Shown here piece after piece: positions 1 to 64,000 of a stretch of DNA of 64,000 nucleotides. The notes below the pieces were generated by a model. That model was not told the origin of the DNA, did no database searches, and was given only the letters and a program-made list of their open reading frames with translations. Made by a program: the position numbers and the translations under genes. The stretch comes from Hydractinia symbiolongicarpus. Its lineage: Eukaryota; Cnidaria; Hydrozoa; Anthoathecata; Hydractiniidae. Numbering within the stretch: the first letter of the stretch is position 1; each line of letters begins with the position of its first letter. The stretch is taken from contig NC_079881.1 in assembly GCF_029227915.1 (NCBI RefSeq), positions 10,044,001-10,108,000 on the forward strand, read 5' to 3'.

Positions 1-31
1 GCGCACGTGATAACCGCTACACTACGGAATC
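1..31 (-). tRNA. tRNA-Val, 5' part only, cut by window start
   Basis: Only the acceptor 5' strand, the D-arm and part of the anticodon stem are inside the window, so the anticodon is not visible. Confidence 0.8.
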
Positions 32-122
32 CAATGAATTTTGGAACCGATGACGAAGGAAAGCAATACAAGGCTAAAATAGCTAGAGAAAAAAGCAAAA
101 ACATGTCGCTTGTTAGTTGCCA

Positions 123-195
123 GATTCCGTAGTGTAGTGGTTATCACTTGCGCTTAACACGCGCAAGGTCACCGGTTCGAGCCCAGGCGGGATAA
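123..195 (+). tRNA. tRNA-Val(AAC), unit 1
   Basis: Degenerate: acceptor 1-72 mismatch (GATA), T-stem mismatches (ACCGG and CCAGG). Confidence 0.6.
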
Positions 196-235
196 TTGAT
201 GTTCCCGCGAAGCGAACCTCGGAAGAGCCTCTGTA

Positions 236-307
236 GGTTCCATGGTGTGATGGTTAGCACTCAGGACTCTGAATCCTGCGATCAGAGTTCAAATCTCGGT
301 GGAACCT
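236..307 (+). tRNA. tRNA-Gln(CTG), unit 1
   Basis: T-stem mismatch (TCAGAG). Confidence 0.75.
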
Positions 308-439
308 GTGCCGTTATTTGTGCCTCGGAAGCACCTATTGGGCGTTTGGAAGCAACGGCACTTCAAATATTTTAGTCATTTGCAAGAAGACATTGTAATA
401 AACAACGTTCTTCTGAAATGCATCAGATTAGGGCACAGT

Positions 440-512
440 GCCTTGTTAGCGCAGTAGGCAGCGCGTCAGTCTCATGATCTGAAGGCCGTGAGTTCGATCC
501 TCACACAGGGCA
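440..512 (+). tRNA. tRNA-Met(CAT), unit 1
   Basis: A37G next to the anticodon; a one-base insertion precedes the gene. Confidence 0.85.
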
Positions 513-576
513 AGGCTTTTAAAAGCCGCAGTGAATCAAAAGTTTGACGCCTATTACAGAACTAGCAACTCAACAA

Positions 577-649
577 TGATTCCGCCCGGGCTCGAACCGG
601 GGACCTTGCGCGTGTGAAGCGCACGTGATAACCGCTACACTACGGAATC
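577..649 (-). tRNA. tRNA-Val(CAC), unit 1
   Basis: Consensus form of the - strand Val. The 73-nt gene folds as a cloverleaf: acceptor GATTCCG/CGGAATC with discriminator A73, anticodon stem TGCGC/GCGCA, loop TTCACAC with anticodon CAC, T-arm CCCGG-TTCGAGC-CCGGG. It decodes GTG valine codons. It differs from the + strand Val mainly at position 34 and by a C in the D-arm (GTAGCGG against GTAGTGG). It converges on Met and diverges from the next Val(+). No CCA and no intron are encoded. An A4 tract on the + strand 15 bases past the 3' end gives it a Pol III terminator. Confidence 0.93.
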
Positions 650-740
650 CAATGAATTTTGGAACCTATGACGAAGGAAAGTAATACAAGGCTAAAATAG
701 CTAGAGGTAAAAGCAAAAACATGTCGCTTTTTAGTTGCCA

Positions 741-813
741 GATTCCGTAGTGTAGTGGTTATCACGTGCGCTTAACACGCGCAAGGTCCCCGGTTCGAGC
801 CCGGGCGGAATCA
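741..813 (+). tRNA. tRNA-Val(AAC), unit 2
   Basis: Consensus form of the + strand Val. Seventy-three nt; acceptor GATTCCG/CGGAATC, A73; D-arm with GTGTAGTGGTTATCAC (A box); anticodon stem TGCGC/GCGCA, loop TTAACAC with anticodon AAC (A34 expected to be edited to inosine, reading GTT/GTC/GTA); T-arm CCCGG-TTCGAGC-CCGGG (B box GGTTCGAGCCC). No intron, no encoded CCA. Only T3 follows within the 40 bp to Gln, so read-through into Gln is plausible. Val identity is supported by A35, C36 and A73. Confidence 0.94.
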
Positions 814-853
814 TTGATGTTTCCGCGATGCGAACTTTGGAAGAGCCTCTGTA

Positions 854-925
854 GGTTCCATGGTGTAATGGTTAGCACTCAGGACTCTGAATCCTGCGAT
901 CCTAGTTCAAGTCTCGGTGGAACCT
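854..925 (+). tRNA. tRNA-Gln(CTG), unit 2
   Basis: T-stem mismatch (CCTAG). Confidence 0.82.
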
Positions 926-979
926 GTGCCGTTAGTTGTGCCTCGGAAGCACCTATTGGGCGTTTGGAAGCAACGGCAC
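926..979 (+). other. Inverted repeat directly 3' of tRNA-Gln (example, unit 2)
   Basis: GTGCCGTT at 926-933 pairs with AACGGCAC at 972-979, and a nested GTGC/GCAC hairpin with loop CTCGGAA lies inside. The arm begins at the base after the Gln discriminator, and the T4 tract follows 8 bases after the second arm. It could be a processing or termination structure in the Gln trailer, or a relic of a lost tRNA (the outer stem is as long as an acceptor stem). Several copies break the outer stem (units 9, 11, 12, 27, 28, 30, 36), so function is uncertain. Confidence 0.4.
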
Positions 980-987
980 TTCAAATA

Positions 988-991
988 TTTT
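988..991 (+). terminator. T4 tract downstream of tRNA-Gln (example, unit 2)
   Basis: This is the first run of four T on the + strand after Val(+) and Gln in most units, 62 bases past the Gln 3' end, in the context AATATTTTAG. T4 is the minimal Pol III terminator in animals. It lies at V+247 in standard units. Confidence 0.55.
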
Positions 992-1056
992 AGTCATTTG
1001 CAAGAAGACATTGTAATAACAACGCTCTTCTGAAATGCATCGGACTAGGGCACAGT

Positions 1057-1129
1057 GCCTTGTTACTGCAGTAGGCAGCGTCTCAGTCTCATGATCTGAA
1101 GGCCGTGAGTTCGATCCTCACACAGGGCA
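1057..1129 (+). tRNA. tRNA-Met(CAT), unit 2
   Basis: D-stem disrupted (CTGC), GCGTCTCAG in the D/anticodon region, A37G; probably impaired. Confidence 0.6.
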
Positions 1130-1130
1130 A

Positions 1131-1144
1131 GGCTTTTAAAAGCC
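1131..1144. terminator. Palindrome GGCTTTTAAAAGCC, two-way T4 tract (example, unit 2)
   Basis: A perfect 14-bp palindrome starts two bases after the Met 3' end and gives TTTT on both strands. It would terminate Met on the + strand and could also stop leftward Val(-) read-through, insulating the convergent pair. It is conserved in most units. Units 75, 79, 84, 88 and 93 read GGCCTTTAAAAGCC (T3 on +), and units 7, 18 and 20 read GGCTTTTTAAAGCC. Confidence 0.6.
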
Positions 1145-1174
1145 GCAGTGAATCAAATGTTTGACGCCTATTAC

Positions 1175-1178
1175 AAAA
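1175..1178 (-). terminator. T4 tract (- strand) downstream of Val(-) (example, unit 2)
   Basis: AAAA in ACAAAACTAG reads TTTT on the - strand and lies 15 bases past the Val(-) 3' end. It is conserved in nearly all units. Confidence 0.55.
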
Positions 1179-1193
1179 CTAGCAACTCAACAA

Positions 1194-1266
1194 TGATTCC
1201 GCCCGTGCTCGAACCGGGGACCCTGGGCGTGTGAAGCGCACGTGATAACCGCTACACTACGAAATT
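1194..1266 (-). tRNA. tRNA-Val(CAC), unit 2
   Basis: Mismatches in acceptor, anticodon stem and T-stem; probably impaired. Confidence 0.6.
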
Positions 1267-1357
1267 CAATGAATTTTGGAACCGATGACGAAGGAAAGCA
1301 ATACAAGGCTAAAATAGCTAGAGAAAAAAACAAAAACATGTCGCTTGTTAGTTGCCA
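1267..1357. promoter_or_regulatory. Divergent spacer between Val(-) and next Val(+) (example)
   Basis: These 91 bp separate the 5' ends of two divergently transcribed Val genes. The segment is A-rich on the + strand (GAGAAAAAA and CAAAAACATG) and includes GCTAAAATAGC, a TATA-like stretch. Pol III transcription of tRNA genes relies mainly on the internal boxes, so an upstream role is inference. The + strand A-runs read as T-runs on the - strand and could stop leftward read-through. The segment recurs in every unit. Confidence 0.35.
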
Positions 1358-1430
1358 GTTTCCGTAGTGTAGTGGTTATCACATGCGCTTAACACGCGCA
1401 ATTTCCTCGGTTCGAGCCCGGGCGGAATCA
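1358..1430 (+). tRNA. tRNA-Val(AAC), unit 3
   Basis: GTTTCCG acceptor (one mismatch); variable region AATTTCC. Confidence 0.75.
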
Positions 1431-1470
1431 TTGATGTTTCCGCGAAGCGAACCTCGGAAGAGCCTCTGTA

Positions 1471-1542
1471 GGTTCCATGGTGTAATGGTTAGCACTCAGG
1501 ACTCTGAATCCTGCGATCCGAGTTCAATTCTCGGTGGAACCT
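1471..1542 (+). tRNA. tRNA-Gln(CTG), unit 3
   Basis: Near consensus (TTCAATT T-loop). Confidence 0.88.
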
Positions 1543-1673
1543 GTGCCGTTAGTTGTGCCTCGGAAGCACCTATTGGGCGTTTGGAAGCAACGGCACTTGA
1601 AATATTTTAGTCATTTGAAAGAAGACATTGTAATAACAACGTTCTTCTGAAATGCATCGGATTAGGGCACAGT

Positions 1674-1746
1674 GCCTTGTTAGCGCAGTAGGCAGCGCGT
1701 CAGTCTCATGATCTGAAGGCCGTGAGTTCGATCCTCACACAGGGCA
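1674..1746 (+). tRNA. tRNA-Met(CAT), unit 3
   Basis: A37G; otherwise consensus. Confidence 0.87.
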
Positions 1747-1810
1747 AGGCTTTTAAAAGCCGCAGTGAATCAAATGTTTGACGCCTATTACAAAACTAGC
1801 AACTCAACAA

Positions 1811-1883
1811 TGATTCCGCCCGGGCTCGAACCGGGGACCTAGCGCGTGTGAAGCGCACGTGATAACCGCTACACTACGGAATC
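1811..1883 (-). tRNA. tRNA-Val(CAC), unit 3
   Basis: One variable-loop change only. Confidence 0.9.
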
Positions 1884-1974
1884 AAATGAATTTTGGAACC
1901 TATGACGAAGGAAAGCAATACAAGGCTAAAATAGCTAGAGAAAAAAGCAAAAACATGTCGCTTTTTAGTTGCCA

Positions 1975-2047
1975 GATTCCGTAGTGTAGTGGTTGTCACG
2001 TGCGCTTAACACGCGCAAGGTCCCCTGTTCGAGCCCGGGCGGAATCA
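1975..2047 (+). tRNA. tRNA-Val(AAC), unit 4
   Basis: T-stem mismatch (CCCTG); followed by a T6 terminator. Confidence 0.78.
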
Positions 2048-2051
2048 TTGA

Positions 2052-2057
2052 TTTTTT
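2052..2057 (+). terminator. T6 tract between Val(+) and Gln, unit 4
   Basis: Most units have only T3 here. A T6 run should terminate Val(+) before Gln, so this copy would not be dicistronic. Confidence 0.6.
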
Positions 2058-2087
2058 CGCGAAGCGAACCTCGGAAGAGCCTCTGTA

Positions 2088-2159
2088 GGTTCCATGGTGT
2101 AATGGTTAGCACTCAGGACTCTGAATCCTGCGATCCGAGGTCAAGTCTCAGTGGAACCT
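2088..2159 (+). tRNA. tRNA-Gln(CTG), unit 4
   Basis: T54G and a T-stem mismatch weaken the B box. Confidence 0.65.
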
Positions 2160-2290
2160 GTGCCGTTATTTGTGCCTCGGAAGCACCTATTGGGCGTTTA
2201 GAAGCAACGGCACTTCAAATATTTTAGTCATTTCCAAGAAGACATTGTAATAACAACGTTCTTCTGAAATGCATCGGATTAGGGCACAGT

Positions 2291-2363
2291 GCATTGTTAG
2301 CGCAGTAGGCAGCGCGTCAGTCTCATAATCTGAAGGTCGTGAGTTCGATCCTCACACAGGGCA
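2291..2363 (+). tRNA. tRNA-Met(CAT), unit 4
   Basis: C3A acceptor mismatch. Confidence 0.78.
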
Positions 2364-2427
2364 AGGCTTTTAAAAGCCGCAGTGAATCAAATGTTTGACG
2401 CCTATTACAAAACTAGCAACTCAACAA

Positions 2428-2500
2428 TGATTCCGCCCGGGCTCGAACCGGGGACCTTGCGCGTGTGAAGCGCACGTGATAACCGCTACACTACGGAATC
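2428..2500 (-). tRNA. tRNA-Val(CAC), unit 4
   Basis: Consensus copy. Confidence 0.92.
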
Positions 2501-2591
2501 CAAAGAATATTGGAACCTATGACGAAGGAAAGCAATACAAGGCTAAAATAGCTAGAGAAAAAAGCAAAAAAATGTCGCTTCTTAGGTGCCA

Positions 2592-2664
2592 GATTCCGTA
2601 GTGTAGTGGTTATCACGTGCGCTTTACACGCGCAAGGTCCCCGGTTCGAGCCCGGGCGGAATCA
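2592..2664 (+). tRNA. tRNA-Val(TAC), unit 5
   Basis: Consensus body; loop TTTACAC gives anticodon TAC (reads GTA, GTG). Confidence 0.93.
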
Positions 2665-2704
2665 TTGATGTTTCCGCGAAGCGAACCTCGGAAGAGCCTC
2701 TGTA

Positions 2705-2776
2705 GGTTCCATGGTGTAATAGTTAGCACTCAGGACTCTGAATCCTGCGATCCGAGTTCAAGTCTCGGTGGAACTT
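2705..2776 (+). tRNA. tRNA-Gln(CTG), unit 5
   Basis: D-loop GG changed to AG; G1-T72 wobble. Confidence 0.75.
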
Positions 2777-2907
2777 GTGCCGTTATTTGTGCCTCGGAAG
2801 CACCTATTGGGCGTTTGGAAGCAACGGCACTTCAAATATTTTAGTCATTTGCAAGAATATATTGTAATAACAACGTTCTTCTGAAATGCATCGGATTAGG
2901 GCACAGT

Positions 2908-2980
2908 GCCTTGTTAGCGCAGTAGGCAGCGCGTCAGTCTCATAATCTGAAGGTCGTGAGTTCGATCCTCACACAGGGCA
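2908..2980 (+). tRNA. tRNA-Met(CAT), elongator, unit 5
   Basis: Consensus form. Seventy-three nt: acceptor GCCTTGT/ACAGGGC with one T-G pair, A73; D-stem GCGC/GCGC; anticodon stem TCAGT/TCTGA with the T31-T39 pair common in animal elongator Met; loop CTCATAA; T-arm GTGAG-TTCGATC-CTCAC. It closely resembles vertebrate elongator tRNA-Met and lacks the initiator features (A1-T72, three G-C pairs in the anticodon stem). It is followed two bases later by the palindromic T4 terminator. No CCA and no intron. Confidence 0.94.
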
Positions 2981-3044
2981 AGGCTTTTAAAAGCCGCAGT
3001 GAATCAAATGTTTGACGCCTATTACAAAACTAGCAACTCAACAA

Positions 3045-3117
3045 TGATTCCGCCCGGGCTCGAACCGGGGACCTTGCGCGTGTGAAGCGCACGTGATAAC
3101 CGCTACACTACGGAATC
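3045..3117 (-). tRNA. tRNA-Val(CAC), unit 5
   Basis: Consensus copy. Confidence 0.92.
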
Positions 3118-3208
3118 CAATGAATTTTGGAACCTATGACGAAGGAAAGCAATACAAGGCTAAAATAGCTAGAGAAAAAAGCAAAAACATGTCGCTTTTT
3201 AGTTGCCA

Positions 3209-3281
3209 GATTCCGTAGTGTAGTGGTTATCACGTGCGCTTAACACGCGCAAGGTCCCCGGTTAGAGCCCGGGCGGAATCA
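3209..3281 (+). tRNA. tRNA-Val(AAC), unit 6
   Basis: C56A breaks the invariant T-loop C and the B box. Confidence 0.65.
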
Positions 3282-3285
3282 TTGA

Positions 3286-3290
3286 TTTTT
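3286..3290 (+). terminator. T5 tract between Val(+) and Gln, unit 6
   Basis: GATTTTTCC replaces GATGTTTCC, creating a T5 terminator. Unit 18 has the same change near 10689. Confidence 0.55.
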
Positions 3291-3321
3291 CCGCGAAGCG
3301 AACCTCGGAAGAGCCTCTGTA

Positions 3322-3393
3322 GGTTCCATGGTGTAATGGTTAGCACTCAGGACTCTGAATCCTGCGATCCGAGTTCAAGTCTCAGTGGAACCT
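3322..3393 (+). tRNA. tRNA-Gln(CTG), unit 6
   Basis: One T-stem mismatch (CTCAG). Confidence 0.82.
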
Positions 3394-3524
3394 GTGCCGT
3401 TATTTGTGCCTCGGAAGCACCTATTAGGCGTTTGGAAGCAACGGCACTTCAAATATTTTAGTCATTTGCAAGAAGACATTGTAATAACAACGTTCTTCTG
3501 AAATGCATCGGATTAGGGCACAGT

Positions 3525-3597
3525 GCCTTGTTAGCGCAGTAGGCAGCGCGTCAGTCTCATAATCCTAAGGTCGTGAGTTCGATCCTCACACAGGGCA
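3525..3597 (+). tRNA. tRNA-Met(CAT), unit 6
   Basis: Anticodon stem 3' strand TCCTA; two mismatches. Confidence 0.6.
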
Positions 3598-3661
3598 AGG
3601 CTTTTAAAAGCCGCAGTGAATCAAATTTTTGACGCCTATTACAAAACTAGCAACTCAACAA

Positions 3662-3734
3662 TGATTCCGCCCGGGCTCGAACCGGGGACCTTGCGCGTGT
3701 GAAGCGCACGTGATAACCGCTACACTACGGAATC
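3662..3734 (-). tRNA. tRNA-Val(CAC), unit 6
   Basis: Consensus copy. Confidence 0.92.
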
Positions 3735-3825
3735 CAATGAATTTTGGAACCTATGACGAAGGAAAGCAATACAAGCCTAAAATAGCTAGAGGTAAAAGCA
3801 AAAACATGTCGCTTGTTAGTTGCCA

Positions 3826-3898
3826 GATTCCGTAGTGTAGTGGTTATCACTTGCGCTTAACACGCGCAAGGTCCCCGGTTCGAGCCCGGGCGGAATCA
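3826..3898 (+). tRNA. tRNA-Val(AAC), unit 7
   Basis: G26T only. Confidence 0.88.
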
Positions 3899-3938
3899 TT
3901 GATGTTTCCGCAAGGCGAACCTCGGAAGAGTCTCTGTA

Positions 3939-4010
3939 GGTTCCATGGTATAATGGTTAGCACTCAGGACTCTGAATCCTGCGATCCGAGTTCAAGTCTC
4001 GGTGGAACCT
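3939..4010 (+). tRNA. tRNA-Gln(CTG), unit 7
   Basis: D-arm GTATAATGG. Confidence 0.82.
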
Positions 4011-4141
4011 GTGCCGTTAGTTGTGCCTCGGAAGCACCTATTGGGCGTTTGGAAGCAACGGCACTTCAAATATTTTAGTCATTTGCAAGAAGACATTGTA
4101 ATAACAACGTTCTTCTGAAATGCATCGGATTAGAGCACAGT

Positions 4142-4214
4142 GCCTTGTTAGCGCAGTAGGCAGCGCGTCAGTCTCATAATCTGAAGATCGTGAGTTCGAT
4201 CCTCACACATGGCA
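4142..4214 (+). tRNA. tRNA-Met(CAT), unit 7
   Basis: Acceptor 4-69 mismatch (ACATGGC). Confidence 0.75.
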
Positions 4215-4278
4215 AGGCTTTTTAAAGCCGCAGTAAATCAAATGTTTGACGCCTATTACAAAACTAGCAACTCAACAA

Positions 4279-4351
4279 TGATTCCGCCCGGGCTCGAACC
4301 GGGGACCTTGCGCGTGTGAAGCGCACGTGATAACCGCTACACTACGGAATC
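4279..4351 (-). tRNA. tRNA-Val(CAC), unit 7
   Basis: Consensus copy. Confidence 0.92.
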
Positions 4352-4442
4352 CAATGAATTTTGGAACCTATGACGAAGGAAAGCAATACAAGGCTAAAAT
4401 AGCTAGAGGTAAAAGCAAAAACATGTCGCTTTTTAGTTGCCA

Positions 4443-4515
4443 GATTCCGTAGTGCAGTGGTTATCACGTGCGCTTAACACGCGCAAGGTCCCCGGTTCGA
4501 TCCCGGGCGGAATAA
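4443..4515 (+). tRNA. tRNA-Val(AAC), unit 8
   Basis: Acceptor 1-72 mismatch (G-A). Confidence 0.75.
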
Positions 4516-4555
4516 TTGATGTTTCCGGGAAGCGAACCTCGGAAGAGCCTCTGTA

Positions 4556-4627
4556 GGTTCCATAGTGTAATTGTTAGCACTCAGGACTCTGAATCCTGCG
4601 ATCCGAGTTCAAGTCTCGGTGGAACCT
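4556..4627 (+). tRNA. tRNA-Gln(CTG), unit 8
   Basis: D-arm degenerate (CATAGTGTAATTG). Confidence 0.68.
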
Positions 4628-4758
4628 GTGCCGTTAGTTGTGCCTCGGAAGCACCTATTGGGCGTTTGGAAGCAACGGCACTTCAAATATTTTAGTCATT
4701 TGCAAGAAGACATTGTAATAACAACGTTCTTCTGAAATGCATCGGACTAGGGCACAGT

Positions 4759-4831
4759 GCCTTGTTACTGCAGTAGGCAGCGCGTCAGTCTCATAATCTG
4801 AAGGTCGTGAGTTCGATCCTCACACAGGGCA
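4759..4831 (+). tRNA. tRNA-Met(CAT), unit 8
   Basis: D-stem 5' strand CTGC in place of GCGC. Confidence 0.65.
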
Positions 4832-4895
4832 AGGCTTTCAAAAGCCGCAGTGAATCAAATGTTTGACGCCTATTACAAAACTAGCAACTCAACAA

Positions 4896-4968
4896 TGATT
4901 CCGCCCGGGCTCGAACCGGGGACCTTGCGCGTGTGAAGCGCACGTGATAACCGCTACACTACTAAATC
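4896..4968 (-). tRNA. tRNA-Val(CAC), unit 8
   Basis: Acceptor 5' strand GATTTAG; two changes. Confidence 0.7.
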
Positions 4969-5059
4969 CAATGAATTTTGGAACCTATGACGAAGGAAAG
5001 CAATACAAGGCTAAAATAGCTATAGGTAAAAGCAAAAACATGTCGCTTTTTATTTGCCA

Positions 5060-5132
5060 GATTCCGTAGTGTAGTGGTTATCACGTGCGCTTAACACGCC
5101 CAAGGTCTCCGGTTCGAGCCCGGGCGGAATCA
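5060..5132 (+). tRNA. tRNA-Val(AAC), unit 9
   Basis: Anticodon-stem mismatch (GCCCA). Confidence 0.75.
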
Positions 5133-5172
5133 TTGATGTTTCCGCGAAGCGAACCTCGGAAGAGCCTCTGTA

Positions 5173-5244
5173 GGTTCCATGGTGTAATGGTTAGCACTCA
5201 GGACTCTGAATCCTGCGATCCGAGTTCAAGTCTCGGTGGAACCT
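5173..5244 (+). tRNA. tRNA-Gln(CTG), unit 9
   Basis: Consensus form. Seventy-two nt: acceptor GGTTCCA/TGGAACC with discriminator T73, D-arm GTGTAATGGTTAGCAC (A box), anticodon stem CAGGA/TCCTG with loop CTCTGAA and anticodon CTG, T-arm CCGAG-TTCAAGT-CTCGG (B box). It decodes CAG glutamine codons and closely matches animal tRNA-Gln(CTG). It lies 40 bp after Val(+). Its trailer is unusually long: the first T4 is 62 bases downstream, with an inverted repeat in between. No CCA and no intron. Confidence 0.94.
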
Positions 5245-5375
5245 GTGCCTTAATTTGTGCCTCGGAAGCACCTATTGGGCGTTTGGAAGCAACGGCACTT
5301 CAAATATTTTAGTCATTTGCAAGAAGACATTGTAATAACAACGTTCTTCTGAAATGCATCGGAATAGGGCACAGT

Positions 5376-5448
5376 GCCTTGTTAGCGCAGTAGGCAGCGC
5401 GTCAGTCTCATAATCTGAAGGTCGTGAGTTCGATCCTCACACAGGGCA
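5376..5448 (+). tRNA. tRNA-Met(CAT), unit 9
   Basis: Consensus copy. Confidence 0.92.
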
Positions 5449-5512
5449 AGGCTTTTAAAAGCCGCAGTGAATCAAATGTTTGACGCCTATTACAAAACTA
5501 GCAACTCAACAA

Positions 5513-5585
5513 TGATTCCGCCCGGGCTCGAACCGGGGACCTTGCGCGTGTGAAGCGCACGTGATAACCGCTACACTACGGAATC
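5513..5585 (-). tRNA. tRNA-Val(CAC), unit 9
   Basis: Consensus copy. Confidence 0.92.
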
Positions 5586-5676
5586 CAAGGAATTTTGGAA
5601 CCTATGACGAAGGAAAGCAATACAAGGCTAAAATAGCTAGAGAAAAAAGCAAAAACATGTCGCTTTTTAGTTGCCA

Positions 5677-5749
5677 GATTCCGTAGTGTAGTGGTTATCA
5701 CGTGCGCTTAACACGCGCAAGGTCCCCGGTTCGAGCCCGGGCGGAATCA
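5677..5749 (+). tRNA. tRNA-Val(AAC), unit 10
   Basis: Consensus copy. Confidence 0.92.
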
Positions 5750-5789
5750 TTGATGTTTCCGGGAAGCGAACCTCGGAAGAGCCTCTGTA

Positions 5790-5861
5790 GGTTCCATAGT
5801 GTAATGGTTAGCACTCAGGACTCTGAATCCTGCGATCCAAGTTCAAGTCTCGGAGGAACCT
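5790..5861 (+). tRNA. tRNA-Gln(CTG), unit 10
   Basis: G9A, T-stem and acceptor mismatches (CCAAG, GAGGAACC). Confidence 0.7.
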
Positions 5862-5992
5862 GTGCCGTTAGTTGTGCCTCGGAAGCACCTATTGGGCGTT
5901 TGGAAGCAACGGCACTTCAAATATTTTAGTCATTTGCAAGAAGACATTGTAATAACAACGTTCTTCTGAATTGCATCGGACTAGGGCACAGT

Positions 5993-6065
5993 GCCTTGTT
6001 ACTGCAGTAGGCAGCGCGTCAGTCTCATAATCTGAAGGTCGTGAGTTCGATCCTCACACAGGGCA
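5993..6065 (+). tRNA. tRNA-Met(CAT), unit 10
   Basis: D-stem CTGC. Confidence 0.65.
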
Positions 6066-6129
6066 AGGCTTTCAAAAGCCGCAGTGAATCAAATGTTTGA
6101 CGCCTATTACAAAACTAGCAACTCAACAA

Positions 6130-6202
6130 TGATTCCGCCCGGGCTCGAACCGGGGACCTTGCGCGTGTGAAGCGCACGTGATAACCGCTACACTACTAAA
6201 TC
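6130..6202 (-). tRNA. tRNA-Val(CAC), unit 10
   Basis: Acceptor 5' strand GATTTAG. Confidence 0.7.
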
Positions 6203-6293
6203 CAATGAATTTTGGAACCTATGACGAAGGAAAGCAATACAAGGCTAAAATAGCTAGAGGTAAAAGCAAAAACATGTCGCTTTTTATTTGCCA

Positions 6294-6366
6294 GATTCCG
6301 TAGTGTAGTGTTTATCACGTGCGCTTAACACGCCCAAGGTCCCCGGTTCGAGCCCGGGCGGAATCA
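6294..6366 (+). tRNA. tRNA-Val(AAC), unit 11
   Basis: D-loop GG changed to GT; anticodon-stem mismatch. Confidence 0.7.
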
Positions 6367-6406
6367 TTGATGTTTCCGCGAAGCGAACCTCGGAAGAGCC
6401 TCTGTA

Positions 6407-6478
6407 GGTTCCATGGTGTAATGGTTAGCACTCAGGACTCTGAATCCTGCGATCCGAGTTCAAGTCTCGGTGGAACCT
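6407..6478 (+). tRNA. tRNA-Gln(CTG), unit 11
   Basis: Consensus copy. Confidence 0.92.
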
Positions 6479-6609
6479 GTGCCTTAATTTGTGCCTCGGA
6501 AGCACCTATTGGGCGTTTGGAAGCAACGGCACTTCAAATATTTTAGTCATTTGCAAGAAGACATTGTAATAACAACGTTCTTCTGAAATGCATCGGAATA
6601 GGGCACAGT

Positions 6610-6682
6610 GCCTTGTTAGCGCAGTAGGCAGCGCGTCAGTCTCATAATCTGAAGGTCGTGAGTTCGATCCTCACACAGGGCA
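6610..6682 (+). tRNA. tRNA-Met(CAT), unit 11
   Basis: Consensus copy. Confidence 0.92.
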
Positions 6683-6746
6683 AGGCTTTTAAAAGCCGCA
6701 GTGAATCAAATGTTTGACGCCTATTACAAAACTAGCAACTCAACAA

Positions 6747-6819
6747 TGATTCCGCCCGGGCTCGAACCGGGGACCTTGCGCGTGTGAAGCGCACGTGATA
6801 ACCGCTACACTACGGAATC
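6747..6819 (-). tRNA. tRNA-Val(CAC), unit 11
   Basis: Consensus copy. Confidence 0.92.
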
Positions 6820-6910
6820 CAAGGAATTTTGGAACCTATGACGAAGGAAAGCAATACAAGGCTAAAATAGCTAGAGAAAAAAGCAAAAACATGTCGCTTT
6901 TTAGTTGCCA

Positions 6911-6983
6911 GATTCCGTAGTGTAGTGGTTATCACGTGCGCTTAACACGCGCAAGGTCCCCGGTTCGAGCCCGGGCGGAATCA
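6911..6983 (+). tRNA. tRNA-Val(AAC), unit 12
   Basis: Consensus copy. Confidence 0.92.
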
Positions 6984-7023
6984 TTGATGTTTCCGCGAAG
7001 CGAACCTCGGAAGAGCCTCTGTA

Positions 7024-7095
7024 GGTTCCATGGTGTAATGGTTAGTACTCAGGACTCTGAATCCTGCGATCCGAGTTCAAGTTTCGGTGGAACCT
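7024..7095 (+). tRNA. tRNA-Gln(CTG), unit 12
   Basis: TTAGTAC D-arm and TTTCGG T-stem wobble. Confidence 0.82.
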
Positions 7096-7226
7096 GTGCC
7101 TTAATTTGTGCCTCGGAAGCACCTACTGGGCGTTTGGAAGCAACGGCACTTCAAATATTTTAGTCATTTGCAAGAAGACATTGTAATAACAACGTTCTTC
7201 TGAAATGCATCGGATTAGGGCACAGT

Positions 7227-7299
7227 GCCTTGTTAGCGCAGTAGGCAGCGCGTCAGTCTCATAATCTGAAGGACGTGAGTTCGATCCTCACACAGGGCA
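7227..7299 (+). tRNA. tRNA-Met(CAT), unit 12
   Basis: One variable-loop change (GGACG). Confidence 0.88.
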
Positions 7300-7363
7300 A
7301 GGCTTTTAAAAGCCGCAGTGAATCAAATGTTTGACGCCTATTACAAAAGTAGCAACTCAACAA

Positions 7364-7436
7364 TGATTCCGCCCGGGCTCGAACCGGGGACCTTGCGCGT
7401 GTGAAGCGCACGTGATAACCGCTACACTACGGAATC
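7364..7436 (-). tRNA. tRNA-Val(CAC), unit 12
   Basis: Consensus copy. Confidence 0.92.
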
Positions 7437-7526
7437 CAATGAATTTTGGAACCTATGACGAATAAAGCAATACAAGGCTAAAATAGCTAGAGGTAAAAGC
7501 AAAAACATGTCGCTTTTTAGTTGCCA

Positions 7527-7599
7527 GATTCCGTAGTGCAGTGGTTATCACGTGCGCCTAACACGCGCAAGGTCCCCGGTTCGTGCCCGGGCGGAATCA
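7527..7599 (+). tRNA. tRNA-Val(AAC), unit 13
   Basis: T32C; A58T in the T-loop. Confidence 0.72.
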
Positions 7600-7639
7600 T
7601 TGATGTTTCCGGGAAGCGAACCTCGGAAGAGCCTCTGTA

Positions 7640-7711
7640 GGTTCCATAGTGTAATGGTTAGCACTCAGGACTCTGAATCCTGCGATCCTAGTTCAAGTCT
7701 CGGTGGAACCT
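7640..7711 (+). tRNA. tRNA-Gln(CTG), unit 13
   Basis: G9A; T-stem CCTAG. Confidence 0.75.
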
Positions 7712-7842
7712 GTGCCGTTAGTTGTGCCTCGGAAGCACCTATTGGGCGTTTGGAAGCAACGGCACTTCAAATATTTTAGTCATTTGCAAGAAGACATTGT
7801 AATAACAACGTTCTTCTGAAATGCATCGGATTAGGGCACAGT

Positions 7843-7915
7843 GCCTTGTTAGCGCAGTAGGCAGCGCGTCAGTCTCATAATCTGAAGGTCGTGAGTTCGA
7901 TCCTCACACAGGGCA
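7843..7915 (+). tRNA. tRNA-Met(CAT), unit 13
   Basis: Consensus copy. Confidence 0.92.
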
Positions 7916-7979
7916 AGGCTTTTAAAAGCCGCAGTGAATCAAATGTTTGACGCCTATTACAAAACTAACAACTCAACAA

Positions 7980-8052
7980 TGATTCCGCCAGAGCTCGAAC
8001 CGGGGACCTTGCGCGTGCGAAGCGCACGTGATAACCGCTACACTACGTAATC
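7980..8052 (-). tRNA. Val-body tRNA with Ala anticodon CGC, unit 13
   Basis: Loop TTCGCAC: A35G turns CAC into CGC. The body stays Val-like and lacks the G3-T70 pair that marks alanine tRNAs. Acceptor and T-stem mismatches suggest reduced function. Confidence 0.65.
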
Positions 8053-8143
8053 CAATGAATTTTGGAACCTATAACGAAGGAAAGCAATACAAGGCAAAAA
8101 TAGCTAGAGAAAAAAGCAAAAACATGTCGCTTGTTAGTTGCCA

Positions 8144-8216
8144 GATTCCGTAGTGTAGTGGTTATCTCGTGCGCTTTACACGCGCAAGGTCCCCGGTTCG
8201 AGCCCGGGCGGAATCA
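8144..8216 (+). tRNA. tRNA-Val(TAC), unit 14
   Basis: D-stem change ATCTC. Confidence 0.82.
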
Positions 8217-8256
8217 TTGATGTTTCCGCGAACCGAACCTCGGAAGAGCCTCCATA

Positions 8257-8328
8257 GGTTCCATGGTGTAATGGTTAGCACTCAGGACTCTGAATATTGG
8301 GATCCGAGTTCAAGTCTCGGTGGAACCT
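8257..8328 (+). tRNA. tRNA-Gln(CTG), unit 14
   Basis: Anticodon stem 3' strand TATTG; disrupted. Confidence 0.62.
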
Positions 8329-8459
8329 GTGCCGTTATTTGTGCCTCGGAAGCACCTATTGGGCGTTTGGAAGCAACGGCACTTCAAATATTTTAGTCAT
8401 TTGCAAGAAGACATTGTAATAACAACGTTCTTCTGAAATGCATCGGATTAGGGCACAGT

Positions 8460-8532
8460 GCCTTGTTAGCGCAGTAGGCAGCGCGTCAGTCTCATAATCT
8501 GAAGGTCGTGAGTTCGATCCTCACACAGGGCA
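8460..8532 (+). tRNA. tRNA-Met(CAT), unit 14
   Basis: Consensus copy. Confidence 0.92.
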
Positions 8533-8596
8533 AGGCTTTTAAAAGCCGCAGTGAATCAAATGTTTGACGCCTATTACAAAACTAGCAACTCAACAA

Positions 8597-8669
8597 TGAT
8601 TCCGCCCGGGCTCGAACCGGGGACCTTGCGCGTGTGAAGCGCACGTGATAACCGCTACACTACGGAATC
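8597..8669 (-). tRNA. tRNA-Val(CAC), unit 14
   Basis: Consensus copy. Confidence 0.92.
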
Positions 8670-8760
8670 CAATGAATTTTGGAACCTATGACGAAGGAAA
8701 GCAATACAAGGCTAAAATAGCTAGAGAAAAAAGCAAAAACATGTCGCTTCTTAGGTGCCA

Positions 8761-8833
8761 GATTCCGTAGTGTAGTGGGTATCACGTGCGCTTAACACGT
8801 GCAAGGTCCCCGGTCCGAGCCCGGGCGGAATCA
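8761..8833 (+). tRNA. tRNA-Val(AAC), unit 15
   Basis: T55C in the B box; stem GTGCA (G-T wobble). Confidence 0.72.
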
Positions 8834-8873
8834 TTGATGTTTCCGCGAAGCGAACCTCGGAAGAGCCTCTGTA

Positions 8874-8945
8874 GGTTCCATGGTGTAATGGTTAGCACTC
8901 AGGACTCTGAATCTTGCAATCCGAGTTCAAGTCTCGGTGGACCCT
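8874..8945 (+). tRNA. tRNA-Gln(CTG), unit 15
   Basis: Acceptor mismatch (GGACCC). Confidence 0.75.
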
Positions 8946-9076
8946 GTGCCGTTATTTGTGCCTTGGAAGCACCTATTGGGCGTTTGGAAGCAACGGCACT
9001 TCAAATATTTTAGTCATTTGCAAGAAGACATTGTAATAACAACGTTCTTCTGAAATGCATCGGATTAGGGCACAGT

Positions 9077-9149
9077 GCCTTGTTAGCGCAGTAGGCAGCG
9101 CGTCAGTCTCATAATCTGAAGGTCGTGAGTTCGATCCTCACACAGGGCA
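9077..9149 (+). tRNA. tRNA-Met(CAT), unit 15
   Basis: Consensus copy. Confidence 0.92.
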
Positions 9150-9213
9150 AGGCTTTTAAAAGCCGCAGTGAATCAAATATTTGACGCCTATTACAAAACT
9201 AACAACTCAACAA

Positions 9214-9286
9214 TGATTCCGCCAGAGCTCGAACTGGGGACCTTGCGCGTGCGAAGCGCACGTGATAACCGCTACACTACGTAATC
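9214..9286 (-). tRNA. Val-body tRNA with Ala anticodon CGC, unit 15
   Basis: Same A35G change as unit 13, inherited through the 1234-bp duplication; an extra T-stem change. Confidence 0.62.
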
Positions 9287-9377
9287 CAATGAATTTTGGA
9301 ACCTATAACGAAGGAAATCAATACAAGGCTAAAATAGCTAGAGAAAAAAGCAAAAACATGTCGCTTGTTAGTTGCCA

Positions 9378-9450
9378 GATTCCGTAGTGTAGTGGTTATC
9401 TCGTGCGCTTTACACGCGCAAGGTCCCCGGTTCGAGCCCGGGCGGAATCA
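9378..9450 (+). tRNA. tRNA-Val(TAC), unit 16
   Basis: D-stem change ATCTC. Confidence 0.82.
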
Positions 9451-9490
9451 TTGATGTTTCCGCGAACCGAACCTCGGAAGAGCCTCCATA

Positions 9491-9562
9491 GGTTCCATGG
9501 TGTAATGGTTAGCACTCAGGACTCTGAATCTTGGGATCCGAGTTCAAGTCTCGGTGGAACCT
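9491..9562 (+). tRNA. tRNA-Gln(CTG), unit 16
   Basis: Anticodon stem TCTTG (wobble), GGG following. Confidence 0.8.
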
Positions 9563-9693
9563 GTGCCGTTATTTGTGCCTCGAAAGCACCTATTGGGCGT
9601 TTGGAAGCAACGGCACTTCAAATATTTTAGTCATTTGCAAGAAGACATTGTAATAACAACGTTCTTCTGAAATGCATCGGATTAGGGCACAGT

Positions 9694-9766
9694 GCCTTGT
9701 TAGCGCAGTAGGCAGCGCGTCAGTCTCATAATCTGAAGGTCGTGAGTTCGATCCTCACACAGGGCA
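9694..9766 (+). tRNA. tRNA-Met(CAT), unit 16
   Basis: Consensus copy. Confidence 0.92.
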
Positions 9767-9830
9767 AGGCTTTTAAAAGCCGCAGTGAATCAAATGTTTG
9801 ACGCCTATTACAAAACTAGCAACTCAACAA

Positions 9831-9903
9831 TGATTCCGCCCGGGCTCGAACCGGGGAGCTTGCGCGTGTGAAGCGCACGTGATAACCGCTACACTACGGA
9901 ATC
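9831..9903 (-). tRNA. tRNA-Val(CAC), unit 16
   Basis: One variable-region change. Confidence 0.88.
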
Positions 9904-9994
9904 CAATGAATTTTGGAACCTATGACGAAGGAAAGCAATACAAGGCTAAAATAGCTAGAGAAAAAAGCAAAAACATGTCGCTTCTTAGGTGCCA

Positions 9995-10067
9995 GATTCC
10001 GTAGTGTAGTGGGTATCACGTGCGCTTTACACGCGCAAGGTCCCCGGTTCGAGCCCGGGCGGAATCA
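9995..10067 (+). tRNA. tRNA-Val(TAC), unit 17
   Basis: D-loop GGGTATC. Confidence 0.87.
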
Positions 10068-10107
10068 TTGATGTTTCCGCGAAGCGAACCTCGGAAGAGC
10101 CTCTGTA

Positions 10108-10179
10108 GGTTCCATGGTGTAATGGTTAGCACTCAGGACTCTGAATCCTGCGATCCGAGTTCAAGTCTCGGTGGAACCT
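10108..10179 (+). tRNA. tRNA-Gln(CTG), unit 17
   Basis: Consensus copy. Confidence 0.92.
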
Positions 10180-10310
10180 GTGCAGTTATTTGTGCCTGGG
10201 AAGCACCTATTGGGCGTTTGGAAGCAACGGCACTTCAAATATTTTAGTCATTTGCAAGAAGACATTGTAATAACAACGTTCTTCTGAAATGCATCGGATT
10301 AGGGCACAGT

Positions 10311-10383
10311 GCCTTGTTAGCGCAGTAGGCAGCGCGTCAGTCTCATAATCTGAAGGTCGTGAGTTCGATCCTCACACAGGGCA
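10311..10383 (+). tRNA. tRNA-Met(CAT), unit 17
   Basis: Consensus copy. Confidence 0.92.
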
Positions 10384-10447
10384 AGGCTTTTAAAAGCCGC
10401 AGAGACTCAAATTTTTGACGCCTATTACAAAACTAGCAACTCAACAA

Positions 10448-10520
10448 TGATTCCGCCCCGGCTCGAACCGGGGACCTTGCGCGTGTGAAGCGCACGTGAT
10501 AACCGCTACACTACGGAATC
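10448..10520 (-). tRNA. tRNA-Val(CAC), unit 17
   Basis: T-stem change (CGGGG). Confidence 0.8.
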
Positions 10521-10611
10521 CAATGAATTTTGGAACCTATGACGAAGGAAAGCAATACAAGGCTAAAATAGCTAGAGAAAAAAGCAAAAACATGTCGCTT
10601 GTTAGTTGCCA

Positions 10612-10684
10612 GATTCCGTAGTGTAGTGCTTATCACGTGCGCTTTACACGTGCAAGGTCCCCGGTTAGAGCCCGGGCGGAATCA
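10612..10684 (+). tRNA. tRNA-Val(TAC), unit 18
   Basis: C56A breaks the B box; D-loop GG changed to GC; followed by T5. Confidence 0.62.
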
Positions 10685-10724
10685 TTGATTTTTCCGCGAA
10701 GCGAACCTCGGAAGAGCCTCTGTA

Positions 10725-10796
10725 GGTTCCATGGTGTAATGGTTAGCACTCAGGACTCTGAATCCTGCGATCCGAGTTCAAGCCTCAGTGGAACCT
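10725..10796 (+). tRNA. tRNA-Gln(CTG), unit 18
   Basis: T-stem mismatch (CTCAG). Confidence 0.8.
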
Positions 10797-10927
10797 GTGC
10801 CGTTATTTGTGCCTCGGAAGCACCTATTGGGCGTTTGGAAGCAACGGCACTTCAAATATTTTAGTCATTTGCAAGAAGACATTGTAATAACAACGTTCTT
10901 CTGAAATGCATCGGATTAGGGCACAGT

Positions 10928-11000
10928 GCCTTGTTAGCGCAGTAGGCAGCGCGTCAGTCTCATAATCTGAAGGTCGTGAGTTCGATCCTCACACATGGCA
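10928..11000 (+). tRNA. tRNA-Met(CAT), unit 18
   Basis: Acceptor 4-69 mismatch. Confidence 0.75.
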
Positions 11001-11064
11001 AGGCTTTTTAAAGCCGCAGTAAATCAAATGTTTGACGCCTATTACAAAACTAGCAACTCAACAA

Positions 11065-11137
11065 TGATTCCGCCCGGGCTCGAACCGGGGACCTTGCGCG
11101 TGTGAAGCGCACGTGATAACCGCTACACTACGGAATC
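11065..11137 (-). tRNA. tRNA-Val(CAC), unit 18
   Basis: Consensus copy. Confidence 0.92.
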
Positions 11138-11228
11138 CAATGAATTTTGGAACCTATGACGAAGGAAAGCAATACAAGGCTAAAATAGCTAGAGGTAAAA
11201 GCAAAAACATGTCGCTTTTTAGTTGCCA

Positions 11229-11301
11229 GATTCCGTAGTGCAGTGGTTATCACGTGCGCTTAACACGCGCAAGGTCCCCGGTTCGTGCCCGGGCGGAATC
11301 A
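11229..11301 (+). tRNA. tRNA-Val(AAC), unit 19
   Basis: A58T in the T-loop. Confidence 0.75.
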
Positions 11302-11341
11302 TTGATGTTTCCGGGAAGCGAACCTCGGAAGAGCCTCTGTA

Positions 11342-11413
11342 GGTTCCATAGTGTAATGGTTAGCACTCAGGACTCTGAATCCTGCGATCCTAGTTCAAGT
11401 CTCGGTGGAACCT
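11342..11413 (+). tRNA. tRNA-Gln(CTG), unit 19
   Basis: G9A; T-stem CCTAG. Confidence 0.75.
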
Positions 11414-11544
11414 GTGCCGTTAGTTGTGCCTCGGAAGCACCTATTGGGCGTTTGGAAGCAACGGCACTTCAAATATTTTAGTCATTTGCAAGAAGACATT
11501 GTAATAACAACGTTCTTCTGAAATGCATCGGACTAGGGCACAGT

Positions 11545-11616
11545 GCCTTGTTACTGCAGTAGGCAGTGCGTCAGTCTCATAGCTGAAGGTCGTGAGTTCG
11601 ATCCTCACACAGGGCA
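11545..11616 (+). pseudogene. tRNA-Met pseudogene, unit 19
   Basis: A one-base deletion shortens the anticodon loop/stem (CATAGCTGA), and the D-stem is CTGC. The 72-nt copy is unlikely to fold correctly. Confidence 0.7.
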
Positions 11617-11680
11617 AGGCTTTCAAAAGCCGCAGTCAATCAAATGTTTGACGCCTATAACAAAACTAGCAACTCAACAA

Positions 11681-11753
11681 TGATTCCGCCCGGGCTCGAA
11701 CCGGGAACCTTGCGCGTGTGAAGCGCACGTGATAACCGCTACACTACGGAATC
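11681..11753 (-). tRNA. tRNA-Val(CAC), unit 19
   Basis: One variable-region change. Confidence 0.87.
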
Positions 11754-11844
11754 CAATGAATTTTGGAACCTATGACGAAGGAAAGCAATACAAGGCTAAA
11801 ATAGCTAGAGAAAAAAGCAAAAACATGTCGCTTGTTAGTTGCCA

Positions 11845-11917
11845 GATTCCGTAGTGTAGTGGTTATCACGTGCGCTTAAGACGCGCAAGCTCCCCGGTTC
11901 GAGCCTGGGCGGAATCA
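11845..11917 (+). tRNA. Val-body tRNA with Leu anticodon AAG, unit 20
   Basis: Loop TTAAGAC: C36G turns AAC into AAG, which would read CTT leucine codons. The body is Val-like and has no long variable arm, so leucylation is doubtful. T-stem wobble. Confidence 0.8.
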
Positions 11918-11957
11918 TTGATGTTTCCGCGAAGCGAACCTCGGAAGAGCCTCCATA

Positions 11958-12029
11958 GGTTCCATGGTGTAATGGTTAGCACTCAGGACTCTGAATCTTG
12001 GGATCCGAGTTCAAGTCTCGGTGGAACCT
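11958..12029 (+). tRNA. tRNA-Gln(CTG), unit 20
   Basis: Anticodon stem wobble TCTTG. Confidence 0.8.
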
Positions 12030-12160
12030 GTGCCGTTATTTGTGCCTCGGAAGCACCTATTGGGCGTTTGGAAGCAACGGCACTTCAAATATTTTAGTCA
12101 TTTGCAAGAAGACATTGTAATAACAACGTTCTTCTGAAATGCATCGGATTAGGGCACAGT

Positions 12161-12233
12161 GCCTTGTTAGCGCAGTAGGCAGCGCGTCAGTCTCATAATC
12201 TGAAGGTCGTGATTTCGATCCTCACACATGGCA
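12161..12233 (+). tRNA. tRNA-Met(CAT), unit 20
   Basis: T-stem (GTGAT) and acceptor mismatches. Confidence 0.65.
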
Positions 12234-12297
12234 AGGCTTTTTAAAGCCGCAGTAAATCAAATGTTTGACGCCTATTACAAAACTAGCAACTCAACAA

Positions 12298-12370
12298 TGA
12301 TTCCGCCCGGGCTCGAACCGGGGACCTTGCGCGTGTGAAGCGCACGTGATAACCGCTACACTACGGAATC
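12298..12370 (-). tRNA. tRNA-Val(CAC), unit 20
   Basis: Consensus copy. Confidence 0.92.
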
Positions 12371-12461
12371 CAATGAATTTTGGAACCTATGACGAAGGAA
12401 AGCAATACAAGGCTAAAATAGCTAGAGGTAAAAGCAAAAACATGTCGCTTTTTAGTTGCCA

Positions 12462-12534
12462 GATTCCGTAGTGCAGTGGTTATCACGTGCGCTTAACACG
12501 CGCAAGGTCCCCGGTTCGTGCCCGGGCGGAATCA
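12462..12534 (+). tRNA. tRNA-Val(AAC), unit 21
   Basis: A58T in the T-loop. Confidence 0.75.
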
Positions 12535-12574
12535 TTGATGTTTCCGGGAAGCGAACCTCGGAAGAGCCTCTGTA

Positions 12575-12646
12575 GGTTCCATAGTGTAATGGTTAGCACT
12601 CAGGACTCTGAATCCTGCGATCCTAGTTCAAGTCTCGGTGGAACCT
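12575..12646 (+). tRNA. tRNA-Gln(CTG), unit 21
   Basis: G9A; T-stem CCTAG. Confidence 0.75.
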
Positions 12647-12777
12647 GTGCCGTTAGTTGTGCCTCGGAAGCACCTATTGGGCGTTTGGAAGCAACGGCAC
12701 TTCAAATATTTTAGTCATTTGCAAGAAGACATTGTAATAACAACGTTCTTCTGAAATGCATCGGACTAGGGCACAGT

Positions 12778-12850
12778 GCCTTGTTACTGCAGTAGGCAGT
12801 GCGTCAGTCTCATAATCTGAAGGTCGTGAGTTCGATCCTCACACAGGGCA
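12778..12850 (+). tRNA. tRNA-Met(CAT), unit 21
   Basis: D-stem CTGC/GTGC disrupted. Full-length relative of the deleted unit-19 copy. Confidence 0.65.
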
Positions 12851-12914
12851 AGGCTTTCAAAAGCCGCAGTGAATCAAATGTTTGACGCCTATAACAAAAC
12901 TAGCAACTCAACAA

Positions 12915-12987
12915 TGATTCCGCCCGGGCTCGAACCGGGAACCTTGCGCGTGTGAAGCGCACGTGATAACCGCTACACTACGGAATC
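12915..12987 (-). tRNA. tRNA-Val(CAC), unit 21
   Basis: One variable-region change. Confidence 0.87.
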
Positions 12988-13078
12988 CAATGAATTTTGG
13001 AACCTATGACGAAGGAAAGCAATACAAGGCTAAAATAGCTAGAGAAAAAAGCAAAAACATGTCGCTTGTTAGTTGCCA

Positions 13079-13151
13079 GATTCCGTAGTGTAGTGGTTAT
13101 CACGTGCGCTTAAGACGCGCAAGCTCCCCGGTTCGAGCCCGGGCGGAATCA
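13079..13151 (+). tRNA. Val-body tRNA with Leu anticodon AAG, unit 22
   Basis: C36G as in unit 20, with the T-stem intact. Confidence 0.82.
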
Positions 13152-13191
13152 TTGATGTTTCCGCGAAGCGAACCTCGGAAGAGCCTCCATA

Positions 13192-13263
13192 GGTTCCATG
13201 GTGTAATGGTTAGCACTCAGGACTCTGAATCTTGGGATCCGAGTTCAAGTCTCGGTGGAACCT
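13192..13263 (+). tRNA. tRNA-Gln(CTG), unit 22
   Basis: Anticodon stem wobble TCTTG. Confidence 0.8.
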
Positions 13264-13394
13264 GTGCCGTTATTTGTGCCTCGGAAGCACCTATTGGGCG
13301 TTTGGAAGCAACGGCACTTCAAATATTTTAGTCATTTGCAAGAAGACATTGTAATAACAATGTTCTTCTGAAATGCATCGGATTAGGGCACAGT

Positions 13395-13467
13395 GCCTTG
13401 TTAGCGCAGTAGGCAGCGCGTCAGTCTCATAATTTGAAGGTCGTGAGTTCGATCCTCACACAGGGCA
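13395..13467 (+). tRNA. tRNA-Met(CAT), unit 22
   Basis: Anticodon stem wobble (TTTGA). Confidence 0.82.
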
Positions 13468-13531
13468 AGGCTTTTAAAAGCCGCAGTGAATCAAATGTTT
13501 GACGCCTATTACAAAACTAGCAACTCAACAA

Positions 13532-13604
13532 TGATTCCGCCCGAGCTCGAACCGGGGACCTTGCGCGTGTGAAGCGCACGTGATAACCGCTACACTACGT
13601 AATC
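13532..13604 (-). tRNA. tRNA-Val(CAC), unit 22
   Basis: Acceptor mismatch (GATTACG); T-stem wobble. Confidence 0.75.
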
Positions 13605-13695
13605 CAATGAATTTTGGAACCTATGACGAAGGAAAGCAATACAAGGCTAAAATAGCTAGAGAAAAAAGCAAAAACATGTCGCTTGTTAGTTGCCA

Positions 13696-13768
13696 GATTC
13701 CGTAGTGTAGTGGTTATCACGTGCGCTTTACACGCGCAAGGTCCCCGGTCCGAGCCCGGGCGGAATCA
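13696..13768 (+). tRNA. tRNA-Val(TAC), unit 23
   Basis: T55C in the B box. Confidence 0.78.
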
Positions 13769-13808
13769 TTGATGTTTCTGCGAAGCGAACCTCGGAAGAG
13801 CCTCTGTA

Positions 13809-13880
13809 GGTTCCATGGCGTAATGGTTAGCACTCAGGACTCTGAATCCTGCGATCCGAGTTCAAGTCTCGGTGGAACCT
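13809..13880 (+). tRNA. tRNA-Gln(CTG), unit 23
   Basis: D-arm GGCGTAATGG. Confidence 0.83.
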
Positions 13881-14011
13881 GTGCCGTTATTTGTGCCTCG
13901 GAAGCACCTATTGGGCGTTTGGAAGCAACGGCACTTCAAATATTTTAGTCATTTGCAAGAAGACATTGTAATAACAACGTTTTTCTAAAATGCATCGGAT
14001 TAGGGCACAGT

Positions 14012-14084
14012 GCCTTGTTAGTGCAGTAGGCAGCGCGTCAGTCTCATAATCTGAAGGTCGTGAGTTCGACCCTCACACAGGGCA
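14012..14084 (+). tRNA. tRNA-Met(CAT), unit 23
   Basis: D-stem wobble (GTGC); T-loop GACCC. Confidence 0.8.
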
Positions 14085-14148
14085 AGGCTTTTAAAAGCTG
14101 CAGTGGATCAAATGTTTGACGGCTATTACAAAACTAGCAACTCAGCAA

Positions 14149-14221
14149 TGATTCCGCCCGAGCTCGAACCGGGGACCTTGCGCGTGTGAAGCGCACGTGA
14201 TAACCGCTACACTACGTAATC
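14149..14221 (-). tRNA. tRNA-Val(CAC), unit 23
   Basis: Acceptor mismatch (GATTACG); T-stem wobble. Confidence 0.75.
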
Positions 14222-14312
14222 CAATGAATTTTGGAACCTATGACGAAGGAAAGCAATACAAGGCTAAAATAGCTAGAGAAAAAAGCAAAAACATGTCGCT
14301 TGTTAGTTGCCA

Positions 14313-14385
14313 GATTCCGTAGTGTAGTGGTTATCACGTGCGCTTTACACGCGCAAGGTCCCCGGTTCGAGGCCAGGCGGAATCA
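14313..14385 (+). tRNA. tRNA-Val(TAC), unit 24
   Basis: T-stem 3' strand altered (GCCAGG). Confidence 0.72.
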
Positions 14386-14425
14386 TTGATGTTTCCGCGA
14401 AGCGAACCTCGGAAGAGCCTCTGTA

Positions 14426-14497
14426 GGTTCCATGGTGCAATGGTTAGCACTCAGGACTCTGAATCTTGCGATCCGAGTTCAAGTCTCGGTGGAACCT
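14426..14497 (+). tRNA. tRNA-Gln(CTG), unit 24
   Basis: D-arm GTGCAATGG; stem wobble TCTTG. Confidence 0.82.
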
Positions 14498-14628
14498 GTG
14501 CCGTTAGTTGTGCCTCGGAAGCACCTATTGGGCGTTTGGAAGCAACGGCACTTCAAATATTTTAGTCATTTGCAAGAAGACATTGTAGTAACAACGTTAT
14601 TCTGAAATGCATCGGATTAGGGCACAGT

Positions 14629-14701
14629 GCCTTGTTAGCGCAGTAGGCAGCGCTTCAGTCTCATAATCTGAAGGGCGTGAGTTCGATCCTCACACAGGGC
14701 A
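14629..14701 (+). tRNA. tRNA-Met(CAT), unit 24
   Basis: GCGCTTCAG and GGGCG changes outside the main stems. Confidence 0.85.
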
Positions 14702-14765
14702 AGGCTTTTAAAAGCCGCAGTGAATCAAATGTTTGACGCCTATTACAAAACTAGCAACTTAACAA

Positions 14766-14838
14766 TGATTCCGCCCGGGCTCGAACCGGGGACCTTGCGC
14801 GTGTGAAGGGCACGTGATAACCGTTACACTACGGAATC
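14766..14838 (-). tRNA. tRNA-Val(CAC), unit 24
   Basis: Anticodon-stem mismatch (TGCCC). Confidence 0.75.
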
Positions 14839-14929
14839 CAATGAATTTTGGAACCTATGACGAAGGAAAGCAATACAAGGCTAAAATAGCTGGAGAAAAA
14901 AGCAAAAACATGTCGCTTTTTAGTTACCA

Positions 14930-15002
14930 GATTCCGTAGTGTAGTGGTTATCACGTGCGCTTTACCCGCGCAAGGTCCCCGGTTCGAGCCCGGGCGGAAT
15001 CA
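14930..15002 (+). tRNA. tRNA-Val(TAC), unit 25
   Basis: Loop TTTACCC: position 37 is C, not a purine. Confidence 0.78.
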
Positions 15003-15042
15003 TTGATGTTTCCGCGAAGCGAACCTCGGAAGAGCCTCTGTA

Positions 15043-15114
15043 GGTTCCATGGTGTAATGGTTAGCACTCAGGACTCTGAATCCTGCGATCCGAGTTCAAG
15101 TCTCGGTGGAACCT
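15043..15114 (+). tRNA. tRNA-Gln(CTG), unit 25
   Basis: Consensus copy. Confidence 0.92.
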
Positions 15115-15245
15115 GTGCCGTTATTTGTGCCTCGGAAGCACCTATTGGGCGTTTGGAAGCAACGGCACTTCAAATATTTTAGTCATTTGCAAGAAGACAT
15201 TGTAATAACAACGTTCTTCTGAAATGCATCAGATTAGTGCACAGT

Positions 15246-15318
15246 GCCTTGTTAGCGCAGTAGGCAGCGCGTCAAACTCATGATCTGAAGGCCGTGAATT
15301 CGATCCTCACACGGGGCA
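15246..15318 (+). tRNA. tRNA-Met(CAT), unit 25
   Basis: Anticodon stem TCAAA, A37G, T-stem GTGAA; probably impaired. Confidence 0.6.
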
Positions 15319-15382
15319 AGGCTTTTAAAAGCCGCAGCGAATCAAATGTTCGACGCCTATTACAGAACTAGCAACTCAACAA

Positions 15383-15455
15383 TGATTCCGCCCGGGCTCG
15401 AACCGGGGATCTTGCGCGTGTGAAGCGCACGTGATAACCGCTACACTACGGAATC
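15383..15455 (-). tRNA. tRNA-Val(CAC), unit 25
   Basis: One variable-loop change. Confidence 0.88.
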
Positions 15456-15546
15456 CAATGAATTTTGGAACCTATGACGAAGGAAAGCAATACAAGCCTA
15501 AAATAGCTAGAGGTAAAAGCAAAAACATGTCGCTTTTTAGTTGCCA

Positions 15547-15619
15547 GATTCCGTAGTGTAGTGGTTATCACGCGCGCTTAACACGCGCAATGTCCCCGGT
15601 TTGAGCCCGGGCGGAATCA
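15547..15619 (+). tRNA. tRNA-Val(AAC), unit 26
   Basis: C56T in the B box; CGCGCGC anticodon-stem flank. Confidence 0.68.
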
Positions 15620-15659
15620 TTGATGTTTCCGGGAAGCGAACCTCGGAAGAGCCTCTGTG

Positions 15660-15731
15660 GGTTCCATGGTGTAATGGTTAGCACTCAGGACTCTGAATCC
15701 TGCGGTCCGAGTTCAAGTCTTGGTGGAACCT
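15660..15731 (+). tRNA. tRNA-Gln(CTG), unit 26
   Basis: T-stem wobble (CTTGG). Confidence 0.83.
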
Positions 15732-15862
15732 GTGCCGTTAGTTGTGCCTCGGAAGCACCTATTGGGCGTTTGGAAGCAACGGCACTTCAAATATTTTAGT
15801 CATTTGCAAGAAGACATTGTAATAACAACGTTCTTCTGAAATGCATCGGATTAGGGCACAGT

Positions 15863-15935
15863 GCCTTGTTAGCGCAGTAGGCAGCGCGTCAGTCTCATAA
15901 TCTGAAGGTCGTGTGTTCGATCCTCACACAGGGCA
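15863..15935 (+). tRNA. tRNA-Met(CAT), unit 26
   Basis: T-stem GTGTG mismatch. Confidence 0.8.
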
Positions 15936-15999
15936 AGGCTTTTAAAAGCCGCAGTGAATTAAATGTTTGACGCCTATTACAAAACTAGCACCTCAACAA

Positions 16000-16072
16000 T
16001 TATTCCGCCCGGGCTCGAACCGGGGACCTTGCGCGTGTGAAGCGCACGTGATAACCGCTACACTACGGAATC
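16000..16072 (-). tRNA. tRNA-Val(CAC), unit 26
   Basis: C72A: acceptor 1-72 mismatch. Confidence 0.78.
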
Positions 16073-16163
16073 CAATGAATTTTGGAACCTATGACGAAGG
16101 AAAGCAATACAAGGCTAAAATAGCTAGAGAAAAAAGCAAAAACATGTCGCTTGTTAGTTGCCA

Positions 16164-16236
16164 GATTCCGTAGTGTAGTGGTTATCACGTGCGCTTAACA
16201 CGCGCAAGGTCCCCGGTTCGAGCCCGGGCGGAATCA
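16164..16236 (+). tRNA. tRNA-Val(AAC), unit 27
   Basis: Consensus copy. Confidence 0.92.
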
Positions 16237-16276
16237 TTGATGTTTCCGCGAAGCGAACCTCGGAAGAGCCTCTGTA

Positions 16277-16348
16277 GGTTCCATGGTGTAATGGTTAGCA
16301 CTCAGGACTCTGAATCCTGCGATCCGAGTTCAAGTCTCGGTGGAACCT
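16277..16348 (+). tRNA. tRNA-Gln(CTG), unit 27
   Basis: Consensus copy. Confidence 0.92.
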
Positions 16349-16479
16349 GTGCAGTTAGTTGTGCCTCGGAAGCACCTATTGGGCGTTTGGAAGCAACGGC
16401 ACTTCAAATATTTTAGTCATTTGCAAGAAGACATTTTAATAACAACGTTCTTCTGAAATGCATCGGATTAGGGCACAGT

Positions 16480-16552
16480 GCCTTGTTAGCGCAGTAGGCA
16501 GCCCGTCAGTCTCATAATCTGAAGGTCGTGAGTTCGATCCTCACACAGGGCA
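16480..16552 (+). tRNA. tRNA-Met(CAT), unit 27
   Basis: D-stem mismatch (GCCC). Confidence 0.8.
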
Positions 16553-16616
16553 AGGCTTTTAAAAGCCGCAGTGAATCAAATGTTTGACGCCTATTACAAA
16601 ACTAGCAACTCAACAA

Positions 16617-16689
16617 TGATTCCGCCCGGGCTCGAACCGGGGACCTTGCGCGTGTGAAGCGCACGTGATAACTGCTACACTACGGAATC
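16617..16689 (-). tRNA. tRNA-Val(CAC), unit 27
   Basis: One D-loop change. Confidence 0.88.
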
Positions 16690-16780
16690 CAATGAATTTT
16701 GGAACCTATGACGAAGGAAAGCAATACAAGGTTAAAATAGCTAGAGAAAAAAGCAAAAACATGTCGCTTGTTAGTTGCCA

Positions 16781-16853
16781 GATTCCGTAGTGTAGTGGTT
16801 ATCACGTGCGCTTAAGACGCGCAAGGTCCCCGGTTCGAGCCCGGGCGGAATCA
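16781..16853 (+). tRNA. Val-body tRNA with Leu anticodon AAG, unit 28
   Basis: Loop TTAAGAC in an otherwise consensus Val body. Confidence 0.85.
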
Positions 16854-16893
16854 TTGATGGTTCCGCGAAGCGAACCTCGGAAGAGCCTCTGTA

Positions 16894-16965
16894 GGTTCCA
16901 TAGTGTAATGGTTAGCACTCAGGACTCTGAATCCTACGATCCTAGTTCAAGTCTCCGTGGAACCT
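16894..16965 (+). tRNA. tRNA-Gln(CTG), unit 28
   Basis: G9A; TCCTAC stem end, CCTAG and CTCCG T-stem changes. Confidence 0.7.
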
Positions 16966-17096
16966 GTGCCACTAGTTGTGCCTCGGAAGGACTTATTGGG
17001 CGTTTGGAAGCAACGGCACTTGAAATATTTTAGTCATTTGCAAGAAGACATTGTAATAACAACGTTCTTCTAAAATGCATCGGATTAGGGCACAGT

Positions 17097-17169
17097 GCCT
17101 TGTTAGCGCAGTAGGCAGCGCGTCAGTCTCATAATCTGAAGGTCGTGTGTTCGATCCTCACACAGGGCA
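17097..17169 (+). tRNA. tRNA-Met(CAT), unit 28
   Basis: T-stem GTGTG mismatch. Confidence 0.8.
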
Positions 17170-17233
17170 AGGCTTTTAAAAGCCGCAGTGAATTAAATGT
17201 TTGACGCCTATTACAAAACTAGCACCTCAACAA

Positions 17234-17306
17234 TTATTCCGCCCGGGCTCGAACCGGGGACCTTGCGCGTGTGAAGCGCACGTGATAACCGCTACACTAC
17301 GGAATC
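17234..17306 (-). tRNA. tRNA-Val(CAC), unit 28
   Basis: C72A acceptor mismatch. Confidence 0.78.
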
Positions 17307-17397
17307 CAATGAATTTTGGAACCTATGACGAAGGAAAGCAATACAAGGCTAAAATAGCTAGAGAAAAAAGCAAAAACATGTCGCTTGTTAGTTGCCA

Positions 17398-17470
17398 GAT
17401 TCCGTAGTGTAGTGGCTATCACGTGCGCTTAACACGCGCAAGGTCCCCGGTTCGAGCCCGGGCGGAATCA
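17398..17470 (+). tRNA. tRNA-Val(AAC), unit 29
   Basis: One D-loop change (GGCTATC). Confidence 0.9.
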
Positions 17471-17510
17471 TTGATGTTTCCGCGAAGCGAACCTCGGAAG
17501 AGCCTCTGTA

Positions 17511-17582
17511 GGTTCCATGGTGTAATGGTTAGCACTCAGGACTCTGAATCCTGCGATCCGAGTTCAAGTCTCGGTGGAACCT
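17511..17582 (+). tRNA. tRNA-Gln(CTG), unit 29
   Basis: Consensus copy. Confidence 0.92.
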
Positions 17583-17713
17583 GTGCAGTTAGTTGTGCCT
17601 CGGAAGCACCTATTGGGCGTTTGGAAGCAACGGCACTTCAAATATTTTAGTCATTTGCAAGAAGACATTTTAATAACAACGTTCTTCTGAAATGCATCGA
17701 ATTAGGGCACAGT

Positions 17714-17786
17714 GCCTTGTTAGCGCAGTAGGCAGCCCGTCAGTCTCATAATCTGAAGGTCGTGAGTTCGATCCTCACACAGGGCA
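17714..17786 (+). tRNA. tRNA-Met(CAT), unit 29
   Basis: D-stem mismatch (GCCC). Confidence 0.8.
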
Positions 17787-17850
17787 AGGCTTTTAAAAGC
17801 CGCAGTGAATCAAATGTTTGACGCCTATTACAAAACTAGCAACTCAACAA

Positions 17851-17923
17851 TGATTCCGCCCGGGCTCGAACCGGGGACCTTGCGCGTGTGAAGCGCACGT
17901 GATAACTGCTACACTACGGAATC
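17851..17923 (-). tRNA. tRNA-Val(CAC), unit 29
   Basis: One D-loop change. Confidence 0.88.
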
Positions 17924-18014
17924 CAATGAATTTTGGAACCTATGACGAAGGAAAGCAATACAAGGTTAAAATAGCTAGAGAAAAAAGCAAAAACATGTCG
18001 CTTGTTAGTTGCCA

Positions 18015-18087
18015 GATTCCGTAGTGTAGTGGTTATCACGTGCGCTTAAGACGCGCAAGGTCCCCGGTTCGAGCCCGGGCGGAATCA
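18015..18087 (+). tRNA. Val-body tRNA with Leu anticodon AAG, unit 30
   Basis: Loop TTAAGAC in an otherwise consensus Val body. Confidence 0.85.
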
Positions 18088-18127
18088 TTGATGGTTCCGC
18101 GAAGCGAACCTCGGAAGAGCCTCTGTA

Positions 18128-18199
18128 GGTTCCATAGTGTAATGGTTAGCACTCAGGACTCTGAATCCTACGATCCTAGTTCAAGTCTCCGTGGAACCT
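18128..18199 (+). tRNA. tRNA-Gln(CTG), unit 30
   Basis: Same changes as unit 28. Confidence 0.7.
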
Positions 18200-18330
18200 G
18201 TGCCACTAGTTGTGCCTCGGAAGGACTTATTGGGCGTTTGGAAGCAACGGCACTTGAAATATTTTAGTCATTTGCAAGAAGACATTGTAATAACAACGTT
18301 CTTCTAAAATGCATCGGATTAGGGCACAGT

Positions 18331-18403
18331 GCCTTGTTAGCGCAGTAGGCAGCGCTTCAGTCTCATAATCTGAAGGGCGTGAGTTCGATCCTCACACAGG
18401 GCA
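18331..18403 (+). tRNA. tRNA-Met(CAT), unit 30
   Basis: GCGCTTCAG and GGGCG as in unit 24. Confidence 0.85.
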
Positions 18404-18467
18404 AGGCTTTTAAAAGCCGCAGTGAATCAAATGTTTGACGCCTATTACAAAACTAGCAACTCAACAA

Positions 18468-18540
18468 TGATTCCGCCCGGGCTCGAACCGGGGACCTTGC
18501 GCGTGTGAAGGGCACGTGATAACCGTTACACTACGGAATC
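18468..18540 (-). tRNA. tRNA-Val(CAC), unit 30
   Basis: Anticodon-stem mismatch (TGCCC) as in unit 24. Confidence 0.75.
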
Positions 18541-18631
18541 CAATGAATTTTGGAACCTATGACGAAGGAAAGCAATACAAGGCTAAAATAGCTGGAGAAA
18601 AAAGCAAAAACATGTCGCTTTTTAGTTACCA

Positions 18632-18704
18632 GATTCCGTAGTGTAGTGGTTATCACGTGCGCTTTACCCGCGCAAGGTCCCCGGTTCGAGCCCGGGCGGA
18701 ATCA
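18632..18704 (+). tRNA. tRNA-Val(TAC), unit 31
   Basis: Loop TTTACCC as in unit 25. Confidence 0.78.
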
Positions 18705-18744
18705 TTGATGTTTCCGCGAAGCGAACCTCGGAAGAGCCTCTGTA

Positions 18745-18816
18745 GGTTCCATGGTGTAATGGTTAGCACTCAGGACTCTGAATCCTGCGATCCGAGTTCA
18801 AGTCTCGGTGGAACCT
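18745..18816 (+). tRNA. tRNA-Gln(CTG), unit 31
   Basis: Consensus copy. Confidence 0.92.
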
Positions 18817-18947
18817 GTGCCGTTATTTGTGCCTCGGAAGCACCTATTGGGCGTTTGGAAGCAACGGCACTTCAAATATTTTAGTCATTTGTAAGAAGAC
18901 ATTGTAATAACAACGTTCTTCTGAAATGCATCGGATTAGGGCACAGT

Positions 18948-19020
18948 GCTTTGTTAGCGCAGTAGGCAGCGCGTCAGTCTCATAATCTGAAGGTCGTGAG
19001 TTCAATCCTCACATAGGGCT
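18948..19020 (+). tRNA. tRNA-Met(CAT), unit 31
   Basis: Acceptor and T-loop changes (GCTTTGT, TTCAATC); discriminator T. Confidence 0.65.
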
Positions 19021-19084
19021 AGGCTTTTAAAAGCCGCAGTGAATCAAATGTTTGACGCCTATTACAAAAGTAGCAACTCAACAA

Positions 19085-19157
19085 TGATTCTGCCCGGGCT
19101 CGAACCGGGGACCTGGGGCGTGTGAAGCGCACGTGATAACCGCTACACTACGGAATC
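19085..19157 (-). tRNA. tRNA-Val(CAC), unit 31
   Basis: Anticodon stem GCCCC and acceptor wobble. Confidence 0.68.
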
Positions 19158-19248
19158 CAATGAATTTTGGAACCGATGACAAAGGAAAGCAATACAAGGC
19201 TAAAATAGCTAGAGAAAAAAGCAAAAACATGTCGCTTGTTAGTTGCCA

Positions 19249-19321
19249 GATTCCGTAGTGTAGTGGTTATCACGTGCGCTTAACACGCGCAAGGTCCCCG
19301 GTTCGAGCCCGGGCGGAATCA
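19249..19321 (+). tRNA. tRNA-Val(AAC), unit 32
   Basis: Consensus copy. Confidence 0.92.
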
Positions 19322-19361
19322 TTGATGTTTCCGTGAAGCGAACCTCGGAAGAGCCTCTGTA

Positions 19362-19433
19362 GGTTTCATGGTGTAATGGTTAGCACTCAGGACTCTGAAT
19401 CCTGCGATCCAAGTTCAAGTCTCGGTGGAACCT
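19362..19433 (+). tRNA. tRNA-Gln(CTG), unit 32
   Basis: Acceptor wobble (GGTTTCA); T-stem CCAAG. Confidence 0.78.
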
Positions 19434-19564
19434 GTGCCGTTATTTGTGCCTCGGAAGCACCTATTGGGCGTTTGGAAGCAACGGCACTTCAAATATTTTA
19501 GTCATTTGCAAGAAGACATTGTAATAACAACGTTCTTCTGAAATGCATCAGATTAGTGCACAGT

Positions 19565-19637
19565 GCCTTGTTAGCGCAGTAGGCAGCGCGTCAAACTCAT
19601 GATCTGAAGGCCGTGAATTCGATCCTCACACGGGGCA
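19565..19637 (+). tRNA. tRNA-Met(CAT), unit 32
   Basis: Same TCAAA stem damage as unit 25. Confidence 0.6.
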
Positions 19638-19701
19638 AGGCTTTTAAAAGCCGCAGCGAATCAAATGTTCGACGCCTATTACAGAACTAGCAACTCAACA
19701 A

Positions 19702-19774
19702 TGATTCCGCCCGGGCTCGAACCGGGGATCTTGCGCGTGTGAAGCGCACGTGATAACCGCTACACTACGGAATC
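19702..19774 (-). tRNA. tRNA-Val(CAC), unit 32
   Basis: One variable-loop change. Confidence 0.88.
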
Positions 19775-19865
19775 CAATGAATTTTGGAACCTATGACGAA
19801 GGAAAGCAATACAAGCCTAAAATAGCTAGAGGTAAAAGCAAAAACATGTCGCTTTTTAGTTGCCA

Positions 19866-19938
19866 GATTCCGTAGTGTAGTGGTTATCACGTGCGCTAAA
19901 CACGCGCAATGTCCCCGGTTTGAGCCCGGGCGGAATCA
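19866..19938 (+). tRNA. tRNA-Val(AAC), unit 33
   Basis: U33 replaced by A; C56T. Both are normally invariant, so function is doubtful. Confidence 0.6.
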
Positions 19939-19978
19939 TTGATGTTTCCGGGAAGCGAACCTCGGAAGAGCCTCTGTA

Positions 19979-20050
19979 GGTTCCATGGTGTAATGGTTAG
20001 CACTCAGGACTCTGAATCCTGCGATCCTAGTTCAAGTCTCGGTGGAACCT
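19979..20050 (+). tRNA. tRNA-Gln(CTG), unit 33
   Basis: T-stem CCTAG. Confidence 0.82.
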
Positions 20051-20181
20051 GTGCCCTTAGTTGTGCCTCGGAAGCACCTATTGGGCGTTTGGAAGCAACG
20101 GCACTTCAAATATTTTAGTCATTTGCAAGAAGACATTGTAATAACAACGTTCTTCTGAAATGCATCGGATTAGGGCACAGT

Positions 20182-20254
20182 GCCTTGTTAGGGCAGTAGG
20201 CAGCGCGTCCGTCTCATAATCTGAAGGTCGTGAGTTCGATCCTCACACAGGGCA
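20182..20254 (+). tRNA. tRNA-Met(CAT), unit 33
   Basis: D-stem GGGC and anticodon stem TCCGT mismatches. Confidence 0.68.
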
Positions 20255-20318
20255 AGGCTTTTAAAAGCCGCAGTGAATCAAATGTTTGACGCCTATTACA
20301 AAACTAGCAACTCAACAA

Positions 20319-20391
20319 TGACTCCGCCCGGGCTCGAACCGGGGACCTTGCGCGTGTGAAGCGCACGTGATAACCGCTACACTACGGAATC
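20319..20391 (-). tRNA. tRNA-Val(CAC), unit 33
   Basis: Acceptor wobble 3-70. Confidence 0.87.
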
Positions 20392-20482
20392 CAATGAATT
20401 TTGGAACCGATGACGAAGGAAAGCAATACAAGGCTAAAATAGCTAGAGAAAAAAGCAAAAACATGTCGCTTGTTAGTTGGCA

Positions 20483-20555
20483 GATTCCGCAGTGTAGTGG
20501 TTATCACGTGCACTTAACACGCGCAAGGTCCCCGGTTCGAGCCCGGGCGGAATCA
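20483..20555 (+). tRNA. tRNA-Val(AAC), unit 34
   Basis: Anticodon-stem mismatch (TGCAC/GCGCA). Confidence 0.76.
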
Positions 20556-20595
20556 TTGATGTTTCCGCGAAGCGAACCTCGGAAGAGCCTCTGTG

Positions 20596-20667
20596 GGTTC
20601 CATGGTGTAATGGTTAGCACTCAGGACTCTGAATCCTGCGGTCCGAGTTCAAGTCTTGGTGGAACCT
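20596..20667 (+). tRNA. tRNA-Gln(CTG), unit 34
   Basis: T-stem wobble (CTTGG). Confidence 0.83.
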
Positions 20668-20798
20668 GTGCCGTTAGTTGTGCCTCGGAAGCACCTATTG
20701 GGCGTTTGGAAGCAACGGCACTTCAAATATTTTAGTCATTTGCAAGAAGACATTGTAATAACAACGTTCTTCTGAAATGCATCGGATTAGGGCACAGT

Positions 20799-20871
20799 GC
20801 CTTGTTAGCACAGTAGGCAGCGCGTCAGTCTCATAATCTGAAGGTTGTGTGTTCGATCCTCACACAGGGCA
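20799..20871 (+). tRNA. tRNA-Met(CAT), unit 34
   Basis: D-stem GCAC; T-stem GTGTG. Confidence 0.7.
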
Positions 20872-20935
20872 AGGCTTTTAAAAGCCGCAGTGAATTAAAT
20901 GTTTGACGCCTATTACAAAACTAGCACCTCAACAA

Positions 20936-21008
20936 TTATTCCGCCCGGGCTCGAACCGGGGACCTTGCGCGTGTGAAGCGCACGTGATAACCGCTACACT
21001 ACGGAATC
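20936..21008 (-). tRNA. tRNA-Val(CAC), unit 34
   Basis: C72A acceptor mismatch. Confidence 0.78.
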
Positions 21009-21099
21009 CAATGAATTTTGGAACCTATGACGAAGGAAAGCAATACAAGGCTAAATTAGCTAGAGAAAAAAGCAAAAACATGTCGCTTGTTAGTTGCCA

Positions 21100-21172
21100 G
21101 ATTCCGTAGTGTAGTGGTTATCACGTGCGCTTAACACGCGCAAGGTCCCCGGTTCGAGCCCGGGCGGAATCA
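21100..21172 (+). tRNA. tRNA-Val(AAC), unit 35
   Basis: Consensus copy. Confidence 0.92.
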
Positions 21173-21212
21173 TTGATGTTTCCGCGAAGCGAACCTCGGA
21201 AGAGCCTCTGTA

Positions 21213-21284
21213 GGTTCCATGGTGTAATGGTTAGCACTCAGGACTCTGAATCCTGCGATCCGAGTTCAAGTCTCGGTGGAACCT
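21213..21284 (+). tRNA. tRNA-Gln(CTG), unit 35
   Basis: Consensus copy. Confidence 0.92.
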
Positions 21285-21415
21285 GTGCAGTTAGTTGTGC
21301 CTCGGAAGCACCTATTGGGCGTTTGGAAGCAACGGCACTTCAAATATTTTAGTCATTTGCAAGAAGACATTTTAATAACAACGTTCTTCTGAAATGCATC
21401 GGATTAGGGCACAGT

Positions 21416-21488
21416 GCCTTGTTAGCGCAGTAGGCAGCCCGTCAGTCTCATAATCTGAAGGTCGTGAGTTCGATCCTCACACAGTGCA
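21416..21488 (+). tRNA. tRNA-Met(CAT), unit 35
   Basis: D-stem GCCC; acceptor ACAGTGC mismatch. Confidence 0.7.
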
Positions 21489-21552
21489 AGGCTTTTAAAA
21501 GCCGCAGTGAATCAAATGTTTGACGCCTATTACAAAACTAGCAACTCAACAA

Positions 21553-21625
21553 TGATTGCGCCCGGGCTCGAACCGGGGACCTTGCGCGTGTGAAGCGCAC
21601 GTGATAACTGCTACACTACGGAATC
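21553..21625 (-). tRNA. tRNA-Val(CAC), unit 35
   Basis: Acceptor mismatch (CGCAATC). Confidence 0.78.
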
Positions 21626-21716
21626 CAATGAATTTTGGAACCTATGACGAAGGAAAGCAATACAAGGTTAAAATAGCTAGAGAAAAAAGCAAAAACATGT
21701 CGCTTGTTAGTTGCCA

Positions 21717-21789
21717 GATTCCGTAGTGTAGTGGTTATCACGTGCGCTTAAGACGCGCAAGGTCCCCGGTTCGAGCCCGGGCGGAATCA
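21717..21789 (+). tRNA. Val-body tRNA with Leu anticodon AAG, unit 36
   Basis: Loop TTAAGAC in an otherwise consensus Val body. Confidence 0.85.
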
Positions 21790-21829
21790 TTGATGGTTCC
21801 GCGAAGCGAACCTCGGAAGAGCCTCTGTA

Positions 21830-21901
21830 GGTTCCATAGTGTAATGGTTAGCACTCAGGACTCTGAATCCTACGATCCTAGTTCAAGTCTCCGTGGAACC
21901 T
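21830..21901 (+). tRNA. tRNA-Gln(CTG), unit 36
   Basis: Same changes as unit 28. Confidence 0.7.
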
Positions 21902-22032
21902 GTGCCACTAGTTGTGCCTGGGAAGCACTTATTGGGCGTTTGGAAGCAACGGCACTTGAAATATTTTAGTCATTTGCAAGAAGACATTGTAATAACAACG
22001 TTCTTCTAAAATGCATCGGATTAGGGCACAGT

Positions 22033-22105
22033 ACCTTGTTAGCGCAGTAGGCAGCGCGTCACTCTCATAATCTGAAGGTCGTGAGTTCGGTCCTCACACA
22101 GGGCA
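22033..22105 (+). tRNA. tRNA-Met(CAT), unit 36
   Basis: G1A (A1-C72 mismatch) and stem TCACT. Confidence 0.65.
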
Positions 22106-22169
22106 AGGCTTTTAAAAGCCGCAGTGAATCAAATGTTTGACGCCTATTACAAAACTAGCAACTCAACAA

Positions 22170-22242
22170 TGATTCCGCCCGGGCTCGAACCGGGGACCTT
22201 GGGCGTGTGAAGCGCACGTGATAACCGCTACTCTACGGAATC
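22170..22242 (-). tRNA. tRNA-Val(CAC), unit 36
   Basis: Anticodon-stem mismatch (GCCCA). Confidence 0.75.
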
Positions 22243-22333
22243 CAATGAATTTTGGAACCTATGACGAAGGAAAGTAATACAAGGCTAAAATAGCTAGAGA
22301 AAAAAGCAAAAACATGTCGCTTGTTAGTTGCCA

Positions 22334-22406
22334 GATTCCGTAGTGTAGTGGTTATCACGTGCGCTTAACACGCGCAAGGTCCCCGGTTCGAGCCCGGGCG
22401 GAATCA
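22334..22406 (+). tRNA. tRNA-Val(AAC), unit 37
   Basis: Consensus copy. Confidence 0.92.
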
Positions 22407-22446
22407 TTGATGGTTCCGCGAAGCGAACCTCGGAAGAGCCTCTGTA

Positions 22447-22518
22447 GGTTCCATAGTGTAATGGTTAGCACTCAGGACTCTGAATCCTGCGATCCGAGTT
22501 CAAGTCTCGGTGGAACCT
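22447..22518 (+). tRNA. tRNA-Gln(CTG), unit 37
   Basis: G9A only. Confidence 0.88.
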
Positions 22519-22649
22519 GTGCCGTTAGTTGTGCTTCGGAAGCACCTATTGGGCGTTTGGAAGCAACGGCACTTGAAATATTTTAGTCATTTGCAAGAAG
22601 ACATTGTAATAACAACGTTCTTCTGAAATGCATCGGATTCGGGCACAGT

Positions 22650-22722
22650 GCCTTGTTAGCGCAGTAGGCAGCGCGTCAGTCTCATAATCTGAAGGTCGTG
22701 AGTTCGATCCTCACACAGGGCA
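22650..22722 (+). tRNA. tRNA-Met(CAT), unit 37
   Basis: Consensus copy. Confidence 0.92.
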
Positions 22723-22786
22723 AGGCTTTTAAAAGCCGCAGTGAATCAAATGTTTGACGCCTATTACAAAACTAGCAACTCAACAA

Positions 22787-22859
22787 TGATTCCGAACGGG
22801 CTCGAACCGGGGACCTTGCGCGTGTGAAGCGCACGTGATAACCGCTACACTACGGAATC
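22787..22859 (-). tRNA. tRNA-Val(CAC), unit 37
   Basis: T-stem changes (CCCGTTC). Confidence 0.75.
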
Positions 22860-22950
22860 CAATGAATTTTGGAACCTATGACTAAGGAAAGCAATACAAG
22901 GCTAAAATAGCTAGAGAAAAAAGCAAAAACATGTCGCTTGTTAGTTGCCA

Positions 22951-23023
22951 GATTCCGTAGTGTAGTGGTTATCCCGTGCGCTTGACACGCGCAAGGTCCC
23001 CGGTTCGAGCCCGGGCGGAATCA
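22951..23023 (+). tRNA. tRNA-Val(GAC), unit 38
   Basis: Loop TTGACAC gives GAC, an anticodon normally absent from eukaryotic Val sets, where A34 is used. D-stem change ATCCC. Confidence 0.8.
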
Positions 23024-23063
23024 TTGATGTTTCCGCGAAGCGAACCTCGGAAGAGCCTCTGTA

Positions 23064-23135
23064 GGTTCCATGGTGTAATGGTTAGCACTCATGACTCTGA
23101 ATCCTGCGATCCGAGTTCAAGTCTCGGTGGAACCT
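23064..23135 (+). tRNA. tRNA-Gln(CTG), unit 38
   Basis: Anticodon-stem mismatch (CATGA). Confidence 0.75.
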
Positions 23136-23266
23136 GTGCCATTAGTTGTGCCTCGGAAGCACCTATTGGGCGTTTGGAAGCAACGGCACTTCAAATATTT
23201 TAGTCATTTGCAGGAAGACATTGTAATAACAACGTTCTTCTGAAATGCATCGGATTAGGGCACAGT

Positions 23267-23339
23267 GCCTTGTTAGCGCAGTAGGCAGCGCGTCAGTCTC
23301 ATAATCTGAAGGTCGTGAGTTCGATCCTCACACAGGGCA
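23267..23339 (+). tRNA. tRNA-Met(CAT), unit 38
   Basis: Consensus copy. Confidence 0.92.
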
Positions 23340-23403
23340 AGGCTTTTAAAAGCCGCACTGAATCAAATGTTTGACGCCTATTACAAAACTAGCAACTCAA
23401 CAA

Positions 23404-23476
23404 TGATTCCGCCCGGGCTCGAACCAGGGACCTTGCGCGTGTGAAGCGCACGTGATAACCGCTACACTACGTAATC
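23404..23476 (-). tRNA. tRNA-Val(CAC), unit 38
   Basis: T-stem and acceptor changes. Confidence 0.75.
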
Positions 23477-23567
23477 CAATGAATTTTGGAACCTATGACG
23501 AAGGAAAGCAATACAAGGCTAAAATAGCTAGAGAAAAAAGCAAAAACATGTCGCTTGTTAGTTGCCA

Positions 23568-23640
23568 GATTCCGTAGTGTAGTGGTTATCACGTGCGCTT
23601 AACACGCGCAAGGTCCCCGGTTCGAGCCCGGGCCGAATCA
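23568..23640 (+). tRNA. tRNA-Val(AAC), unit 39
   Basis: Acceptor mismatch (CCGAATC). Confidence 0.78.
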
Positions 23641-23680
23641 TTGATGTTTCCGCGAAGCGAACCTCGGAAGAGCCTCTGTA

Positions 23681-23752
23681 GGTTCCATGGTGTAATGGTT
23701 AGCACTCAGAACTCCGAATCCTGCGATCCGAGTTCAAGTCTCGGTGGAACCT
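23681..23752 (+). tRNA. Gln-body tRNA with Arg anticodon CCG, unit 39
   Basis: Loop CTCCGAA: T35C turns CTG into CCG, which would read CGG arginine codons. Anticodon stem CAGAA has a mismatch. Likely non-functional or mischarging. Confidence 0.7.
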
Positions 23753-23883
23753 GTGCAGTTAGTTGTGCCTCGGAAGCACCTATTGGGCGTTTGGAAGCAA
23801 CGGCACTTGAAATATTTTAGTCAATTGCAAGAAGACATTGTAATAACAACGTTCTTCTGAAATGCATCGGATTAGGGCACAGT

Positions 23884-23956
23884 GCCTTGTTAGCGCAGTA
23901 GGCAGCGCGTCAGTCTCATAATCTGAAGGTCGTGAGTTCGATCCTCACACAGGGCA
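23884..23956 (+). tRNA. tRNA-Met(CAT), unit 39
   Basis: Consensus copy. Confidence 0.92.
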
Positions 23957-24020
23957 AAGCTTTTAAAAGCCGCAGGGAATCAAATGTTTGACGCCTATTA
24001 CAAAACTAGCAACTCAACAA

Positions 24021-24093
24021 TGATTCCGCCCGGGCTCGAATTAGGGACCTTGCGCGTGTGAAGCGCACGTGATAACTGCTACACTACGGAATC
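24021..24093 (-). tRNA. tRNA-Val(CAC), unit 39
   Basis: T-stem 5' strand CCTAA; disrupted. Confidence 0.65.
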
Positions 24094-24184
24094 CAATGAA
24101 TTTTGGAACCTATGACGAAGGAAAGCAATACAAGGCTAAATAAGCTAGAGAAAAAAGCAAAAACATGTCGCTTGTTAGTTCCCA

Positions 24185-24257
24185 GATTCCGTAGTGTAGT
24201 GGTTATCACGTGCGCTTAACACGCGCAAGGTCCCTGGTTCGAGCCCGGGCGGAATCA
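24185..24257 (+). tRNA. tRNA-Val(AAC), unit 40
   Basis: T-stem wobble (CCTGG). Confidence 0.87.
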
Positions 24258-24297
24258 TTGATGTTTCCGCGAAGCGAACCTCGGAAGAGCCTCTGTA

Positions 24298-24369
24298 GGT
24301 TCCATGGTGTAATGGTTAGCACTCAGGACTCTGAATCCTGCGATCCGAGTTCAAGTCTCGGTGGAACCT
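24298..24369 (+). tRNA. tRNA-Gln(CTG), unit 40
   Basis: Consensus copy. Confidence 0.92.
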
Positions 24370-24500
24370 GTGCCGTTAGTTGTGCCTCGGAAGCACCTAT
24401 TGGGCGTTTGGAAGCAACGGCACTTCAAATATTTTAGTCATTTGCAAGAAGACATTGTAATAACAACGTTCTTCTGAAATGCATCGGATTAGGGCACAGT

Positions 24501-24573
24501 GCCTTGTTAGCGCAGTAGGCAGCGCGTAAGTCTCATAATCTGAAGGTCGTGAGTTCGATCCTCACACAGGGCA
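24501..24573 (+). tRNA. tRNA-Met(CAT), unit 40
   Basis: Anticodon-stem mismatch (TAAGT). Confidence 0.76.
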
Positions 24574-24637
24574 AGGCTTTTAAAAGCCGCAGTGAATCAA
24601 ATGTTTGACGCCTATTAAAAAACTAGCAACTCAACAA

Positions 24638-24710
24638 TGATTCCGTCCGGGCTCGAACCGGGGACCTTGCGCGTGTGAAGCGCACGTGATAACCGCTACA
24701 CTACGGAATC
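24638..24710 (-). tRNA. tRNA-Val(CAC), unit 40
   Basis: One acceptor/T-stem junction change. Confidence 0.85.
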
Positions 24711-24801
24711 CAATGAATTTTGGAACCTATGACGAAGGAAAGCAATACAAGGCTAAAATAGCTAGAGAAAAAAGCAAAAACATGTCGGTTGTTAGTTGCC
24801 A

Positions 24802-24874
24802 GATTCCGTAGTGTAGTGGTTATCACGTGCGCTTTACACGCGCAAGGTCCCCGGTTCGAGCCCGGGCGGAATCA
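24802..24874 (+). tRNA. tRNA-Val(TAC), unit 41
   Basis: Consensus body. Confidence 0.92.
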
Positions 24875-24914
24875 TTGATGTTTCCGCGAAGCGAATCTCG
24901 GAAGAGCCTCTGTA

Positions 24915-24986
24915 GGTTCCATGGTGTAATGGTTAGCACTCAGGACTCTGAATCCTGCGATCCGAGTTCAAGTCTAGGTGGAACCT
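24915..24986 (+). tRNA. tRNA-Gln(CTG), unit 41
   Basis: T-stem CTAGG mismatch. Confidence 0.82.
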
Positions 24987-25117
24987 GTGCCGTTAGTTGT
25001 GCCTTGGAAGCACCTATTGGGCGTTTGGAAGCAACGGCACTTCAAATATTTTAGTCATTTGCAAGAAGACATTGTAATAACAACGTTCTTCTGAAATGCA
25101 TCGGATTAGGGCACAGT

Positions 25118-25190
25118 GCCTTGTTAGCGCAGTAGGCAGCGCGTCAGTCTCATAATCTGAAGGTCGTGAGTTCGATCCTCGCACAGGGCA
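25118..25190 (+). tRNA. tRNA-Met(CAT), unit 41
   Basis: T-stem CTCGC. Confidence 0.84.
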
Positions 25191-25254
25191 AGGCTTTTAA
25201 AAGCCGCAGTGAATCAAATGTTTGACGCCTATTACAAAACTAGCAACTCAACAA

Positions 25255-25327
25255 TGATTCCGCCCGGGCTCGAACCGGGGACCTCGCGCGTCTGAAGCGC
25301 ACGTGATAACCGCTACACTACGGAATC
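25255..25327 (-). tRNA. Val-body tRNA with Leu anticodon CAG, unit 41
   Basis: Loop TTCAGAC: C36G turns CAC into CAG (CTG leucine codons). Stems otherwise intact; no long variable arm. Confidence 0.82.
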
Positions 25328-25417
25328 CAATGAATTTTGGAACCGATGACAAAGGAAAGCAATACAAGGCTAAAATAGCTAGAGAAAAAAGCAAAACATG
25401 TCGCTTGTCAGTTGCCA

Positions 25418-25490
25418 GATTCCGTAGTGTAGTGGTTATCACGTGCGCTTAAGACGCGCAAGGTCCCCGCTTCGAGCCCGGGCGGAATCA
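25418..25490 (+). tRNA. Val-body tRNA with Leu anticodon AAG, unit 42
   Basis: Loop TTAAGAC; T-stem mismatch (CCCGC). Confidence 0.75.
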
Positions 25491-25530
25491 TTGATGTTTC
25501 CGCGAAGCAAACCTCGGAAGAGCCTCTGTA

Positions 25531-25602
25531 GGTTCCATGGTGTAATGGTTAGCACTCAGGACTCTGAATCCTGCGATCCGAGTTCAAGTCTCGGTGGAAC
25601 CT
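25531..25602 (+). tRNA. tRNA-Gln(CTG), unit 42
   Basis: Consensus copy. Confidence 0.92.
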
Positions 25603-25733
25603 GTGACGTTAGTTGTGCCTCGGAAGCACCTATTGGGCGTTTGGAAGCAACTGCACTTAAAATATTTTAGTCATTTGCAAGAAGACATTGTAATAACAAC
25701 GTTCTTCTAAAATGCATCGGATTAGGGCACAGT

Positions 25734-25806
25734 ACCTTGTTAGCGCAGTAGGCAGCGCGTCACTCTCATAATCTGAAGGTCGTGAGTTCGATCCTCACAC
25801 AGGGCA
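25734..25806 (+). tRNA. tRNA-Met(CAT), unit 42
   Basis: G1A and TCACT as in unit 36. Confidence 0.65.
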
Positions 25807-25870
25807 AGGCTTTTAAAAGCCGCAGTGAATCAAATGTTTGACGCCTATTACAAAACTAGCAACTCAACAA

Positions 25871-25943
25871 TGATTCCGCCCGGGCTCGAACCTGGGACCT
25901 TGGGCGTGTGAAGCGCACGTGATAACCGCTACTCTACGGAATC
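25871..25943 (-). tRNA. tRNA-Val(CAC), unit 42
   Basis: T-stem and anticodon-stem mismatches. Confidence 0.7.
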
Positions 25944-26034
25944 CAATGAATTTTGGAACCTATGACGAAGGAAAGTAATACAAGGCTAAAATAGCTAGAG
26001 AAAAAAGCAAAAACATGTCGCTTGTTAGTTGCCA

Positions 26035-26107
26035 GATTCCGTAGTGTAGTGGTTATCACGTGCGCTTAACACGCGCAAGGTCCCCGGTTCGAGCCCGGGC
26101 GGAATCA
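26035..26107 (+). tRNA. tRNA-Val(AAC), unit 43
   Basis: Consensus copy. Confidence 0.92.
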
Positions 26108-26147
26108 TTGATGGTTCCGCGAAGCGAACCTCGGAAGAGCCTCTGTA

Positions 26148-26219
26148 GGTTCCATAGTGTAATGGTTAGCACTCAGGACTCTGAATCCTGCGATCCGAGT
26201 TCAAGTCTCGGTGGAACCT
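26148..26219 (+). tRNA. tRNA-Gln(CTG), unit 43
   Basis: G9A only. Confidence 0.88.
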
Positions 26220-26350
26220 GTGCCGTTAGTTGTGCTTCGGAAGCACCTATTGGGCGTTTGGAAGCAACGGCACTTGAAATATTTTAGTCATTTGCAAGAA
26301 GACATTGTAATAACAACGTTCTTCTGAAATGCATCGGATTCGGGCACAGT

Positions 26351-26423
26351 GCCTTGTTAGCGCAGTAGGCAGCGCGTCAGTCTCATAATCTGAAGGTCGT
26401 GAGTTCGATCCTCACACAGGGCA
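26351..26423 (+). tRNA. tRNA-Met(CAT), unit 43
   Basis: Consensus copy. Confidence 0.92.
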
Positions 26424-26487
26424 AGGCTTTTAAAAGCCGCAGTGAATCAAATGTTTGACGCCTATTACAAAACTAGCAACTCAACAA

Positions 26488-26560
26488 TGATTCCGAACGG
26501 GCTCGAACCGGGGACCTTGCGCGTGTGAAGCGCACGTGATAACCGCTACACTACGGAATC
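26488..26560 (-). tRNA. tRNA-Val(CAC), unit 43
   Basis: T-stem changes as in unit 37. Confidence 0.75.
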
Positions 26561-26651
26561 CAATGAATTTTGGAACCTATGACTAAGGAAAGCAATACAA
26601 GGCTAAAATAGCTAGAGAAAAAAGCAAAAACATGTCGCTTGTTAGTTGCCA

Positions 26652-26724
26652 GATTCCGTAGTGTAGTGGTTATCCCGTGCGCTTGACACGCGCAAGGTCC
26701 CCGGTTCGAGCCCGGGCGGAATCA
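26652..26724 (+). tRNA. tRNA-Val(GAC), unit 44
   Basis: Duplicate of the unit 38 variant. Confidence 0.8.
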
Positions 26725-26764
26725 TTGATGTTTCCGCGAAGCGAACCTCGGAAGAGCCTCTGTA

Positions 26765-26836
26765 GGTTCCATGGTGTAATGGTTAGCACTCATGATTCTG
26801 AATCCTGCGATCCGAGTTCAAGTCTCGGTGGAACCT
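26765..26836 (+). tRNA. tRNA-Gln(CTG), unit 44
   Basis: CATGA stem and C32T. Confidence 0.74.
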
Positions 26837-26967
26837 GTGCCATTAGTTGTGCCTCGGAAGCACCTATTGGGCGTTTGGAAGCAACGGCACTTCAAATATT
26901 TTAGTCATTTGCAGGAAGACATTGTAATAACAACGTTCTTCTGAAATGCATCGGATTAGGGCACAGT

Positions 26968-27040
26968 GCCTTGTTAGCGCAGTAGGCAGCGCGTCAGTCT
27001 CATAATCTGAAGGTCGTGAGTTCGATCCTCACACAGGGCA
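26968..27040 (+). tRNA. tRNA-Met(CAT), unit 44
   Basis: Consensus copy. Confidence 0.92.
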
Positions 27041-27104
27041 AGGCTTTTAAAAGCCGCACTGAATCAAATGTTTGACGCCTATTACAAAACTAGCAACTCA
27101 ACAA

Positions 27105-27177
27105 TGATTCCGCCCGGGCTCGAACCAGGGACCTTGCGCGTGTGAAGCGCACGTGATAACCGCTACACTACGGAATC
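27105..27177 (-). tRNA. tRNA-Val(CAC), unit 44
   Basis: One T-stem change. Confidence 0.84.
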
Positions 27178-27268
27178 CAATGAATTTTGGAACCTATGAC
27201 GAAGGAAAGCAATACAAGGCTAAAATAGCTAGAGAAAAAAGCAAAAATATGTCGCTTGTTAGTTGCCA

Positions 27269-27341
27269 GATTCCGTAGTGTAGTGGTTATCACGTGCGCT
27301 TAACACGCGCAAGGTCCCCGGTTCGAGCCCGGGCCGAATCA
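27269..27341 (+). tRNA. tRNA-Val(AAC), unit 45
   Basis: Acceptor mismatch (CCGAATC). Confidence 0.78.
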
Positions 27342-27381
27342 TTGATGTTTCCGCGAAGCGAACCTCGGAAGAGCCTCTGTA

Positions 27382-27453
27382 GGTTCCATGGTGTAATGGT
27401 TAGCACTCAGAACTCCGAATCCTACGATCCGAGTTCAAGTCTCGGTGGAACCT
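27382..27453 (+). tRNA. Gln-body tRNA with Arg anticodon CCG, unit 45
   Basis: Same T35C as unit 39, plus TCCTA at the stem end. Confidence 0.68.
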
Positions 27454-27584
27454 GTGCAGTTAGTTGTGCCTCGGAAGCACCTATTGGGCGTTTGGAAGCA
27501 ACGGCACTTGAAATATTTTAGTCAATTGCAAGAAGACATTGTAATAACAACGTTCTTCTGAAATGCATCGGATTAGGGCACAGT

Positions 27585-27657
27585 GCCTTGTTAGCGCAGT
27601 AGGCAGCGCGTCAGTCTCATAATCTGAAGGTCGTGAGTTCGATCCTCACACAGGGCA
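27585..27657 (+). tRNA. tRNA-Met(CAT), unit 45
   Basis: Consensus copy. Confidence 0.92.
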
Positions 27658-27721
27658 AAGCTTTTAAAAGCCGCAGGGAATCAAATGTTTGACGCCTATT
27701 ACAAAACTAGCAACTCAACAA

Positions 27722-27794
27722 TGATTCCGCCCGGGCTCGAATTAGGGACCTTGCGCGTGTGAAGCGCACGTGATAACTGCTACACTACGGAATC
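27722..27794 (-). tRNA. tRNA-Val(CAC), unit 45
   Basis: T-stem disrupted (CCTAA). Confidence 0.65.
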
Positions 27795-27885
27795 CAATGA
27801 ATTTTGGAACCTATGACGAAGGAAAGCAATACAAGGCTAAATAAGCTAGAGAAAAAAGCAAAAACATGTCGCTTGTTAGTTCCCA

Positions 27886-27958
27886 GATTCCGTAGTGTAG
27901 TGGTTATCACGTGCGCTTAACACGCGCAAGGTCCCTGGTTCGAGCCCGGGCGGAATCA
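27886..27958 (+). tRNA. tRNA-Val(AAC), unit 46
   Basis: T-stem wobble. Confidence 0.87.
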
Positions 27959-27998
27959 TTGATGTTTCCGCGAAGCGAACCTCGGAAGAGCCTCTGTA

Positions 27999-28070
27999 GG
28001 TTCCATGGTGTAATGGTTAGCACTCAGGACTCTGAATCCTGCGATCCGAGTTCAAGTCTCGGTGGAACCT
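27999..28070 (+). tRNA. tRNA-Gln(CTG), unit 46
   Basis: Consensus copy. Confidence 0.92.
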
Positions 28071-28201
28071 GTGCCGTTAGTTGTGCCTCGGAAGCACCTA
28101 TTGGGCGTTTGGAAGCAACGGCACTTCAAATATTTTAGTCATTTGCAAGAAGACATTGTAATAACAACGTTCTTCTGAAATGCATCGGATTAGGGCACAG
28201 T

Positions 28202-28274
28202 GCCTTGTTAGCGCAGTAGGCAGCGCGTCAGTCTCATAATCTGAAGGTCGTGAGTTCGATCCTCACACAGGGCA
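28202..28274 (+). tRNA. tRNA-Met(CAT), unit 46
   Basis: Consensus copy. Confidence 0.92.
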
Positions 28275-28338
28275 AGGCTTTTAAAAGCCGCAGTGAATCA
28301 AATGTTTGACGCCTATTAAAAAACTAGCAACTCAACAA

Positions 28339-28411
28339 TGATTCCGTCCGGGCTCGAACCGGGGACCTTGCGCGTGTGAAGCGCACGTGATAACCGCTAC
28401 ACTACGGAATC
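28339..28411 (-). tRNA. tRNA-Val(CAC), unit 46
   Basis: One change as in unit 40. Confidence 0.85.
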
Positions 28412-28502
28412 CAATGAATTTTGGAACCTATGACGAAGGAAAGCAATACAAGGCTAAAATAGCTAGAGAAAAAAGCAAAAACATGTCGGTTGTTAGTTGC
28501 CA

Positions 28503-28575
28503 GATTCCGTAGTGTAGTGGTTATCACGTGCGCTTTACACGCGCAAGGTCCCCGGTTCGAGCCCGGGCGGAATCA
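28503..28575 (+). tRNA. tRNA-Val(TAC), unit 47
   Basis: Consensus body. Confidence 0.92.
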
Positions 28576-28615
28576 TTGATGTTTCCGCGAAGCGAATCTC
28601 GGAAGAGCCTCTGTA

Positions 28616-28687
28616 GGTTCCATGGTGTAATGGTTAGCACTCAGGACTCTGAATCCTGCGATCCGAGTTCAAGTCTAGGTGGAACCT
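28616..28687 (+). tRNA. tRNA-Gln(CTG), unit 47
   Basis: T-stem CTAGG. Confidence 0.82.
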
Positions 28688-28818
28688 GTGCCGTTAGTTG
28701 TGCCTTGGAAGCACCTATTGGGCGTTTGGAAGCAACGGCACTTCAAATATTTTAGTCATTTGCAAGAAGACATTGTAATAACAACGTTCTTCTGAAATGC
28801 ATCGGATTAGGGCACAGT

Positions 28819-28891
28819 GCCTTGTTAGCGCAGTAGGCAGCGCGTCAGTCTCATAATCTGAAGGTCGTGAGTTCGATCCTCGCACAGGGCA
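28819..28891 (+). tRNA. tRNA-Met(CAT), unit 47
   Basis: T-stem CTCGC. Confidence 0.84.
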
Positions 28892-28955
28892 AGGCTTTTA
28901 AAAGCCGCAGTGAATCAAATGTTTGACGCCTATTACAAAACTAGCAACTCAACAA

Positions 28956-29028
28956 TGATTCCGCCCGGGCTCGAACCGGGGACCTCGCGCGTCTGAAGCG
29001 CACGTGATAACCGCTACACTACGGAATC
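28956..29028 (-). tRNA. Val-body tRNA with Leu anticodon CAG, unit 47
   Basis: Duplicate of the unit 41 variant. Confidence 0.82.
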
Positions 29029-29118
29029 CAATGAATTTTGGAACCGATGACAAAGGAAAGCAATACAAGGCTAAAATAGCTAGAGAAAAAAGCAAAACAT
29101 GTCGCTTGTCAGTTGCCA

Positions 29119-29191
29119 GATTCCGTAGTGTAGTGGTTATGACGTGCGCTTAAGACGCGCAAGGTCCCCGCTTCGAGCCCGGGCGGAATCA
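29119..29191 (+). tRNA. Val-body tRNA with Leu anticodon AAG, unit 48
   Basis: Loop TTAAGAC; T-stem CCCGC; D-arm TTATGAC. Confidence 0.73.
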
Positions 29192-29231
29192 TTGATGTTT
29201 CCGCGAAGCAAACCTCGGAAGAGCCTCTGTA

Positions 29232-29303
29232 GGTTCCATGGTGTAATGGTTAGCACTCAGGACTCTGAATCCTGCGATCCGAGTTCAAGTCTCGGTGGAA
29301 CCT
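29232..29303 (+). tRNA. tRNA-Gln(CTG), unit 48
   Basis: Consensus copy. Confidence 0.92.
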
Positions 29304-29434
29304 GTGACGTTAGTTGTGCCTCGGAAGCACCTATTGGGCGTTTGGAAGCAACTGCACTTAAAATATTTTAGTCATTTGCAAGAAGACATTGTAATAACAA
29401 CGTTGTTCTGAAATGCATTGCATTAGGGCACAGT

Positions 29435-29507
29435 GCCTTGTTAGCGCAGTAGGCAGCGCGTCACTCTCATAATCTGAAGGTCGTGAGTTCGATCCTCACA
29501 CAGGGCA
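29435..29507 (+). tRNA. tRNA-Met(CAT), unit 48
   Basis: Anticodon stem TCACT. Confidence 0.77.
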
Positions 29508-29571
29508 AGGCTTTTAAAAGCCGCAGTGAATCAAATGTTTGACGCATATTACAAAACTAGCAACTCAACAA

Positions 29572-29644
29572 TGATTCTGTCCGGGCTCGAACCGGGGACC
29601 TTGCGCGTGTGAAGCGCACGTGATAACCGCTACACTACGGAATC
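29572..29644 (-). tRNA. tRNA-Val(CAC), unit 48
   Basis: Acceptor changes (ACAGAATC). Confidence 0.78.
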
Positions 29645-29735
29645 CAATGAATTTTGGAACCGATGACGAAGGAAAGCAATACAAGGCTGAAATAGCTAGA
29701 GAAAAAAGCAAAAACATGTCGCTTGTTAGTTGCCA

Positions 29736-29808
29736 GATTCCGTAGTGTAGTGGTTATCACGTGCGCTTTACACGCGCAAGGTCCCCGGTTCGAGCCCGGG
29801 CGGAATCA
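29736..29808 (+). tRNA. tRNA-Val(TAC), unit 49
   Basis: Consensus body. Confidence 0.92.
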
Positions 29809-29848
29809 TTGATGTTTCCGCGAAGCGAACCTCGGAAGAGCCTCTGTA

Positions 29849-29920
29849 GGTTCCATGGTGTAATGGTTAGCACTCGGGACTCTGAATCCTGCGATCCGAG
29901 TTCAAGTCTAGGTGGAACCT
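29849..29920 (+). tRNA. tRNA-Gln(CTG), unit 49
   Basis: Stem wobble CGGGA; T-stem CTAGG. Confidence 0.78.
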
Positions 29921-30051
29921 GTGCCGTTAGTTGTGCCTCGGAAGCACCTATTGGGCGTTTGGAAGCAACGGCACTTCAAATATTTTAGTCATTTGCAAGA
30001 AGACATTGTAATAACAACGTTCTTCTGAAATGCATCGGATTAGGGCACAGT

Positions 30052-30124
30052 GCCTTGTTAGCGCAGTAGGCAGCGCGTCAGTCTCATAATCTGAAGGTCG
30101 TGAGTTCGATCCTCGCACAGGGCA
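30052..30124 (+). tRNA. tRNA-Met(CAT), unit 49
   Basis: T-stem CTCGC. Confidence 0.84.
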
Positions 30125-30188
30125 AGGCTTTTAAAAGCCGCAGTGGATCAAATGTTTGACGCCTATTACAAAACTAGCAACTCAACAA

Positions 30189-30261
30189 TGATTCCGCCCG
30201 GGCTCGAACCGGGGACCTCGCGCGTCTGAAGCGCACGTGATAACCGCTACACTACGGAATC
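30189..30261 (-). tRNA. Val-body tRNA with Leu anticodon CAG, unit 49
   Basis: Third CAG copy; stems intact. Confidence 0.82.
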
Positions 30262-30352
30262 CAATGAATTTTGGAACCGATGAAAAAGGAAAGCAATGCA
30301 AGGCTAAAATAGCTAGAGAAAAAAGCAAAAACATGTCGCTTGTTAGTTGCCA

Positions 30353-30425
30353 GATTCCGTAGTGTAGTGGTTATCACGTGCGCTTAACACGCGCAAGGTC
30401 CCCGGTTCGAGCCCGGGCGGAATCA
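30353..30425 (+). tRNA. tRNA-Val(AAC), unit 50
   Basis: Consensus copy. Confidence 0.92.
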
Positions 30426-30465
30426 TTGATGTTTCCGCGAAGCAAACCTCGGAAGAGCCTCTGTA

Positions 30466-30537
30466 GGTTCCATGGTGTAATGGTTAGCACTCAGGACTCT
30501 GAATCCTGCGATCCGAGGTCAAGTCTCGGTGGAACCT
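30466..30537 (+). tRNA. tRNA-Gln(CTG), unit 50
   Basis: T54G in the B box. Confidence 0.75.
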
Positions 30538-30668
30538 GTGCCGTTAGTTCTGCCTCGGAAGCACCTATTGCGCGTTTGGAAGCAACTGCACTTGAAATAT
30601 TTTAGTCATTTGCAAGAAGACATTGTAATATCAACGTTCTTCTGAAATGCTTCGGATTAGGGCACAGT

Positions 30669-30741
30669 GCCTTGTTAGCGCAGTAGGCAGCGCGTCAGTC
30701 TCATAATCTGAAGGTCGTCAGTTCGATCCTCACACAGGGCA
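30669..30741 (+). tRNA. tRNA-Met(CAT), unit 50
   Basis: T-stem GTCAG mismatch. Confidence 0.78.
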
Positions 30742-30805
30742 AGGCTTTTAAAAGCCGCAGTGAATCAAATGTTTGACGCCTATTACAAAACTAGCAACTC
30801 AACAA

Positions 30806-30878
30806 TGATTCTGCCCGGGCTCGAACCGGGGACCTTGCGCGTATGAAGCGCACGTGATAACCGCTACACTACGAAATC
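30806..30878 (-). tRNA. Val-body tRNA with Met anticodon CAT, unit 50
   Basis: Loop TTCATAC: C36T turns CAC into CAT. Acceptor changes at both ends. The body is Val, unlike the neighbouring Met gene. Confidence 0.7.
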
Positions 30879-30969
30879 CAATGAATTTTGGAACCTATGA
30901 CGAAGGAAAGCAATACAAGGCTGAAATAGCTAGAGAAAAAAGCAAAAACATGTCGCTTGTTAGTTGCCA

Positions 30970-31042
30970 GATTCCGTAGTGTAGTGGTTATCACGTGTGC
31001 TTAACACGCGCAAGGTCCCCGGTTCGAGCCCGGGCGGAATCA
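30970..31042 (+). tRNA. tRNA-Val(AAC), unit 51
   Basis: Anticodon-stem wobble (TGTGC). Confidence 0.87.
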
Positions 31043-31082
31043 TTGATGTTTCCGCGAAGCGAACCTCGGAAGAGCCTCTGTA

Positions 31083-31154
31083 GGTTCCATGGTGTAATGG
31101 TTAGCACTCAGGACTCTGAATCCTGGGATCCGAGTTCAAGTCTCGGTGGAACCT
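31083..31154 (+). tRNA. tRNA-Gln(CTG), unit 51
   Basis: GGGATCC after the anticodon stem. Confidence 0.88.
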
Positions 31155-31285
31155 GTGCCGTTAGTTGTGCCTCGGAAGCACCTATTGGGCGTTTGGAAGC
31201 AACGGCACTTGAAATATTTTAGTCATTTGCAAGAAGACATTGTAATAACAACGTTCTTCTGAAATGCATCGGATTAGGGCACAGT

Positions 31286-31358
31286 GCCTTGTTAGCGCAG
31301 TAGGCAGCGCGTCAGTCTCATAATCTGAAGGTCGTGAGTTCGATCCTCACACAGGGCA
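31286..31358 (+). tRNA. tRNA-Met(CAT), unit 51
   Basis: Consensus copy. Confidence 0.92.
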
Positions 31359-31422
31359 AGGCTTTTAAAAGCCGCAGTGAATCAAATGTTTGACGCCTAT
31401 TACAAAACTAGCAACTCAACAA

Positions 31423-31495
31423 TGATTCCGCCCGGGCTCGAACCGGGGACCTTGCGCGTGCGAAGCGCACGTGATAACCGCTACACTACGAAATC
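31423..31495 (-). tRNA. Val-body tRNA with Ala anticodon CGC, unit 51
   Basis: A35G as in units 13 and 15, but with an intact T-stem, so probably an independent change. Acceptor GATTTCG. Confidence 0.72.
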
Positions 31496-31586
31496 CAATG
31501 AAATTTGGAGCCTATGACGAAGGAAAGCAATACAAGGCTAAAATAGCTAGAGAAAAAAGCAAAAACATGTCGCTTTTTAGTTGCCA

Positions 31587-31659
31587 GATTTCGTAGTGTA
31601 GTGGTTATCACGTGCGCTTAACACGCGCACGGTCCCCGGTTCGAGCCCGGGCGGAATCA
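31587..31659 (+). tRNA. tRNA-Val(AAC), unit 52
   Basis: Acceptor GATTTCG wobble; variable-loop change. Confidence 0.84.
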
Positions 31660-31699
31660 TTGATGTTTCCGCGAAGCGAACCTCGGAAGAGCCTCTGTA

Positions 31700-31771
31700 G
31701 GTTCCATGGTGTTATGGTTAGCACTCAGGACTCTGAATCTTGCGATCCGAGTTCAAGTCTCGGTGGAACCT
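31700..31771 (+). tRNA. tRNA-Gln(CTG), unit 52
   Basis: D-loop TTATGG; stem wobble TCTTG. Confidence 0.84.
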
Positions 31772-31902
31772 GTGCCGTTAGTTGTGCCTCGGAAGCACCT
31801 ATTGGGCGTTTGGAAGCAACGGCACTTCAAATATTTTAGTCATTTGCAAGAAGACATTGTAATAACAACGTTCTTCTGAAATGCATCGGATTAGGGCACA
31901 GT

Positions 31903-31975
31903 GCCTTTTTAGCGCAGTAGGCAGCGCGTCAGTCTCATAATCTGAAGGTCGTGAGTTTGATCCTCACACAGGGCA
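31903..31975 (+). tRNA. tRNA-Met(CAT), unit 52
   Basis: GCCTTTT creates a T5 run at 31906-31910 inside the gene, which could terminate Pol III early; C56T as well. Probably inactive. Confidence 0.55.
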
Positions 31976-32039
31976 AGGCTTATAAAAGCCGTAGTGAATC
32001 AAATGTTTGACGCCTATTACAAAACTAGCAACTCAACAA

Positions 32040-32112
32040 TGATTCCGCCCGGGCTCGAACCGGGGACCTTGCGTGTGTGAAGCGCACGTGATAACCGCTA
32101 CACTGCGGAATC
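32040..32112 (-). tRNA. tRNA-Val(CAC), unit 52
   Basis: Anticodon-stem mismatch 31-39. Confidence 0.78.
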
Positions 32113-32203
32113 CAATGAATTTTGGAACCTATGACGAAGGAAAGCAATACAAGGCTAAAATAGCTAGAGAAAAAAGCAAAAACATGTCGCTTGTTAGTTG
32201 CCA

Positions 32204-32276
32204 GATTTTGTAGTGTAGTGGTTATCACGTGCGCTTAACACGTGCAAGGTCCCCGGTTCGAGCCCGGGCGGAATCA
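32204..32276 (+). tRNA. tRNA-Val(AAC), unit 53
   Basis: Acceptor GATTTTG contains a T4 run; G-T pairs. Confidence 0.72.
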
Positions 32277-32316
32277 TTGATGTTTCCGCGAAGCGAACCT
32301 CGGAAGAGCCTCTGTA

Positions 32317-32388
32317 GGTTCCATGGTGTAATGGTTAGCACTCAGGACTCTGAATCCTGCGATCCGAGTTCAAGTCTCGGTGGAACCT
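32317..32388 (+). tRNA. tRNA-Gln(CTG), unit 53
   Basis: Consensus copy. Confidence 0.92.
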
Positions 32389-32519
32389 GTGCCGTTAGTT
32401 GTGCCTCGGAAGCACCTATTGGGCGTTTGAAAGCAACGGCACTTCAAATATTTTAGTCATTTGCAAGAAGACATTGTAATAACAACGTTCTTCTGAAATG
32501 CATCGGATTAGGGCACAGT

Positions 32520-32592
32520 GCCTTGTTAGCGCAGTAGGCAGCGCGTCAGTCTCATAATCTGAAGGTCGTGAGTTCGATCCTCACACAGGGCA
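32520..32592 (+). tRNA. tRNA-Met(CAT), unit 53
   Basis: Consensus copy. The downstream palindrome is broken to GGCTTATAATAGCC. Confidence 0.9.
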
Positions 32593-32656
32593 GGGCTTAT
32601 AATAGCCGTAGTGAATCAAATGTGTGACGCCTATTACAAAACTAGCAACTCAACAA

Positions 32657-32729
32657 TGATTCCGCCCCGGCTCGAACCGGGGACCTTGCGCGTGTGAAGC
32701 GCACGTGATAACCGCTACACTACGGAATC
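32657..32729 (-). tRNA. tRNA-Val(CAC), unit 53
   Basis: T-stem change (CGGGG). Confidence 0.8.
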
Positions 32730-32819
32730 CAATGAATTTTGGAACCTATGACGAAGGAAAGCAATACAAGGCTAAAATAGCTAGAGAAAAAACAAAAACA
32801 TGTCGATTTTTAGTTGCCA

Positions 32820-32891
32820 GATTCCGTAGTGTAGTGGTTATCACGTGCGCTTAACACGCACAAGGTCCCCGGTTCCACCCGGGCGGAATCA
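32820..32891 (+). tRNA. tRNA-Val(AAC), unit 54, T-loop deletion
   Basis: One base missing in the T-loop (GGTTCCACCCGGG), giving 72 nt and a broken B box; stem mismatch GCACA. Probably inactive. Confidence 0.55.
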
Positions 32892-32931
32892 TTGATGTTT
32901 CCGCGAAGCGAACCTCGAAAGAGCCTCTGTA

Positions 32932-33003
32932 GGTTCCATGGTGTTATGGTTAGCACTCAGGACTCTGAATCCTGCGATTTCAGTTCAAGTCTCGGTGGAA
33001 CCT
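32932..33003 (+). tRNA. tRNA-Gln(CTG), unit 54
   Basis: T-stem TTCAG mismatches. Confidence 0.72.
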
Positions 33004-33134
33004 GTGCCGTTAGTTGTGCCTCGGAAGCACCTATTGGGCGTTTGGAAGCAGCGGCACTTCAAATATTTTACCCATTTGAGAGAAGACATTGTAATAACAA
33101 CGTTCTTCTGAAATGCATCGGATTAGGGCTCAGT

Positions 33135-33207
33135 GCCTTGTTAGCGCAGTAGGCAGCGCGTCAGTCTCATAATCTGAAGGTCGTGAGTTCGATCCTCACA
33201 CAGGGCA
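33135..33207 (+). tRNA. tRNA-Met(CAT), unit 54
   Basis: Consensus copy. Confidence 0.92.
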
Positions 33208-33271
33208 AGGCTTTTAAAAGCCGCAGTGAATCAAATGTTTGACGCCTATTACAAAACTAGCAACTCAACAA

Positions 33272-33344
33272 TGATTCCGCCCAGGCTCGAACCGGGGACC
33301 TTGCGCGTGTGAAGCGCACGTGATAACCGCTACACTACGGAATC
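33272..33344 (-). tRNA. tRNA-Val(CAC), unit 54
   Basis: One T-stem change. Confidence 0.86.
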
Positions 33345-33435
33345 CAATGAGTTTTGGAACCTATGACGAAGGAAAGCAATACAAGGCTAAAATAGCTAGA
33401 GAAAAAAGCAAAAACATGTCGCTTGTTAGTTGCCA

Positions 33436-33508
33436 GATTCCGTAGTGTAGTGGTTATCACGTGCGCTTAACACGCGCAAGGTCCCCGGTTCGATCCCGGG
33501 CGGAATCA
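33436..33508 (+). tRNA. tRNA-Val(AAC), unit 55
   Basis: T-loop GATCC; otherwise consensus. Confidence 0.88.
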
Positions 33509-33543
33509 TTGATGTTTCCGCGAAGCGAACCTCGGAAGAGCCT

Positions 33544-33586
33544 CTTAACAGGCGCAAGGTCCCTGGTTCCAGCCCGGGCGGAATCA
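33544..33586 (+). pseudogene. tRNA-Val 3' half, unit 55
   Basis: Runs from the anticodon loop (TTAACA) through the T-arm to A73. Part of a 78-bp tandem duplication of the Val 3' half plus the following spacer. It retains a B box but no A box. Confidence 0.85.
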
Positions 33587-33626
33587 TTGATATTTCCGCG
33601 AAGCCAACCTTGGAAGAGCCTCTGTA

Positions 33627-33698
33627 GGTTCCATGGTGTTATGGTTAGCACCCAGGACTCTGAATCCTGCGATCCGAGTTCAAGTCTCGGTGGAACCT
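33627..33698 (+). tRNA. tRNA-Gln(CTG), unit 55
   Basis: D-loop TTATGG; GCACCC before the anticodon stem. Confidence 0.85.
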
Positions 33699-33829
33699 GT
33701 GCCGTTAGTTGTGCCTCGGAAGCACCTATTGGGCGTTTGGAAGCAACGGCACTTCAAATATTTTAGTCATTTGCAAGAAGACATTGTAATAACAACGTTC
33801 TTCTGAAATGCATCGGATTAGGGCACAGT

Positions 33830-33902
33830 GCCTTGTTAGCGCAGTAGGCAGCGCGTCAGTCTCAAAATCTGAAGGTCGTGAGTTCGATCCTCACACAGGG
33901 CA
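33830..33902 (+). tRNA. Met-body tRNA with Leu anticodon CAA, unit 55
   Basis: Loop CTCAAAA: T36A turns CAT into CAA (TTG leucine codons). The rest is consensus elongator Met. Confidence 0.8.
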
Positions 33903-33966
33903 AGGCTTTTAAAAGCCGCAGTGAATCAAATGTTTGACGCCTATTACAAAACTAGCAATTCAACAA

Positions 33967-34039
33967 TGATTCCGCCCGGGCTCGAACCGGGGACCTTGCG
34001 CGTGTGAAGCGCACGTGATAACCGCTACACTACGGAATC
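33967..34039 (-). tRNA. tRNA-Val(CAC), unit 55
   Basis: Consensus copy. Confidence 0.92.
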
Positions 34040-34130
34040 CAATGAATTTTGGAACCTATGACGAAGGAAAGCAATACAAGGCTAAAATAGCTAGAGAAAA
34101 ATGCAAAAACATGTCGCTTGTTAGTTGCCA

Positions 34131-34203
34131 GATTCCGTAGTGTAGTGGTTATCACGTGCGCTTAACACGCGCAAGGTCCCCGGTTCGAGACCGGGCGGCA
34201 TCA
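34131..34203 (+). tRNA. tRNA-Val(AAC), unit 56
   Basis: Acceptor mismatch (CGGCATC); GAGACC T-loop end. Confidence 0.77.
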
Positions 34204-34243
34204 TTGATGTTTCCGCGAAGCGAACCTCGGAAGAGCCTCTGTA

Positions 34244-34315
34244 GGTTCCATGGTGTAATGGTTAGCACTTAGGACTCTGAATCCTGCGATCCGAGTTCAA
34301 GTCTCGGTGGAACCT
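34244..34315 (+). tRNA. tRNA-Gln(CTG), unit 56
   Basis: Anticodon-stem wobble (TAGGA). Confidence 0.87.
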
Positions 34316-34446
34316 GTGCCGTTAGTTGTGCCTCGGAAGCACCTATTGGGCGTTTGGAAGCAACGGCACTTCAAATATTTTAGTCACTTGCAAGAAGACA
34401 TTGTAATAACAACGTTTTTCTGAAATGCATCGGATTAGGGCACAGT

Positions 34447-34519
34447 GCCTTGTTAGCGCAGTAGGCAGCGCGTCAGTCTCATAATCTAAAGGTCGTGAGT
34501 TCGATCCTCACACAGGGCA
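34447..34519 (+). tRNA. tRNA-Met(CAT), unit 56
   Basis: Anticodon stem TCTAA mismatch. Confidence 0.77.
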
Positions 34520-34583
34520 AGGCTTTTAAAAGCCGCAGTGAATCAAATGTTTGACGCCTATTACAAAACTAGCAACTCAACAA

Positions 34584-34656
34584 TGATTCCGCCCGGGCTC
34601 GAACCGGGGACCTTGCGCATGTGAAGCGCACGTGATAACCGCTACACTACGGAATC
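34584..34656 (-). tRNA. tRNA-Val(CAC), unit 56
   Basis: C38T in the loop. Confidence 0.87.
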
Positions 34657-34747
34657 CAATGAATTTTGGAACCTATGACGAAGGAAAGAAATACAAGGCT
34701 AAAATAGCTAGAGAAAAAAGCAAAAACATGTCGCTTGTTAGTTGCCA

Positions 34748-34820
34748 GATTCCGTAGTGTAGTGGTTATCACGTGCGCTTAACACGCGCAAGGTCCCCGG
34801 TTCGATCCCGGGCGGAATCA
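34748..34820 (+). tRNA. tRNA-Val(AAC), unit 57
   Basis: As unit 55. Confidence 0.88.
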
Positions 34821-34855
34821 TTGATGTTTCCGCGAAGCGAACCTCGGAAGAGCCT

Positions 34856-34898
34856 CTTAACAGGCGCAAGGTCCCTGGTTCCAGCCCGGGCGGAATCA
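34856..34898 (+). pseudogene. tRNA-Val 3' half, unit 57
   Basis: Identical in form to the unit 55 half-gene. Confidence 0.85.
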
Positions 34899-34938
34899 TT
34901 GATATTTCCGCGAAGCCAACCTTGGAAGAGCCTCTGTA

Positions 34939-35010
34939 GGTTCCATGGTGTTATGGTTAGCACCCAGGACTCTGAATCCTGCGATCCGAGTTCAAGTCTC
35001 GGTGGAACCT
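34939..35010 (+). tRNA. tRNA-Gln(CTG), unit 57
   Basis: As unit 55. Confidence 0.85.
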
Positions 35011-35141
35011 GTGCCGTTAGTTGTGCCTCGGAAGCACCTATTGGGCGTTTGGAAGCAACGGCACTTCAAATATTTTAGTCATTTGCAAGAAGACATTGTA
35101 ATAACAACGTTCTTCTGAAATGCATCGGATTAGGGCACAGT

Positions 35142-35214
35142 GCCTTGTTAGCGCAGTAGGCAGCGCGTCAGTCTCAAAATCTGAAGGTCGTGAGTTCGAT
35201 CCTCACACAGGGCA
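35142..35214 (+). tRNA. Met-body tRNA with Leu anticodon CAA, unit 57
   Basis: Duplicate of the unit 55 variant. Confidence 0.8.
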
Positions 35215-35278
35215 AGGCTTTTAAAAGCCGCAGTGAATCAAATGTTTGACGCCTATTACAAAACTAGCAATTCAACAA

Positions 35279-35351
35279 TGATTCCGCCCGGGCTCGAACC
35301 GGGGACCTTGCGCGTGTGAAGCGCACGTGATAACCGCTACACTACGGAATC
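35279..35351 (-). tRNA. tRNA-Val(CAC), unit 57
   Basis: Consensus copy. Confidence 0.92.
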
Positions 35352-35442
35352 CAATGAATTTTGGAACCTATGACGAAGGAAAGCAATACAAGGCTAAAAT
35401 AGCTAGAAAAAAAAGCAAAAACATGTCGCTTGTTAGTTGCCA

Positions 35443-35515
35443 GATTCCGTAGTGTAGTGGTTATCACGTGCGCTTTACACGCGCAAGGTCCCCGGTTCGA
35501 GACCGGGCGGCATCA
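35443..35515 (+). tRNA. tRNA-Val(TAC), unit 58
   Basis: Acceptor mismatch as in unit 56, but the anticodon is TAC where unit 56 has AAC. Confidence 0.77.
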
Positions 35516-35555
35516 TTGATGTTTCCGCGAAGCGAACCTCGGAAGAGCCTCTGTA

Positions 35556-35627
35556 GGTTCCATGGTGTAATGGTTAGCACTTAGGACTCTGAATCCTGCG
35601 ATCCGAGTTCAAGTCTCGGTGGAACCT
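35556..35627 (+). tRNA. tRNA-Gln(CTG), unit 58
   Basis: Stem wobble (TAGGA). Confidence 0.87.
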
Positions 35628-35758
35628 GTGCCGTTAGTTGTGCCTCGGAAGCACCTATTGGGCGTTTGGAAGCAACGGCACTTCAAATATTTTAGTCACT
35701 TGCAAGAAGACATTGTAATAACAACGTTCTTCTGAAATGCATCGGATTAGGGCACAGT

Positions 35759-35831
35759 GCCTTGTTAGCGCAGTAGGCAGCGCGTCAGTCTCATAATCTA
35801 AAGGTCGTGAGTTCGATCCTCACACAGGGCA
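35759..35831 (+). tRNA. tRNA-Met(CAT), unit 58
   Basis: Anticodon stem TCTAA. Confidence 0.77.
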
Positions 35832-35895
35832 AGGCTTTTAAAAGCCGCAGTGAATCAAATGTTTGACGCCTATTACAAAACTAGCAACTCAACAA

Positions 35896-35968
35896 TGATT
35901 CCGCCCGGGCTCGAACCGGGGACCTTGCGCATGTGAAGCGCACGTGATAACCGCTACACTACGGAATC
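35896..35968 (-). tRNA. tRNA-Val(CAC), unit 58
   Basis: C38T in the loop. Confidence 0.87.
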
Positions 35969-36059
35969 CAATGAATTTTGGAACCTATGACGAAGGAAAG
36001 AAATACAAGGCTAAAATAGCTAGAGAAAAAAGCAAAAACATGTCGCTTGTTAGTTGCCA

Positions 36060-36132
36060 GATTCCGTAGTGTAGTGGTTATCACGTGCGCTTAACACGCG
36101 CAAGGTCCCCGGTTCGATCCCGGGCGGAATCA
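36060..36132 (+). tRNA. tRNA-Val(AAC), unit 59
   Basis: As unit 55. Confidence 0.88.
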
Positions 36133-36167
36133 TTGATGTTTCCGCGAAGCGAACCTCGGAAGAGCCT

Positions 36168-36210
36168 CTTAACACGCGCAAGGTCCCCGGTTCCAGCCCG
36201 GGCGGAATCA
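36168..36210 (+). pseudogene. tRNA-Val 3' half, unit 59
   Basis: Less diverged than those of units 55 and 57 (TTAACACGCGC kept), so closer to the original duplication. Confidence 0.85.
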
Positions 36211-36250
36211 TTGATGTTTCCGCGAAGCGAACCTCGGAAGAGCCTCTGTA

Positions 36251-36322
36251 GGTTCCATGGTGTTATGGTTAGCACTCAGGACTCTGAATCCTGCGATCCG
36301 AGTTCAAGTCTCGGTGGAGCCT
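36251..36322 (+). tRNA. tRNA-Gln(CTG), unit 59
   Basis: Acceptor wobble (GGAGCC). Confidence 0.83.
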
Positions 36323-36453
36323 GTGCCGTTAGTTGTGCCTCGTAAGCACCTATTGGGCGTTTGGAAGCAACGGCACTTGAAATATTTTAGTCATTTGCAA
36401 GAAGACATTGTAATAACAACGTTCTTCTGAAATGCATCGGATTAGGGCACAGT

Positions 36454-36526
36454 GCCTTGTTAGCGCAGTAGGCAGCGCGTCAGTCTCATAATCTGAAGGT
36501 CGTGAGTTCGATCCTCACACAGGGCA
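36454..36526 (+). tRNA. tRNA-Met(CAT), unit 59
   Basis: Consensus copy. Confidence 0.92.
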
Positions 36527-36590
36527 AGGCTTTTAAAAGCCGCAGTGAATCAAATGTTTGACGCCTATAACAAAACTAGCAACTCAACAA

Positions 36591-36663
36591 TGATTCCGCC
36601 CGGGCTCGAACCGGGGACCTTGCACGTGTGAAGCGCACGTGATAACCGCTACACTACGGAATC
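36591..36663 (-). tRNA. tRNA-Val(CAC), unit 59
   Basis: Anticodon-stem G-T wobble (GTGCA). Confidence 0.88.
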
Positions 36664-36754
36664 CAATGAAATTTGGAACCTATGACGAAGGAAAGCAATA
36701 CAAGGCTAAAATAGCTAGAGAAAAAAGCAAAAACATGTCGCTTGTAAGTTGCCA

Positions 36755-36827
36755 GATTCCGTAGTGTAGTGGTTATCACGTGCGCTTAACACGCGCAAGG
36801 TCCCCGGTTCGAGCCCGGGCGGAATCA
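36755..36827 (+). tRNA. tRNA-Val(AAC), unit 60
   Basis: Consensus copy. Confidence 0.92.
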
Positions 36828-36867
36828 TTGATGTTTCCGCGAAGCGAACGTCGGAAGAGCCTCTGTA

Positions 36868-36939
36868 GGTTCCATGGTGTAATGGTTAGCACTCAGGACT
36901 CTGAATCCTGCGATCCGAGTTCAAGTCTCGGTGGAACCT
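36868..36939 (+). tRNA. tRNA-Gln(CTG), unit 60
   Basis: Consensus copy. Confidence 0.92.
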
Positions 36940-37070
36940 GTGCCGTTAGTTGTGCCTCGGAAGCACCTATTGGGCGTTTGGAAGCAACGGCACTTCAAAT
37001 ATTTTAGTCATTTGCAAGAAGACATTGTAATAACAACGTTCTTCTGAAATGCATCGGATTAGGGCACAGT

Positions 37071-37143
37071 GCCTTGTTAGCGCAGTAGGCAGCGCGTCAG
37101 TCTCATAATCTGAAGGTCGTGAGTTCGATCCTCACACAGGGCA
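37071..37143 (+). tRNA. tRNA-Met(CAT), unit 60
   Basis: Consensus copy. Confidence 0.92.
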
Positions 37144-37207
37144 AGGCTTTTAAAAGCCGCAGTGAATCAAATGTTTGACGCCTATTACAAAACTAGCAAC
37201 TCAACAA

Positions 37208-37280
37208 TGATTCCGCCCGGGCTCGAACCGGGGACCTTGCACGTGTGAAGCGCACGTGATAACCGCTACACTACGGAATC
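37208..37280 (-). tRNA. tRNA-Val(CAC), unit 60
   Basis: Stem wobble (GTGCA). Confidence 0.88.
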
Positions 37281-37371
37281 CAATGAATTTTGGAACCTAT
37301 GACGAAGGAAAGCAATACAAGGCTAAAATAGCTAGAGAAAAAAGCAAAAACATGTCGCTTGTTAGTTGCCA

Positions 37372-37444
37372 GATTCCGTAGTGTAGTGGTTATCACGTGC
37401 GCTTAACACGCGCAAGGTCCCCGGTTCGAGCCCGGGCGGAATCA
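37372..37444 (+). tRNA. tRNA-Val(AAC), unit 61
   Basis: Consensus copy. Confidence 0.92.
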
Positions 37445-37484
37445 TTGATGTTTCCGCGAAGCGAACCTCGGAAGAGCCTCTGTA

Positions 37485-37556
37485 GGTACCATGGTGTAAT
37501 GGTTAGCACTCAGGACACTGAATCCTGCGATCCGAGTTCAAGTCTCGGTAGAACCT
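37485..37556 (+). tRNA. tRNA-Gln(CTG), unit 61
   Basis: U33 replaced by A (CACTGAA); acceptor GGTACCA/TAGAACC mismatches. Probably inactive. Confidence 0.6.
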
Positions 37557-37687
37557 GTGCCGTTAGTTGTGCCTCGGAAGCACCTATTGTGCGTTTGGAA
37601 GCAACGGCACGTCAAATATTTTAATCATTTGCAAGAAGACATTGTAATAACAACGTTCTTCTGAAATGCATCGGATTAGGGCACAGT

Positions 37688-37760
37688 GCCTTGTTAGCGC
37701 AGTAGGCAGCGCGTCAGTCTCATAATCTGAAGGTCGTGAGTTCGATCCTCACACAGGGCA
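37688..37760 (+). tRNA. tRNA-Met(CAT), unit 61
   Basis: Consensus copy; the palindrome downstream is broken as in unit 53. Confidence 0.9.
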
Positions 37761-37824
37761 GGGCTTATAATAGCCGTAGTGAATCAAATGTGTGACGCCT
37801 ATTACAAAACTAGCAACTCAACAA

Positions 37825-37897
37825 TGATTCTGCCCGGGCTCGAACCGGGGACCTTGCGCGTGTGAAGCGCACGTGATAAGCGCTACACTACGGAATC
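37825..37897 (-). tRNA. tRNA-Val(CAC), unit 61
   Basis: Acceptor wobble; D-loop change. Confidence 0.84.
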
Positions 37898-37988
37898 CAA
37901 TGAATTTTGGAACCTATGACGAAGGGAACCAATACAAGGCTAAGATAGCTAGAGAAAAAAGCAAAAACATGTCGATTTTTAGTTGCCA

Positions 37989-38061
37989 GATTCCGTAGTG
38001 TAGTGGTTATCACGTGCGCTTAACACGCGCAAGGTCCCCGGTTCCAGCCCGGGCGGAATCA
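37989..38061 (+). tRNA. tRNA-Val(AAC), unit 62
   Basis: G57C in the T-loop. Confidence 0.8.
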
Positions 38062-38101
38062 TTGATGTTTCCGCGAAGCGAACCTCGGAAGAGCCTCTGT
38101 A

Positions 38102-38173
38102 GGTTCCATGGTGTTATGGTTAGCACTCAGGACTCTGAATCCTGCGATCCGAGTTCAAGTCTCGGTGGAACCT
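38102..38173 (+). tRNA. tRNA-Gln(CTG), unit 62
   Basis: D-loop TTATGG. Confidence 0.9.
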
Positions 38174-38304
38174 GTGCCGTTAGTTGTGCCTCGGAAGCAC
38201 CTATTGGGCGTTTGGAAGCAACGGCACTTCAAATATTTTAGTCATTTGCAAGAAGACATTGTAATAACAACGTTCTTCTGAAATGCATCGGATTAGGGCA
38301 CAGT

Positions 38305-38377
38305 GCCTTGTTAGCGCAGTAGGCAGCGCGTCAGTCTCATAATCTGAAAGTCATGAGTTCGATCCTCACACAGGGCA
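38305..38377 (+). tRNA. tRNA-Met(CAT), unit 62
   Basis: Variable loop and T-stem edge (AAGTCATGAG). Confidence 0.8.
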
Positions 38378-38441
38378 AGGCTTATAAAAGCCGTAGTGAA
38401 TCAAATGTTTGACGCCTATTACAAAACTAGCAACTCAACAA

Positions 38442-38515
38442 TGATTCCGCCCGGGCTCGAACGGTTATCACGTGCGCGTGTGAAGCGCACGTGATAACCG
38501 CTACACTACGGAATC
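38442..38515 (-). pseudogene. tRNA-Val(CAC) with fold-back replacement, unit 62
   Basis: The variable-loop/T-stem stretch is replaced by an inverted copy of the gene's own D/anticodon arm, giving 74 nt. The B box and T-stem are lost. Confidence 0.85.
38462..38500. repeat. Perfect 16-bp-arm palindrome inside unit 62 Val(-)
   Basis: Arm CGGTTATCACGTGCGC (38462-38477), 7-bp loop GTGTGAA, and the exact reverse complement at 38485-38500. Other units lack the left arm. Confidence 0.95.
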
Positions 38516-38606
38516 CAATGAATTTTGGAACCTATGACAAAGGAAAGCAATACAAGGCTAAAATAGCTAGAGAAAAAAGCAAAAACATGTCGCTTGTTAG
38601 TTGCCA

Positions 38607-38679
38607 GATTCCGTAGTGTAGTGGTTATCACGTGCGCTTAACACGGGCAAGGTCCCCGGTTCCAGCCCGGGCGGAATCA
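38607..38679 (+). tRNA. tRNA-Val(AAC), unit 63
   Basis: Anticodon-stem mismatch (GGGCA); G57C. Confidence 0.72.
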
Positions 38680-38719
38680 TTGATGTTTCCGCGAAGCGAA
38701 CCTCAGAAGAGCCTCTGTA

Positions 38720-38791
38720 GGTTCCATGGTGTAATGGTTAGCACTCAGGACTCTGAATCCTGCGATCCGAGTTCAAGTCTCGGTGGAACCT
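38720..38791 (+). tRNA. tRNA-Gln(CTG), unit 63
   Basis: Consensus copy. Confidence 0.92.
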
Positions 38792-38922
38792 GTGCCGTTA
38801 GTTGTGCCTCGGAAGCACCTATTGGGCGTTTGGAAGCAACGGCACTTCAAATATTTTAGTCATTTGCAAGAAGACATTGTAATAACAACGTTCTTCTGAA
38901 ATGCATCGGATTAGGGCACAGT

Positions 38923-38995
38923 GCCTTGTTAGCGCAGTAGGCAGCGCGTCAGTCTCATAATCTGAAAGTCATGAGTTCGATCCTCACACAGGGCA
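38923..38995 (+). tRNA. tRNA-Met(CAT), unit 63
   Basis: As unit 62. Confidence 0.8.
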
Positions 38996-39059
38996 AGGCT
39001 TATAAAAGCCGTAGTGAATCAAATGTTTGACGCCTATTACAAAACTAGCAACTCAACAA

Positions 39060-39132
39060 TGATTCCGCCCGGGCTCGAACCGGCGACCTTGCGCGCGTGA
39101 AGCGCACGTGATAACCGCTACACTACGGAATC
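39060..39132 (-). tRNA. tRNA-Val(CAC), unit 63
   Basis: A37G; one change near the T-stem. It lacks the unit 62 palindrome although its neighbours match. Confidence 0.8.
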
Positions 39133-39223
39133 CAATGAATTTTGGAACCTATGACAAAGGAAAGCAATACAAGGCTAAAATAGCTAGAGAAAAAAGCAAA
39201 AACATGTCGCTTGTTAGTTGCCA

Positions 39224-39296
39224 GATTCCGTAGTGTAGTGGTTATCACGTGCGCTTAACACGGGCAAGGTCCCCGGTTCCAACCCGGGCGGAATCA
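39224..39296 (+). tRNA. tRNA-Val(AAC), unit 64 (truncated unit)
   Basis: Anticodon stem GGGCA; T-loop TTCCAAC. Confidence 0.7.
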
Positions 39297-39336
39297 TTGA
39301 TGTTTCCGCGAAGCGAACCTCAGAAGAGCCTCTGTA

Positions 39337-39347
39337 GGTTCCATGGT
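39337..39347 (+). pseudogene. tRNA-Gln 5' remnant, unit 64
   Basis: GGTTCCATGGT, then a junction. GGTAGA..AAAAA occurs twice across it, suggesting repair with filler sequence. Confidence 0.85.
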
Positions 39348-39397
39348 AGAAAAAATGGTAGAGAAAAAAGCAAAAAAATGTCGCTTGTTAGTTGCCA

Positions 39398-39470
39398 GAT
39401 TCCGTAGTGTAGTGGTTATCACGTGCGCTTAACACGCGCAAGGTCCCCGGTTCGAGCCCGTGCGGAATCA
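39398..39470 (+). tRNA. tRNA-Val(AAC), unit 65
   Basis: T-stem mismatch (CCGTG). Confidence 0.8.
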
Positions 39471-39510
39471 TTGATGTTTCCGCGAAGAGAACCTCGGAAG
39501 AGCCTCTGTA

Positions 39511-39582
39511 GGTTCCATGGTGTAATGGTTAGCACTCAAGACTCTGAATCCTGCGATCCGAGTTCAAGTCTCGGTGGAACCT
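39511..39582 (+). tRNA. tRNA-Gln(CTG), unit 65
   Basis: Anticodon-stem mismatch (CAAGA). Confidence 0.78.
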
Positions 39583-39713
39583 GTGCCGTTAGTTGTGCCT
39601 CGGAAGCACCTATTGGGCGTTTGGAAGCAACGGCACTTCAAATATTTTAGTCATTTGCAAGAAGACATTGTAATAACAACGTTCTTCTGAAATGCATCGG
39701 ATTAGGGCACAGT

Positions 39714-39786
39714 GCCTTGTTAGCGCAGTAGGCAGCGCGTCAGTCTCATAATCTGAAGGTCGTGAGTTCGATCCTCACACAGGGCA
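39714..39786 (+). tRNA. tRNA-Met(CAT), unit 65
   Basis: Consensus copy. Confidence 0.92.
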
Positions 39787-39851
39787 AGGCTTTTAAAAGC
39801 CGGCAGTGAATCAAATGTTTGACGCCTATTACAAATCTAGCAACTCAACAA

Positions 39852-39924
39852 TGATTCCGCCCGGGCTCGAACCGGGAACCTTGCGCGTGTGAAGCGCACG
39901 TGATAACCGCTACACTACGGAATC
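39852..39924 (-). tRNA. tRNA-Val(CAC), unit 65
   Basis: One variable-region change. Confidence 0.88.
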
Positions 39925-40015
39925 CAATGAATTTTGGAACCTATGACGAGGTAAAGCAATACAAGGCTAAAATAGCTAGAGAAAAAAGCAAAAACATGTC
40001 GCTTGTTAGTTGCCA

Positions 40016-40088
40016 GATTCCGTAGTGTAGTGGTTATCACGTGCGCTTAACACGCGCAAGGTCCCCGGTTCGAGCCCGGGCGGAATCA
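40016..40088 (+). tRNA. tRNA-Val(AAC), unit 66
   Basis: Consensus copy. Confidence 0.92.
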
Positions 40089-40128
40089 TTGATGTTTCCG
40101 CGAAGCGAACCTCGGAAGAGCCTCTGTA

Positions 40129-40200
40129 GGTACCATGGTGTAATGGTTAGCACTCAGGACTCTGAATCCTGCGATCCGAGTTCAAGTCTCGGTAGAACCT
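40129..40200 (+). tRNA. tRNA-Gln(CTG), unit 66
   Basis: Acceptor GGTACCA/TAGAACC mismatches, as in unit 61. Confidence 0.7.
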
Positions 40201-40331
40201 GTGCCGTTAGTTGTGCCTCGGAAGCACCTATTGTGCGTTTGGAAGCAACGGCACGTCAAATATTTTAATCATTTGCAAGAAGACATTGTAATAACAACGT
40301 TCTTCTAAAATGCATCGGATTAGGGCACAGT

Positions 40332-40404
40332 GCCTTGTTAGCGCAGTAGGCATTGCGTCAGTCTCATAATCTGAAGGTCGTGAGTTCGATCATCACACAG
40401 GGCA
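40332..40404 (+). tRNA. tRNA-Met(CAT), unit 66
   Basis: D-stem 3' strand TTGC; T-stem ATCAC. Confidence 0.65.
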
Positions 40405-40468
40405 AGGCTTTTAAAAGCCGCAGTGAATCAAATGTTTGACGCCTATTACAAAACTAGCAACTCAACAA

Positions 40469-40541
40469 TGATTCCGCCCGGGCTCGAACCGGGGACCTTG
40501 CGCGTGTGAAGCGCACGTGATAACTGCTACACTACGGAATC
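40469..40541 (-). tRNA. tRNA-Val(CAC), unit 66
   Basis: One D-loop change. Confidence 0.88.
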
Positions 40542-40632
40542 CAATGAATTTTGGAACCTATGACGAAGGAAAGCAATACAAGGCTAAAATAGCTAGAGAA
40601 AAAAGCAAAAAAATGTCGCTTGTTAGTTGCCA

Positions 40633-40705
40633 GACTCCGTAGTGTAGTGGTTATCACGTGCGCTTATCACGCGCAAGGTCCCCGGTTCGAGCCCGGGCGG
40701 AATCA
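40633..40705 (+). tRNA. Val-body tRNA with Asp anticodon ATC, unit 67
   Basis: Loop TTATCAC: A35T turns AAC into ATC (GAT aspartate codon). Acceptor GACTCCG adds a mismatch. Singleton. Confidence 0.7.
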
Positions 40706-40745
40706 TTGATGTTTCCGCGAAGCGAACCTCGGAAGAGCCTCTGTA

Positions 40746-40817
40746 GGTTCCATGGTGTAATGGTTAGCACTCAGGACTTTGAATCCTGCGATCTGAGTTC
40801 AAGTCTCGGTGGAACCT
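40746..40817 (+). tRNA. tRNA-Gln(TTG), unit 67
   Basis: Loop CTTTGAA: C34T gives TTG, which reads CAA and CAG; still a Gln anticodon. T-stem wobble. Confidence 0.85.
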
Positions 40818-40948
40818 GTGACGTTAGTTGTGCCTCGGAAGCACCTATTGGGCGTTTGGAAGCAACGGCACGTCAAATATTTTAATCATTTGGAAGAAGA
40901 CATTGTAATAACAACGTTCTTCTGAAATGCATCGGATTAGGGCACAGT

Positions 40949-41021
40949 GCCTTGTTAGCGCAGTAGGCAGCGCGTCAGTCTCATAATCTGAAGGTCGTGA
41001 GTTCGATCCTCACACAGGGCA
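40949..41021 (+). tRNA. tRNA-Met(CAT), unit 67
   Basis: Consensus copy. Confidence 0.92.
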
Positions 41022-41085
41022 AGGCTTTTAAAAGCCGCAGTGAATCAAATGTTTGACGCCTATTACAAAACTAGCAACTCAACAA

Positions 41086-41158
41086 TGATTCCGCCCGGGC
41101 TCGAACCGGGGACCTTGCGCGTGTGAAGCGCACGTGATAACTGCTACACTACGGAATT
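41086..41158 (-). tRNA. tRNA-Val(CAC), unit 67
   Basis: 5' base change (AATTCCG); D-loop change. Confidence 0.82.
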
Positions 41159-41249
41159 CAATGAATTTTGGAACCTATGACGAAGGAAAGCAATACAAGG
41201 CTAAAATAGCTAGAGAAAAAAGCAAAAACATGTCGCTTGTTAGTTGCCA

Positions 41250-41322
41250 GATTCCGTAGTGTAGTGGTTATCACGTGCGCTTTACACGCGCAAGGTCCCC
41301 GGTTCGAGCCCGGGCGGAATCA
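41250..41322 (+). tRNA. tRNA-Val(TAC), unit 68
   Basis: Consensus body. Confidence 0.92.
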
Positions 41323-41362
41323 TTGATGTTTCCACGAAGCGAACCTCGGAAGAGCCTCTGTA

Positions 41363-41434
41363 GGTTCCATGGTGTAATGGTTGGCACTCAGGACTCTGAA
41401 TCCTGCGATCCGAGTTCAAGTCTCGATGGAACCT
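41363..41434 (+). tRNA. tRNA-Gln(CTG), unit 68
   Basis: TTGGCAC D-arm; T-stem CTCGA. Confidence 0.78.
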
Positions 41435-41565
41435 GTGCCGTTAGTTGTGCCTCGGAAGCACCTATTGGGCGTTTGGAAGCAACGGCACTTCAAATATTTT
41501 AGTCATTTGCAAGAAGACATTGTAATAACAACGTTCTTCTGAAATGCATCGGATTAGGGCACAGT

Positions 41566-41638
41566 GCCTTGTTAGCGCAGTAGGCAGCGCGTCAGTCTCA
41601 TAATCTGAAGGTCGTGAGTTCGATTCTCACACAGGGCA
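41566..41638 (+). tRNA. tRNA-Met(CAT), unit 68
   Basis: One T-loop change (GATTC). Confidence 0.89.
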
Positions 41639-41702
41639 AGGCTTTTAAAAGCCGTAGTGAATCAAATGTTTGACGCCTATTACAAAACTAGCAACTCAAC
41701 AA

Positions 41703-41775
41703 TGATTCCGCCCGGGCTCGAACCGGGGACCTTGCGCGTGTGAAGCGCACGTGATAACCGCTACACTACGGAATC
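41703..41775 (-). tRNA. tRNA-Val(CAC), unit 68
   Basis: Consensus copy. Confidence 0.92.
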
Positions 41776-41866
41776 CAATGAATTTTGGAACCGATGACGA
41801 AGGAAAAAAATACAAGGCTAAAACAGCTAGAGAAAAAAGCAAAAACAGGTCGCTTGTTAGTTGCCA

Positions 41867-41939
41867 GATTCCGTAGTGTAGTGGTTATCACGTGCGCTTA
41901 ACACGCGCAAGGTCCCCGGTTCGAGCCCGGGCGGAATCA
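41867..41939 (+). tRNA. tRNA-Val(AAC), unit 69
   Basis: Consensus copy. Confidence 0.92.
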
Positions 41940-41979
41940 TTGATGTTTCCGCGAAGCGAACCTCGGAAGAGCCTCTGTA

Positions 41980-42051
41980 GGTTCCATGGTGTAATGGTTA
42001 GCACTCAGGACTCTGAATCCTCCGATCCGAATTCAAGTCTCGGTGGAACCT
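41980..42051 (+). tRNA. tRNA-Gln(CTG), unit 69
   Basis: Stem end TCCTC; T-stem CCGAA. Confidence 0.74.
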
Positions 42052-42182
42052 GTGCCGTTAGTTGTGCCTCGGAAGCACCTATTGGGCGTTTGGAAGCAAC
42101 GGCACTTGAAATATTTTAGTCATTTGCAAGAAGATATTGTAATAACAACGTTCTTCTGAAATGCATCGGATTAGGGCACAGT

Positions 42183-42255
42183 GCCTTGTTAGCGCAGTAG
42201 GCAGCGCGTCAGTCTCATAATCTGAAGGTCGTGAGTTCGATCCTCACACAGGGCA
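42183..42255 (+). tRNA. tRNA-Met(CAT), unit 69
   Basis: Consensus copy. Confidence 0.92.
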
Positions 42256-42319
42256 AGCCTTTTAAAAGCCGCAGTGAATCAAATGTTTGACGCCTATTAC
42301 AAAACTAGAAACTCAACAA

Positions 42320-42392
42320 TGATTCCGCCCGGGCTTGAACCGGGGACCTTGCGCGTGTGAAGCGCACGTGATAACCGCTACACTACGGAATC
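42320..42392 (-). tRNA. tRNA-Val(CAC), unit 69
   Basis: T-loop TTCAAGC; allowed. Confidence 0.9.
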
Positions 42393-42483
42393 CAATGAAT
42401 TTTGGAACCTATGACGAAGGAAAGCAATACAAGGCTAAAATAGCTAGAGAAAAAAGCAAAAACATGTCGCTTGTTACTTGCCA

Positions 42484-42556
42484 GATTCCGTAGTGTAGTG
42501 GTTATCACGTGCGCTTTACACGCGCAAGGTCCCCGGTTCGAGCCCGGGCGGAATCA
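42484..42556 (+). tRNA. tRNA-Val(TAC), unit 70
   Basis: Consensus body. Confidence 0.92.
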
Positions 42557-42596
42557 TTGATGTTTCCACGAAGCGAACCTCGGAAGAGCCTCTGTA

Positions 42597-42668
42597 GGTT
42601 CCATGGTGTAATCGTTGGCACTCAGGACTCTGAATCCTGCGATCCGAGTTCAAGCCTCGGTGGAACCT
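42597..42668 (+). tRNA. tRNA-Gln(CTG), unit 70
   Basis: D-loop GG changed to CG; TTGGCAC. Confidence 0.72.
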
Positions 42669-42799
42669 GTGCCGTTAGTTGTGCCTCGGAAGCACCTATT
42701 GGGCGTTTGGAAGCAACAACACTTCAAATATTTTAGTCATTTGCAAGAATACATTGTAATAACAACGTTCTTCTGAAATGCATCGGATTAGGGCACAGT

Positions 42800-42872
42800 G
42801 CCTTGTTAGCGCAGTAGGCAGCGCGTCAGTCTCATAATCTGAAGGTCGTGAGTTCGATTCTCACACAGGGCA
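42800..42872 (+). tRNA. tRNA-Met(CAT), unit 70
   Basis: One T-loop change. Confidence 0.89.
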
Positions 42873-42936
42873 AGGCTTTTAAAAGCCGTAGTGAATCAAA
42901 TGTTTGACGCCTATTACAAAACTAGCAACTCAACAA

Positions 42937-43009
42937 TGATTCTGCCCGGGCTCGAACCGGGGACCTTGCGCGTGTGAAGCGCACGTGATAACCGCTACAC
43001 TACGGAATC
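42937..43009 (-). tRNA. tRNA-Val(CAC), unit 70
   Basis: One acceptor change. Confidence 0.86.
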
Positions 43010-43100
43010 CAATGAATTTTGGAACCTATGACGAAGGAAAGCAATACAAGGCTAAAATAGCTAGAGAAAAAAGCAAAAACATGTCGCTTTTTAGTTGCCA

Positions 43101-43173
43101 GATTCCGTAGTGTAGTGGATATCACGTGCGCTTTACACGCGCAAGGTCCCCGGTTCGAGCCCGGGCGGAATCA
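43101..43173 (+). tRNA. tRNA-Val(TAC), unit 71
   Basis: D-loop GGATATC. Confidence 0.88.
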
Positions 43174-43213
43174 TTGATGTTTCCGCGAAGCGAACCTCAG
43201 AAAAGCCTCTGTA

Positions 43214-43285
43214 GGTTCCATGGTGTTATGGTTAGCACTCAGGACTCTGAATCCTGCCATCCGAGTTCAAGTCTCGGTGGAACCT
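43214..43285 (+). tRNA. tRNA-Gln(CTG), unit 71
   Basis: D-loop TTATGG; variable-loop change. Confidence 0.87.
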
Positions 43286-43416
43286 GTGCCGTTAGTTGTG
43301 CCTCTGAAGCACCTATTGGGCGATTGGAAGCAACGGCACTTGAAATATTTTAGTCATTTGCAAGAAGACATTGTAATAACAACGTTCTTCTGAAATGCAT
43401 CGGATTAGGGCGCAGT

Positions 43417-43489
43417 GCCTTGTTAGCGCAGTAGGCAGCGCGTCAGTCTCATAATCTGAAGGTCGTGAGTTCGATCCTCACACAGGGCA
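43417..43489 (+). tRNA. tRNA-Met(CAT), unit 71
   Basis: Consensus copy. Confidence 0.92.
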
Positions 43490-43553
43490 AGGCTTTTAAA
43501 AGCCGCAGTGAATCAAATGTTTGACGCCTATTACAAAACTAGCAACTCAACAA

Positions 43554-43626
43554 TGATTCCGCCCGGGCTCGAACCGGGGACCTTGCGCGTGTGAAGCGCA
43601 CGTGATAACCGCTAAACTACGGAATC
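43554..43626 (-). tRNA. tRNA-Val(CAC), unit 71
   Basis: One D-stem change. Confidence 0.85.
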
Positions 43627-43717
43627 CAATGAATTTTGGAACCTATGACAAAGGAAAGCAATACAAAGCTAAAATAGCTAGAGAAAAAAGCAAAAACATG
43701 TCGCTTGTTAGTTGCCA

Positions 43718-43790
43718 GATTCCGTAGTGTAGTGATTATCACGTGCGCTTAACACGCCCAAGGTCCCCGGTTCGAGCCCGGGCGGAATCA
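43718..43790 (+). tRNA. tRNA-Val(AAC), unit 72
   Basis: D-loop GG changed to GA; anticodon-stem mismatch GCCCA. Confidence 0.7.
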
Positions 43791-43830
43791 TTAATGTTTC
43801 CGCGAAGCGAACCTCGGAAGAGCCTCTGTA

Positions 43831-43902
43831 GGTTCCATGGTGTAATGGTTAGCACTCAGGACTCTGAATCCTGCGATCCGAGTTCAAGTCTCGGTGGAAC
43901 CT
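43831..43902 (+). tRNA. tRNA-Gln(CTG), unit 72
   Basis: Consensus copy. Confidence 0.92.
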
Positions 43903-44033
43903 GTGCCGTTAGTTGTGCCTCGGAAGCACCTATTGGGCGTTTGGAAGCAACGGCACGTCAAATATTTTAGTCATTTGCAAGAAGACATTGTAATAACAAC
44001 GTTCTTTTGAAATGCATCGGATTAGGGCACAGT

Positions 44034-44106
44034 GCCTTGTTAGCGCAGTAGGCAGCGCGTCAGTCTCATAATCTGAAGGTCGTGAGTTCGATCCTCACAC
44101 AGGGCA
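44034..44106 (+). tRNA. tRNA-Met(CAT), unit 72
   Basis: Consensus copy. Confidence 0.92.
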
Positions 44107-44170
44107 AGGCTTTTAAAAGCCGCAGTGAATCAATTGTTTGGCGCCTATTACAAAACTAGCAACTCAACAA

Positions 44171-44243
44171 TGATTCCGCCTGGGCTCGAACCGGGGAGCT
44201 TGCGCGTGTGAAGCGCACGTGATAACCGCTACACTACGGAATC
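44171..44243 (-). tRNA. tRNA-Val(CAC), unit 72
   Basis: T-stem change (CCAGG). Confidence 0.84.
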
Positions 44244-44334
44244 CAATGAATATTTGAACCTATGACGAAGGAAAGCAATACAAGGCTAAAATAGCTAGAG
44301 AAAAAAGCAAAAACATGTCGCTTGTTGGTTGCCA

Positions 44335-44407
44335 GATTCCGTAGTGTATTGGTTACCACGTGCGCTTAACACGCGCAAGGTCCCCGGTTCGAGCCCGGGC
44401 GGAATCA
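44335..44407 (+). tRNA. tRNA-Val(AAC), unit 73
   Basis: D-arm TATTGGTTACC; D-stem altered. Confidence 0.78.
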
Positions 44408-44447
44408 TTGATGTTTCCGCGAAGCGAACCTCGGAAGAGCCTCTGTA

Positions 44448-44519
44448 GGTTCCATGGTGTAATGGTTAGCACTCAGGACTCTGAATCCTGCGATCCGAGT
44501 TCAAGTCTCGGTGGAACCT
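44448..44519 (+). tRNA. tRNA-Gln(CTG), unit 73
   Basis: Consensus copy. Confidence 0.92.
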
Positions 44520-44650
44520 GTGCCGTTAGTTGTGCCTCGGAAGCACCTATTGGGCGTTTGGAAGCAACGGCATTTGAAATATTTTAGTCGTTTGCAAGAA
44601 GACATTGTAATAACAACGTTCTTCTAAAATGCATCGGATTAGGGCGCAGT

Positions 44651-44723
44651 GCCTTGTTAGCGCAGTAGGCAGTGCGTCAGTCTCATAATCTGAAGGTCGT
44701 GAGTTCGATCCTCACACAGGGCA
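44651..44723 (+). tRNA. tRNA-Met(CAT), unit 73
   Basis: D-stem wobble (GTGC). Confidence 0.87.
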
Positions 44724-44787
44724 AGGCTTTTAAAAGCCGCAGTGAATCAAATGTTTGACGCCTATTACGAAACTAGCAACTCAACAA

Positions 44788-44860
44788 TGATTCCGCCCGG
44801 GCTCGAACCGGGGACCTTGCGCGTGTGAAGCGCACGTGATAACCGCTACACTACGAAATC
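44788..44860 (-). tRNA. tRNA-Val(CAC), unit 73
   Basis: Acceptor wobble (GATTTCG). Confidence 0.87.
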
Positions 44861-44951
44861 CAATGAATTTTGGAACCGATGACGAAGGAAAGCAATACAA
44901 GGCTAAAACAGCAAGAGAAAAAAGCAAAAACATGTCGCTTGTTAGATGCCA

Positions 44952-45023
44952 GATTCCGTAGTGTAGTTGTTATCACGTGCGCTTACACGCACAAGGTCCC
45001 CGGTTCGAGCCCGGGCGGAATCA
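44952..45023 (+). tRNA. tRNA-Val, shortened anticodon loop, unit 74
   Basis: One base missing in the anticodon loop (GCGCTTACACGCAC), 72 nt, D-loop GG changed to TG. A six-base loop leaves the anticodon undefined; likely pseudogene. Confidence 0.55.
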
Positions 45024-45063
45024 TTGATGTTTCCGCGAAGCGAACCTCGGAAGAACCTCTGTA

Positions 45064-45135
45064 GGTTCCATGGTGTAATGGTTAGCAATCAGGACCCTGA
45101 ATGCTGCGATCCGAGTTCAAGTCTCGGTGGAACCT
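45064..45135 (+). tRNA. tRNA-Gln(CTG), unit 74
   Basis: U33 replaced by C (CCCTGAA); stem TGCTG mismatch. Confidence 0.62.
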
Positions 45136-45266
45136 GTGCCGTTAGTTGTGCCTCGAAAGCACCTATTGGGCGTTTGGAAGCAACGGCACTTGAAATATTT
45201 TAGTCATTTGCAAGAAGACATTGTAATAACAACGTTCTTCTCAAATGCATCGGATTAGGGCACAGT

Positions 45267-45339
45267 GCCTTGTTAGCGCAGTAGGCAGCGCGTCAGTCTC
45301 ATAATCTGAAGGTCGTGAGTTCGATCCTCACATAGGGCA
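45267..45339 (+). tRNA. tRNA-Met(CAT), unit 74
   Basis: Acceptor wobble (ATAGGGC). Confidence 0.87.
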
Positions 45340-45403
45340 AGGCTTTTAAAAGCCGCAGTGAATCAAATGTTTAACGCCTATTACAAAACTAGCAACTCAA
45401 CAA

Positions 45404-45476
45404 TGATTCCGCCCGGGCTCGAACCGGGGACCTTGCGCGTGTGAAGCGCACGTGATAATCGCTACACTACGGAATC
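45404..45476 (-). tRNA. tRNA-Val(CAC), unit 74
   Basis: One D-loop change. Confidence 0.88.
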
Positions 45477-45567
45477 CAATGAATTTTGGAACCTATGACG
45501 AAGAAAAGCAATACAAGGCTAAAATAGCTAGAGAAAAAACCAAAAACATGTCGCTTGTTAGTTGCCA

Positions 45568-45640
45568 GATTCCGTAGTGTAGTGGTTAGCACGTGCGCTT
45601 AACACGCGCAAGGTCCCCGGTTCGAGCCCGGGCGGAATCA
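45568..45640 (+). tRNA. tRNA-Val(AAC), unit 75
   Basis: D-loop GGTTAGCAC. Confidence 0.89.
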
Positions 45641-45680
45641 TTGATATTTCCGCGAAGCGAACCTCGGAAGAGCCTCTGTA

Positions 45681-45752
45681 GGTTCCATGGTGTAATGGTT
45701 AGCACTCAGGACTCTGAATCCTGCGATCCGAGTTCAAGTCTCGGTGGAACCT
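45681..45752 (+). tRNA. tRNA-Gln(CTG), unit 75
   Basis: Consensus copy. Confidence 0.92.
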
Positions 45753-45883
45753 GTGCCGTTAGTTGTGCCTCGGAAGCACCTATTGGGCGTTTGGAAGCAA
45801 CGGCACTTCAAATATTTTAGTCATTTGCAAGAAGACATTGTAATAACAACGTTCTTTTGACATGCATCGGATTAGGGCACAGT

Positions 45884-45956
45884 GCCTTGTTAGCGCAGTA
45901 GGCAGCGCGTCAGTCTCATAATCTGAAGGTCGTGAGTTCGATCCTCACACAGGGCA
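45884..45956 (+). tRNA. tRNA-Met(CAT), unit 75
   Basis: Consensus copy; only T3 in the altered palindrome downstream. Confidence 0.9.
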
Positions 45957-46020
45957 AGGCCTTTAAAAGCCGCAGTGAATTAATTGTTTGGCGCCTATTA
46001 CAAAACTAGCAACTCAACAA

Positions 46021-46093
46021 TTATTCCGCCCGGGCTCGAACCGGGGACCTTGCGCGTGTGAAGCGCACGTGATAACCGCTACACTACGGAATC
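46021..46093 (-). tRNA. tRNA-Val(CAC), unit 75
   Basis: C72A acceptor mismatch. Confidence 0.78.
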
Positions 46094-46184
46094 CAATGAA
46101 TATTTGAACCTATGACGAAGGAAAGAAATACAAGGCTAAAGTAGCTAGAGAAAAAAGCAAAAACATGTCGCTTGTTAGTTGCCA

Positions 46185-46257
46185 GATTACGTAGTGTAGT
46201 GGTTATCACGTGCCCTTTACACGCGCAAGGTCCCTGGTTCGAGCCCGGGCGGAATCA
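46185..46257 (+). tRNA. tRNA-Val(TAC), unit 76
   Basis: Acceptor GATTACG and anticodon stem TGCCC mismatches. Confidence 0.68.
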
Positions 46258-46297
46258 TTGATGTTTCCGCGAAGCGAACCTCGGAAGAGCCTCTGTA

Positions 46298-46369
46298 GGT
46301 TCCATGGTGTAATGGTTAGCACTCAGGACTCTGAATCCTGCGATCCGAGTTCAAGTCTCGGTGGAACCT
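46298..46369 (+). tRNA. tRNA-Gln(CTG), unit 76
   Basis: Consensus copy. Confidence 0.92.
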
Positions 46370-46500
46370 GTGCCGTTAGTTGTGCCTCGGAAGCACCTAT
46401 TGGGCGTTTGGAAGCAACGGCACTTCAAATATTTTAGTCATTTGCAAGAAGACATTGTAATAACAACGTTCTTCTGAAATGCATCGGATTAGGGCACAGT

Positions 46501-46573
46501 GCCTTGTTAGCGCAGTAGGCAGCGCGTCAGTCTCATAATCTGAAGGTCGTGAGTTCGATCCTCACACAGGGCA
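46501..46573 (+). tRNA. tRNA-Met(CAT), unit 76
   Basis: Consensus copy. Confidence 0.92.
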
Positions 46574-46637
46574 AGGCTTTTAAAAGCCGCAGTGAATCAA
46601 ATGTTTGACGCCTATTACAAAACTAGCAACTCAACAA

Positions 46638-46710
46638 TGATTCCGCCCGGGCTCGAACCGGGGACCTTGCACGTGTGAAGCGCACGTGATAACCGCTACA
46701 CTACGGAATC
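46638..46710 (-). tRNA. tRNA-Val(CAC), unit 76
   Basis: Stem wobble (GTGCA). Confidence 0.88.
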
Positions 46711-46801
46711 CAATGAATATTTGAACCTATGACGAAGGAAAGCAATACAAAGCTAAAATAGCTAGAGAAAAAAGCAAAAACATGTCGCTTGTTAGTTGCC
46801 A

Positions 46802-46874
46802 GATTCCGTAGTGTAGTGATTATCACGTGCGCTTAACACGCCCAAGGTCCCCGGTTCGAGCCCGGGCGGAATCA
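46802..46874 (+). tRNA. tRNA-Val(AAC), unit 77
   Basis: As unit 72. Confidence 0.7.
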
Positions 46875-46914
46875 TTAATGTTTCCGCGAAGCGAACCTCG
46901 GAAGAGCCTCTGTA

Positions 46915-46986
46915 GGTTCCATGGTGTAATGGTTAGCACTCAGGACTCTGAATCCTGCGATCCGAGTTCAAGTCTCGGTGGAACCT
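46915..46986 (+). tRNA. tRNA-Gln(CTG), unit 77
   Basis: Consensus copy. Confidence 0.92.
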
Positions 46987-47117
46987 GTGCCGTTAGTTGT
47001 GCCTCGGAAGCACCTATTGGGCGTTTGGAAGCAACGGCACGTCAAATATTTTAGTCATTTGCAAGAAGACATTGTAATAACAACGTTCTTCTAAAATGCA
47101 TCGGATTAGGGCGCAGT

Positions 47118-47190
47118 GCCTTGTTAGCGCAGTAGGCAGTGCGTCAGTCTCATAATCTGAAGGTCGTGAGTTCGATCCTCACACAGGGCA
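47118..47190 (+). tRNA. tRNA-Met(CAT), unit 77
   Basis: D-stem wobble (GTGC). Confidence 0.87.
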
Positions 47191-47254
47191 AGGCTTTTAA
47201 AAGCCGCAGTGAATCAAATGTTTGACGCCTATTACGAAACTAGCAACTCAACAA

Positions 47255-47327
47255 TGATTCCGCCCGGGCTCGAACCGGGGACCTTGCGCGTGTGAAGCGC
47301 ACGTGATAACCGCTACACTACGAAATC
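47255..47327 (-). tRNA. tRNA-Val(CAC), unit 77
   Basis: Acceptor wobble. Confidence 0.87.
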
Positions 47328-47418
47328 CAATGAATTTTGGAACCGATGACGAAGGAAAGCAATACAAGGCTAAAACAGCAAGAGAAAAAAGCAAAAACAT
47401 GTCGCTTGTTAGATGCCA

Positions 47419-47490
47419 GATTCCGTAGTGTAGTTGTTATCACGTGCGCTTACACGCACAAGGTCCCCGGTTCGAGCCCGGGCGGAATCA
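47419..47490 (+). tRNA. tRNA-Val, shortened anticodon loop, unit 78
   Basis: Duplicate of the unit 74 deletion. Confidence 0.55.
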
Positions 47491-47530
47491 TTGATGTTTC
47501 CGCGAAGCGAACCTCGGAAGAACCTCTGTA

Positions 47531-47602
47531 GGTTCCATGGTGTAATGGTTAGCAATCAGGACCCTGAATGCTGCGATCCGAGTTCAAGTCTCGGTGGAAC
47601 CT
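47531..47602 (+). tRNA. tRNA-Gln(CTG), unit 78
   Basis: U33C as in unit 74. Confidence 0.62.
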
Positions 47603-47733
47603 GTGCCGTTAGTTGTGCCTCGAAAGCACCTATTGGGCGTTTGGAAGCAACGGCACTTGAAATATTTTAGTCATTTGCAAGAAGACATTGTAATAACAAC
47701 GTTCTTCTCAAATGCATCGGATTAGGGCACAGT

Positions 47734-47806
47734 GCCTTGTTAGCGCAGTAGGCAGCGCGTCAGTCTCATAATCTGAAGGTCGTGAGTTCGATCCTCACAT
47801 AGGGCA
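47734..47806 (+). tRNA. tRNA-Met(CAT), unit 78
   Basis: Acceptor wobble (ATAGGGC). Confidence 0.87.
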
Positions 47807-47870
47807 AGGCTTTTAAAAGCCGCAGTGAATCAAATGTTTAACGCCTATTACAAAACTAGCAACTCAACAA

Positions 47871-47943
47871 TGATTCCGCCCGGGCTCGAACCGGGGACCT
47901 TGCGCGTGTGAAGCGCACGTGATAATCGCTACACTACGGAATC
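47871..47943 (-). tRNA. tRNA-Val(CAC), unit 78
   Basis: One D-loop change. Confidence 0.88.
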
Positions 47944-48034
47944 CAATGAATTTTGGAACCTATGACGAAGAAAAGCAATACAAGGCTAAAATAGCTAGAG
48001 AAAAAACCAAAAACATGTCGCTTGTTAGTTGCCA

Positions 48035-48107
48035 GATTCCGTAGTGTAGTGGTTAGCACGTGCGCTTAACACGCGCAAGGTCCCCGGTTCGAGCCCGGGC
48101 GGAATCA
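48035..48107 (+). tRNA. tRNA-Val(AAC), unit 79
   Basis: D-loop GGTTAGCAC. Confidence 0.89.
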
Positions 48108-48147
48108 TTGATATTTCCGCGAAGCGAACCTCGGAAGAGCCTCTGTA

Positions 48148-48219
48148 GGTTCCATGGTGTAATGGTTAGCACTCAGGACTCTGAATCCTGCGATCCGAGT
48201 TCAAGTCTCGGTGGAACCT
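48148..48219 (+). tRNA. tRNA-Gln(CTG), unit 79
   Basis: Consensus copy. Confidence 0.92.
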
Positions 48220-48350
48220 GTGCCGTTAGTTGTGCCTCGGAAGCACCTATTGGGCGTTTGGAAGCAACGGCACTTCAAATATTTTAGTCATTTGCAAGAA
48301 GACATTGTAATAACAACGTTCTTTTGAAATGCATCGGATTAGGGCACAGT

Positions 48351-48423
48351 GCCTTGTTAGCGCAGTAGGCAGCGCGTCAGTCTCATAATCTGAAGGTCGT
48401 GAGTTCGATCCTCACACAGGGCA
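48351..48423 (+). tRNA. tRNA-Met(CAT), unit 79
   Basis: Consensus copy; T3 downstream. Confidence 0.9.
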
Positions 48424-48487
48424 AGGCCTTTAAAAGCCGCAGTGAATTAATTGTTTGGCGCCTATTACAAAACTAGCAACTCAACAA

Positions 48488-48560
48488 TTATTCCGCCCGG
48501 GCTCGAACCGGGGACCTTGCGCGTGTGAAGCGCACGTGATAACCGCTACACTACGGAATC
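48488..48560 (-). tRNA. tRNA-Val(CAC), unit 79
   Basis: C72A acceptor mismatch. Confidence 0.78.
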
Positions 48561-48651
48561 CAATGAATATTTGAACCTATGACGAAGGAAAGAAATACAA
48601 GGCTAAAGTAGCTAGAGAAAAAAGCAAAAACATGTCGCTTGTTAGTTGCCA

Positions 48652-48724
48652 GATTACGTAGTGTAGTGGTTATCACGTGCCCTTTACACGCGCAAGGTCC
48701 CTGGTTCGAGCCCGGGCGGAATCA
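48652..48724 (+). tRNA. tRNA-Val(TAC), unit 80
   Basis: As unit 76. Confidence 0.68.
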
Positions 48725-48764
48725 TTGATGTTTCCGCGAAGCGAACCTCGGAAGAGCCTCTGTA

Positions 48765-48836
48765 GGTTCCATGGTGTAATGGTTAGCACTCAGGACTCTG
48801 AATCCTGCGATCCGAGTTCAAGTCTCGGTGGAACCT
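48765..48836 (+). tRNA. tRNA-Gln(CTG), unit 80
   Basis: Consensus copy. Confidence 0.92.
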
Positions 48837-48967
48837 GTGCCGTTAGTTGTGCCTCGGAAGCACCTATTGGGCGTTTGGAAGCAACGGCACTTCAAATATT
48901 TTAGTCATTTGCAAGAAGACATTGTAATAACAACGTTCTTCTGAAATGCATCGGATTAGGGCACAGT

Positions 48968-49040
48968 GCCTTGTTAGCGCAGTAGGCAGCGCGTCAGTCT
49001 CATAATCTGAAGGTCGTGAGTTCGATCCTCACACAGGGCA
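48968..49040 (+). tRNA. tRNA-Met(CAT), unit 80
   Basis: Consensus copy. Confidence 0.92.
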
Positions 49041-49104
49041 AGGCTTTTAAAAGCCGCAGTGAATCAAATGTTTGACGCCTATTACAAAACTAGCAACTCA
49101 ACAA

Positions 49105-49177
49105 TGATTCCGCCCGGGCTCGAACCGGGGACCTTGCACGTGTGAAGCGCACGTGATAACCGCTACACTACGGAATC
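49105..49177 (-). tRNA. tRNA-Val(CAC), unit 80
   Basis: Stem wobble (GTGCA). Confidence 0.88.
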
Positions 49178-49268
49178 CAATGAATATTTGAACCTATGAC
49201 GAAGGAAAGCAATACAAAGCTAAAATAGCTAGAGAAAAAAGCAAAAACATGTCGCTTGTTAGTTGCCA

Positions 49269-49341
49269 GATTCCGTAGTGTAGTGATTATCACGTGCGCT
49301 TAACACGCCCAAGGTCCCCGGTTCGAGCCCGGGCGGAATCA
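49269..49341 (+). tRNA. tRNA-Val(AAC), unit 81
   Basis: As unit 72. Confidence 0.7.
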
Positions 49342-49381
49342 TTAATGTTTCCGCGAAGCGAACCTCGGAAGAGCCTCTGTA

Positions 49382-49453
49382 GGTTCCATGGTGTAATGGT
49401 TAGCACTCAGGACTCTGAATCCTGCGATCCGAGTTCAAGTCTCGGTGGAACCT
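49382..49453 (+). tRNA. tRNA-Gln(CTG), unit 81
   Basis: Consensus copy. Confidence 0.92.
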
Positions 49454-49584
49454 GTGCCGTTAGTTGTGCCTCGGAAGCACCTATTGGGCGTTTGGAAGCA
49501 ACGGCACGTCAAATATTTTAGTCATTTGCAAGAAGACATTGTAATAACAACGTTCTTTTGAAATGCATCGGATTAGGGCACAGT

Positions 49585-49657
49585 GCCTTGTTAGCGCAGT
49601 AGGCAGCGCGTCAGTCTCATAATCTGAAGGTCGTGAGTTCGATCCTCACACAGGGCA
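49585..49657 (+). tRNA. tRNA-Met(CAT), unit 81
   Basis: Consensus copy. Confidence 0.92.
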
Positions 49658-49721
49658 AGGCTTTTAAAAGCCGCAGTGAATCAATTGTTTGGCGCCTATT
49701 ACAAAACTAGCAACTCAACAA

Positions 49722-49794
49722 TGATTCCGCCTGGGCTCGAACCGGGGACCTTGCGCGTGTGAAGCGCACGTGATAACCGCTACACTACGGAATC
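49722..49794 (-). tRNA. tRNA-Val(CAC), unit 81
   Basis: T-stem change (CCAGG). Confidence 0.86.
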
Positions 49795-49885
49795 CAATGA
49801 ATATTTGAACCTATGACGAAGGAAAGCAATACAAGGCTAAAATAGCTAGAGAAAAAAGCAAAAACATGTCGCTTGTTAGTTGCCA

Positions 49886-49958
49886 GATTCCGTAGTGTAT
49901 TGGTTACCACGTGCGCTTAACACGCGCAAGGTCCCCGGTTCGAGCCCGGGCGGAATCA
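49886..49958 (+). tRNA. tRNA-Val(AAC), unit 82
   Basis: D-arm as in unit 73. Confidence 0.78.
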
Positions 49959-49998
49959 TTGATGTTTCCGCGAAGCGAACCTCGGAAGAGCCTCTGTA

Positions 49999-50070
49999 GG
50001 TTCCATGGTGTAATGGTTAGCACTCAGGACTCTGAATCCTGCGATCCGAGTTCAAGTCTCGGTGGAACCT
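49999..50070 (+). tRNA. tRNA-Gln(CTG), unit 82
   Basis: Consensus copy. Confidence 0.92.
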
Positions 50071-50201
50071 GTGCCGTTAGTTGTGCCTCGAAAGCACCTA
50101 TTGGGCGTTTGGAAGCAACGGCACCTGAAATATTTTAGTCATTTGCAAGAAGACATTGTAATAACAACGTTCTTCTCAAATGCATCGGATTAGGGCACAG
50201 T

Positions 50202-50274
50202 GCCTTGTTAGCGCAGTAGGCAGCGCGTCAGTCTCATAATCTGAAGGTCGTGAGTTCGATCCTCACATAGGGCA
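50202..50274 (+). tRNA. tRNA-Met(CAT), unit 82
   Basis: Acceptor wobble. Confidence 0.87.
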
Positions 50275-50338
50275 AGGCTTTTAAAAGCCGCAGTGAATCA
50301 AATGTTTAACGCCTATTACAAAACTAGCAACTCAACAA

Positions 50339-50411
50339 TGATTCCGCCCGGGCTCGAACCGGGGACCTTGCGCGTGTGAAGCGCACGTGATAATCGCTAC
50401 ACTACGGAATC
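50339..50411 (-). tRNA. tRNA-Val(CAC), unit 82
   Basis: One D-loop change. Confidence 0.88.
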
Positions 50412-50502
50412 CAATGAATTTTGGAACCTATGACGAAGAAAAGCAATACAAGGCTAAAATAGCTAGAGAAAAAACCAAAAACATGTCGCTTGTTAGTTGC
50501 CA

Positions 50503-50575
50503 GATTCCGTAGTGTAGTGGTTAGCACGTGCGCTTAACACGCGCAAGGTCCCCGGTTCGAGCCCGGGCGGAATCA
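50503..50575 (+). tRNA. tRNA-Val(AAC), unit 83
   Basis: D-loop GGTTAGCAC. Confidence 0.89.
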
Positions 50576-50615
50576 TTGATATTTCCGCGAAGCGAACCTC
50601 GGAACAGCCTCTGTA

Positions 50616-50687
50616 GGTTCCATGGTGTAATGGTTAGCACTCAGGACTCTGAATCCTGCGATCCGAGTTCAAGTCTCGGTGGAACCT
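50616..50687 (+). tRNA. tRNA-Gln(CTG), unit 83
   Basis: Consensus copy. Confidence 0.92.
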
Positions 50688-50818
50688 GTGCCGTTAGTTG
50701 TGCCTCGGAAGCACCTATTGGGCGTTTGGAAGCAACGGCACTTCAAATATTTTAGTCATTTGCAAGAAGACATTGTAATAACAACGTTCTTCTGAAATGC
50801 ATCGGATTAGGGCACAGT

Positions 50819-50891
50819 GCCTTGTTAGCGCAGTAGGCAGCGCGTCAGTCTCATAATCTGAAGGTCGTGAGTTCGATCCTCACATAGGGCA
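50819..50891 (+). tRNA. tRNA-Met(CAT), unit 83
   Basis: Acceptor wobble. Confidence 0.87.
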
Positions 50892-50955
50892 AGGCTTTTA
50901 AAAGCCGCAGTGAATCAAATGTTTAACGCCTATTACAAAACTAGCAACTCAACAA

Positions 50956-51028
50956 TGATTCCGCCCGGGCTCGAACCGGGGACCTTGCGCGTGTGAAGCG
51001 CACGTGATAATCGCTACACTACGGAATC
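50956..51028 (-). tRNA. tRNA-Val(CAC), unit 83
   Basis: One D-loop change. Confidence 0.88.
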
Positions 51029-51119
51029 CAATGAATTTTGGAACCTATGACGAAGAAAAGCAATACAAGGCTAAAATAGCTAGAGAAAAAACCAAAAACA
51101 TGTCGCTTGTTAGTTGCCA

Positions 51120-51192
51120 GATTCCGTAGTGTAGTGGTTAGCACGTGCGCTTAACACGCGCAAGGTCCCCGGTTCGAGCCCGGGCGGAATCA
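51120..51192 (+). tRNA. tRNA-Val(AAC), unit 84
   Basis: D-loop GGTTAGCAC. Confidence 0.89.
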
Positions 51193-51232
51193 TTGATATT
51201 TCCGCGAAGCGAACCTCGGAAGAGCCTCTGTA

Positions 51233-51304
51233 GGTTCCATGGTGTAATGGTTAGCACTCAGGACTCTGAATCCTGCGATCCGAGTTCAAGTCTCGGTGGA
51301 ACCT
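51233..51304 (+). tRNA. tRNA-Gln(CTG), unit 84
   Basis: Consensus copy. Confidence 0.92.
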
Positions 51305-51435
51305 GTGCCGTTAGTTGTGCCTCGGAAGCACCTATTGGGCGTTTGGAAGCAACGGCACTTCAAATATTTTAGTCATTTGCAAGAAGACATTGTAATAACA
51401 ACGTTCTTTTGACATGCATCGGATTAGGGCACAGT

Positions 51436-51508
51436 GCCTTGTTAGCGCAGTAGGCAGCGCGTCAGTCTCATAATCTGAAGGTCGTGAGTTCGATCCTCAC
51501 ACAGGGCA
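51436..51508 (+). tRNA. tRNA-Met(CAT), unit 84
   Basis: Consensus copy; T3 downstream. Confidence 0.9.
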
Positions 51509-51572
51509 AGGCCTTTAAAAGCCGCAGTGAATTAATTGTTTGGCGCCTATTACAAAACTAGCAACTCAACAA

Positions 51573-51645
51573 TTATTCCGCCCGGGCTCGAACCGGGGAC
51601 CTTGCGCGTGTGAAGCGCACGTGATAACCGCTACACTACGGAATC
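51573..51645 (-). tRNA. tRNA-Val(CAC), unit 84
   Basis: C72A acceptor mismatch. Confidence 0.78.
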
Positions 51646-51736
51646 CAATGAATATTTGAACCTATGACGAAGGAAAGAAATACAAGGCTAAAGTAGCTAG
51701 AGAAAAAAGCAAAAACATGTCGCTTGTTAGTTGCCA

Positions 51737-51809
51737 GATTACGTAGTGTAGTGGTTATCACGTGCCCTTTACACGCGCAAGGTCCCTGGTTCGAGCCCGG
51801 GCGGAATCA
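51737..51809 (+). tRNA. tRNA-Val(TAC), unit 85
   Basis: As unit 76. Confidence 0.68.
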
Positions 51810-51849
51810 TTGATGTTTCCGCGAAGCGAACCTCGGAAGAGCCTCTGTA

Positions 51850-51921
51850 GGTTCCATGGTGTAATGGTTAGCACTCAGGACTCTGAATCCTGCGATCCGA
51901 GTTCAAGTCTCGGTGGAACCT
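51850..51921 (+). tRNA. tRNA-Gln(CTG), unit 85
   Basis: Consensus copy. Confidence 0.92.
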
Positions 51922-52052
51922 GTGCCGTTAGTTGTGCCTCGGAAGCACCTATTGGGCGTTTGGAAGCAACGGCACTTCAAATATTTTAGTCATTTGCAAG
52001 AAGACATTGTAATAACAACGTTCTTCTGAAATGCATCGGATTAGGGCACAGT

Positions 52053-52125
52053 GCCTTGTTAGCGCAGTAGGCAGCGCGTCAGTCTCATAATCTGAAGGTC
52101 GTGAGTTCGATCCTCACACAGGGCA
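52053..52125 (+). tRNA. tRNA-Met(CAT), unit 85
   Basis: Consensus copy. Confidence 0.92.
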
Positions 52126-52189
52126 AGGCTTTTAAAAGCCGCAGTGAATCAAATGTTTGACGCCTATTACAAAACTAGCAACTCAACAA

Positions 52190-52262
52190 TGATTCCGCCC
52201 GGGCTCGAACCGGGGACCTTGCACGTGTGAAGCGCACGTGATAACCGCTACACTACGGAATC
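52190..52262 (-). tRNA. tRNA-Val(CAC), unit 85
   Basis: Stem wobble (GTGCA). Confidence 0.88.
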
Positions 52263-52353
52263 CAATGAATATTTGAACCTATGACGAAGGAAAGCAATAC
52301 AAAGCTAAAATAGCTAGAGAAAAAAGCAAAAACATGTCGCTTGTTAGTTGCCA

Positions 52354-52426
52354 GATTCCGTAGTGTAGTGATTATCACGTGCGCTTAACACGCCCAAGGT
52401 CCCCGGTTCGAGCCCGGGCGGAATCA
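52354..52426 (+). tRNA. tRNA-Val(AAC), unit 86
   Basis: As unit 72. Confidence 0.7.
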
Positions 52427-52466
52427 TTAATGTTTCCGCGAAGCGAACCTCGGAAGAGCCTCTGTA

Positions 52467-52538
52467 GGTTCCATGGTGTAATGGTTAGCACTCAGGACTC
52501 TGAATCCTGCGATCCGAGTTCAAGTCTCGGTGGAACCT
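52467..52538 (+). tRNA. tRNA-Gln(CTG), unit 86
   Basis: Consensus copy. Confidence 0.92.
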
Positions 52539-52669
52539 GTGCCGTTAGTTGTGCCTCGGAAGCACCTATTGGGCGTTTGGAAGCAACGGCACGTCAAATA
52601 TTTTAGTCATTTGCAAGAAGACATTGTAATAACAACGTTCTTCTAAAATGCATCGGATTAGGGCGCAGT

Positions 52670-52742
52670 GCCTTGTTAGCGCAGTAGGCAGTGCGTCAGT
52701 CTCATAATCTGAAGGTCGTGAGTTCGATCCTCACACAGGGCA
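52670..52742 (+). tRNA. tRNA-Met(CAT), unit 86
   Basis: D-stem wobble (GTGC). Confidence 0.87.
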
Positions 52743-52806
52743 AGGCTTTTAAAAGCCGCAGTGAATCAAATGTTTGACGCCTATTACGAAACTAGCAACT
52801 CAACAA

Positions 52807-52879
52807 TGATTCCGCCCGGGCTCGAACCGGGGACCTTGCGCGTGTGAAGCGCACGTGATAACCGCTACACTACGAAATC
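52807..52879 (-). tRNA. tRNA-Val(CAC), unit 86
   Basis: Acceptor wobble. Confidence 0.87.
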
Positions 52880-52970
52880 CAATGAATTTTGGAACCGATG
52901 ACGAAGGAAAGCAATACAAGGCTAAAACAGCAAGAGAAAAAAGCAAAAACATGTCGCTTGTTAGATGCCA

Positions 52971-53042
52971 GATTCCGTAGTGTAGTTGTTATCACGTGCG
53001 CTTACACGCACAAGGTCCCCGGTTCGAGCCCGGGCGGAATCA
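52971..53042 (+). tRNA. tRNA-Val, shortened anticodon loop, unit 87
   Basis: Duplicate of the unit 74 deletion. Confidence 0.55.
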
Positions 53043-53082
53043 TTGATGTTTCCGCGAAGCGAACCTCGGAAGAACCTCTGTA

Positions 53083-53154
53083 GGTTCCATGGTGTAATGG
53101 TTAGCAATCAGGACCCTGAATGCTGCGATCCGAGTTCAAGTCTCGGTGGAACCT
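53083..53154 (+). tRNA. tRNA-Gln(CTG), unit 87
   Basis: U33C as in unit 74. Confidence 0.62.
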
Positions 53155-53285
53155 GTGCCGTTAGTTGTGCCTCGAAAGCACCTATTGGGCGTTTGGAAGC
53201 AACGGCACTTGAAATATTTTAGTCATTTGCAAGAAGACATTGTAATAACAACGTTCTTCTCAAATGCATCGGATTAGGGCACAGT

Positions 53286-53358
53286 GCCTTGTTAGCGCAG
53301 TAGGCAGCGCGTCAGTCTCATAATCTGAAGGTCGTGAGTTCGATCCTCACATAGGGCA
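53286..53358 (+). tRNA. tRNA-Met(CAT), unit 87
   Basis: Acceptor wobble. Confidence 0.87.
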
Positions 53359-53422
53359 AGGCTTTTAAAAGCCGCAGTGAATCAAATGTTTAACGCCTAT
53401 TACAAAACTAGCAACTCAACAA

Positions 53423-53495
53423 TGATTCCGCCCGGGCTCGAACCGGGGACCTTGCGCGTGTGAAGCGCACGTGATAATCGCTACACTACGGAATC
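53423..53495 (-). tRNA. tRNA-Val(CAC), unit 87
   Basis: One D-loop change. Confidence 0.88.
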
Positions 53496-53586
53496 CAATG
53501 AATTTTGGAACCTATGACGAAGAAAAGCAATACAAGGCTAAAATAGCTAGAGAAAAAACCAAAAACATGTCGCTTGTTAGTTGCCA

Positions 53587-53659
53587 GATTCCGTAGTGTA
53601 GTGGTTAGCACGTGCGCTTAACACGCGCAAGGTCCCCGGTTCGAGCCCGGGCGGAATCA
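53587..53659 (+). tRNA. tRNA-Val(AAC), unit 88
   Basis: D-loop GGTTAGCAC. Confidence 0.89.
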
Positions 53660-53699
53660 TTGATATTTCCGCGAAGCGAACCTCGGAAGAGCCTCTGTA

Positions 53700-53771
53700 G
53701 GTTCCATGGTGTAATGGTTAGCACTCAGGACTCTGAATCCTGCGATCCGAGTTCAAGTCTCGGTGGAACCT
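53700..53771 (+). tRNA. tRNA-Gln(CTG), unit 88
   Basis: Consensus copy. Confidence 0.92.
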
Positions 53772-53902
53772 GTGCCGTTAGTTGTGCCTCGGAAGCACCT
53801 ATTGGGCGTTTGGAAGCAACGGCACTTCAAATATTTTAGTCATTTGCAAGAAGACATTGTAATAACAACGTTCTTTTGAAATGCATCGGATTAGGGCACA
53901 GT

Positions 53903-53975
53903 GCCTTGTTAGCGCAGTAGGCAGCGCGTCAGTCTCATAATCTGAAGGTCGTGAGTTCGATCCTCACACAGGGCA
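53903..53975 (+). tRNA. tRNA-Met(CAT), unit 88
   Basis: Consensus copy; T3 downstream. Confidence 0.9.
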
Positions 53976-54039
53976 AGGCCTTTAAAAGCCGCAGTGAATT
54001 AATTGTTTGGCGCCTATTACAAAACTAGCAACTCAACAA

Positions 54040-54112
54040 TTATTCCGCCCGGGCTCGAACCGGGGACCTTGCGCGTGTGAAGCGCACGTGATAACCGCTA
54101 CACTACGGAATC
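54040..54112 (-). tRNA. tRNA-Val(CAC), unit 88
   Basis: C72A acceptor mismatch. Confidence 0.78.
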
Positions 54113-54203
54113 CAATGAATATTTGAACCTATGACGAAGGAAAGAAATACAAGGCTAAAGTAGCTAGAGAAAAAAGCAAAAACATGTCGCTTGTTAGTTG
54201 CCA

Positions 54204-54276
54204 GATTACGTAGTGTAGTGGTTATCACGTGCCCTTTACACGCGCAAGGTCCCTGGTTCGAGCCCGGGCGGAATCA
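54204..54276 (+). tRNA. tRNA-Val(TAC), unit 89
   Basis: As unit 76. Confidence 0.68.
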
Positions 54277-54316
54277 TTGATGTTTCCGCGAAGCGAACCT
54301 CGGAAGAGCCTCTGTA

Positions 54317-54388
54317 GGTTCCATGGTGTAATGGTTAGCACTCAGGACTCTGAATCCTGCGATCCGAGTTCAAGTCTCGGTGGAACCT
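54317..54388 (+). tRNA. tRNA-Gln(CTG), unit 89
   Basis: Consensus copy. Confidence 0.92.
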
Positions 54389-54519
54389 GTGCCGTTAGTT
54401 GTGCCTCGGAAGCACCTATTGGGCGTTTGGAAGCAACGGCACTTCAAATATTTTAGTCATTTGCAAGAAGACATTGTAATAACAACGTTCTTCTGAAATG
54501 CATCGGATTAGGGCACAGT

Positions 54520-54592
54520 GCCTTGTTAGCGCAGTAGGCAGCGCGTCAGTCTCATAATCTGAAGGTCGTGAGTTCGATCCTCACACAGGGCA
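54520..54592 (+). tRNA. tRNA-Met(CAT), unit 89
   Basis: Consensus copy. Confidence 0.92.
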
Positions 54593-54656
54593 AGGCTTTT
54601 AAAAGCCGCAGTGAATCAAATGTTTGACGCCTATTACAAAACTAGCAACTCAACAA

Positions 54657-54729
54657 TGATTCCGCCCGGGCTCGAACCGGGGACCTTGCACGTGTGAAGC
54701 GCACGTGATAACCGCTACACTACGGAATC
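54657..54729 (-). tRNA. tRNA-Val(CAC), unit 89
   Basis: Stem wobble (GTGCA). Confidence 0.88.
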
Positions 54730-54820
54730 CAATGAATATTTGAACCTATGACGAAGGAAAGCAATACAAAGCTAAAATAGCTAGAGAAAAAAGCAAAAAC
54801 ATGTCGCTTGTTAGTTGCCA

Positions 54821-54893
54821 GATTCCGTAGTGTAGTGATTATCACGTGCGCTTAACACGCCCAAGGTCCCCGGTTCGAGCCCGGGCGGAATCA
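54821..54893 (+). tRNA. tRNA-Val(AAC), unit 90
   Basis: As unit 72. Confidence 0.7.
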
Positions 54894-54933
54894 TTAATGT
54901 TTCCGCGAAGCGAACCTCGGAAGAGCCTCTGTA

Positions 54934-55005
54934 GGTTCCATGGTGTAATGGTTAGCACTCAGGACTCTGAATCCTGCGATCCGAGTTCAAGTCTCGGTGG
55001 AACCT
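54934..55005 (+). tRNA. tRNA-Gln(CTG), unit 90
   Basis: Consensus copy. Confidence 0.92.
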
Positions 55006-55136
55006 GTGCCGTTAGTTGTGCCTCGGAAGCACCTATTGGGCGTTTGGAAGCAACGGCACGTCAAATATTTTAGTCATTTGCAAGAAGACATTGTAATAAC
55101 AACGTTCTTTTGAAATGCATCGGATTAGGGCACAGT

Positions 55137-55209
55137 GCCTTGTTAGCGCAGTAGGCAGCGCGTCAGTCTCATAATCTGAAGGTCGTGAGTTCGATCCTCA
55201 CACAGGGCA
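55137..55209 (+). tRNA. tRNA-Met(CAT), unit 90
   Basis: Consensus copy. Confidence 0.92.
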
Positions 55210-55273
55210 AGGCTTTTAAAAGCCGCAGTGAATCAATTGTTTGGCGCCTATTACAAAACTAGCAACTCAACAA

Positions 55274-55346
55274 TGATTCCGCCTGGGCTCGAACCGGGGA
55301 CCTTGCGCGTGTGAAGCGCACGTGATAACCGCTACACTACGGAATC
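55274..55346 (-). tRNA. tRNA-Val(CAC), unit 90
   Basis: T-stem change (CCAGG). Confidence 0.86.
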
Positions 55347-55437
55347 CAATGAATATTTGAACCTATGACGAAGGAAAGCAATACAAGGCTAAAATAGCTA
55401 GAGAAAAAAGCAAAAACATGTCGCTTGTTAGTTGCCA

Positions 55438-55510
55438 GATTCCGTAGTGTATTGGTTACCACGTGCGCTTAACACGCGCAAGGTCCCCGGTTCGAGCCCG
55501 GGCGGAATCA
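55438..55510 (+). tRNA. tRNA-Val(AAC), unit 91
   Basis: D-arm as in unit 73. Confidence 0.78.
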
Positions 55511-55550
55511 TTGATGTTTCCGCGAAGCGAACCTCGGAAGAGCCTCTGTA

Positions 55551-55622
55551 GGTTCCATGGTGTAATGGTTAGCACTCAGGACTCTGAATCCTGCGATCCG
55601 AGTTCAAGTCTCGGTGGAACCT
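55551..55622 (+). tRNA. tRNA-Gln(CTG), unit 91
   Basis: Consensus copy. Confidence 0.92.
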
Positions 55623-55753
55623 GTGCCGTTAGTTGTGCCTCGAAAGCACCTATTGGGCGTTTGGAAGCAACGGCACCTGAAATATTTTAGTCATTTGCAA
55701 GAAGACATTGTAATAACAACGTTCTTCTCAAATGCATCGGATTAGGGCACAGT

Positions 55754-55826
55754 GCCTTGTTAGCGCAGTAGGCAGCGCGTCAGTCTCATAATCTGAAGGT
55801 CGTGAGTTCGATCCTCACATAGGGCA
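55754..55826 (+). tRNA. tRNA-Met(CAT), unit 91
   Basis: Acceptor wobble. Confidence 0.87.
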
Positions 55827-55890
55827 AGGCTTTTAAAAGCCGCAGTGAATCAAATGTTTAACGCCTATTACAAAACTAGCAACTCAACAA

Positions 55891-55963
55891 TGATTCCGCC
55901 CGGGCTCGAACCGGGGACCTTGCGCGTGTGAAGCGCACGTGATAATCGCTACACTACGGAATC
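55891..55963 (-). tRNA. tRNA-Val(CAC), unit 91
   Basis: One D-loop change. Confidence 0.88.
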
Positions 55964-56054
55964 CAATGAATTTTGGAACCTATGACGAAGAAAAGCAATA
56001 CAAGGCTAAAATAGCTAGAGAAAAAACCAAAAACATGTCGCTTGTTAGTTGCCA

Positions 56055-56127
56055 GATTCCGTAGTGTAGTGGTTAGCACGTGCGCTTAACACGCGCAAGG
56101 TCCCCGGTTCGAGCCCGGGCGGAATCA
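56055..56127 (+). tRNA. tRNA-Val(AAC), unit 92
   Basis: D-loop GGTTAGCAC. Confidence 0.89.
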
Positions 56128-56167
56128 TTGATATTTCCGCGAAGCGAACCTCGGAACAGCCTCTGTA

Positions 56168-56239
56168 GGTTCCATGGTGTAATGGTTAGCACTCAGGACT
56201 CTGAATCCTGCGATCCGAGTTCAAGTCTCGGTGGAACCT
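56168..56239 (+). tRNA. tRNA-Gln(CTG), unit 92
   Basis: Consensus copy. Confidence 0.92.
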
Positions 56240-56370
56240 GTGCCGTTAGTTGTGCCTCGGAAGCACCTATTGGGCGTTTGGAAGCAACGGCACTTCAAAT
56301 ATTTTAGTCATTTGCAAGAAGACATTGTAATAACAACGTTCTTCTGAAATGCATCGGATTAGGGCACAGT

Positions 56371-56443
56371 GCCTTGTTAGCGCAGTAGGCAGCGCGTCAG
56401 TCTCATAATCTGAAGGTCGTGAGTTCGATCCTCACACAGGGCA
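56371..56443 (+). tRNA. tRNA-Met(CAT), unit 92
   Basis: Consensus copy. Confidence 0.92.
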
Positions 56444-56507
56444 AGGCTTTTAAAAGCCGCAGTGAATCAAATGTTTGACGCCTATTACAAAACTAGCAAC
56501 TCAACAA

Positions 56508-56580
56508 TGATTCCGCCTGGGCTCGAACCGGGGACCTTGCACGTGTGAAGCGCACGTGATAACCGCTATACTACGGAATC
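56508..56580 (-). tRNA. tRNA-Val(CAC), unit 92
   Basis: T-stem change and stem wobble. Confidence 0.82.
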
Positions 56581-56671
56581 CAATGAATTTTGGAACCTAT
56601 GACGAAGGAAAGCAATACAAGGCTAAAATAGCTAAAGAAAAAAGCAAAAACATGTCGCTTGTTAGTTGCCA

Positions 56672-56744
56672 GATTCCGTAGTGTAGTGGTTATCACGTGC
56701 TCTTAACACGCGCAAGGTCCCCGGTTCGAGCCCGGGCGGAATCA
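56672..56744 (+). tRNA. tRNA-Val(AAC), unit 93
   Basis: Anticodon-stem mismatch (TGCTC). Confidence 0.78.
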
Positions 56745-56784
56745 TTAATGTTTCCGCGAAGCGAACCTCGGAAGAGCCTCTGTA

Positions 56785-56856
56785 GGTTCCATGGTGTAAT
56801 GGTTAGCACTCAGGACTCTGAATCCTGCGATCCGAGTTCAAGTCTCGGTGGAACCT
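56785..56856 (+). tRNA. tRNA-Gln(CTG), unit 93
   Basis: Consensus copy. Confidence 0.92.
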
Positions 56857-56987
56857 GTGCCGTTAGTTGTGCCTCGGAAGCACCTATTGGGCGTATGGAA
56901 GCAACGGCACTTGAAATATTTTAGTCATTTGCAAGAAGACATTGTAATAACAACGTTCTTTTGAAATGCATCGGATTAGGGCACAGT

Positions 56988-57060
56988 GCCTTGTTAGCGC
57001 AGTAGGCAGCGCGTCAGTCTCATAATCTGAAGGTCGTGAGTTCGATCCTCACACAGGGCA
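56988..57060 (+). tRNA. tRNA-Met(CAT), unit 93
   Basis: Consensus copy; T3 downstream. Confidence 0.9.
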
Positions 57061-57124
57061 AGGCCTTTAAAAGCCGCAGTGAATTAATTGTTTGGCGCCT
57101 ATTACAAAACTAGCAACTCAACAA

Positions 57125-57197
57125 TTATTCCGCCCGGGCTCGAACCGGGGACCTTGCGCGTGTGAAGCGCACGTGATAACCGCTACACTACGGAATC
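57125..57197 (-). tRNA. tRNA-Val(CAC), unit 93
   Basis: C72A acceptor mismatch. Confidence 0.78.
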
Positions 57198-57288
57198 CAA
57201 TGAATATTTGAACCTATGACGAAGGAAAGAAATACAAGGCTAAAGTAGCTAGAGAAAAAAGCAAAAACATGTCGCTTGTTAGTTGCCA

Positions 57289-57361
57289 GATTACGTAGTG
57301 TAGTGGTTATCACGTGCGCTTTACACGCGCAAGGTCCCTGGTTCGAGCCCGGGCGGAATCA
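57289..57361 (+). tRNA. tRNA-Val(TAC), unit 94
   Basis: Acceptor GATTACG mismatch; anticodon stem intact. Confidence 0.78.
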
Positions 57362-57401
57362 TTGATGTTTCCGCGAAGCGAACCTCGGAAGAGCCTCTGT
57401 A

Positions 57402-57473
57402 GGTTCCATGGTGTAATGGTTAGCACTCAGGACTCTGAATCCTGCGATCCGAGTTCAAGTCTCGGTGGAACCT
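57402..57473 (+). tRNA. tRNA-Gln(CTG), unit 94
   Basis: Consensus copy. Confidence 0.92.
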
Positions 57474-57604
57474 GTGCCGTTAGTTGTGCCTCGGAAGCAC
57501 CTATTGGGCGTTTGGAAGCAACGGCACTTCAAATATTTTAGTCATTTGCAAGAAGACATTGTAATGACAACGTTCTTCTGAAATGCATCGGATTAGGGCA
57601 CAGT

Positions 57605-57677
57605 GCCTTGTTAGCGCAGTAGGCAGCGCGTCAGTCTCATAATCTGAAGGTCGTGAGTTCGATCCTCACACAGGGCA
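57605..57677 (+). tRNA. tRNA-Met(CAT), unit 94
   Basis: Consensus copy. Confidence 0.92.
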
Positions 57678-57741
57678 AGGCTTTTAAAAGCCGCAGTGAA
57701 TCAAATGTTTGACGCCTATTACAAAACTAGCAACTCAACAA

Positions 57742-57814
57742 TGATTCCGCCCGGGCTCGAACCGGGGACCTTGCACGTGTGAAGCGCACGTGATAACCGC
57801 TACACTACGGAATC
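57742..57814 (-). tRNA. tRNA-Val(CAC), unit 94
   Basis: Stem wobble (GTGCA). Confidence 0.88.
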
Positions 57815-57905
57815 CAATGAATTTTGGAACCTATGACGAAGGAAAGCAATACAAGGCTAAAATAGCTAGAGAAAAAAGCAAAAACATGTCCTTTGTTAGT
57901 TGCCA

Positions 57906-57978
57906 GAATCCGTAGTGTAGTGGTTATCACGTGCTCTTAACACGCGCAAGGTCCCCGCTTCGAGCCCGGGCGGAATCA
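57906..57978 (+). tRNA. tRNA-Val(AAC), unit 95
   Basis: GAATCCG acceptor, TGCTC stem and CCCGC T-stem mismatches. Confidence 0.65.
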
Positions 57979-58018
57979 TTAATGTTTCCGCGAAGCGAAC
58001 CTCGGAAGAGCCTCTGTA

Positions 58019-58090
58019 GGTTCCATGGTGTAATGGTTAGCACTGAGGACTCTGAATCCTGCCATCCGAATTCAAGTCCCGGTGGAACCT
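58019..58090 (+). tRNA. tRNA-Gln(CTG), unit 95
   Basis: Anticodon stem GAGGA; T-arm changes. Confidence 0.7.
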
Positions 58091-58221
58091 GTGCCGTTAG
58101 TTGTGCCTCGGAAGCACCTATTGGGCGTTTGGAAGCAACGGCACTTGAAATATTTTAGTCATTTGCAAGAAGACATTGTAATAACAACGTTCTTCTGAAA
58201 TGCATCGGATTAGGGCACAGT

Positions 58222-58294
58222 GCCTTGTTAGCGCAGTAGGCAGCGCGTCAGTCTCATAATCTGAAGGTCGTGAGTTCGATCCTCACACAGGGCA
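58222..58294 (+). tRNA. tRNA-Met(CAT), unit 95
   Basis: Consensus copy. Confidence 0.92.
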
Positions 58295-58358
58295 AGGCTT
58301 TTAAAAGCCGCAGTGAATCAATTGTTTGGCGCCTATTACAAAACTAGCAACTCAACAA

Positions 58359-58431
58359 TGATTCCGCCTGGGCTCGAACCGGGGACCTTGCGCGTATGAA
58401 GCGCACGTGATAACCGCTACACTACGGAATC
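58359..58431 (-). tRNA. Val-body tRNA with Met anticodon CAT, unit 95
   Basis: C36T as in unit 50. The flanks differ from unit 50 (T-stem CCAGG), so it is probably an independent event. Confidence 0.72.
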
Positions 58432-58522
58432 CAATGAATATTTGAACCTATGACGAAGGAAAGCAATACAAGGCTAAAATAGCTAGAGAAAAAAGCAAAA
58501 ACATGTCGCTTGTTAGTTGCCA

Positions 58523-58595
58523 GATTCCGTAGTGTATTGGTTACCACGTGCGCTTAACACGCGCAAGGTCCCCGGTTGGAGCCCGGGCGGAATCA
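58523..58595 (+). tRNA. tRNA-Val(AAC), unit 96
   Basis: C56G breaks the B box; D-arm as in unit 73. Confidence 0.62.
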
Positions 58596-58635
58596 TTGAT
58601 GTTTCCGCGAAGCGAACCTCGGAAGAGCCTCTGTA

Positions 58636-58707
58636 GGTTCCATGGTGTAATGGTTAGCACTCAGGACTCTGAATCCTGCGATCCGAGTTCAAGTCTCGGT
58701 GGAACCT
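58636..58707 (+). tRNA. tRNA-Gln(CTG), unit 96
   Basis: Consensus copy. Confidence 0.92.
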
Positions 58708-58838
58708 GTGCCGTTAGTTGTGCCTCGGAAGCACCTATTGGGCGTTTGGAAGCAACGGCATTTGAAATATTTTAGTCGTTTGCAAGAAGACATTGTAATA
58801 ACAACGTTCTTCTAAAATGCATCGGATTAGGGCGCAGT

Positions 58839-58911
58839 GCCTTGTTAGCGCAGTAGGCAGCGCGTCAGTCTCATGATCTGAAGGTCGTGAGTTCGATCCT
58901 CACACAGGGCA
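58839..58911 (+). tRNA. tRNA-Met(CAT), unit 96
   Basis: A37G. Confidence 0.88.
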
Positions 58912-58975
58912 AGGCTTTTAAAAGCCGCAGTGAATCAAATGTTTGACGCCTATTACGAAACTAGCAACTCAACAA

Positions 58976-59048
58976 TGATTCCGCCCGGGCTCGAACCGGG
59001 GACCTTGCGCGTGTGAAGCGCACGTGATAACCGCTACACTACGAAATC
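58976..59048 (-). tRNA. tRNA-Val(CAC), unit 96
   Basis: Acceptor wobble. Confidence 0.87.
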
Positions 59049-59139
59049 CAATGAATTTTGGAACCGATGACGAAGGAAAGCAATACAAGGCTAAAACAGC
59101 AAGAGAAAAAAGCAAAAACATGTCGCTTGTTAGATGCCA

Positions 59140-59211
59140 GATTCCGTAGTGTAGTTGTTATCACGTGCGCTTACACGCGCAAGGTCCCCGGTTCGAGCCC
59201 GGGCGGAATCA
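59140..59211 (+). tRNA. tRNA-Val, shortened anticodon loop, unit 97
   Basis: Same loop deletion as unit 74, but with the stem GCGCA intact. Confidence 0.57.
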
Positions 59212-59251
59212 TTGATGTTTCCGCGAAGCGAACCTCGGAAGAACCTCTGTA

Positions 59252-59323
59252 GGTTCCATGGTGTAATGGTTAGCAATCAGGACCCTGAATGCTGCGATCC
59301 GAGTTCAAGTCTCGGTGGAACCT
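59252..59323 (+). tRNA. tRNA-Gln(CTG), unit 97
   Basis: U33C as in unit 74. Confidence 0.62.
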
Positions 59324-59454
59324 GTGCCGTTAGTTGTGCCTCGAAAGCACCTATTGGGCGTTTGGAAGCAACGGCACTTGAAATATTTTAGTCATTTGCA
59401 AGAAGACATTGTAATAACAACGTTCTTCTCAAATGCATCGGATTAGGGCACAGT

Positions 59455-59527
59455 GCCTTGTTAGCGCAGTAGGCAGCGCGTCAGTCTCATAATCTGAAGG
59501 TCGTGAGTTCGATCCTCACATAGGGCA
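59455..59527 (+). tRNA. tRNA-Met(CAT), unit 97
   Basis: Acceptor wobble. Confidence 0.87.
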
Positions 59528-59591
59528 AGGCTTTTAAAAGCCGCAGTGAATCAAATGTTTAACGCCTATTACAAAACTAGCAACTCAACAA

Positions 59592-59664
59592 TGATTCCGC
59601 CCGGGCTCGAACCGGGGACCTTGCGCGTGTGAAGCGCACGTGATAATCGCTACACTACGGAATC
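59592..59664 (-). tRNA. tRNA-Val(CAC), unit 97
   Basis: One D-loop change. Confidence 0.88.
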
Positions 59665-59755
59665 CAATGAATTTTGGAACCTATGACGAAGAAAAGCAAT
59701 ACAAGGCTAAAATAGCTAGAGAAAAAACCAAAAACATGTCGCTTGTTAGTTGCCA

Positions 59756-59828
59756 GATTCCGTAGTGTAGTGGTTAGCACGTGCGCTTAACACGCGCAAG
59801 GTCCCCGGTTCGAGCCCGGGCGGAATCA
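59756..59828 (+). tRNA. tRNA-Val(AAC), unit 98
   Basis: D-loop GGTTAGCAC. Confidence 0.89.
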
Positions 59829-59868
59829 TTGATATTTCCGCGAAGCGAACCTCGGAAGAGCCTCTGTA

Positions 59869-59940
59869 GGTTCCATGGTGTAATGGTTAGCACTCAGGAC
59901 TCTGAATCCTGCGATCCGAGTTCAAGTCTCGGTGGAACCT
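59869..59940 (+). tRNA. tRNA-Gln(CTG), unit 98
   Basis: Consensus copy. Confidence 0.92.
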
Positions 59941-60071
59941 GTGCCGTTAGTTGTGCCTCGGAAGCACCTATTGGGCGTTTGGAAGCAACGGCACTTCAAA
60001 TATTTTAGTCATTTGCAAGAAGACATTGTAATAACAACGTTCTTCTGAAATGCATCGGATTAGGGCACAGT

Positions 60072-60144
60072 GCCTTGTTAGCGCAGTAGGCAGCGCGTCA
60101 GTCTCATAATCTGAAGGTCGTGAGTTCGATCCTCACACAGGGCA
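60072..60144 (+). tRNA. tRNA-Met(CAT), unit 98
   Basis: Consensus copy. Confidence 0.92.
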
Positions 60145-60208
60145 AGGCTTTTAAAAGCCGCAGTGAATCAAATGTTTGACGCCTATTACAAAACTAGCAA
60201 CTCAACAA

Positions 60209-60281
60209 TGATTCCGCCTGGGCTCGAACCGGGGAACTTGCACGTGTGAAGCGCACGTGATAACCGCTATACTACGGAATC
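60209..60281 (-). tRNA. tRNA-Val(CAC), unit 98
   Basis: T-stem change and stem wobble. Confidence 0.82.
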
Positions 60282-60372
60282 CAATGAATTTTGGAACCTA
60301 TGACGAAGGAACGCAATACAAGGCTAAAATAGCTAAAGAAAAAAGCAAAAACATGTCGCTTGTTAGTTGCCA

Positions 60373-60445
60373 GATTCCGTAGTGTAGTGGTTATCACGTG
60401 CTCTTAACACGCGCAAGGTCCCCGGTTCGAGCCCGGGCGGAATCA
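60373..60445 (+). tRNA. tRNA-Val(AAC), unit 99
   Basis: Anticodon-stem mismatch (TGCTC). Confidence 0.78.
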
Positions 60446-60485
60446 TTAATGTTTCCGCGAAGCGAACCTCGGAAGAGCCTCTGTA

Positions 60486-60557
60486 GGTTCCATGGTGTAA
60501 TGGTTAGCACTCAGGACTCTGAATCCTGCGATCCGAGTTCAAGTCTCGGTGGAACCT
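60486..60557 (+). tRNA. tRNA-Gln(CTG), unit 99
   Basis: Consensus copy. Confidence 0.92.
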
Positions 60558-60688
60558 GTGCCGATAGTTGTGCCTCGGAAGCACCTATTGGGCGTTTGGA
60601 AGCAACGGCACTTGAAATATTTTAGTCATTTGCAAGAAGACATTGTAATAACAACGTTCTTTTGAAATGCATCGGATTAGGGCACAGT

Positions 60689-60761
60689 GCCTTGTTAGCG
60701 CAGTAGGCAGCGCGTCAGTCTCATAATCTGAAGGTCGTGAGTTCGATCCTCACACAGGGCA
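60689..60761 (+). tRNA. tRNA-Met(CAT), unit 99
   Basis: Consensus copy. Confidence 0.92.
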
Positions 60762-60825
60762 AGGCTTTTAAAAGCCGCAGTGAATCAAATGTTTGACGCC
60801 TATTACAAAACTAGCAACTCAACAA

Positions 60826-60898
60826 TGATTCCGCCCGGGCTCGAACCGGGGACCTTGCACGTGTGAAGCGCACGTGATAACCGCTACACTATGGAATC
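60826..60898 (-). tRNA. tRNA-Val(CAC), unit 99
   Basis: Stem wobble; acceptor change (GATTCCA). Confidence 0.82.
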
Positions 60899-60989
60899 CA
60901 ATGAATTTTGGAACCTATGACGAAGGAAAGCAATACAAGGCTAAAATAGCTAGAGAAAAAAGCAAAAACATGTCCCTTGTTAGTTGCCA

Positions 60990-61062
60990 GAATCCGTAGT
61001 GTAGTGGTTATCACGTGCTCTTAACACGCGCAAGGTCCCCGCTTCGAGCCCGGCCGGAATCA
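60990..61062 (+). tRNA. tRNA-Val(AAC), unit 100
   Basis: Acceptor, anticodon-stem and T-stem mismatches (GAATCCG, TGCTC, CCCGC/CCGGC). Confidence 0.63.
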
Positions 61063-61102
61063 TTAATGTTTCCGCGAAGCGAACCTCGGAAGAGCCTCTG
61101 TA

Positions 61103-61174
61103 GGTTCCATGGTGTAATGGTTAGCACTGAGGACTCTGAATCCTGCCATCCGAATTCAAGTCCCGGTGGAACCT
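61103..61174 (+). tRNA. tRNA-Gln(CTG), unit 100
   Basis: As unit 95. Confidence 0.7.
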
Positions 61175-61305
61175 GTGGCGTTAGTTGTGCCTCGGAAGCA
61201 CCTATTGGGCGTTTGGAAGCAACGGCACTTGAAATATTTTAGTCATTTGCAAGAAGACATTGTAATAACAACGTTCTTCTGAAATGCATCGGATTAGGGC
61301 ACAGT

Positions 61306-61378
61306 GCCTTGTTAGCGCAGTAGGCAGCGCGTCAGTCTCATAATCTGAAGGTCGTGAGTTCGATCCTCACACAGGGCA
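61306..61378 (+). tRNA. tRNA-Met(CAT), unit 100
   Basis: Consensus copy. Confidence 0.92.
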
Positions 61379-61442
61379 AGGCTTTTAAAAGCCGCAGTGA
61401 ATCAAATGTTTGACGCCTATTACAAAACTAGCAACTCAACAA

Positions 61443-61515
61443 TGATTCCGCCCGGGCTCGAACCGGGGACCTTGCACGTGTGAAGCGCACGTGATAACCG
61501 CTACACTACGGAATC
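61443..61515 (-). tRNA. tRNA-Val(CAC), unit 100
   Basis: Stem wobble (GTGCA). Confidence 0.88.
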
Positions 61516-61606
61516 CAATGAATTTTGGAACCTATGACGAAGGAAAGCAATACAAGGCTAAAATAGCTAGAGAACAAAGCAAAAACATGTCCCTTGTTAG
61601 TTGCCA

Positions 61607-61679
61607 GAATCCGTAGTGTAGTGGTTATCACGTGCTCTTAACACGCGCAAGGTCCCCGGTTCGAGCCCGGGCGGAATCA
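61607..61679 (+). tRNA. tRNA-Val(AAC), unit 101
   Basis: GAATCCG and TGCTC mismatches. Confidence 0.7.
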
Positions 61680-61719
61680 TTAATGTTTCCGCGAAGCGAA
61701 CCTCGGAAGAGCCTCTGTA

Positions 61720-61791
61720 GGTTCCATGGTGTAATGGTTAGCACTGAGGACTCTGAATCCTGCCATCCGAATTCAAGTCCCGGTGGAACCT
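61720..61791 (+). tRNA. tRNA-Gln(CTG), unit 101
   Basis: As unit 95. Confidence 0.7.
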
Positions 61792-61922
61792 GTGCCGTTA
61801 GTTGTGCCTCGGAAGCACCTATTGGGCGTTTGGAAGCAACGGCACTTGAAATATTTTAGTCATTTGCAAGAAGACATTGTCATAACAACGTTCTTCTGAA
61901 ATGCATCGGATTAGGGCACAGT

Positions 61923-61995
61923 GCCTTGTTAGCGCAGTAGGCAGCGCGTCAGTCTCATAATCTGAAGGTCGTGAGTTCGATCCTCACACAGGGCA
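61923..61995 (+). tRNA. tRNA-Met(CAT), unit 101
   Basis: Consensus copy. Confidence 0.92.
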
Positions 61996-62059
61996 AGGCT
62001 TTTAAAAGCCGCAGTGAATCAAATGTTTGACGCCTATTACAAAACTAGCAACTCAACAA

Positions 62060-62131
62060 TGATTCCGCCGGGCTCGAACCGGGGACCTTGCGCGTGTGAA
62101 GCGCACGTGATAACCGCTACACTACGGAATC
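62060..62131 (-). tRNA. tRNA-Val(CAC), unit 101, one-base deletion
   Basis: One C missing in the T-stem/acceptor junction; 72 nt. Confidence 0.65.
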
Positions 62132-62222
62132 CAATGAATTTTGGAACCTATGATGAAGGAAAGCAATACAAGGCTAAAATAGCTAGAGAAAAAAGCAAAA
62201 ACATGTCGCTTGTTAGTTGCCA

Positions 62223-62295
62223 GATTCCGTAGTGTAGTGGTTATCACGTGCACTTAACACGTGCAAAGTCCCCGGTTCGAGCCCGGGCGGAATCA
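62223..62295 (+). tRNA. tRNA-Val(AAC), unit 102
   Basis: Anticodon stem TGCAC/GTGCA: the G30-C40 pair is replaced by A30-T40, so pairing is kept. Confidence 0.9.
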
Positions 62296-62335
62296 TTGAT
62301 GTTTCTGCGAAGCGAACCTCGGAAGAGCCTCTGTA

Positions 62336-62407
62336 GGTTCCATGGTGTAATGGTTAGCACTCAGGACTCTGAATCCTGCGATCCGAGTTCAAGTCTCGGT
62401 GGAACCT
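62336..62407 (+). tRNA. tRNA-Gln(CTG), unit 102
   Basis: Consensus copy. Confidence 0.92.
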
Positions 62408-62538
62408 GTGCCGTTAGTTGTGCCTCGGAAGCACCTATTGGGCGTTTGGAAGCAACGGCACTTGAAATATTTTAGTCATTTGCAAAAAGACATTGTAATA
62501 ACAACGTTCTTCTGAAATGCATCGGATTAGGGCACAGT

Positions 62539-62611
62539 GCCTTGTTAGCGCAGTAGGCAGCGCGTCAGTCTCATAATCTGAAGGTCGTGAGTGCGATCCT
62601 CAAACAGGGCA
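62539..62611 (+). tRNA. tRNA-Met(CAT), unit 102
   Basis: T55G in the B box and CTCAAAC T-stem/acceptor change. Confidence 0.65.
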
Positions 62612-62675
62612 AGGCTTTTAAAAGCCGCAGTGAATCAAATGTTTGACGCCTATTACAAAACTAGCAACTCAACAA

Positions 62676-62748
62676 TGATTCCGCCCGGGCTCGAACCGGG
62701 GACCTTGCGCGTGTGAAGCGCACGTGATAACCGCTACACTACAGAATC
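62676..62748 (-). tRNA. tRNA-Val(CAC), unit 102
   Basis: Acceptor wobble (GATTCTG). Confidence 0.87.
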
Positions 62749-62839
62749 CAATGAATTTTGGAACCGATGACGAAGGAAAGCAATACAAGGCTAAAACAGC
62801 TAGAGAAAAAAGCAAAAACATGTCGCTTGTTAGTTGCCA

Positions 62840-62912
62840 GATTCCGTAGTGTAGTGGTTATAACGTGCGCCTAACACGCGCAAGGTCCCCGGTTCGAGCC
62901 CGGGCGGAATCA
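62840..62912 (+). tRNA. tRNA-Val(AAC), unit 103
   Basis: T32C; D-loop TTATAAC. Confidence 0.86.
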
Positions 62913-62952
62913 TTGATGTTTCCGCGAAGCGAACCTCGGAAGAGCCTCTGTA

Positions 62953-63024
62953 GGTTCGATGGTGTAATGGTTAGCAATCAGGACTCTGAATCTTGCGATC
63001 CGAGTTCAAGTCTCGGTGGAACCT
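62953..63024 (+). tRNA. tRNA-Gln(CTG), unit 103
   Basis: Acceptor mismatch (GGTTCGA); D-stem GCAAT. Confidence 0.7.
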
Positions 63025-63155
63025 GTGCCGTTAGTTGTGCCTCGAAAGCACCTATTGGGCGTTTGGAAGCAACGGCACTTGAAATATTTTAGTCATTTGC
63101 AAGAAGACATTGTAATAACAACGTTCTTCTGAAATGCATCGGATTAGGGCACAGT

Positions 63156-63228
63156 GCCTTGTTAGCGCAGTAGGCAGCGCGTCAGTCTCATAATCTGAAG
63201 GTCGTGAGTGCGATCCTCACACAGGGCA
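63156..63228 (+). tRNA. tRNA-Met(CAT), unit 103
   Basis: T55G in the B box. Confidence 0.72.
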
Positions 63229-63292
63229 AGGCTTTTAAAAGCCGCAGTGAATCAAATGTTTGACGCCTATTACAAAACTAGCAACTCAACAA

Positions 63293-63365
63293 TGATTCCG
63301 CCCGGGCTCGAACCGGGGACCTTGCGCGTGTGAAGCGCACGTCATAACCGCTACACTACGGAATC
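63293..63365 (-). tRNA. tRNA-Val(CAC), unit 103
   Basis: One D-stem change. Confidence 0.85.
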
Positions 63366-63456
63366 CAATGAATTTTGGAACCTATGACGAAGGAAAGCAA
63401 TACAAGGCTAAAATAGCTAGAGAAAAAAGCAAAAACATGTCGGTTGTTAGTTGCCA

Positions 63457-63529
63457 GATTCCGTAGTGTAGTGGTTATCACGTGCGCTTAACACGCGCAA
63501 GGTCCCCGGTTCGAGCCCGGGCGGAATCA
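63457..63529 (+). tRNA. tRNA-Val(AAC), unit 104
   Basis: Consensus copy, followed by T4. Confidence 0.92.
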
Positions 63530-63535
63530 TTGATG

Positions 63536-63539
63536 TTTT
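63536..63539 (+). terminator. T4 tract between Val(+) and Gln, unit 104
   Basis: GATGTTTTCG replaces GATGTTTCCG, giving a minimal T4 terminator. Confidence 0.45.
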
Positions 63540-63569
63540 CGCGAAGCGAACCTCGGAAGAGCCTCTGTA

Positions 63570-63641
63570 GGTTCCATGGTGTAATGGTTAGCACTCAGGA
63601 CTCTGAATCCTGCCATCCGAGTTCAAGTCTCGGTGGAACCT
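63570..63641 (+). tRNA. tRNA-Gln(CTG), unit 104
   Basis: One variable-loop change (GCCATCC). Confidence 0.89.
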
Positions 63642-63772
63642 GTGCCGTTAGTTGTGCCTCGGAAGCACCTATTGGGCGTTTGGAAGCAACGGCACTTGAA
63701 ATATTTTAGTCATTTGCAAGAAGACATTGTAATAACAACGTTCTTCTGAAATGCATCGGATTAGGGCACAGT

Positions 63773-63845
63773 GCCTTGTTAGCGCAGTAAGCAGCGCGTC
63801 AGTCCCATAATCTGAAGGTCGTGAGTTCGATCCTCACACAGGGCA
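63773..63845 (+). tRNA. tRNA-Met(CAT), unit 104
   Basis: U33 replaced by C (CCCATAA); D-loop GG changed to AG. Confidence 0.65.
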
Positions 63846-63909
63846 AGGCTTTTAAAAGCCGCAGTGAATCAAATGTTTGACGCCTATTACAAAACTAGCA
63901 ACTCATTAA

Positions 63910-63982
63910 TGATTCCGCCCGGGCTCGAACCGGGGACCTTGCGCGTGTGAAGCGCACGTGATAACCGCTACACTACGGAATC
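63910..63982 (-). tRNA. tRNA-Val(CAC), unit 104
   Basis: Consensus copy, complete just before the window end. Confidence 0.92.
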
Positions 63983-64000
63983 CAATGAATTTTGGAACCG

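Follow-up and report, generated by a model that had tools for sequence, protein, structure and literature searches.

A four-tRNA cassette repeated about 1,140 times in a ~707-kb chromosomal array of Hydractinia symbiolongicarpus, a probable reservoir of RNA polymerase III genes

The DNA analysed here, a window of 64,000 nucleotides (1..64000, + strand), was found to consist of a single array of a 617-bp unit that carries four tRNA genes in the order Val(+), Gln-CTG(+), Met-CAT(+), Val-CAC(-), with both ends of the window still inside the array. Judged from its sequence, this is probably an rDNA-like chromosomal tRNA gene array, in which the four-gene cassette, repeated some 1,140 times over ~707 kb, would serve as a reservoir of genes for RNA polymerase III (Pol III).

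An anchor search in the window returned 103 anchors and 102 spacings, of which 87 were exactly 617 bp, 11 were 615, 616 or 618 bp, three were 695 bp and one was 792 bp, giving 101 complete units plus truncated ends. The first-pass annotation had described both the extent of the array in the window and the order of its genes correctly, and its figure of about 415 tRNA loci came close to the 411 tRNAs counted by ARAGORN. A search of Rfam with fast filters gave 295 window matches above the gathering score, all of them tRNA among the 150 matches listed. The units run head to tail with near-identical spacers, and 97 units from the window and 432 from across the array align over 617 bp. Departures seen in the window were a 78-bp tandem duplication of the 3' half of Val(+) and spacer, internal to three units (33466..33623, + strand, with similar ones at 34778-34935 and 36090-36247), a 174-bp tandem duplication including the Val(+) gene in one unit (39177..39521, + strand) and small indels. 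When the tandem-repeat check that the annotation had proposed was run, TRF detected nothing in the window beyond duplications of parts of the unit and reported no short tandem repeats in the spacers of the 617-bp unit there. Scans with cassette and spacer patterns gave nothing in viral and prokaryotic contig collections, which says little because collections of this kind may omit the window's own genome.

The whole array occupies C7:9678063-~10385045 within a 33.3-Mb contig of the 481-Mb genome assembly, that is, 0.15% of the genome, and continues beyond the window for ~366 kb on its left side and ~277 kb on its right. Its length corresponds to ~1,140 units, counted by length, and to ~4,500 tRNA-like genes, extrapolated from the 42% of the span that was read. 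Both edges were located: the unit was matched by all 14 probes placed within them and by none of the 17 placed outside, and a PMP22/claudin open frame lies ~4.2 kb left of the array. The concern that a few copies had been inflated by the assembler, also raised in the first-pass annotation, is largely answered by these data and by the divergence between copies, since 70 of the 97 window units and 254 of the 432 array-wide units are distinct from one another at six or more bases. Certain blocks are indeed exact or nearly exact copies, but such an artefact is very improbable for an array embedded in a contig of this size with both edges found, and passages of PMC11067881 argue against it for Hydractinia arrays on the basis of a second assembly and of Nematostella.

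The anatomy of the unit is illustrated by the example at 741-1357. tRNA-Val (741..813, + strand), with anticodon AAC in this unit, is followed 40 bp downstream by tRNA-Gln-CTG (854..925, + strand); the consensus interval between them has no TTTT, and the two genes may be expressed as one common Pol III transcript. The 131-bp Gln-Met spacer (926..1056, unstranded), with a predicted hairpin and then TTTT (consensus unit position 248), leads to tRNA-Met-CAT (1057..1129, + strand), which we take to resemble the elongator type and whose consensus TTTT comes four bases further on. tRNA-Val-CAC (1194..1266, - strand) lies on the opposite strand to the other three genes; its consensus is that of Val(+) apart from positions 16 and 34, and it faces the next Val(+) head-to-head across 91 bp, so that both form an inverted repeat with 73-bp arms. 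Together, the tRNA genes take up 291 of the 617 bp. The consensus contains box-A/B-like motifs as well as T4 runs, and the stems used in our counts are all canonically paired in it, the four tRNAs being canonical. An Rfam match to MIR8562 (48.3 bits against a gathering score of 211) was set aside; its position is that of the head-to-head Val pair taken as a hairpin.

For comparisons between copies, 97 of the 102 window units were kept and five with insertions or truncation were dropped. In the array-wide set, units outside 605-630 bp (30 spacings) were dropped, as were four of 436 units with more than 25 differences, leaving 432, and the Met gene, masked in 136 of the 339 units outside the window, was for that reason excluded from array-wide testing. 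The copies diverge from the consensus by ~2%, and some of them are hybrids of others: clean hybrid units numbered seven of 97 in the window, where 20 column shuffles each gave 0, and 17 of 291 in the left block, where 10 shuffles gave 0-3. Two window hybrids are classic unequal-crossover junctions. In unit u40 (25419..26034, + strand) the left part is that of u46 and the right part that of u34 (3 differences), with u39/u45 and u41/u35 identical; in unit u80 (50503..51119, + strand) the left part is that of u89 and the right part that of u71 (0 differences), with u79/u88 and u81/u72 identical. Such identical neighbours on both sides are as unequal crossover predicts. As for the other hybrids, u18 and u26 have near-identical neighbours (2-3 differences), and the neighbours are dissimilar on both sides for u23 and u92 and on one side for u28. 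The Gln-Met spacer was considered as a recombination hotspot, as all seven window breakpoint intervals fall in unit positions 163-416, but this is not claimed because other positions were obtained after rotating the unit start.

Exchange has also left traces over longer distances. A recent block duplication with a nine-unit shift and overlapping copies spans 45194..57822 (+ strand; limits approximate owing to small indels), with 19 mismatches in 7,079 aligned bp. Linkage disequilibrium decays with distance (mean r2 from 0.059 to 0.017), and unit pairs with two differences or fewer account for 2.8% of pairs at 2-6 kb and for 0.00% beyond 200 kb; near-identity is rarer between adjacent units (0.75%) than between units 2-10 apart. 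The anticodon of Val(+) follows a regional pattern as well: TAC is found in place of AAC in 21 of the 97 window units, and array-wide AAC (163 of 432 units) and TAC (262 of 432) are arranged in regional blocks. No gene conversion was detected between the two arms of the inverted Val repeat: the bases diagnostic of the opposite arm occur together in 0 of 432 units, whichever direction is considered.

At the level of the single copy, a weak hint of constraint in the window alone was not borne out by the array-wide count of stem-breaking substitutions, 522 being observed against 512.2 expected from the spacers (254 deduplicated units, Met excluded). Terminators are retained about as frequently as other AT-only 4-mers, invariant sites number 53 of 320 in the spacers and 23 of 218 in the tRNAs, and none of the 102 units in the window is fully consensus for all four tRNAs, even allowing A or T at Val position 34. 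As tRNA stems and terminators show no clear excess of conservation over the spacers, single copies are nearly free of constraint, even though the consensus is canonical. Transcription-linked mutational strand asymmetry showed no consistent pattern on inspection. The first-pass term 'satellite-like' holds for the mode of evolution, in which unequal exchange, local homogenisation and little per-copy constraint are all seen, and fails for the monomer, which in a satellite would be without genes and here encodes four canonical tRNAs in its consensus.

The near absence of constraint and of fully consensus units, together with a turnover typical of satellites, would also suit an inert or selfish satellite, in which the cassette is in runaway unequal exchange, most copies are carried along untranscribed and the working tRNA genes are the dispersed ones. 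The array-wide stem-break and terminator counts are fitted equally well by such a satellite, and an Arabidopsis tRNA array is described in parts of PMC12308677 as silent in most tissues. We regard this as rather unlikely, given that the four-tRNA consensus stays canonical, that other isoacceptors likewise occur in a tandem cassette (see below) and that at ~1,000 copies per-copy selection would be invisible even were the array essential. The weakness of CpG decay (C/G transitions of 1.72% at CpG vs. 1.49% elsewhere, with medians of 1.16% vs. 0.69%; consensus CpG observed/expected ratio of 1.13) also speaks against a satellite, an argument of little weight because some animals methylate little. 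As judged from terminator runs and the invariant-site count, there is no specially conserved spacer element, which makes it improbable that the array has a chromatin or structural role (candidate insulator, replication barrier or nuclear hub) independent of tRNA supply, even though the head-to-head Val pair is a strong inverted repeat, part of PMC2888827 discusses tRNA clusters as barriers to replication forks and a human tRNA VNTR binds CTCF according to a section of PMC4041453.

In the preferred reading as a reservoir of Pol III genes, the array has grown and been reshuffled through unequal exchange between units, the step seen in the junction units, and Pol III would transcribe the intact fraction of copies via their internal A and B boxes. 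The amount of tRNA would then be set by the size of the array and not by any single copy, so that selection would see the array and not the unit.

A second tandem cassette was found in the same genome on another contig (C3), with seven tRNA genes (Lys, Ala, Leu, Tyr, Met, Ala, Asp) per ~1.3 kb, as read from two adjacent units and further matches at equal spacing. By eye, its unit contains a TAA microsatellite. These are the two array cassettes seen in the genome, in a search that scored 63 of 49,105 first-look candidates. With its other isoacceptors, the second cassette indicates that amplification of tRNA genes in this genome is not confined to three isotypes, and suggests that such arrays hold much of the tRNA complement. 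The skewed amplification of three isotypes that had puzzled the first-pass annotation is thus less of a puzzle, because of this cassette and because tandem tRNA arrays are described as a general habit in Hydractinia, for which passages of PMC11067881 report tRNA arrays for all 20 amino acids.

Tandem tRNA arrays are already in print for Entamoeba (PMC2652664) and zebrafish (PMC11417395), as had been noted at first pass, and for Nematostella, those of Hydractinia being the closest, so far as the relevant portions of these papers go. The Hydractinia and Nematostella arrays (PMC11067881) likewise consist of evenly spaced tandem tRNA genes of an animal with near-identical spacers and several arrays per genome, but the copy numbers named in the text there are in the tens or even the hundreds, compared with ~1,140 units in one array here. 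Those of Entamoeba resemble it in having as many as 5 tRNA genes per tandem unit and a complement split between array units; in the portions of PMC2652664 concerned, however, E. histolytica spacers hold short tandem repeats, its copies are mostly uniform per isolate and its arrays exceed 10% of the genome, against no such repeats by TRF, ~2% divergence and 0.15% here. The Arabidopsis SYY cluster shares a multi-tRNA unit, tandem expansion and a mixture of intact and degenerate copies, but belongs to a plant, is far smaller (54 clustered Tyr genes) and has proven tissue-specific expression (PMC12308677, in part). The human 1q23.3 VNTR is also a variable tandem repeat carrying tRNA genes, although as given in a section of PMC4041453 its unit is 7.3 kb, in 9-43 copies, with tRNA below 6% of the unit. 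No description of the array size, the anticodon blocks or the per-copy neutrality was found in the literature consulted.

The likeness to the zebrafish clusters, mainly on chromosome 4, is at the level of animal tRNA genes in highly repetitive regions only (PMC11417395, in part). Passages of that paper link these regions to maternal isodecoders, those already present in egg and early embryo originating there and those of later stages in scattered genes, and an amphibian paper mentions, in the part concerned, dual gene systems for oocyte and somatic cells and a newt with 150,000 tRNA genes (PMC3565088). By analogy, the array might provide a stage-specific supply, e.g. of oocyte or early-embryo tRNA, and be silent in somatic cells, which we consider somewhat unlikely.

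The locus offers an assembled animal tRNA array of ~700 kb with both edges located, whose dynamics can be followed from sequence alone in identified exchange junction units, in the regional spread of an anticodon variant and in almost no per-copy selection. A caution follows for automatic tRNA counts, which in such genomes would mostly tally near-neutral repeats. Whether the length of an array governs tRNA supply in such animals becomes a question open to test. Tentatively, a few arrays embedded in the chromosomes, each carrying an isoacceptor set of its own, may hold most of the tRNA complement of the genome, and this array may be an anticodon-switching ground where AAC and TAC blocks spread by local exchange while single copies are almost without detectable constraint. 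If true, isoacceptor balance would be set by recombination within arrays and not by gain and loss of dispersed genes.

The four-tRNA tandem array of 617-bp units described in the first-pass annotation is real, as the window contains 103 spacer-anchor sites, 87 of whose 102 spacings are exactly 617 bp, and 411 tRNAs were detected in it by ARAGORN, with the order Val(+), Gln-CTG(+), Met-CAT(+) and Val-CAC(-) in each unit. Departures from the plain array in the window consist of duplicated unit parts and small indels. The consensus genes for Val(+) and Val(-) differ at positions 16 and 34 only, and the head-to-head pair of Val(-) and the next Val(+), with 91 bp between them, forms an inverted repeat with 73-bp arms. 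This inverted tRNA pair is similar to a microRNA precursor model, Rfam MIR8562, which was matched over its full length at window 1805-2053 with a score far under the gathering score. In the consensus, TTTT is found 4 bases past Met and 15 bases past Val(-) and is absent from the Val(+)-Gln interval, so that transcription beginning at the first base of Val and stopping at the first TTTT is predicted to yield a 251-nt RNA with both genes.

Both window ends had also been placed within the array, and this was borne out with small probes, which located the left edge at C7:9,678,063 (C7 being the contig on which the window occupies 10044001-10108000), at unit position 218 in the Gln-Met spacer, and the right edge near C7:10,385,045, within a tRNA-Met gene. 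The unit was matched by all 14 probes between the edges vs. none of the 17 outside them. The genome totals 480.9 Mb over 76 contigs, and the array in it spans ~706,983 bp, or ~1,140 units as computed by length, and extrapolation at four genes per unit would give ~4,500 tRNA genes in the whole array. Contiguous reading covered ~296 kb (42% of the array), made up of 9.700-9.900 Mb (the left block), 1.9 kb at the left edge, the window, 10.178-10.198 Mb and 10.208-10.218 Mb. ARAGORN detected 1,137 tRNAs in the 200 kb of the left block, an underestimate because of 123 N runs there, 120 of them 62 bp long and 114 bordered by Met gene ends; outside the window the Met gene was partly N, presumably through masking, in 136 of 339 units, which biases the Met counts there. 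The G+C content is 48% in the array vs. 33% in 19.4 kb outside it.

The single non-unit stretch longer than 25 bp in the left block is a minus-strand retrotransposon of 3,529 bp (C7:9809974-9813502), inserted, as judged by eye, in the Gln-Met spacer, with an uninterrupted open frame of 1,052 codons that matches reverse transcriptase and endonuclease families. To the left of the array are another reverse-transcriptase element (RVT_1), some 7-12 kb away (G000:C7:9664001-9672000), and a PMP22/claudin open frame, ~4.2 kb away and with one protein match at 92% identity; the latter shows the genome to be that of an animal.

Judged from the variation among its units, the array evolves like a satellite. 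Distinct units account for 90 of the 102 in the window, the median number of substitutions from the consensus is 12 (13 in the left block), and many window units are most closely related to a near-consensus unit. As many as 179 of 416 distinct alleles were present in more than one of the 70 deduplicated window units; therefore, older variants have been shuffled among backgrounds. Clean two-parent hybrids were found in 7 of 97 window units vs. 0 in each of 20 column shuffles, and in 17 of 291 left-block units vs. 0-3 in 10 shuffles. For two window hybrids (units u40 and u80), the flanking units are the same in sequence as those adjoining each parent, as must be so after a single unequal crossover; for u18 and u26 they are near-identical to them (2-3 differences), for u28 the neighbours match on one side only and for u23 and u92 on neither. 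Within-unit linkage declines with distance, the proportion of four-gamete pairs going from 20% up to 51%. Pairs of units with two differences at most amount to 0.75% when adjacent, 2.8% at 2-6 kb, 0.24% at 50-100 kb and 0.00% past 200 kb, and their lower frequency among adjacent units fits multi-unit block duplications, those of greatest length in the window being shifted by 9, 6 and 4 units. A 78-bp internal duplication is present in three alternate units in all, u53, u55 and u57 (window 33466-36247), and marks a two-unit block duplication.

Among the 432 units aligned array-wide, 163 have A and 262 have T at position 34 of Val(+), a single base change that turns Val-AAC into Val-TAC. T was present in 21 of 97 window units and, in groups of up to 25 units, in 20-52% at 9.70-9.75 Mb and 60-100% across 9.755-9.90 Mb; the spread of the Val-TAC variant has been regional. 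No strong sign of methylation decay was detected in the array units, either in CpG transitions (mean 1.72%, median 1.16%, vs. 1.49% and 0.69% for other C/G) or in the consensus CpG ratio (1.13); window variants per site were 2.80 at CpG vs. 1.68 elsewhere, a comparison unmatched for base.

A second cassette was found on another contig, C3. In a genome search with the Rfam tRNA model, 63 of 49,105 first-look candidates were scored, all 63 on C3, at 3.35, 4.45-4.48 and 8.38-8.96 Mb (the third group at G000:C3:8380323-8959829), many of them ~1,305 bp apart. Direct reading of one 2.8-kb stretch (G000:C3:8404301-8407100) revealed two units of 1,326 and 1,305 bp with 18 mismatches. Each ~1.3-kb repeat of the cassette holds seven tRNA genes, two of them intron-bearing: Lys-TTT, Ala-AGC and Leu-CAA (32-nt intron), Tyr-GTA (21-nt intron) and Met-CAT on the minus strand, and Ala-TGC and Asp-GTC, the Ala-TGC of the second unit being missed by ARAGORN. 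Its Met-CAT is presumably of the initiator type, by resemblance, and CAT is the only anticodon common to both cassettes. The unit also holds a TAA microsatellite of variable length. The presence of more than one array would fit Hydractinia.

Tandem tRNA organisation is rated unusual outside Entamoeba and its significance termed unclear (PMC11067881), clustered tRNA genes and pseudogenes are put at 89% in Nematostella and 65% in zebrafish (PMC2888827), and the Entamoeba tRNA arrays are described (PMC2652664). Therefore, arrays of this kind are already known, and the present one, real and very large, is explained in kind as a tandem tRNA gene array. No account of this cassette, of such an array length or of AAC/TAC blocks was found in the literature searched here, although supplements may already list the array.

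In the window, the ratio of tRNA to spacer substitutions per site was 1.087 (bootstrap 0.942-1.247; 70 deduplicated units). With expected stem changes computed from spacer rates specific to base and CpG, 171 stem-breaking changes were observed there vs. 209.7 expected and 83 pair-keeping changes vs. 59.3, counts that hint at weak constraint. For 254 deduplicated units out of 432 across the whole array, with Met left out, stem-breaking changes were 522 vs. 512.2 expected, distinct stem-breaking alleles 155 vs. 151.3 and pair-keeping changes 300 vs. 181.7, and the tRNA/spacer ratio was 1.306 (1.209-1.401), the tRNA genes carrying several common alleles. Terminator runs were unbroken in 412, 405 and 421 units out of 432 vs. 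a mean of 94.2% for AT-only spacer 4-mers, and invariant sites were no commoner in tRNA genes (23/218) than in spacers (53/320). Thus, individual copies are nearly free to drift. Pairing is canonical in the consensus of all four tRNAs for the stems used, and exact consensus genes were found for Val(+) in 139 of 432 units (A or T allowed at 34), for Gln in 129 and for Val(-) in 39; none of the 102 window units had all four genes at consensus. With ~1,000 copies, selection on total output would be expected to leave the same pattern, so that these counts fit a reservoir and an inert satellite alike. The array is probably a reservoir of tRNA genes.
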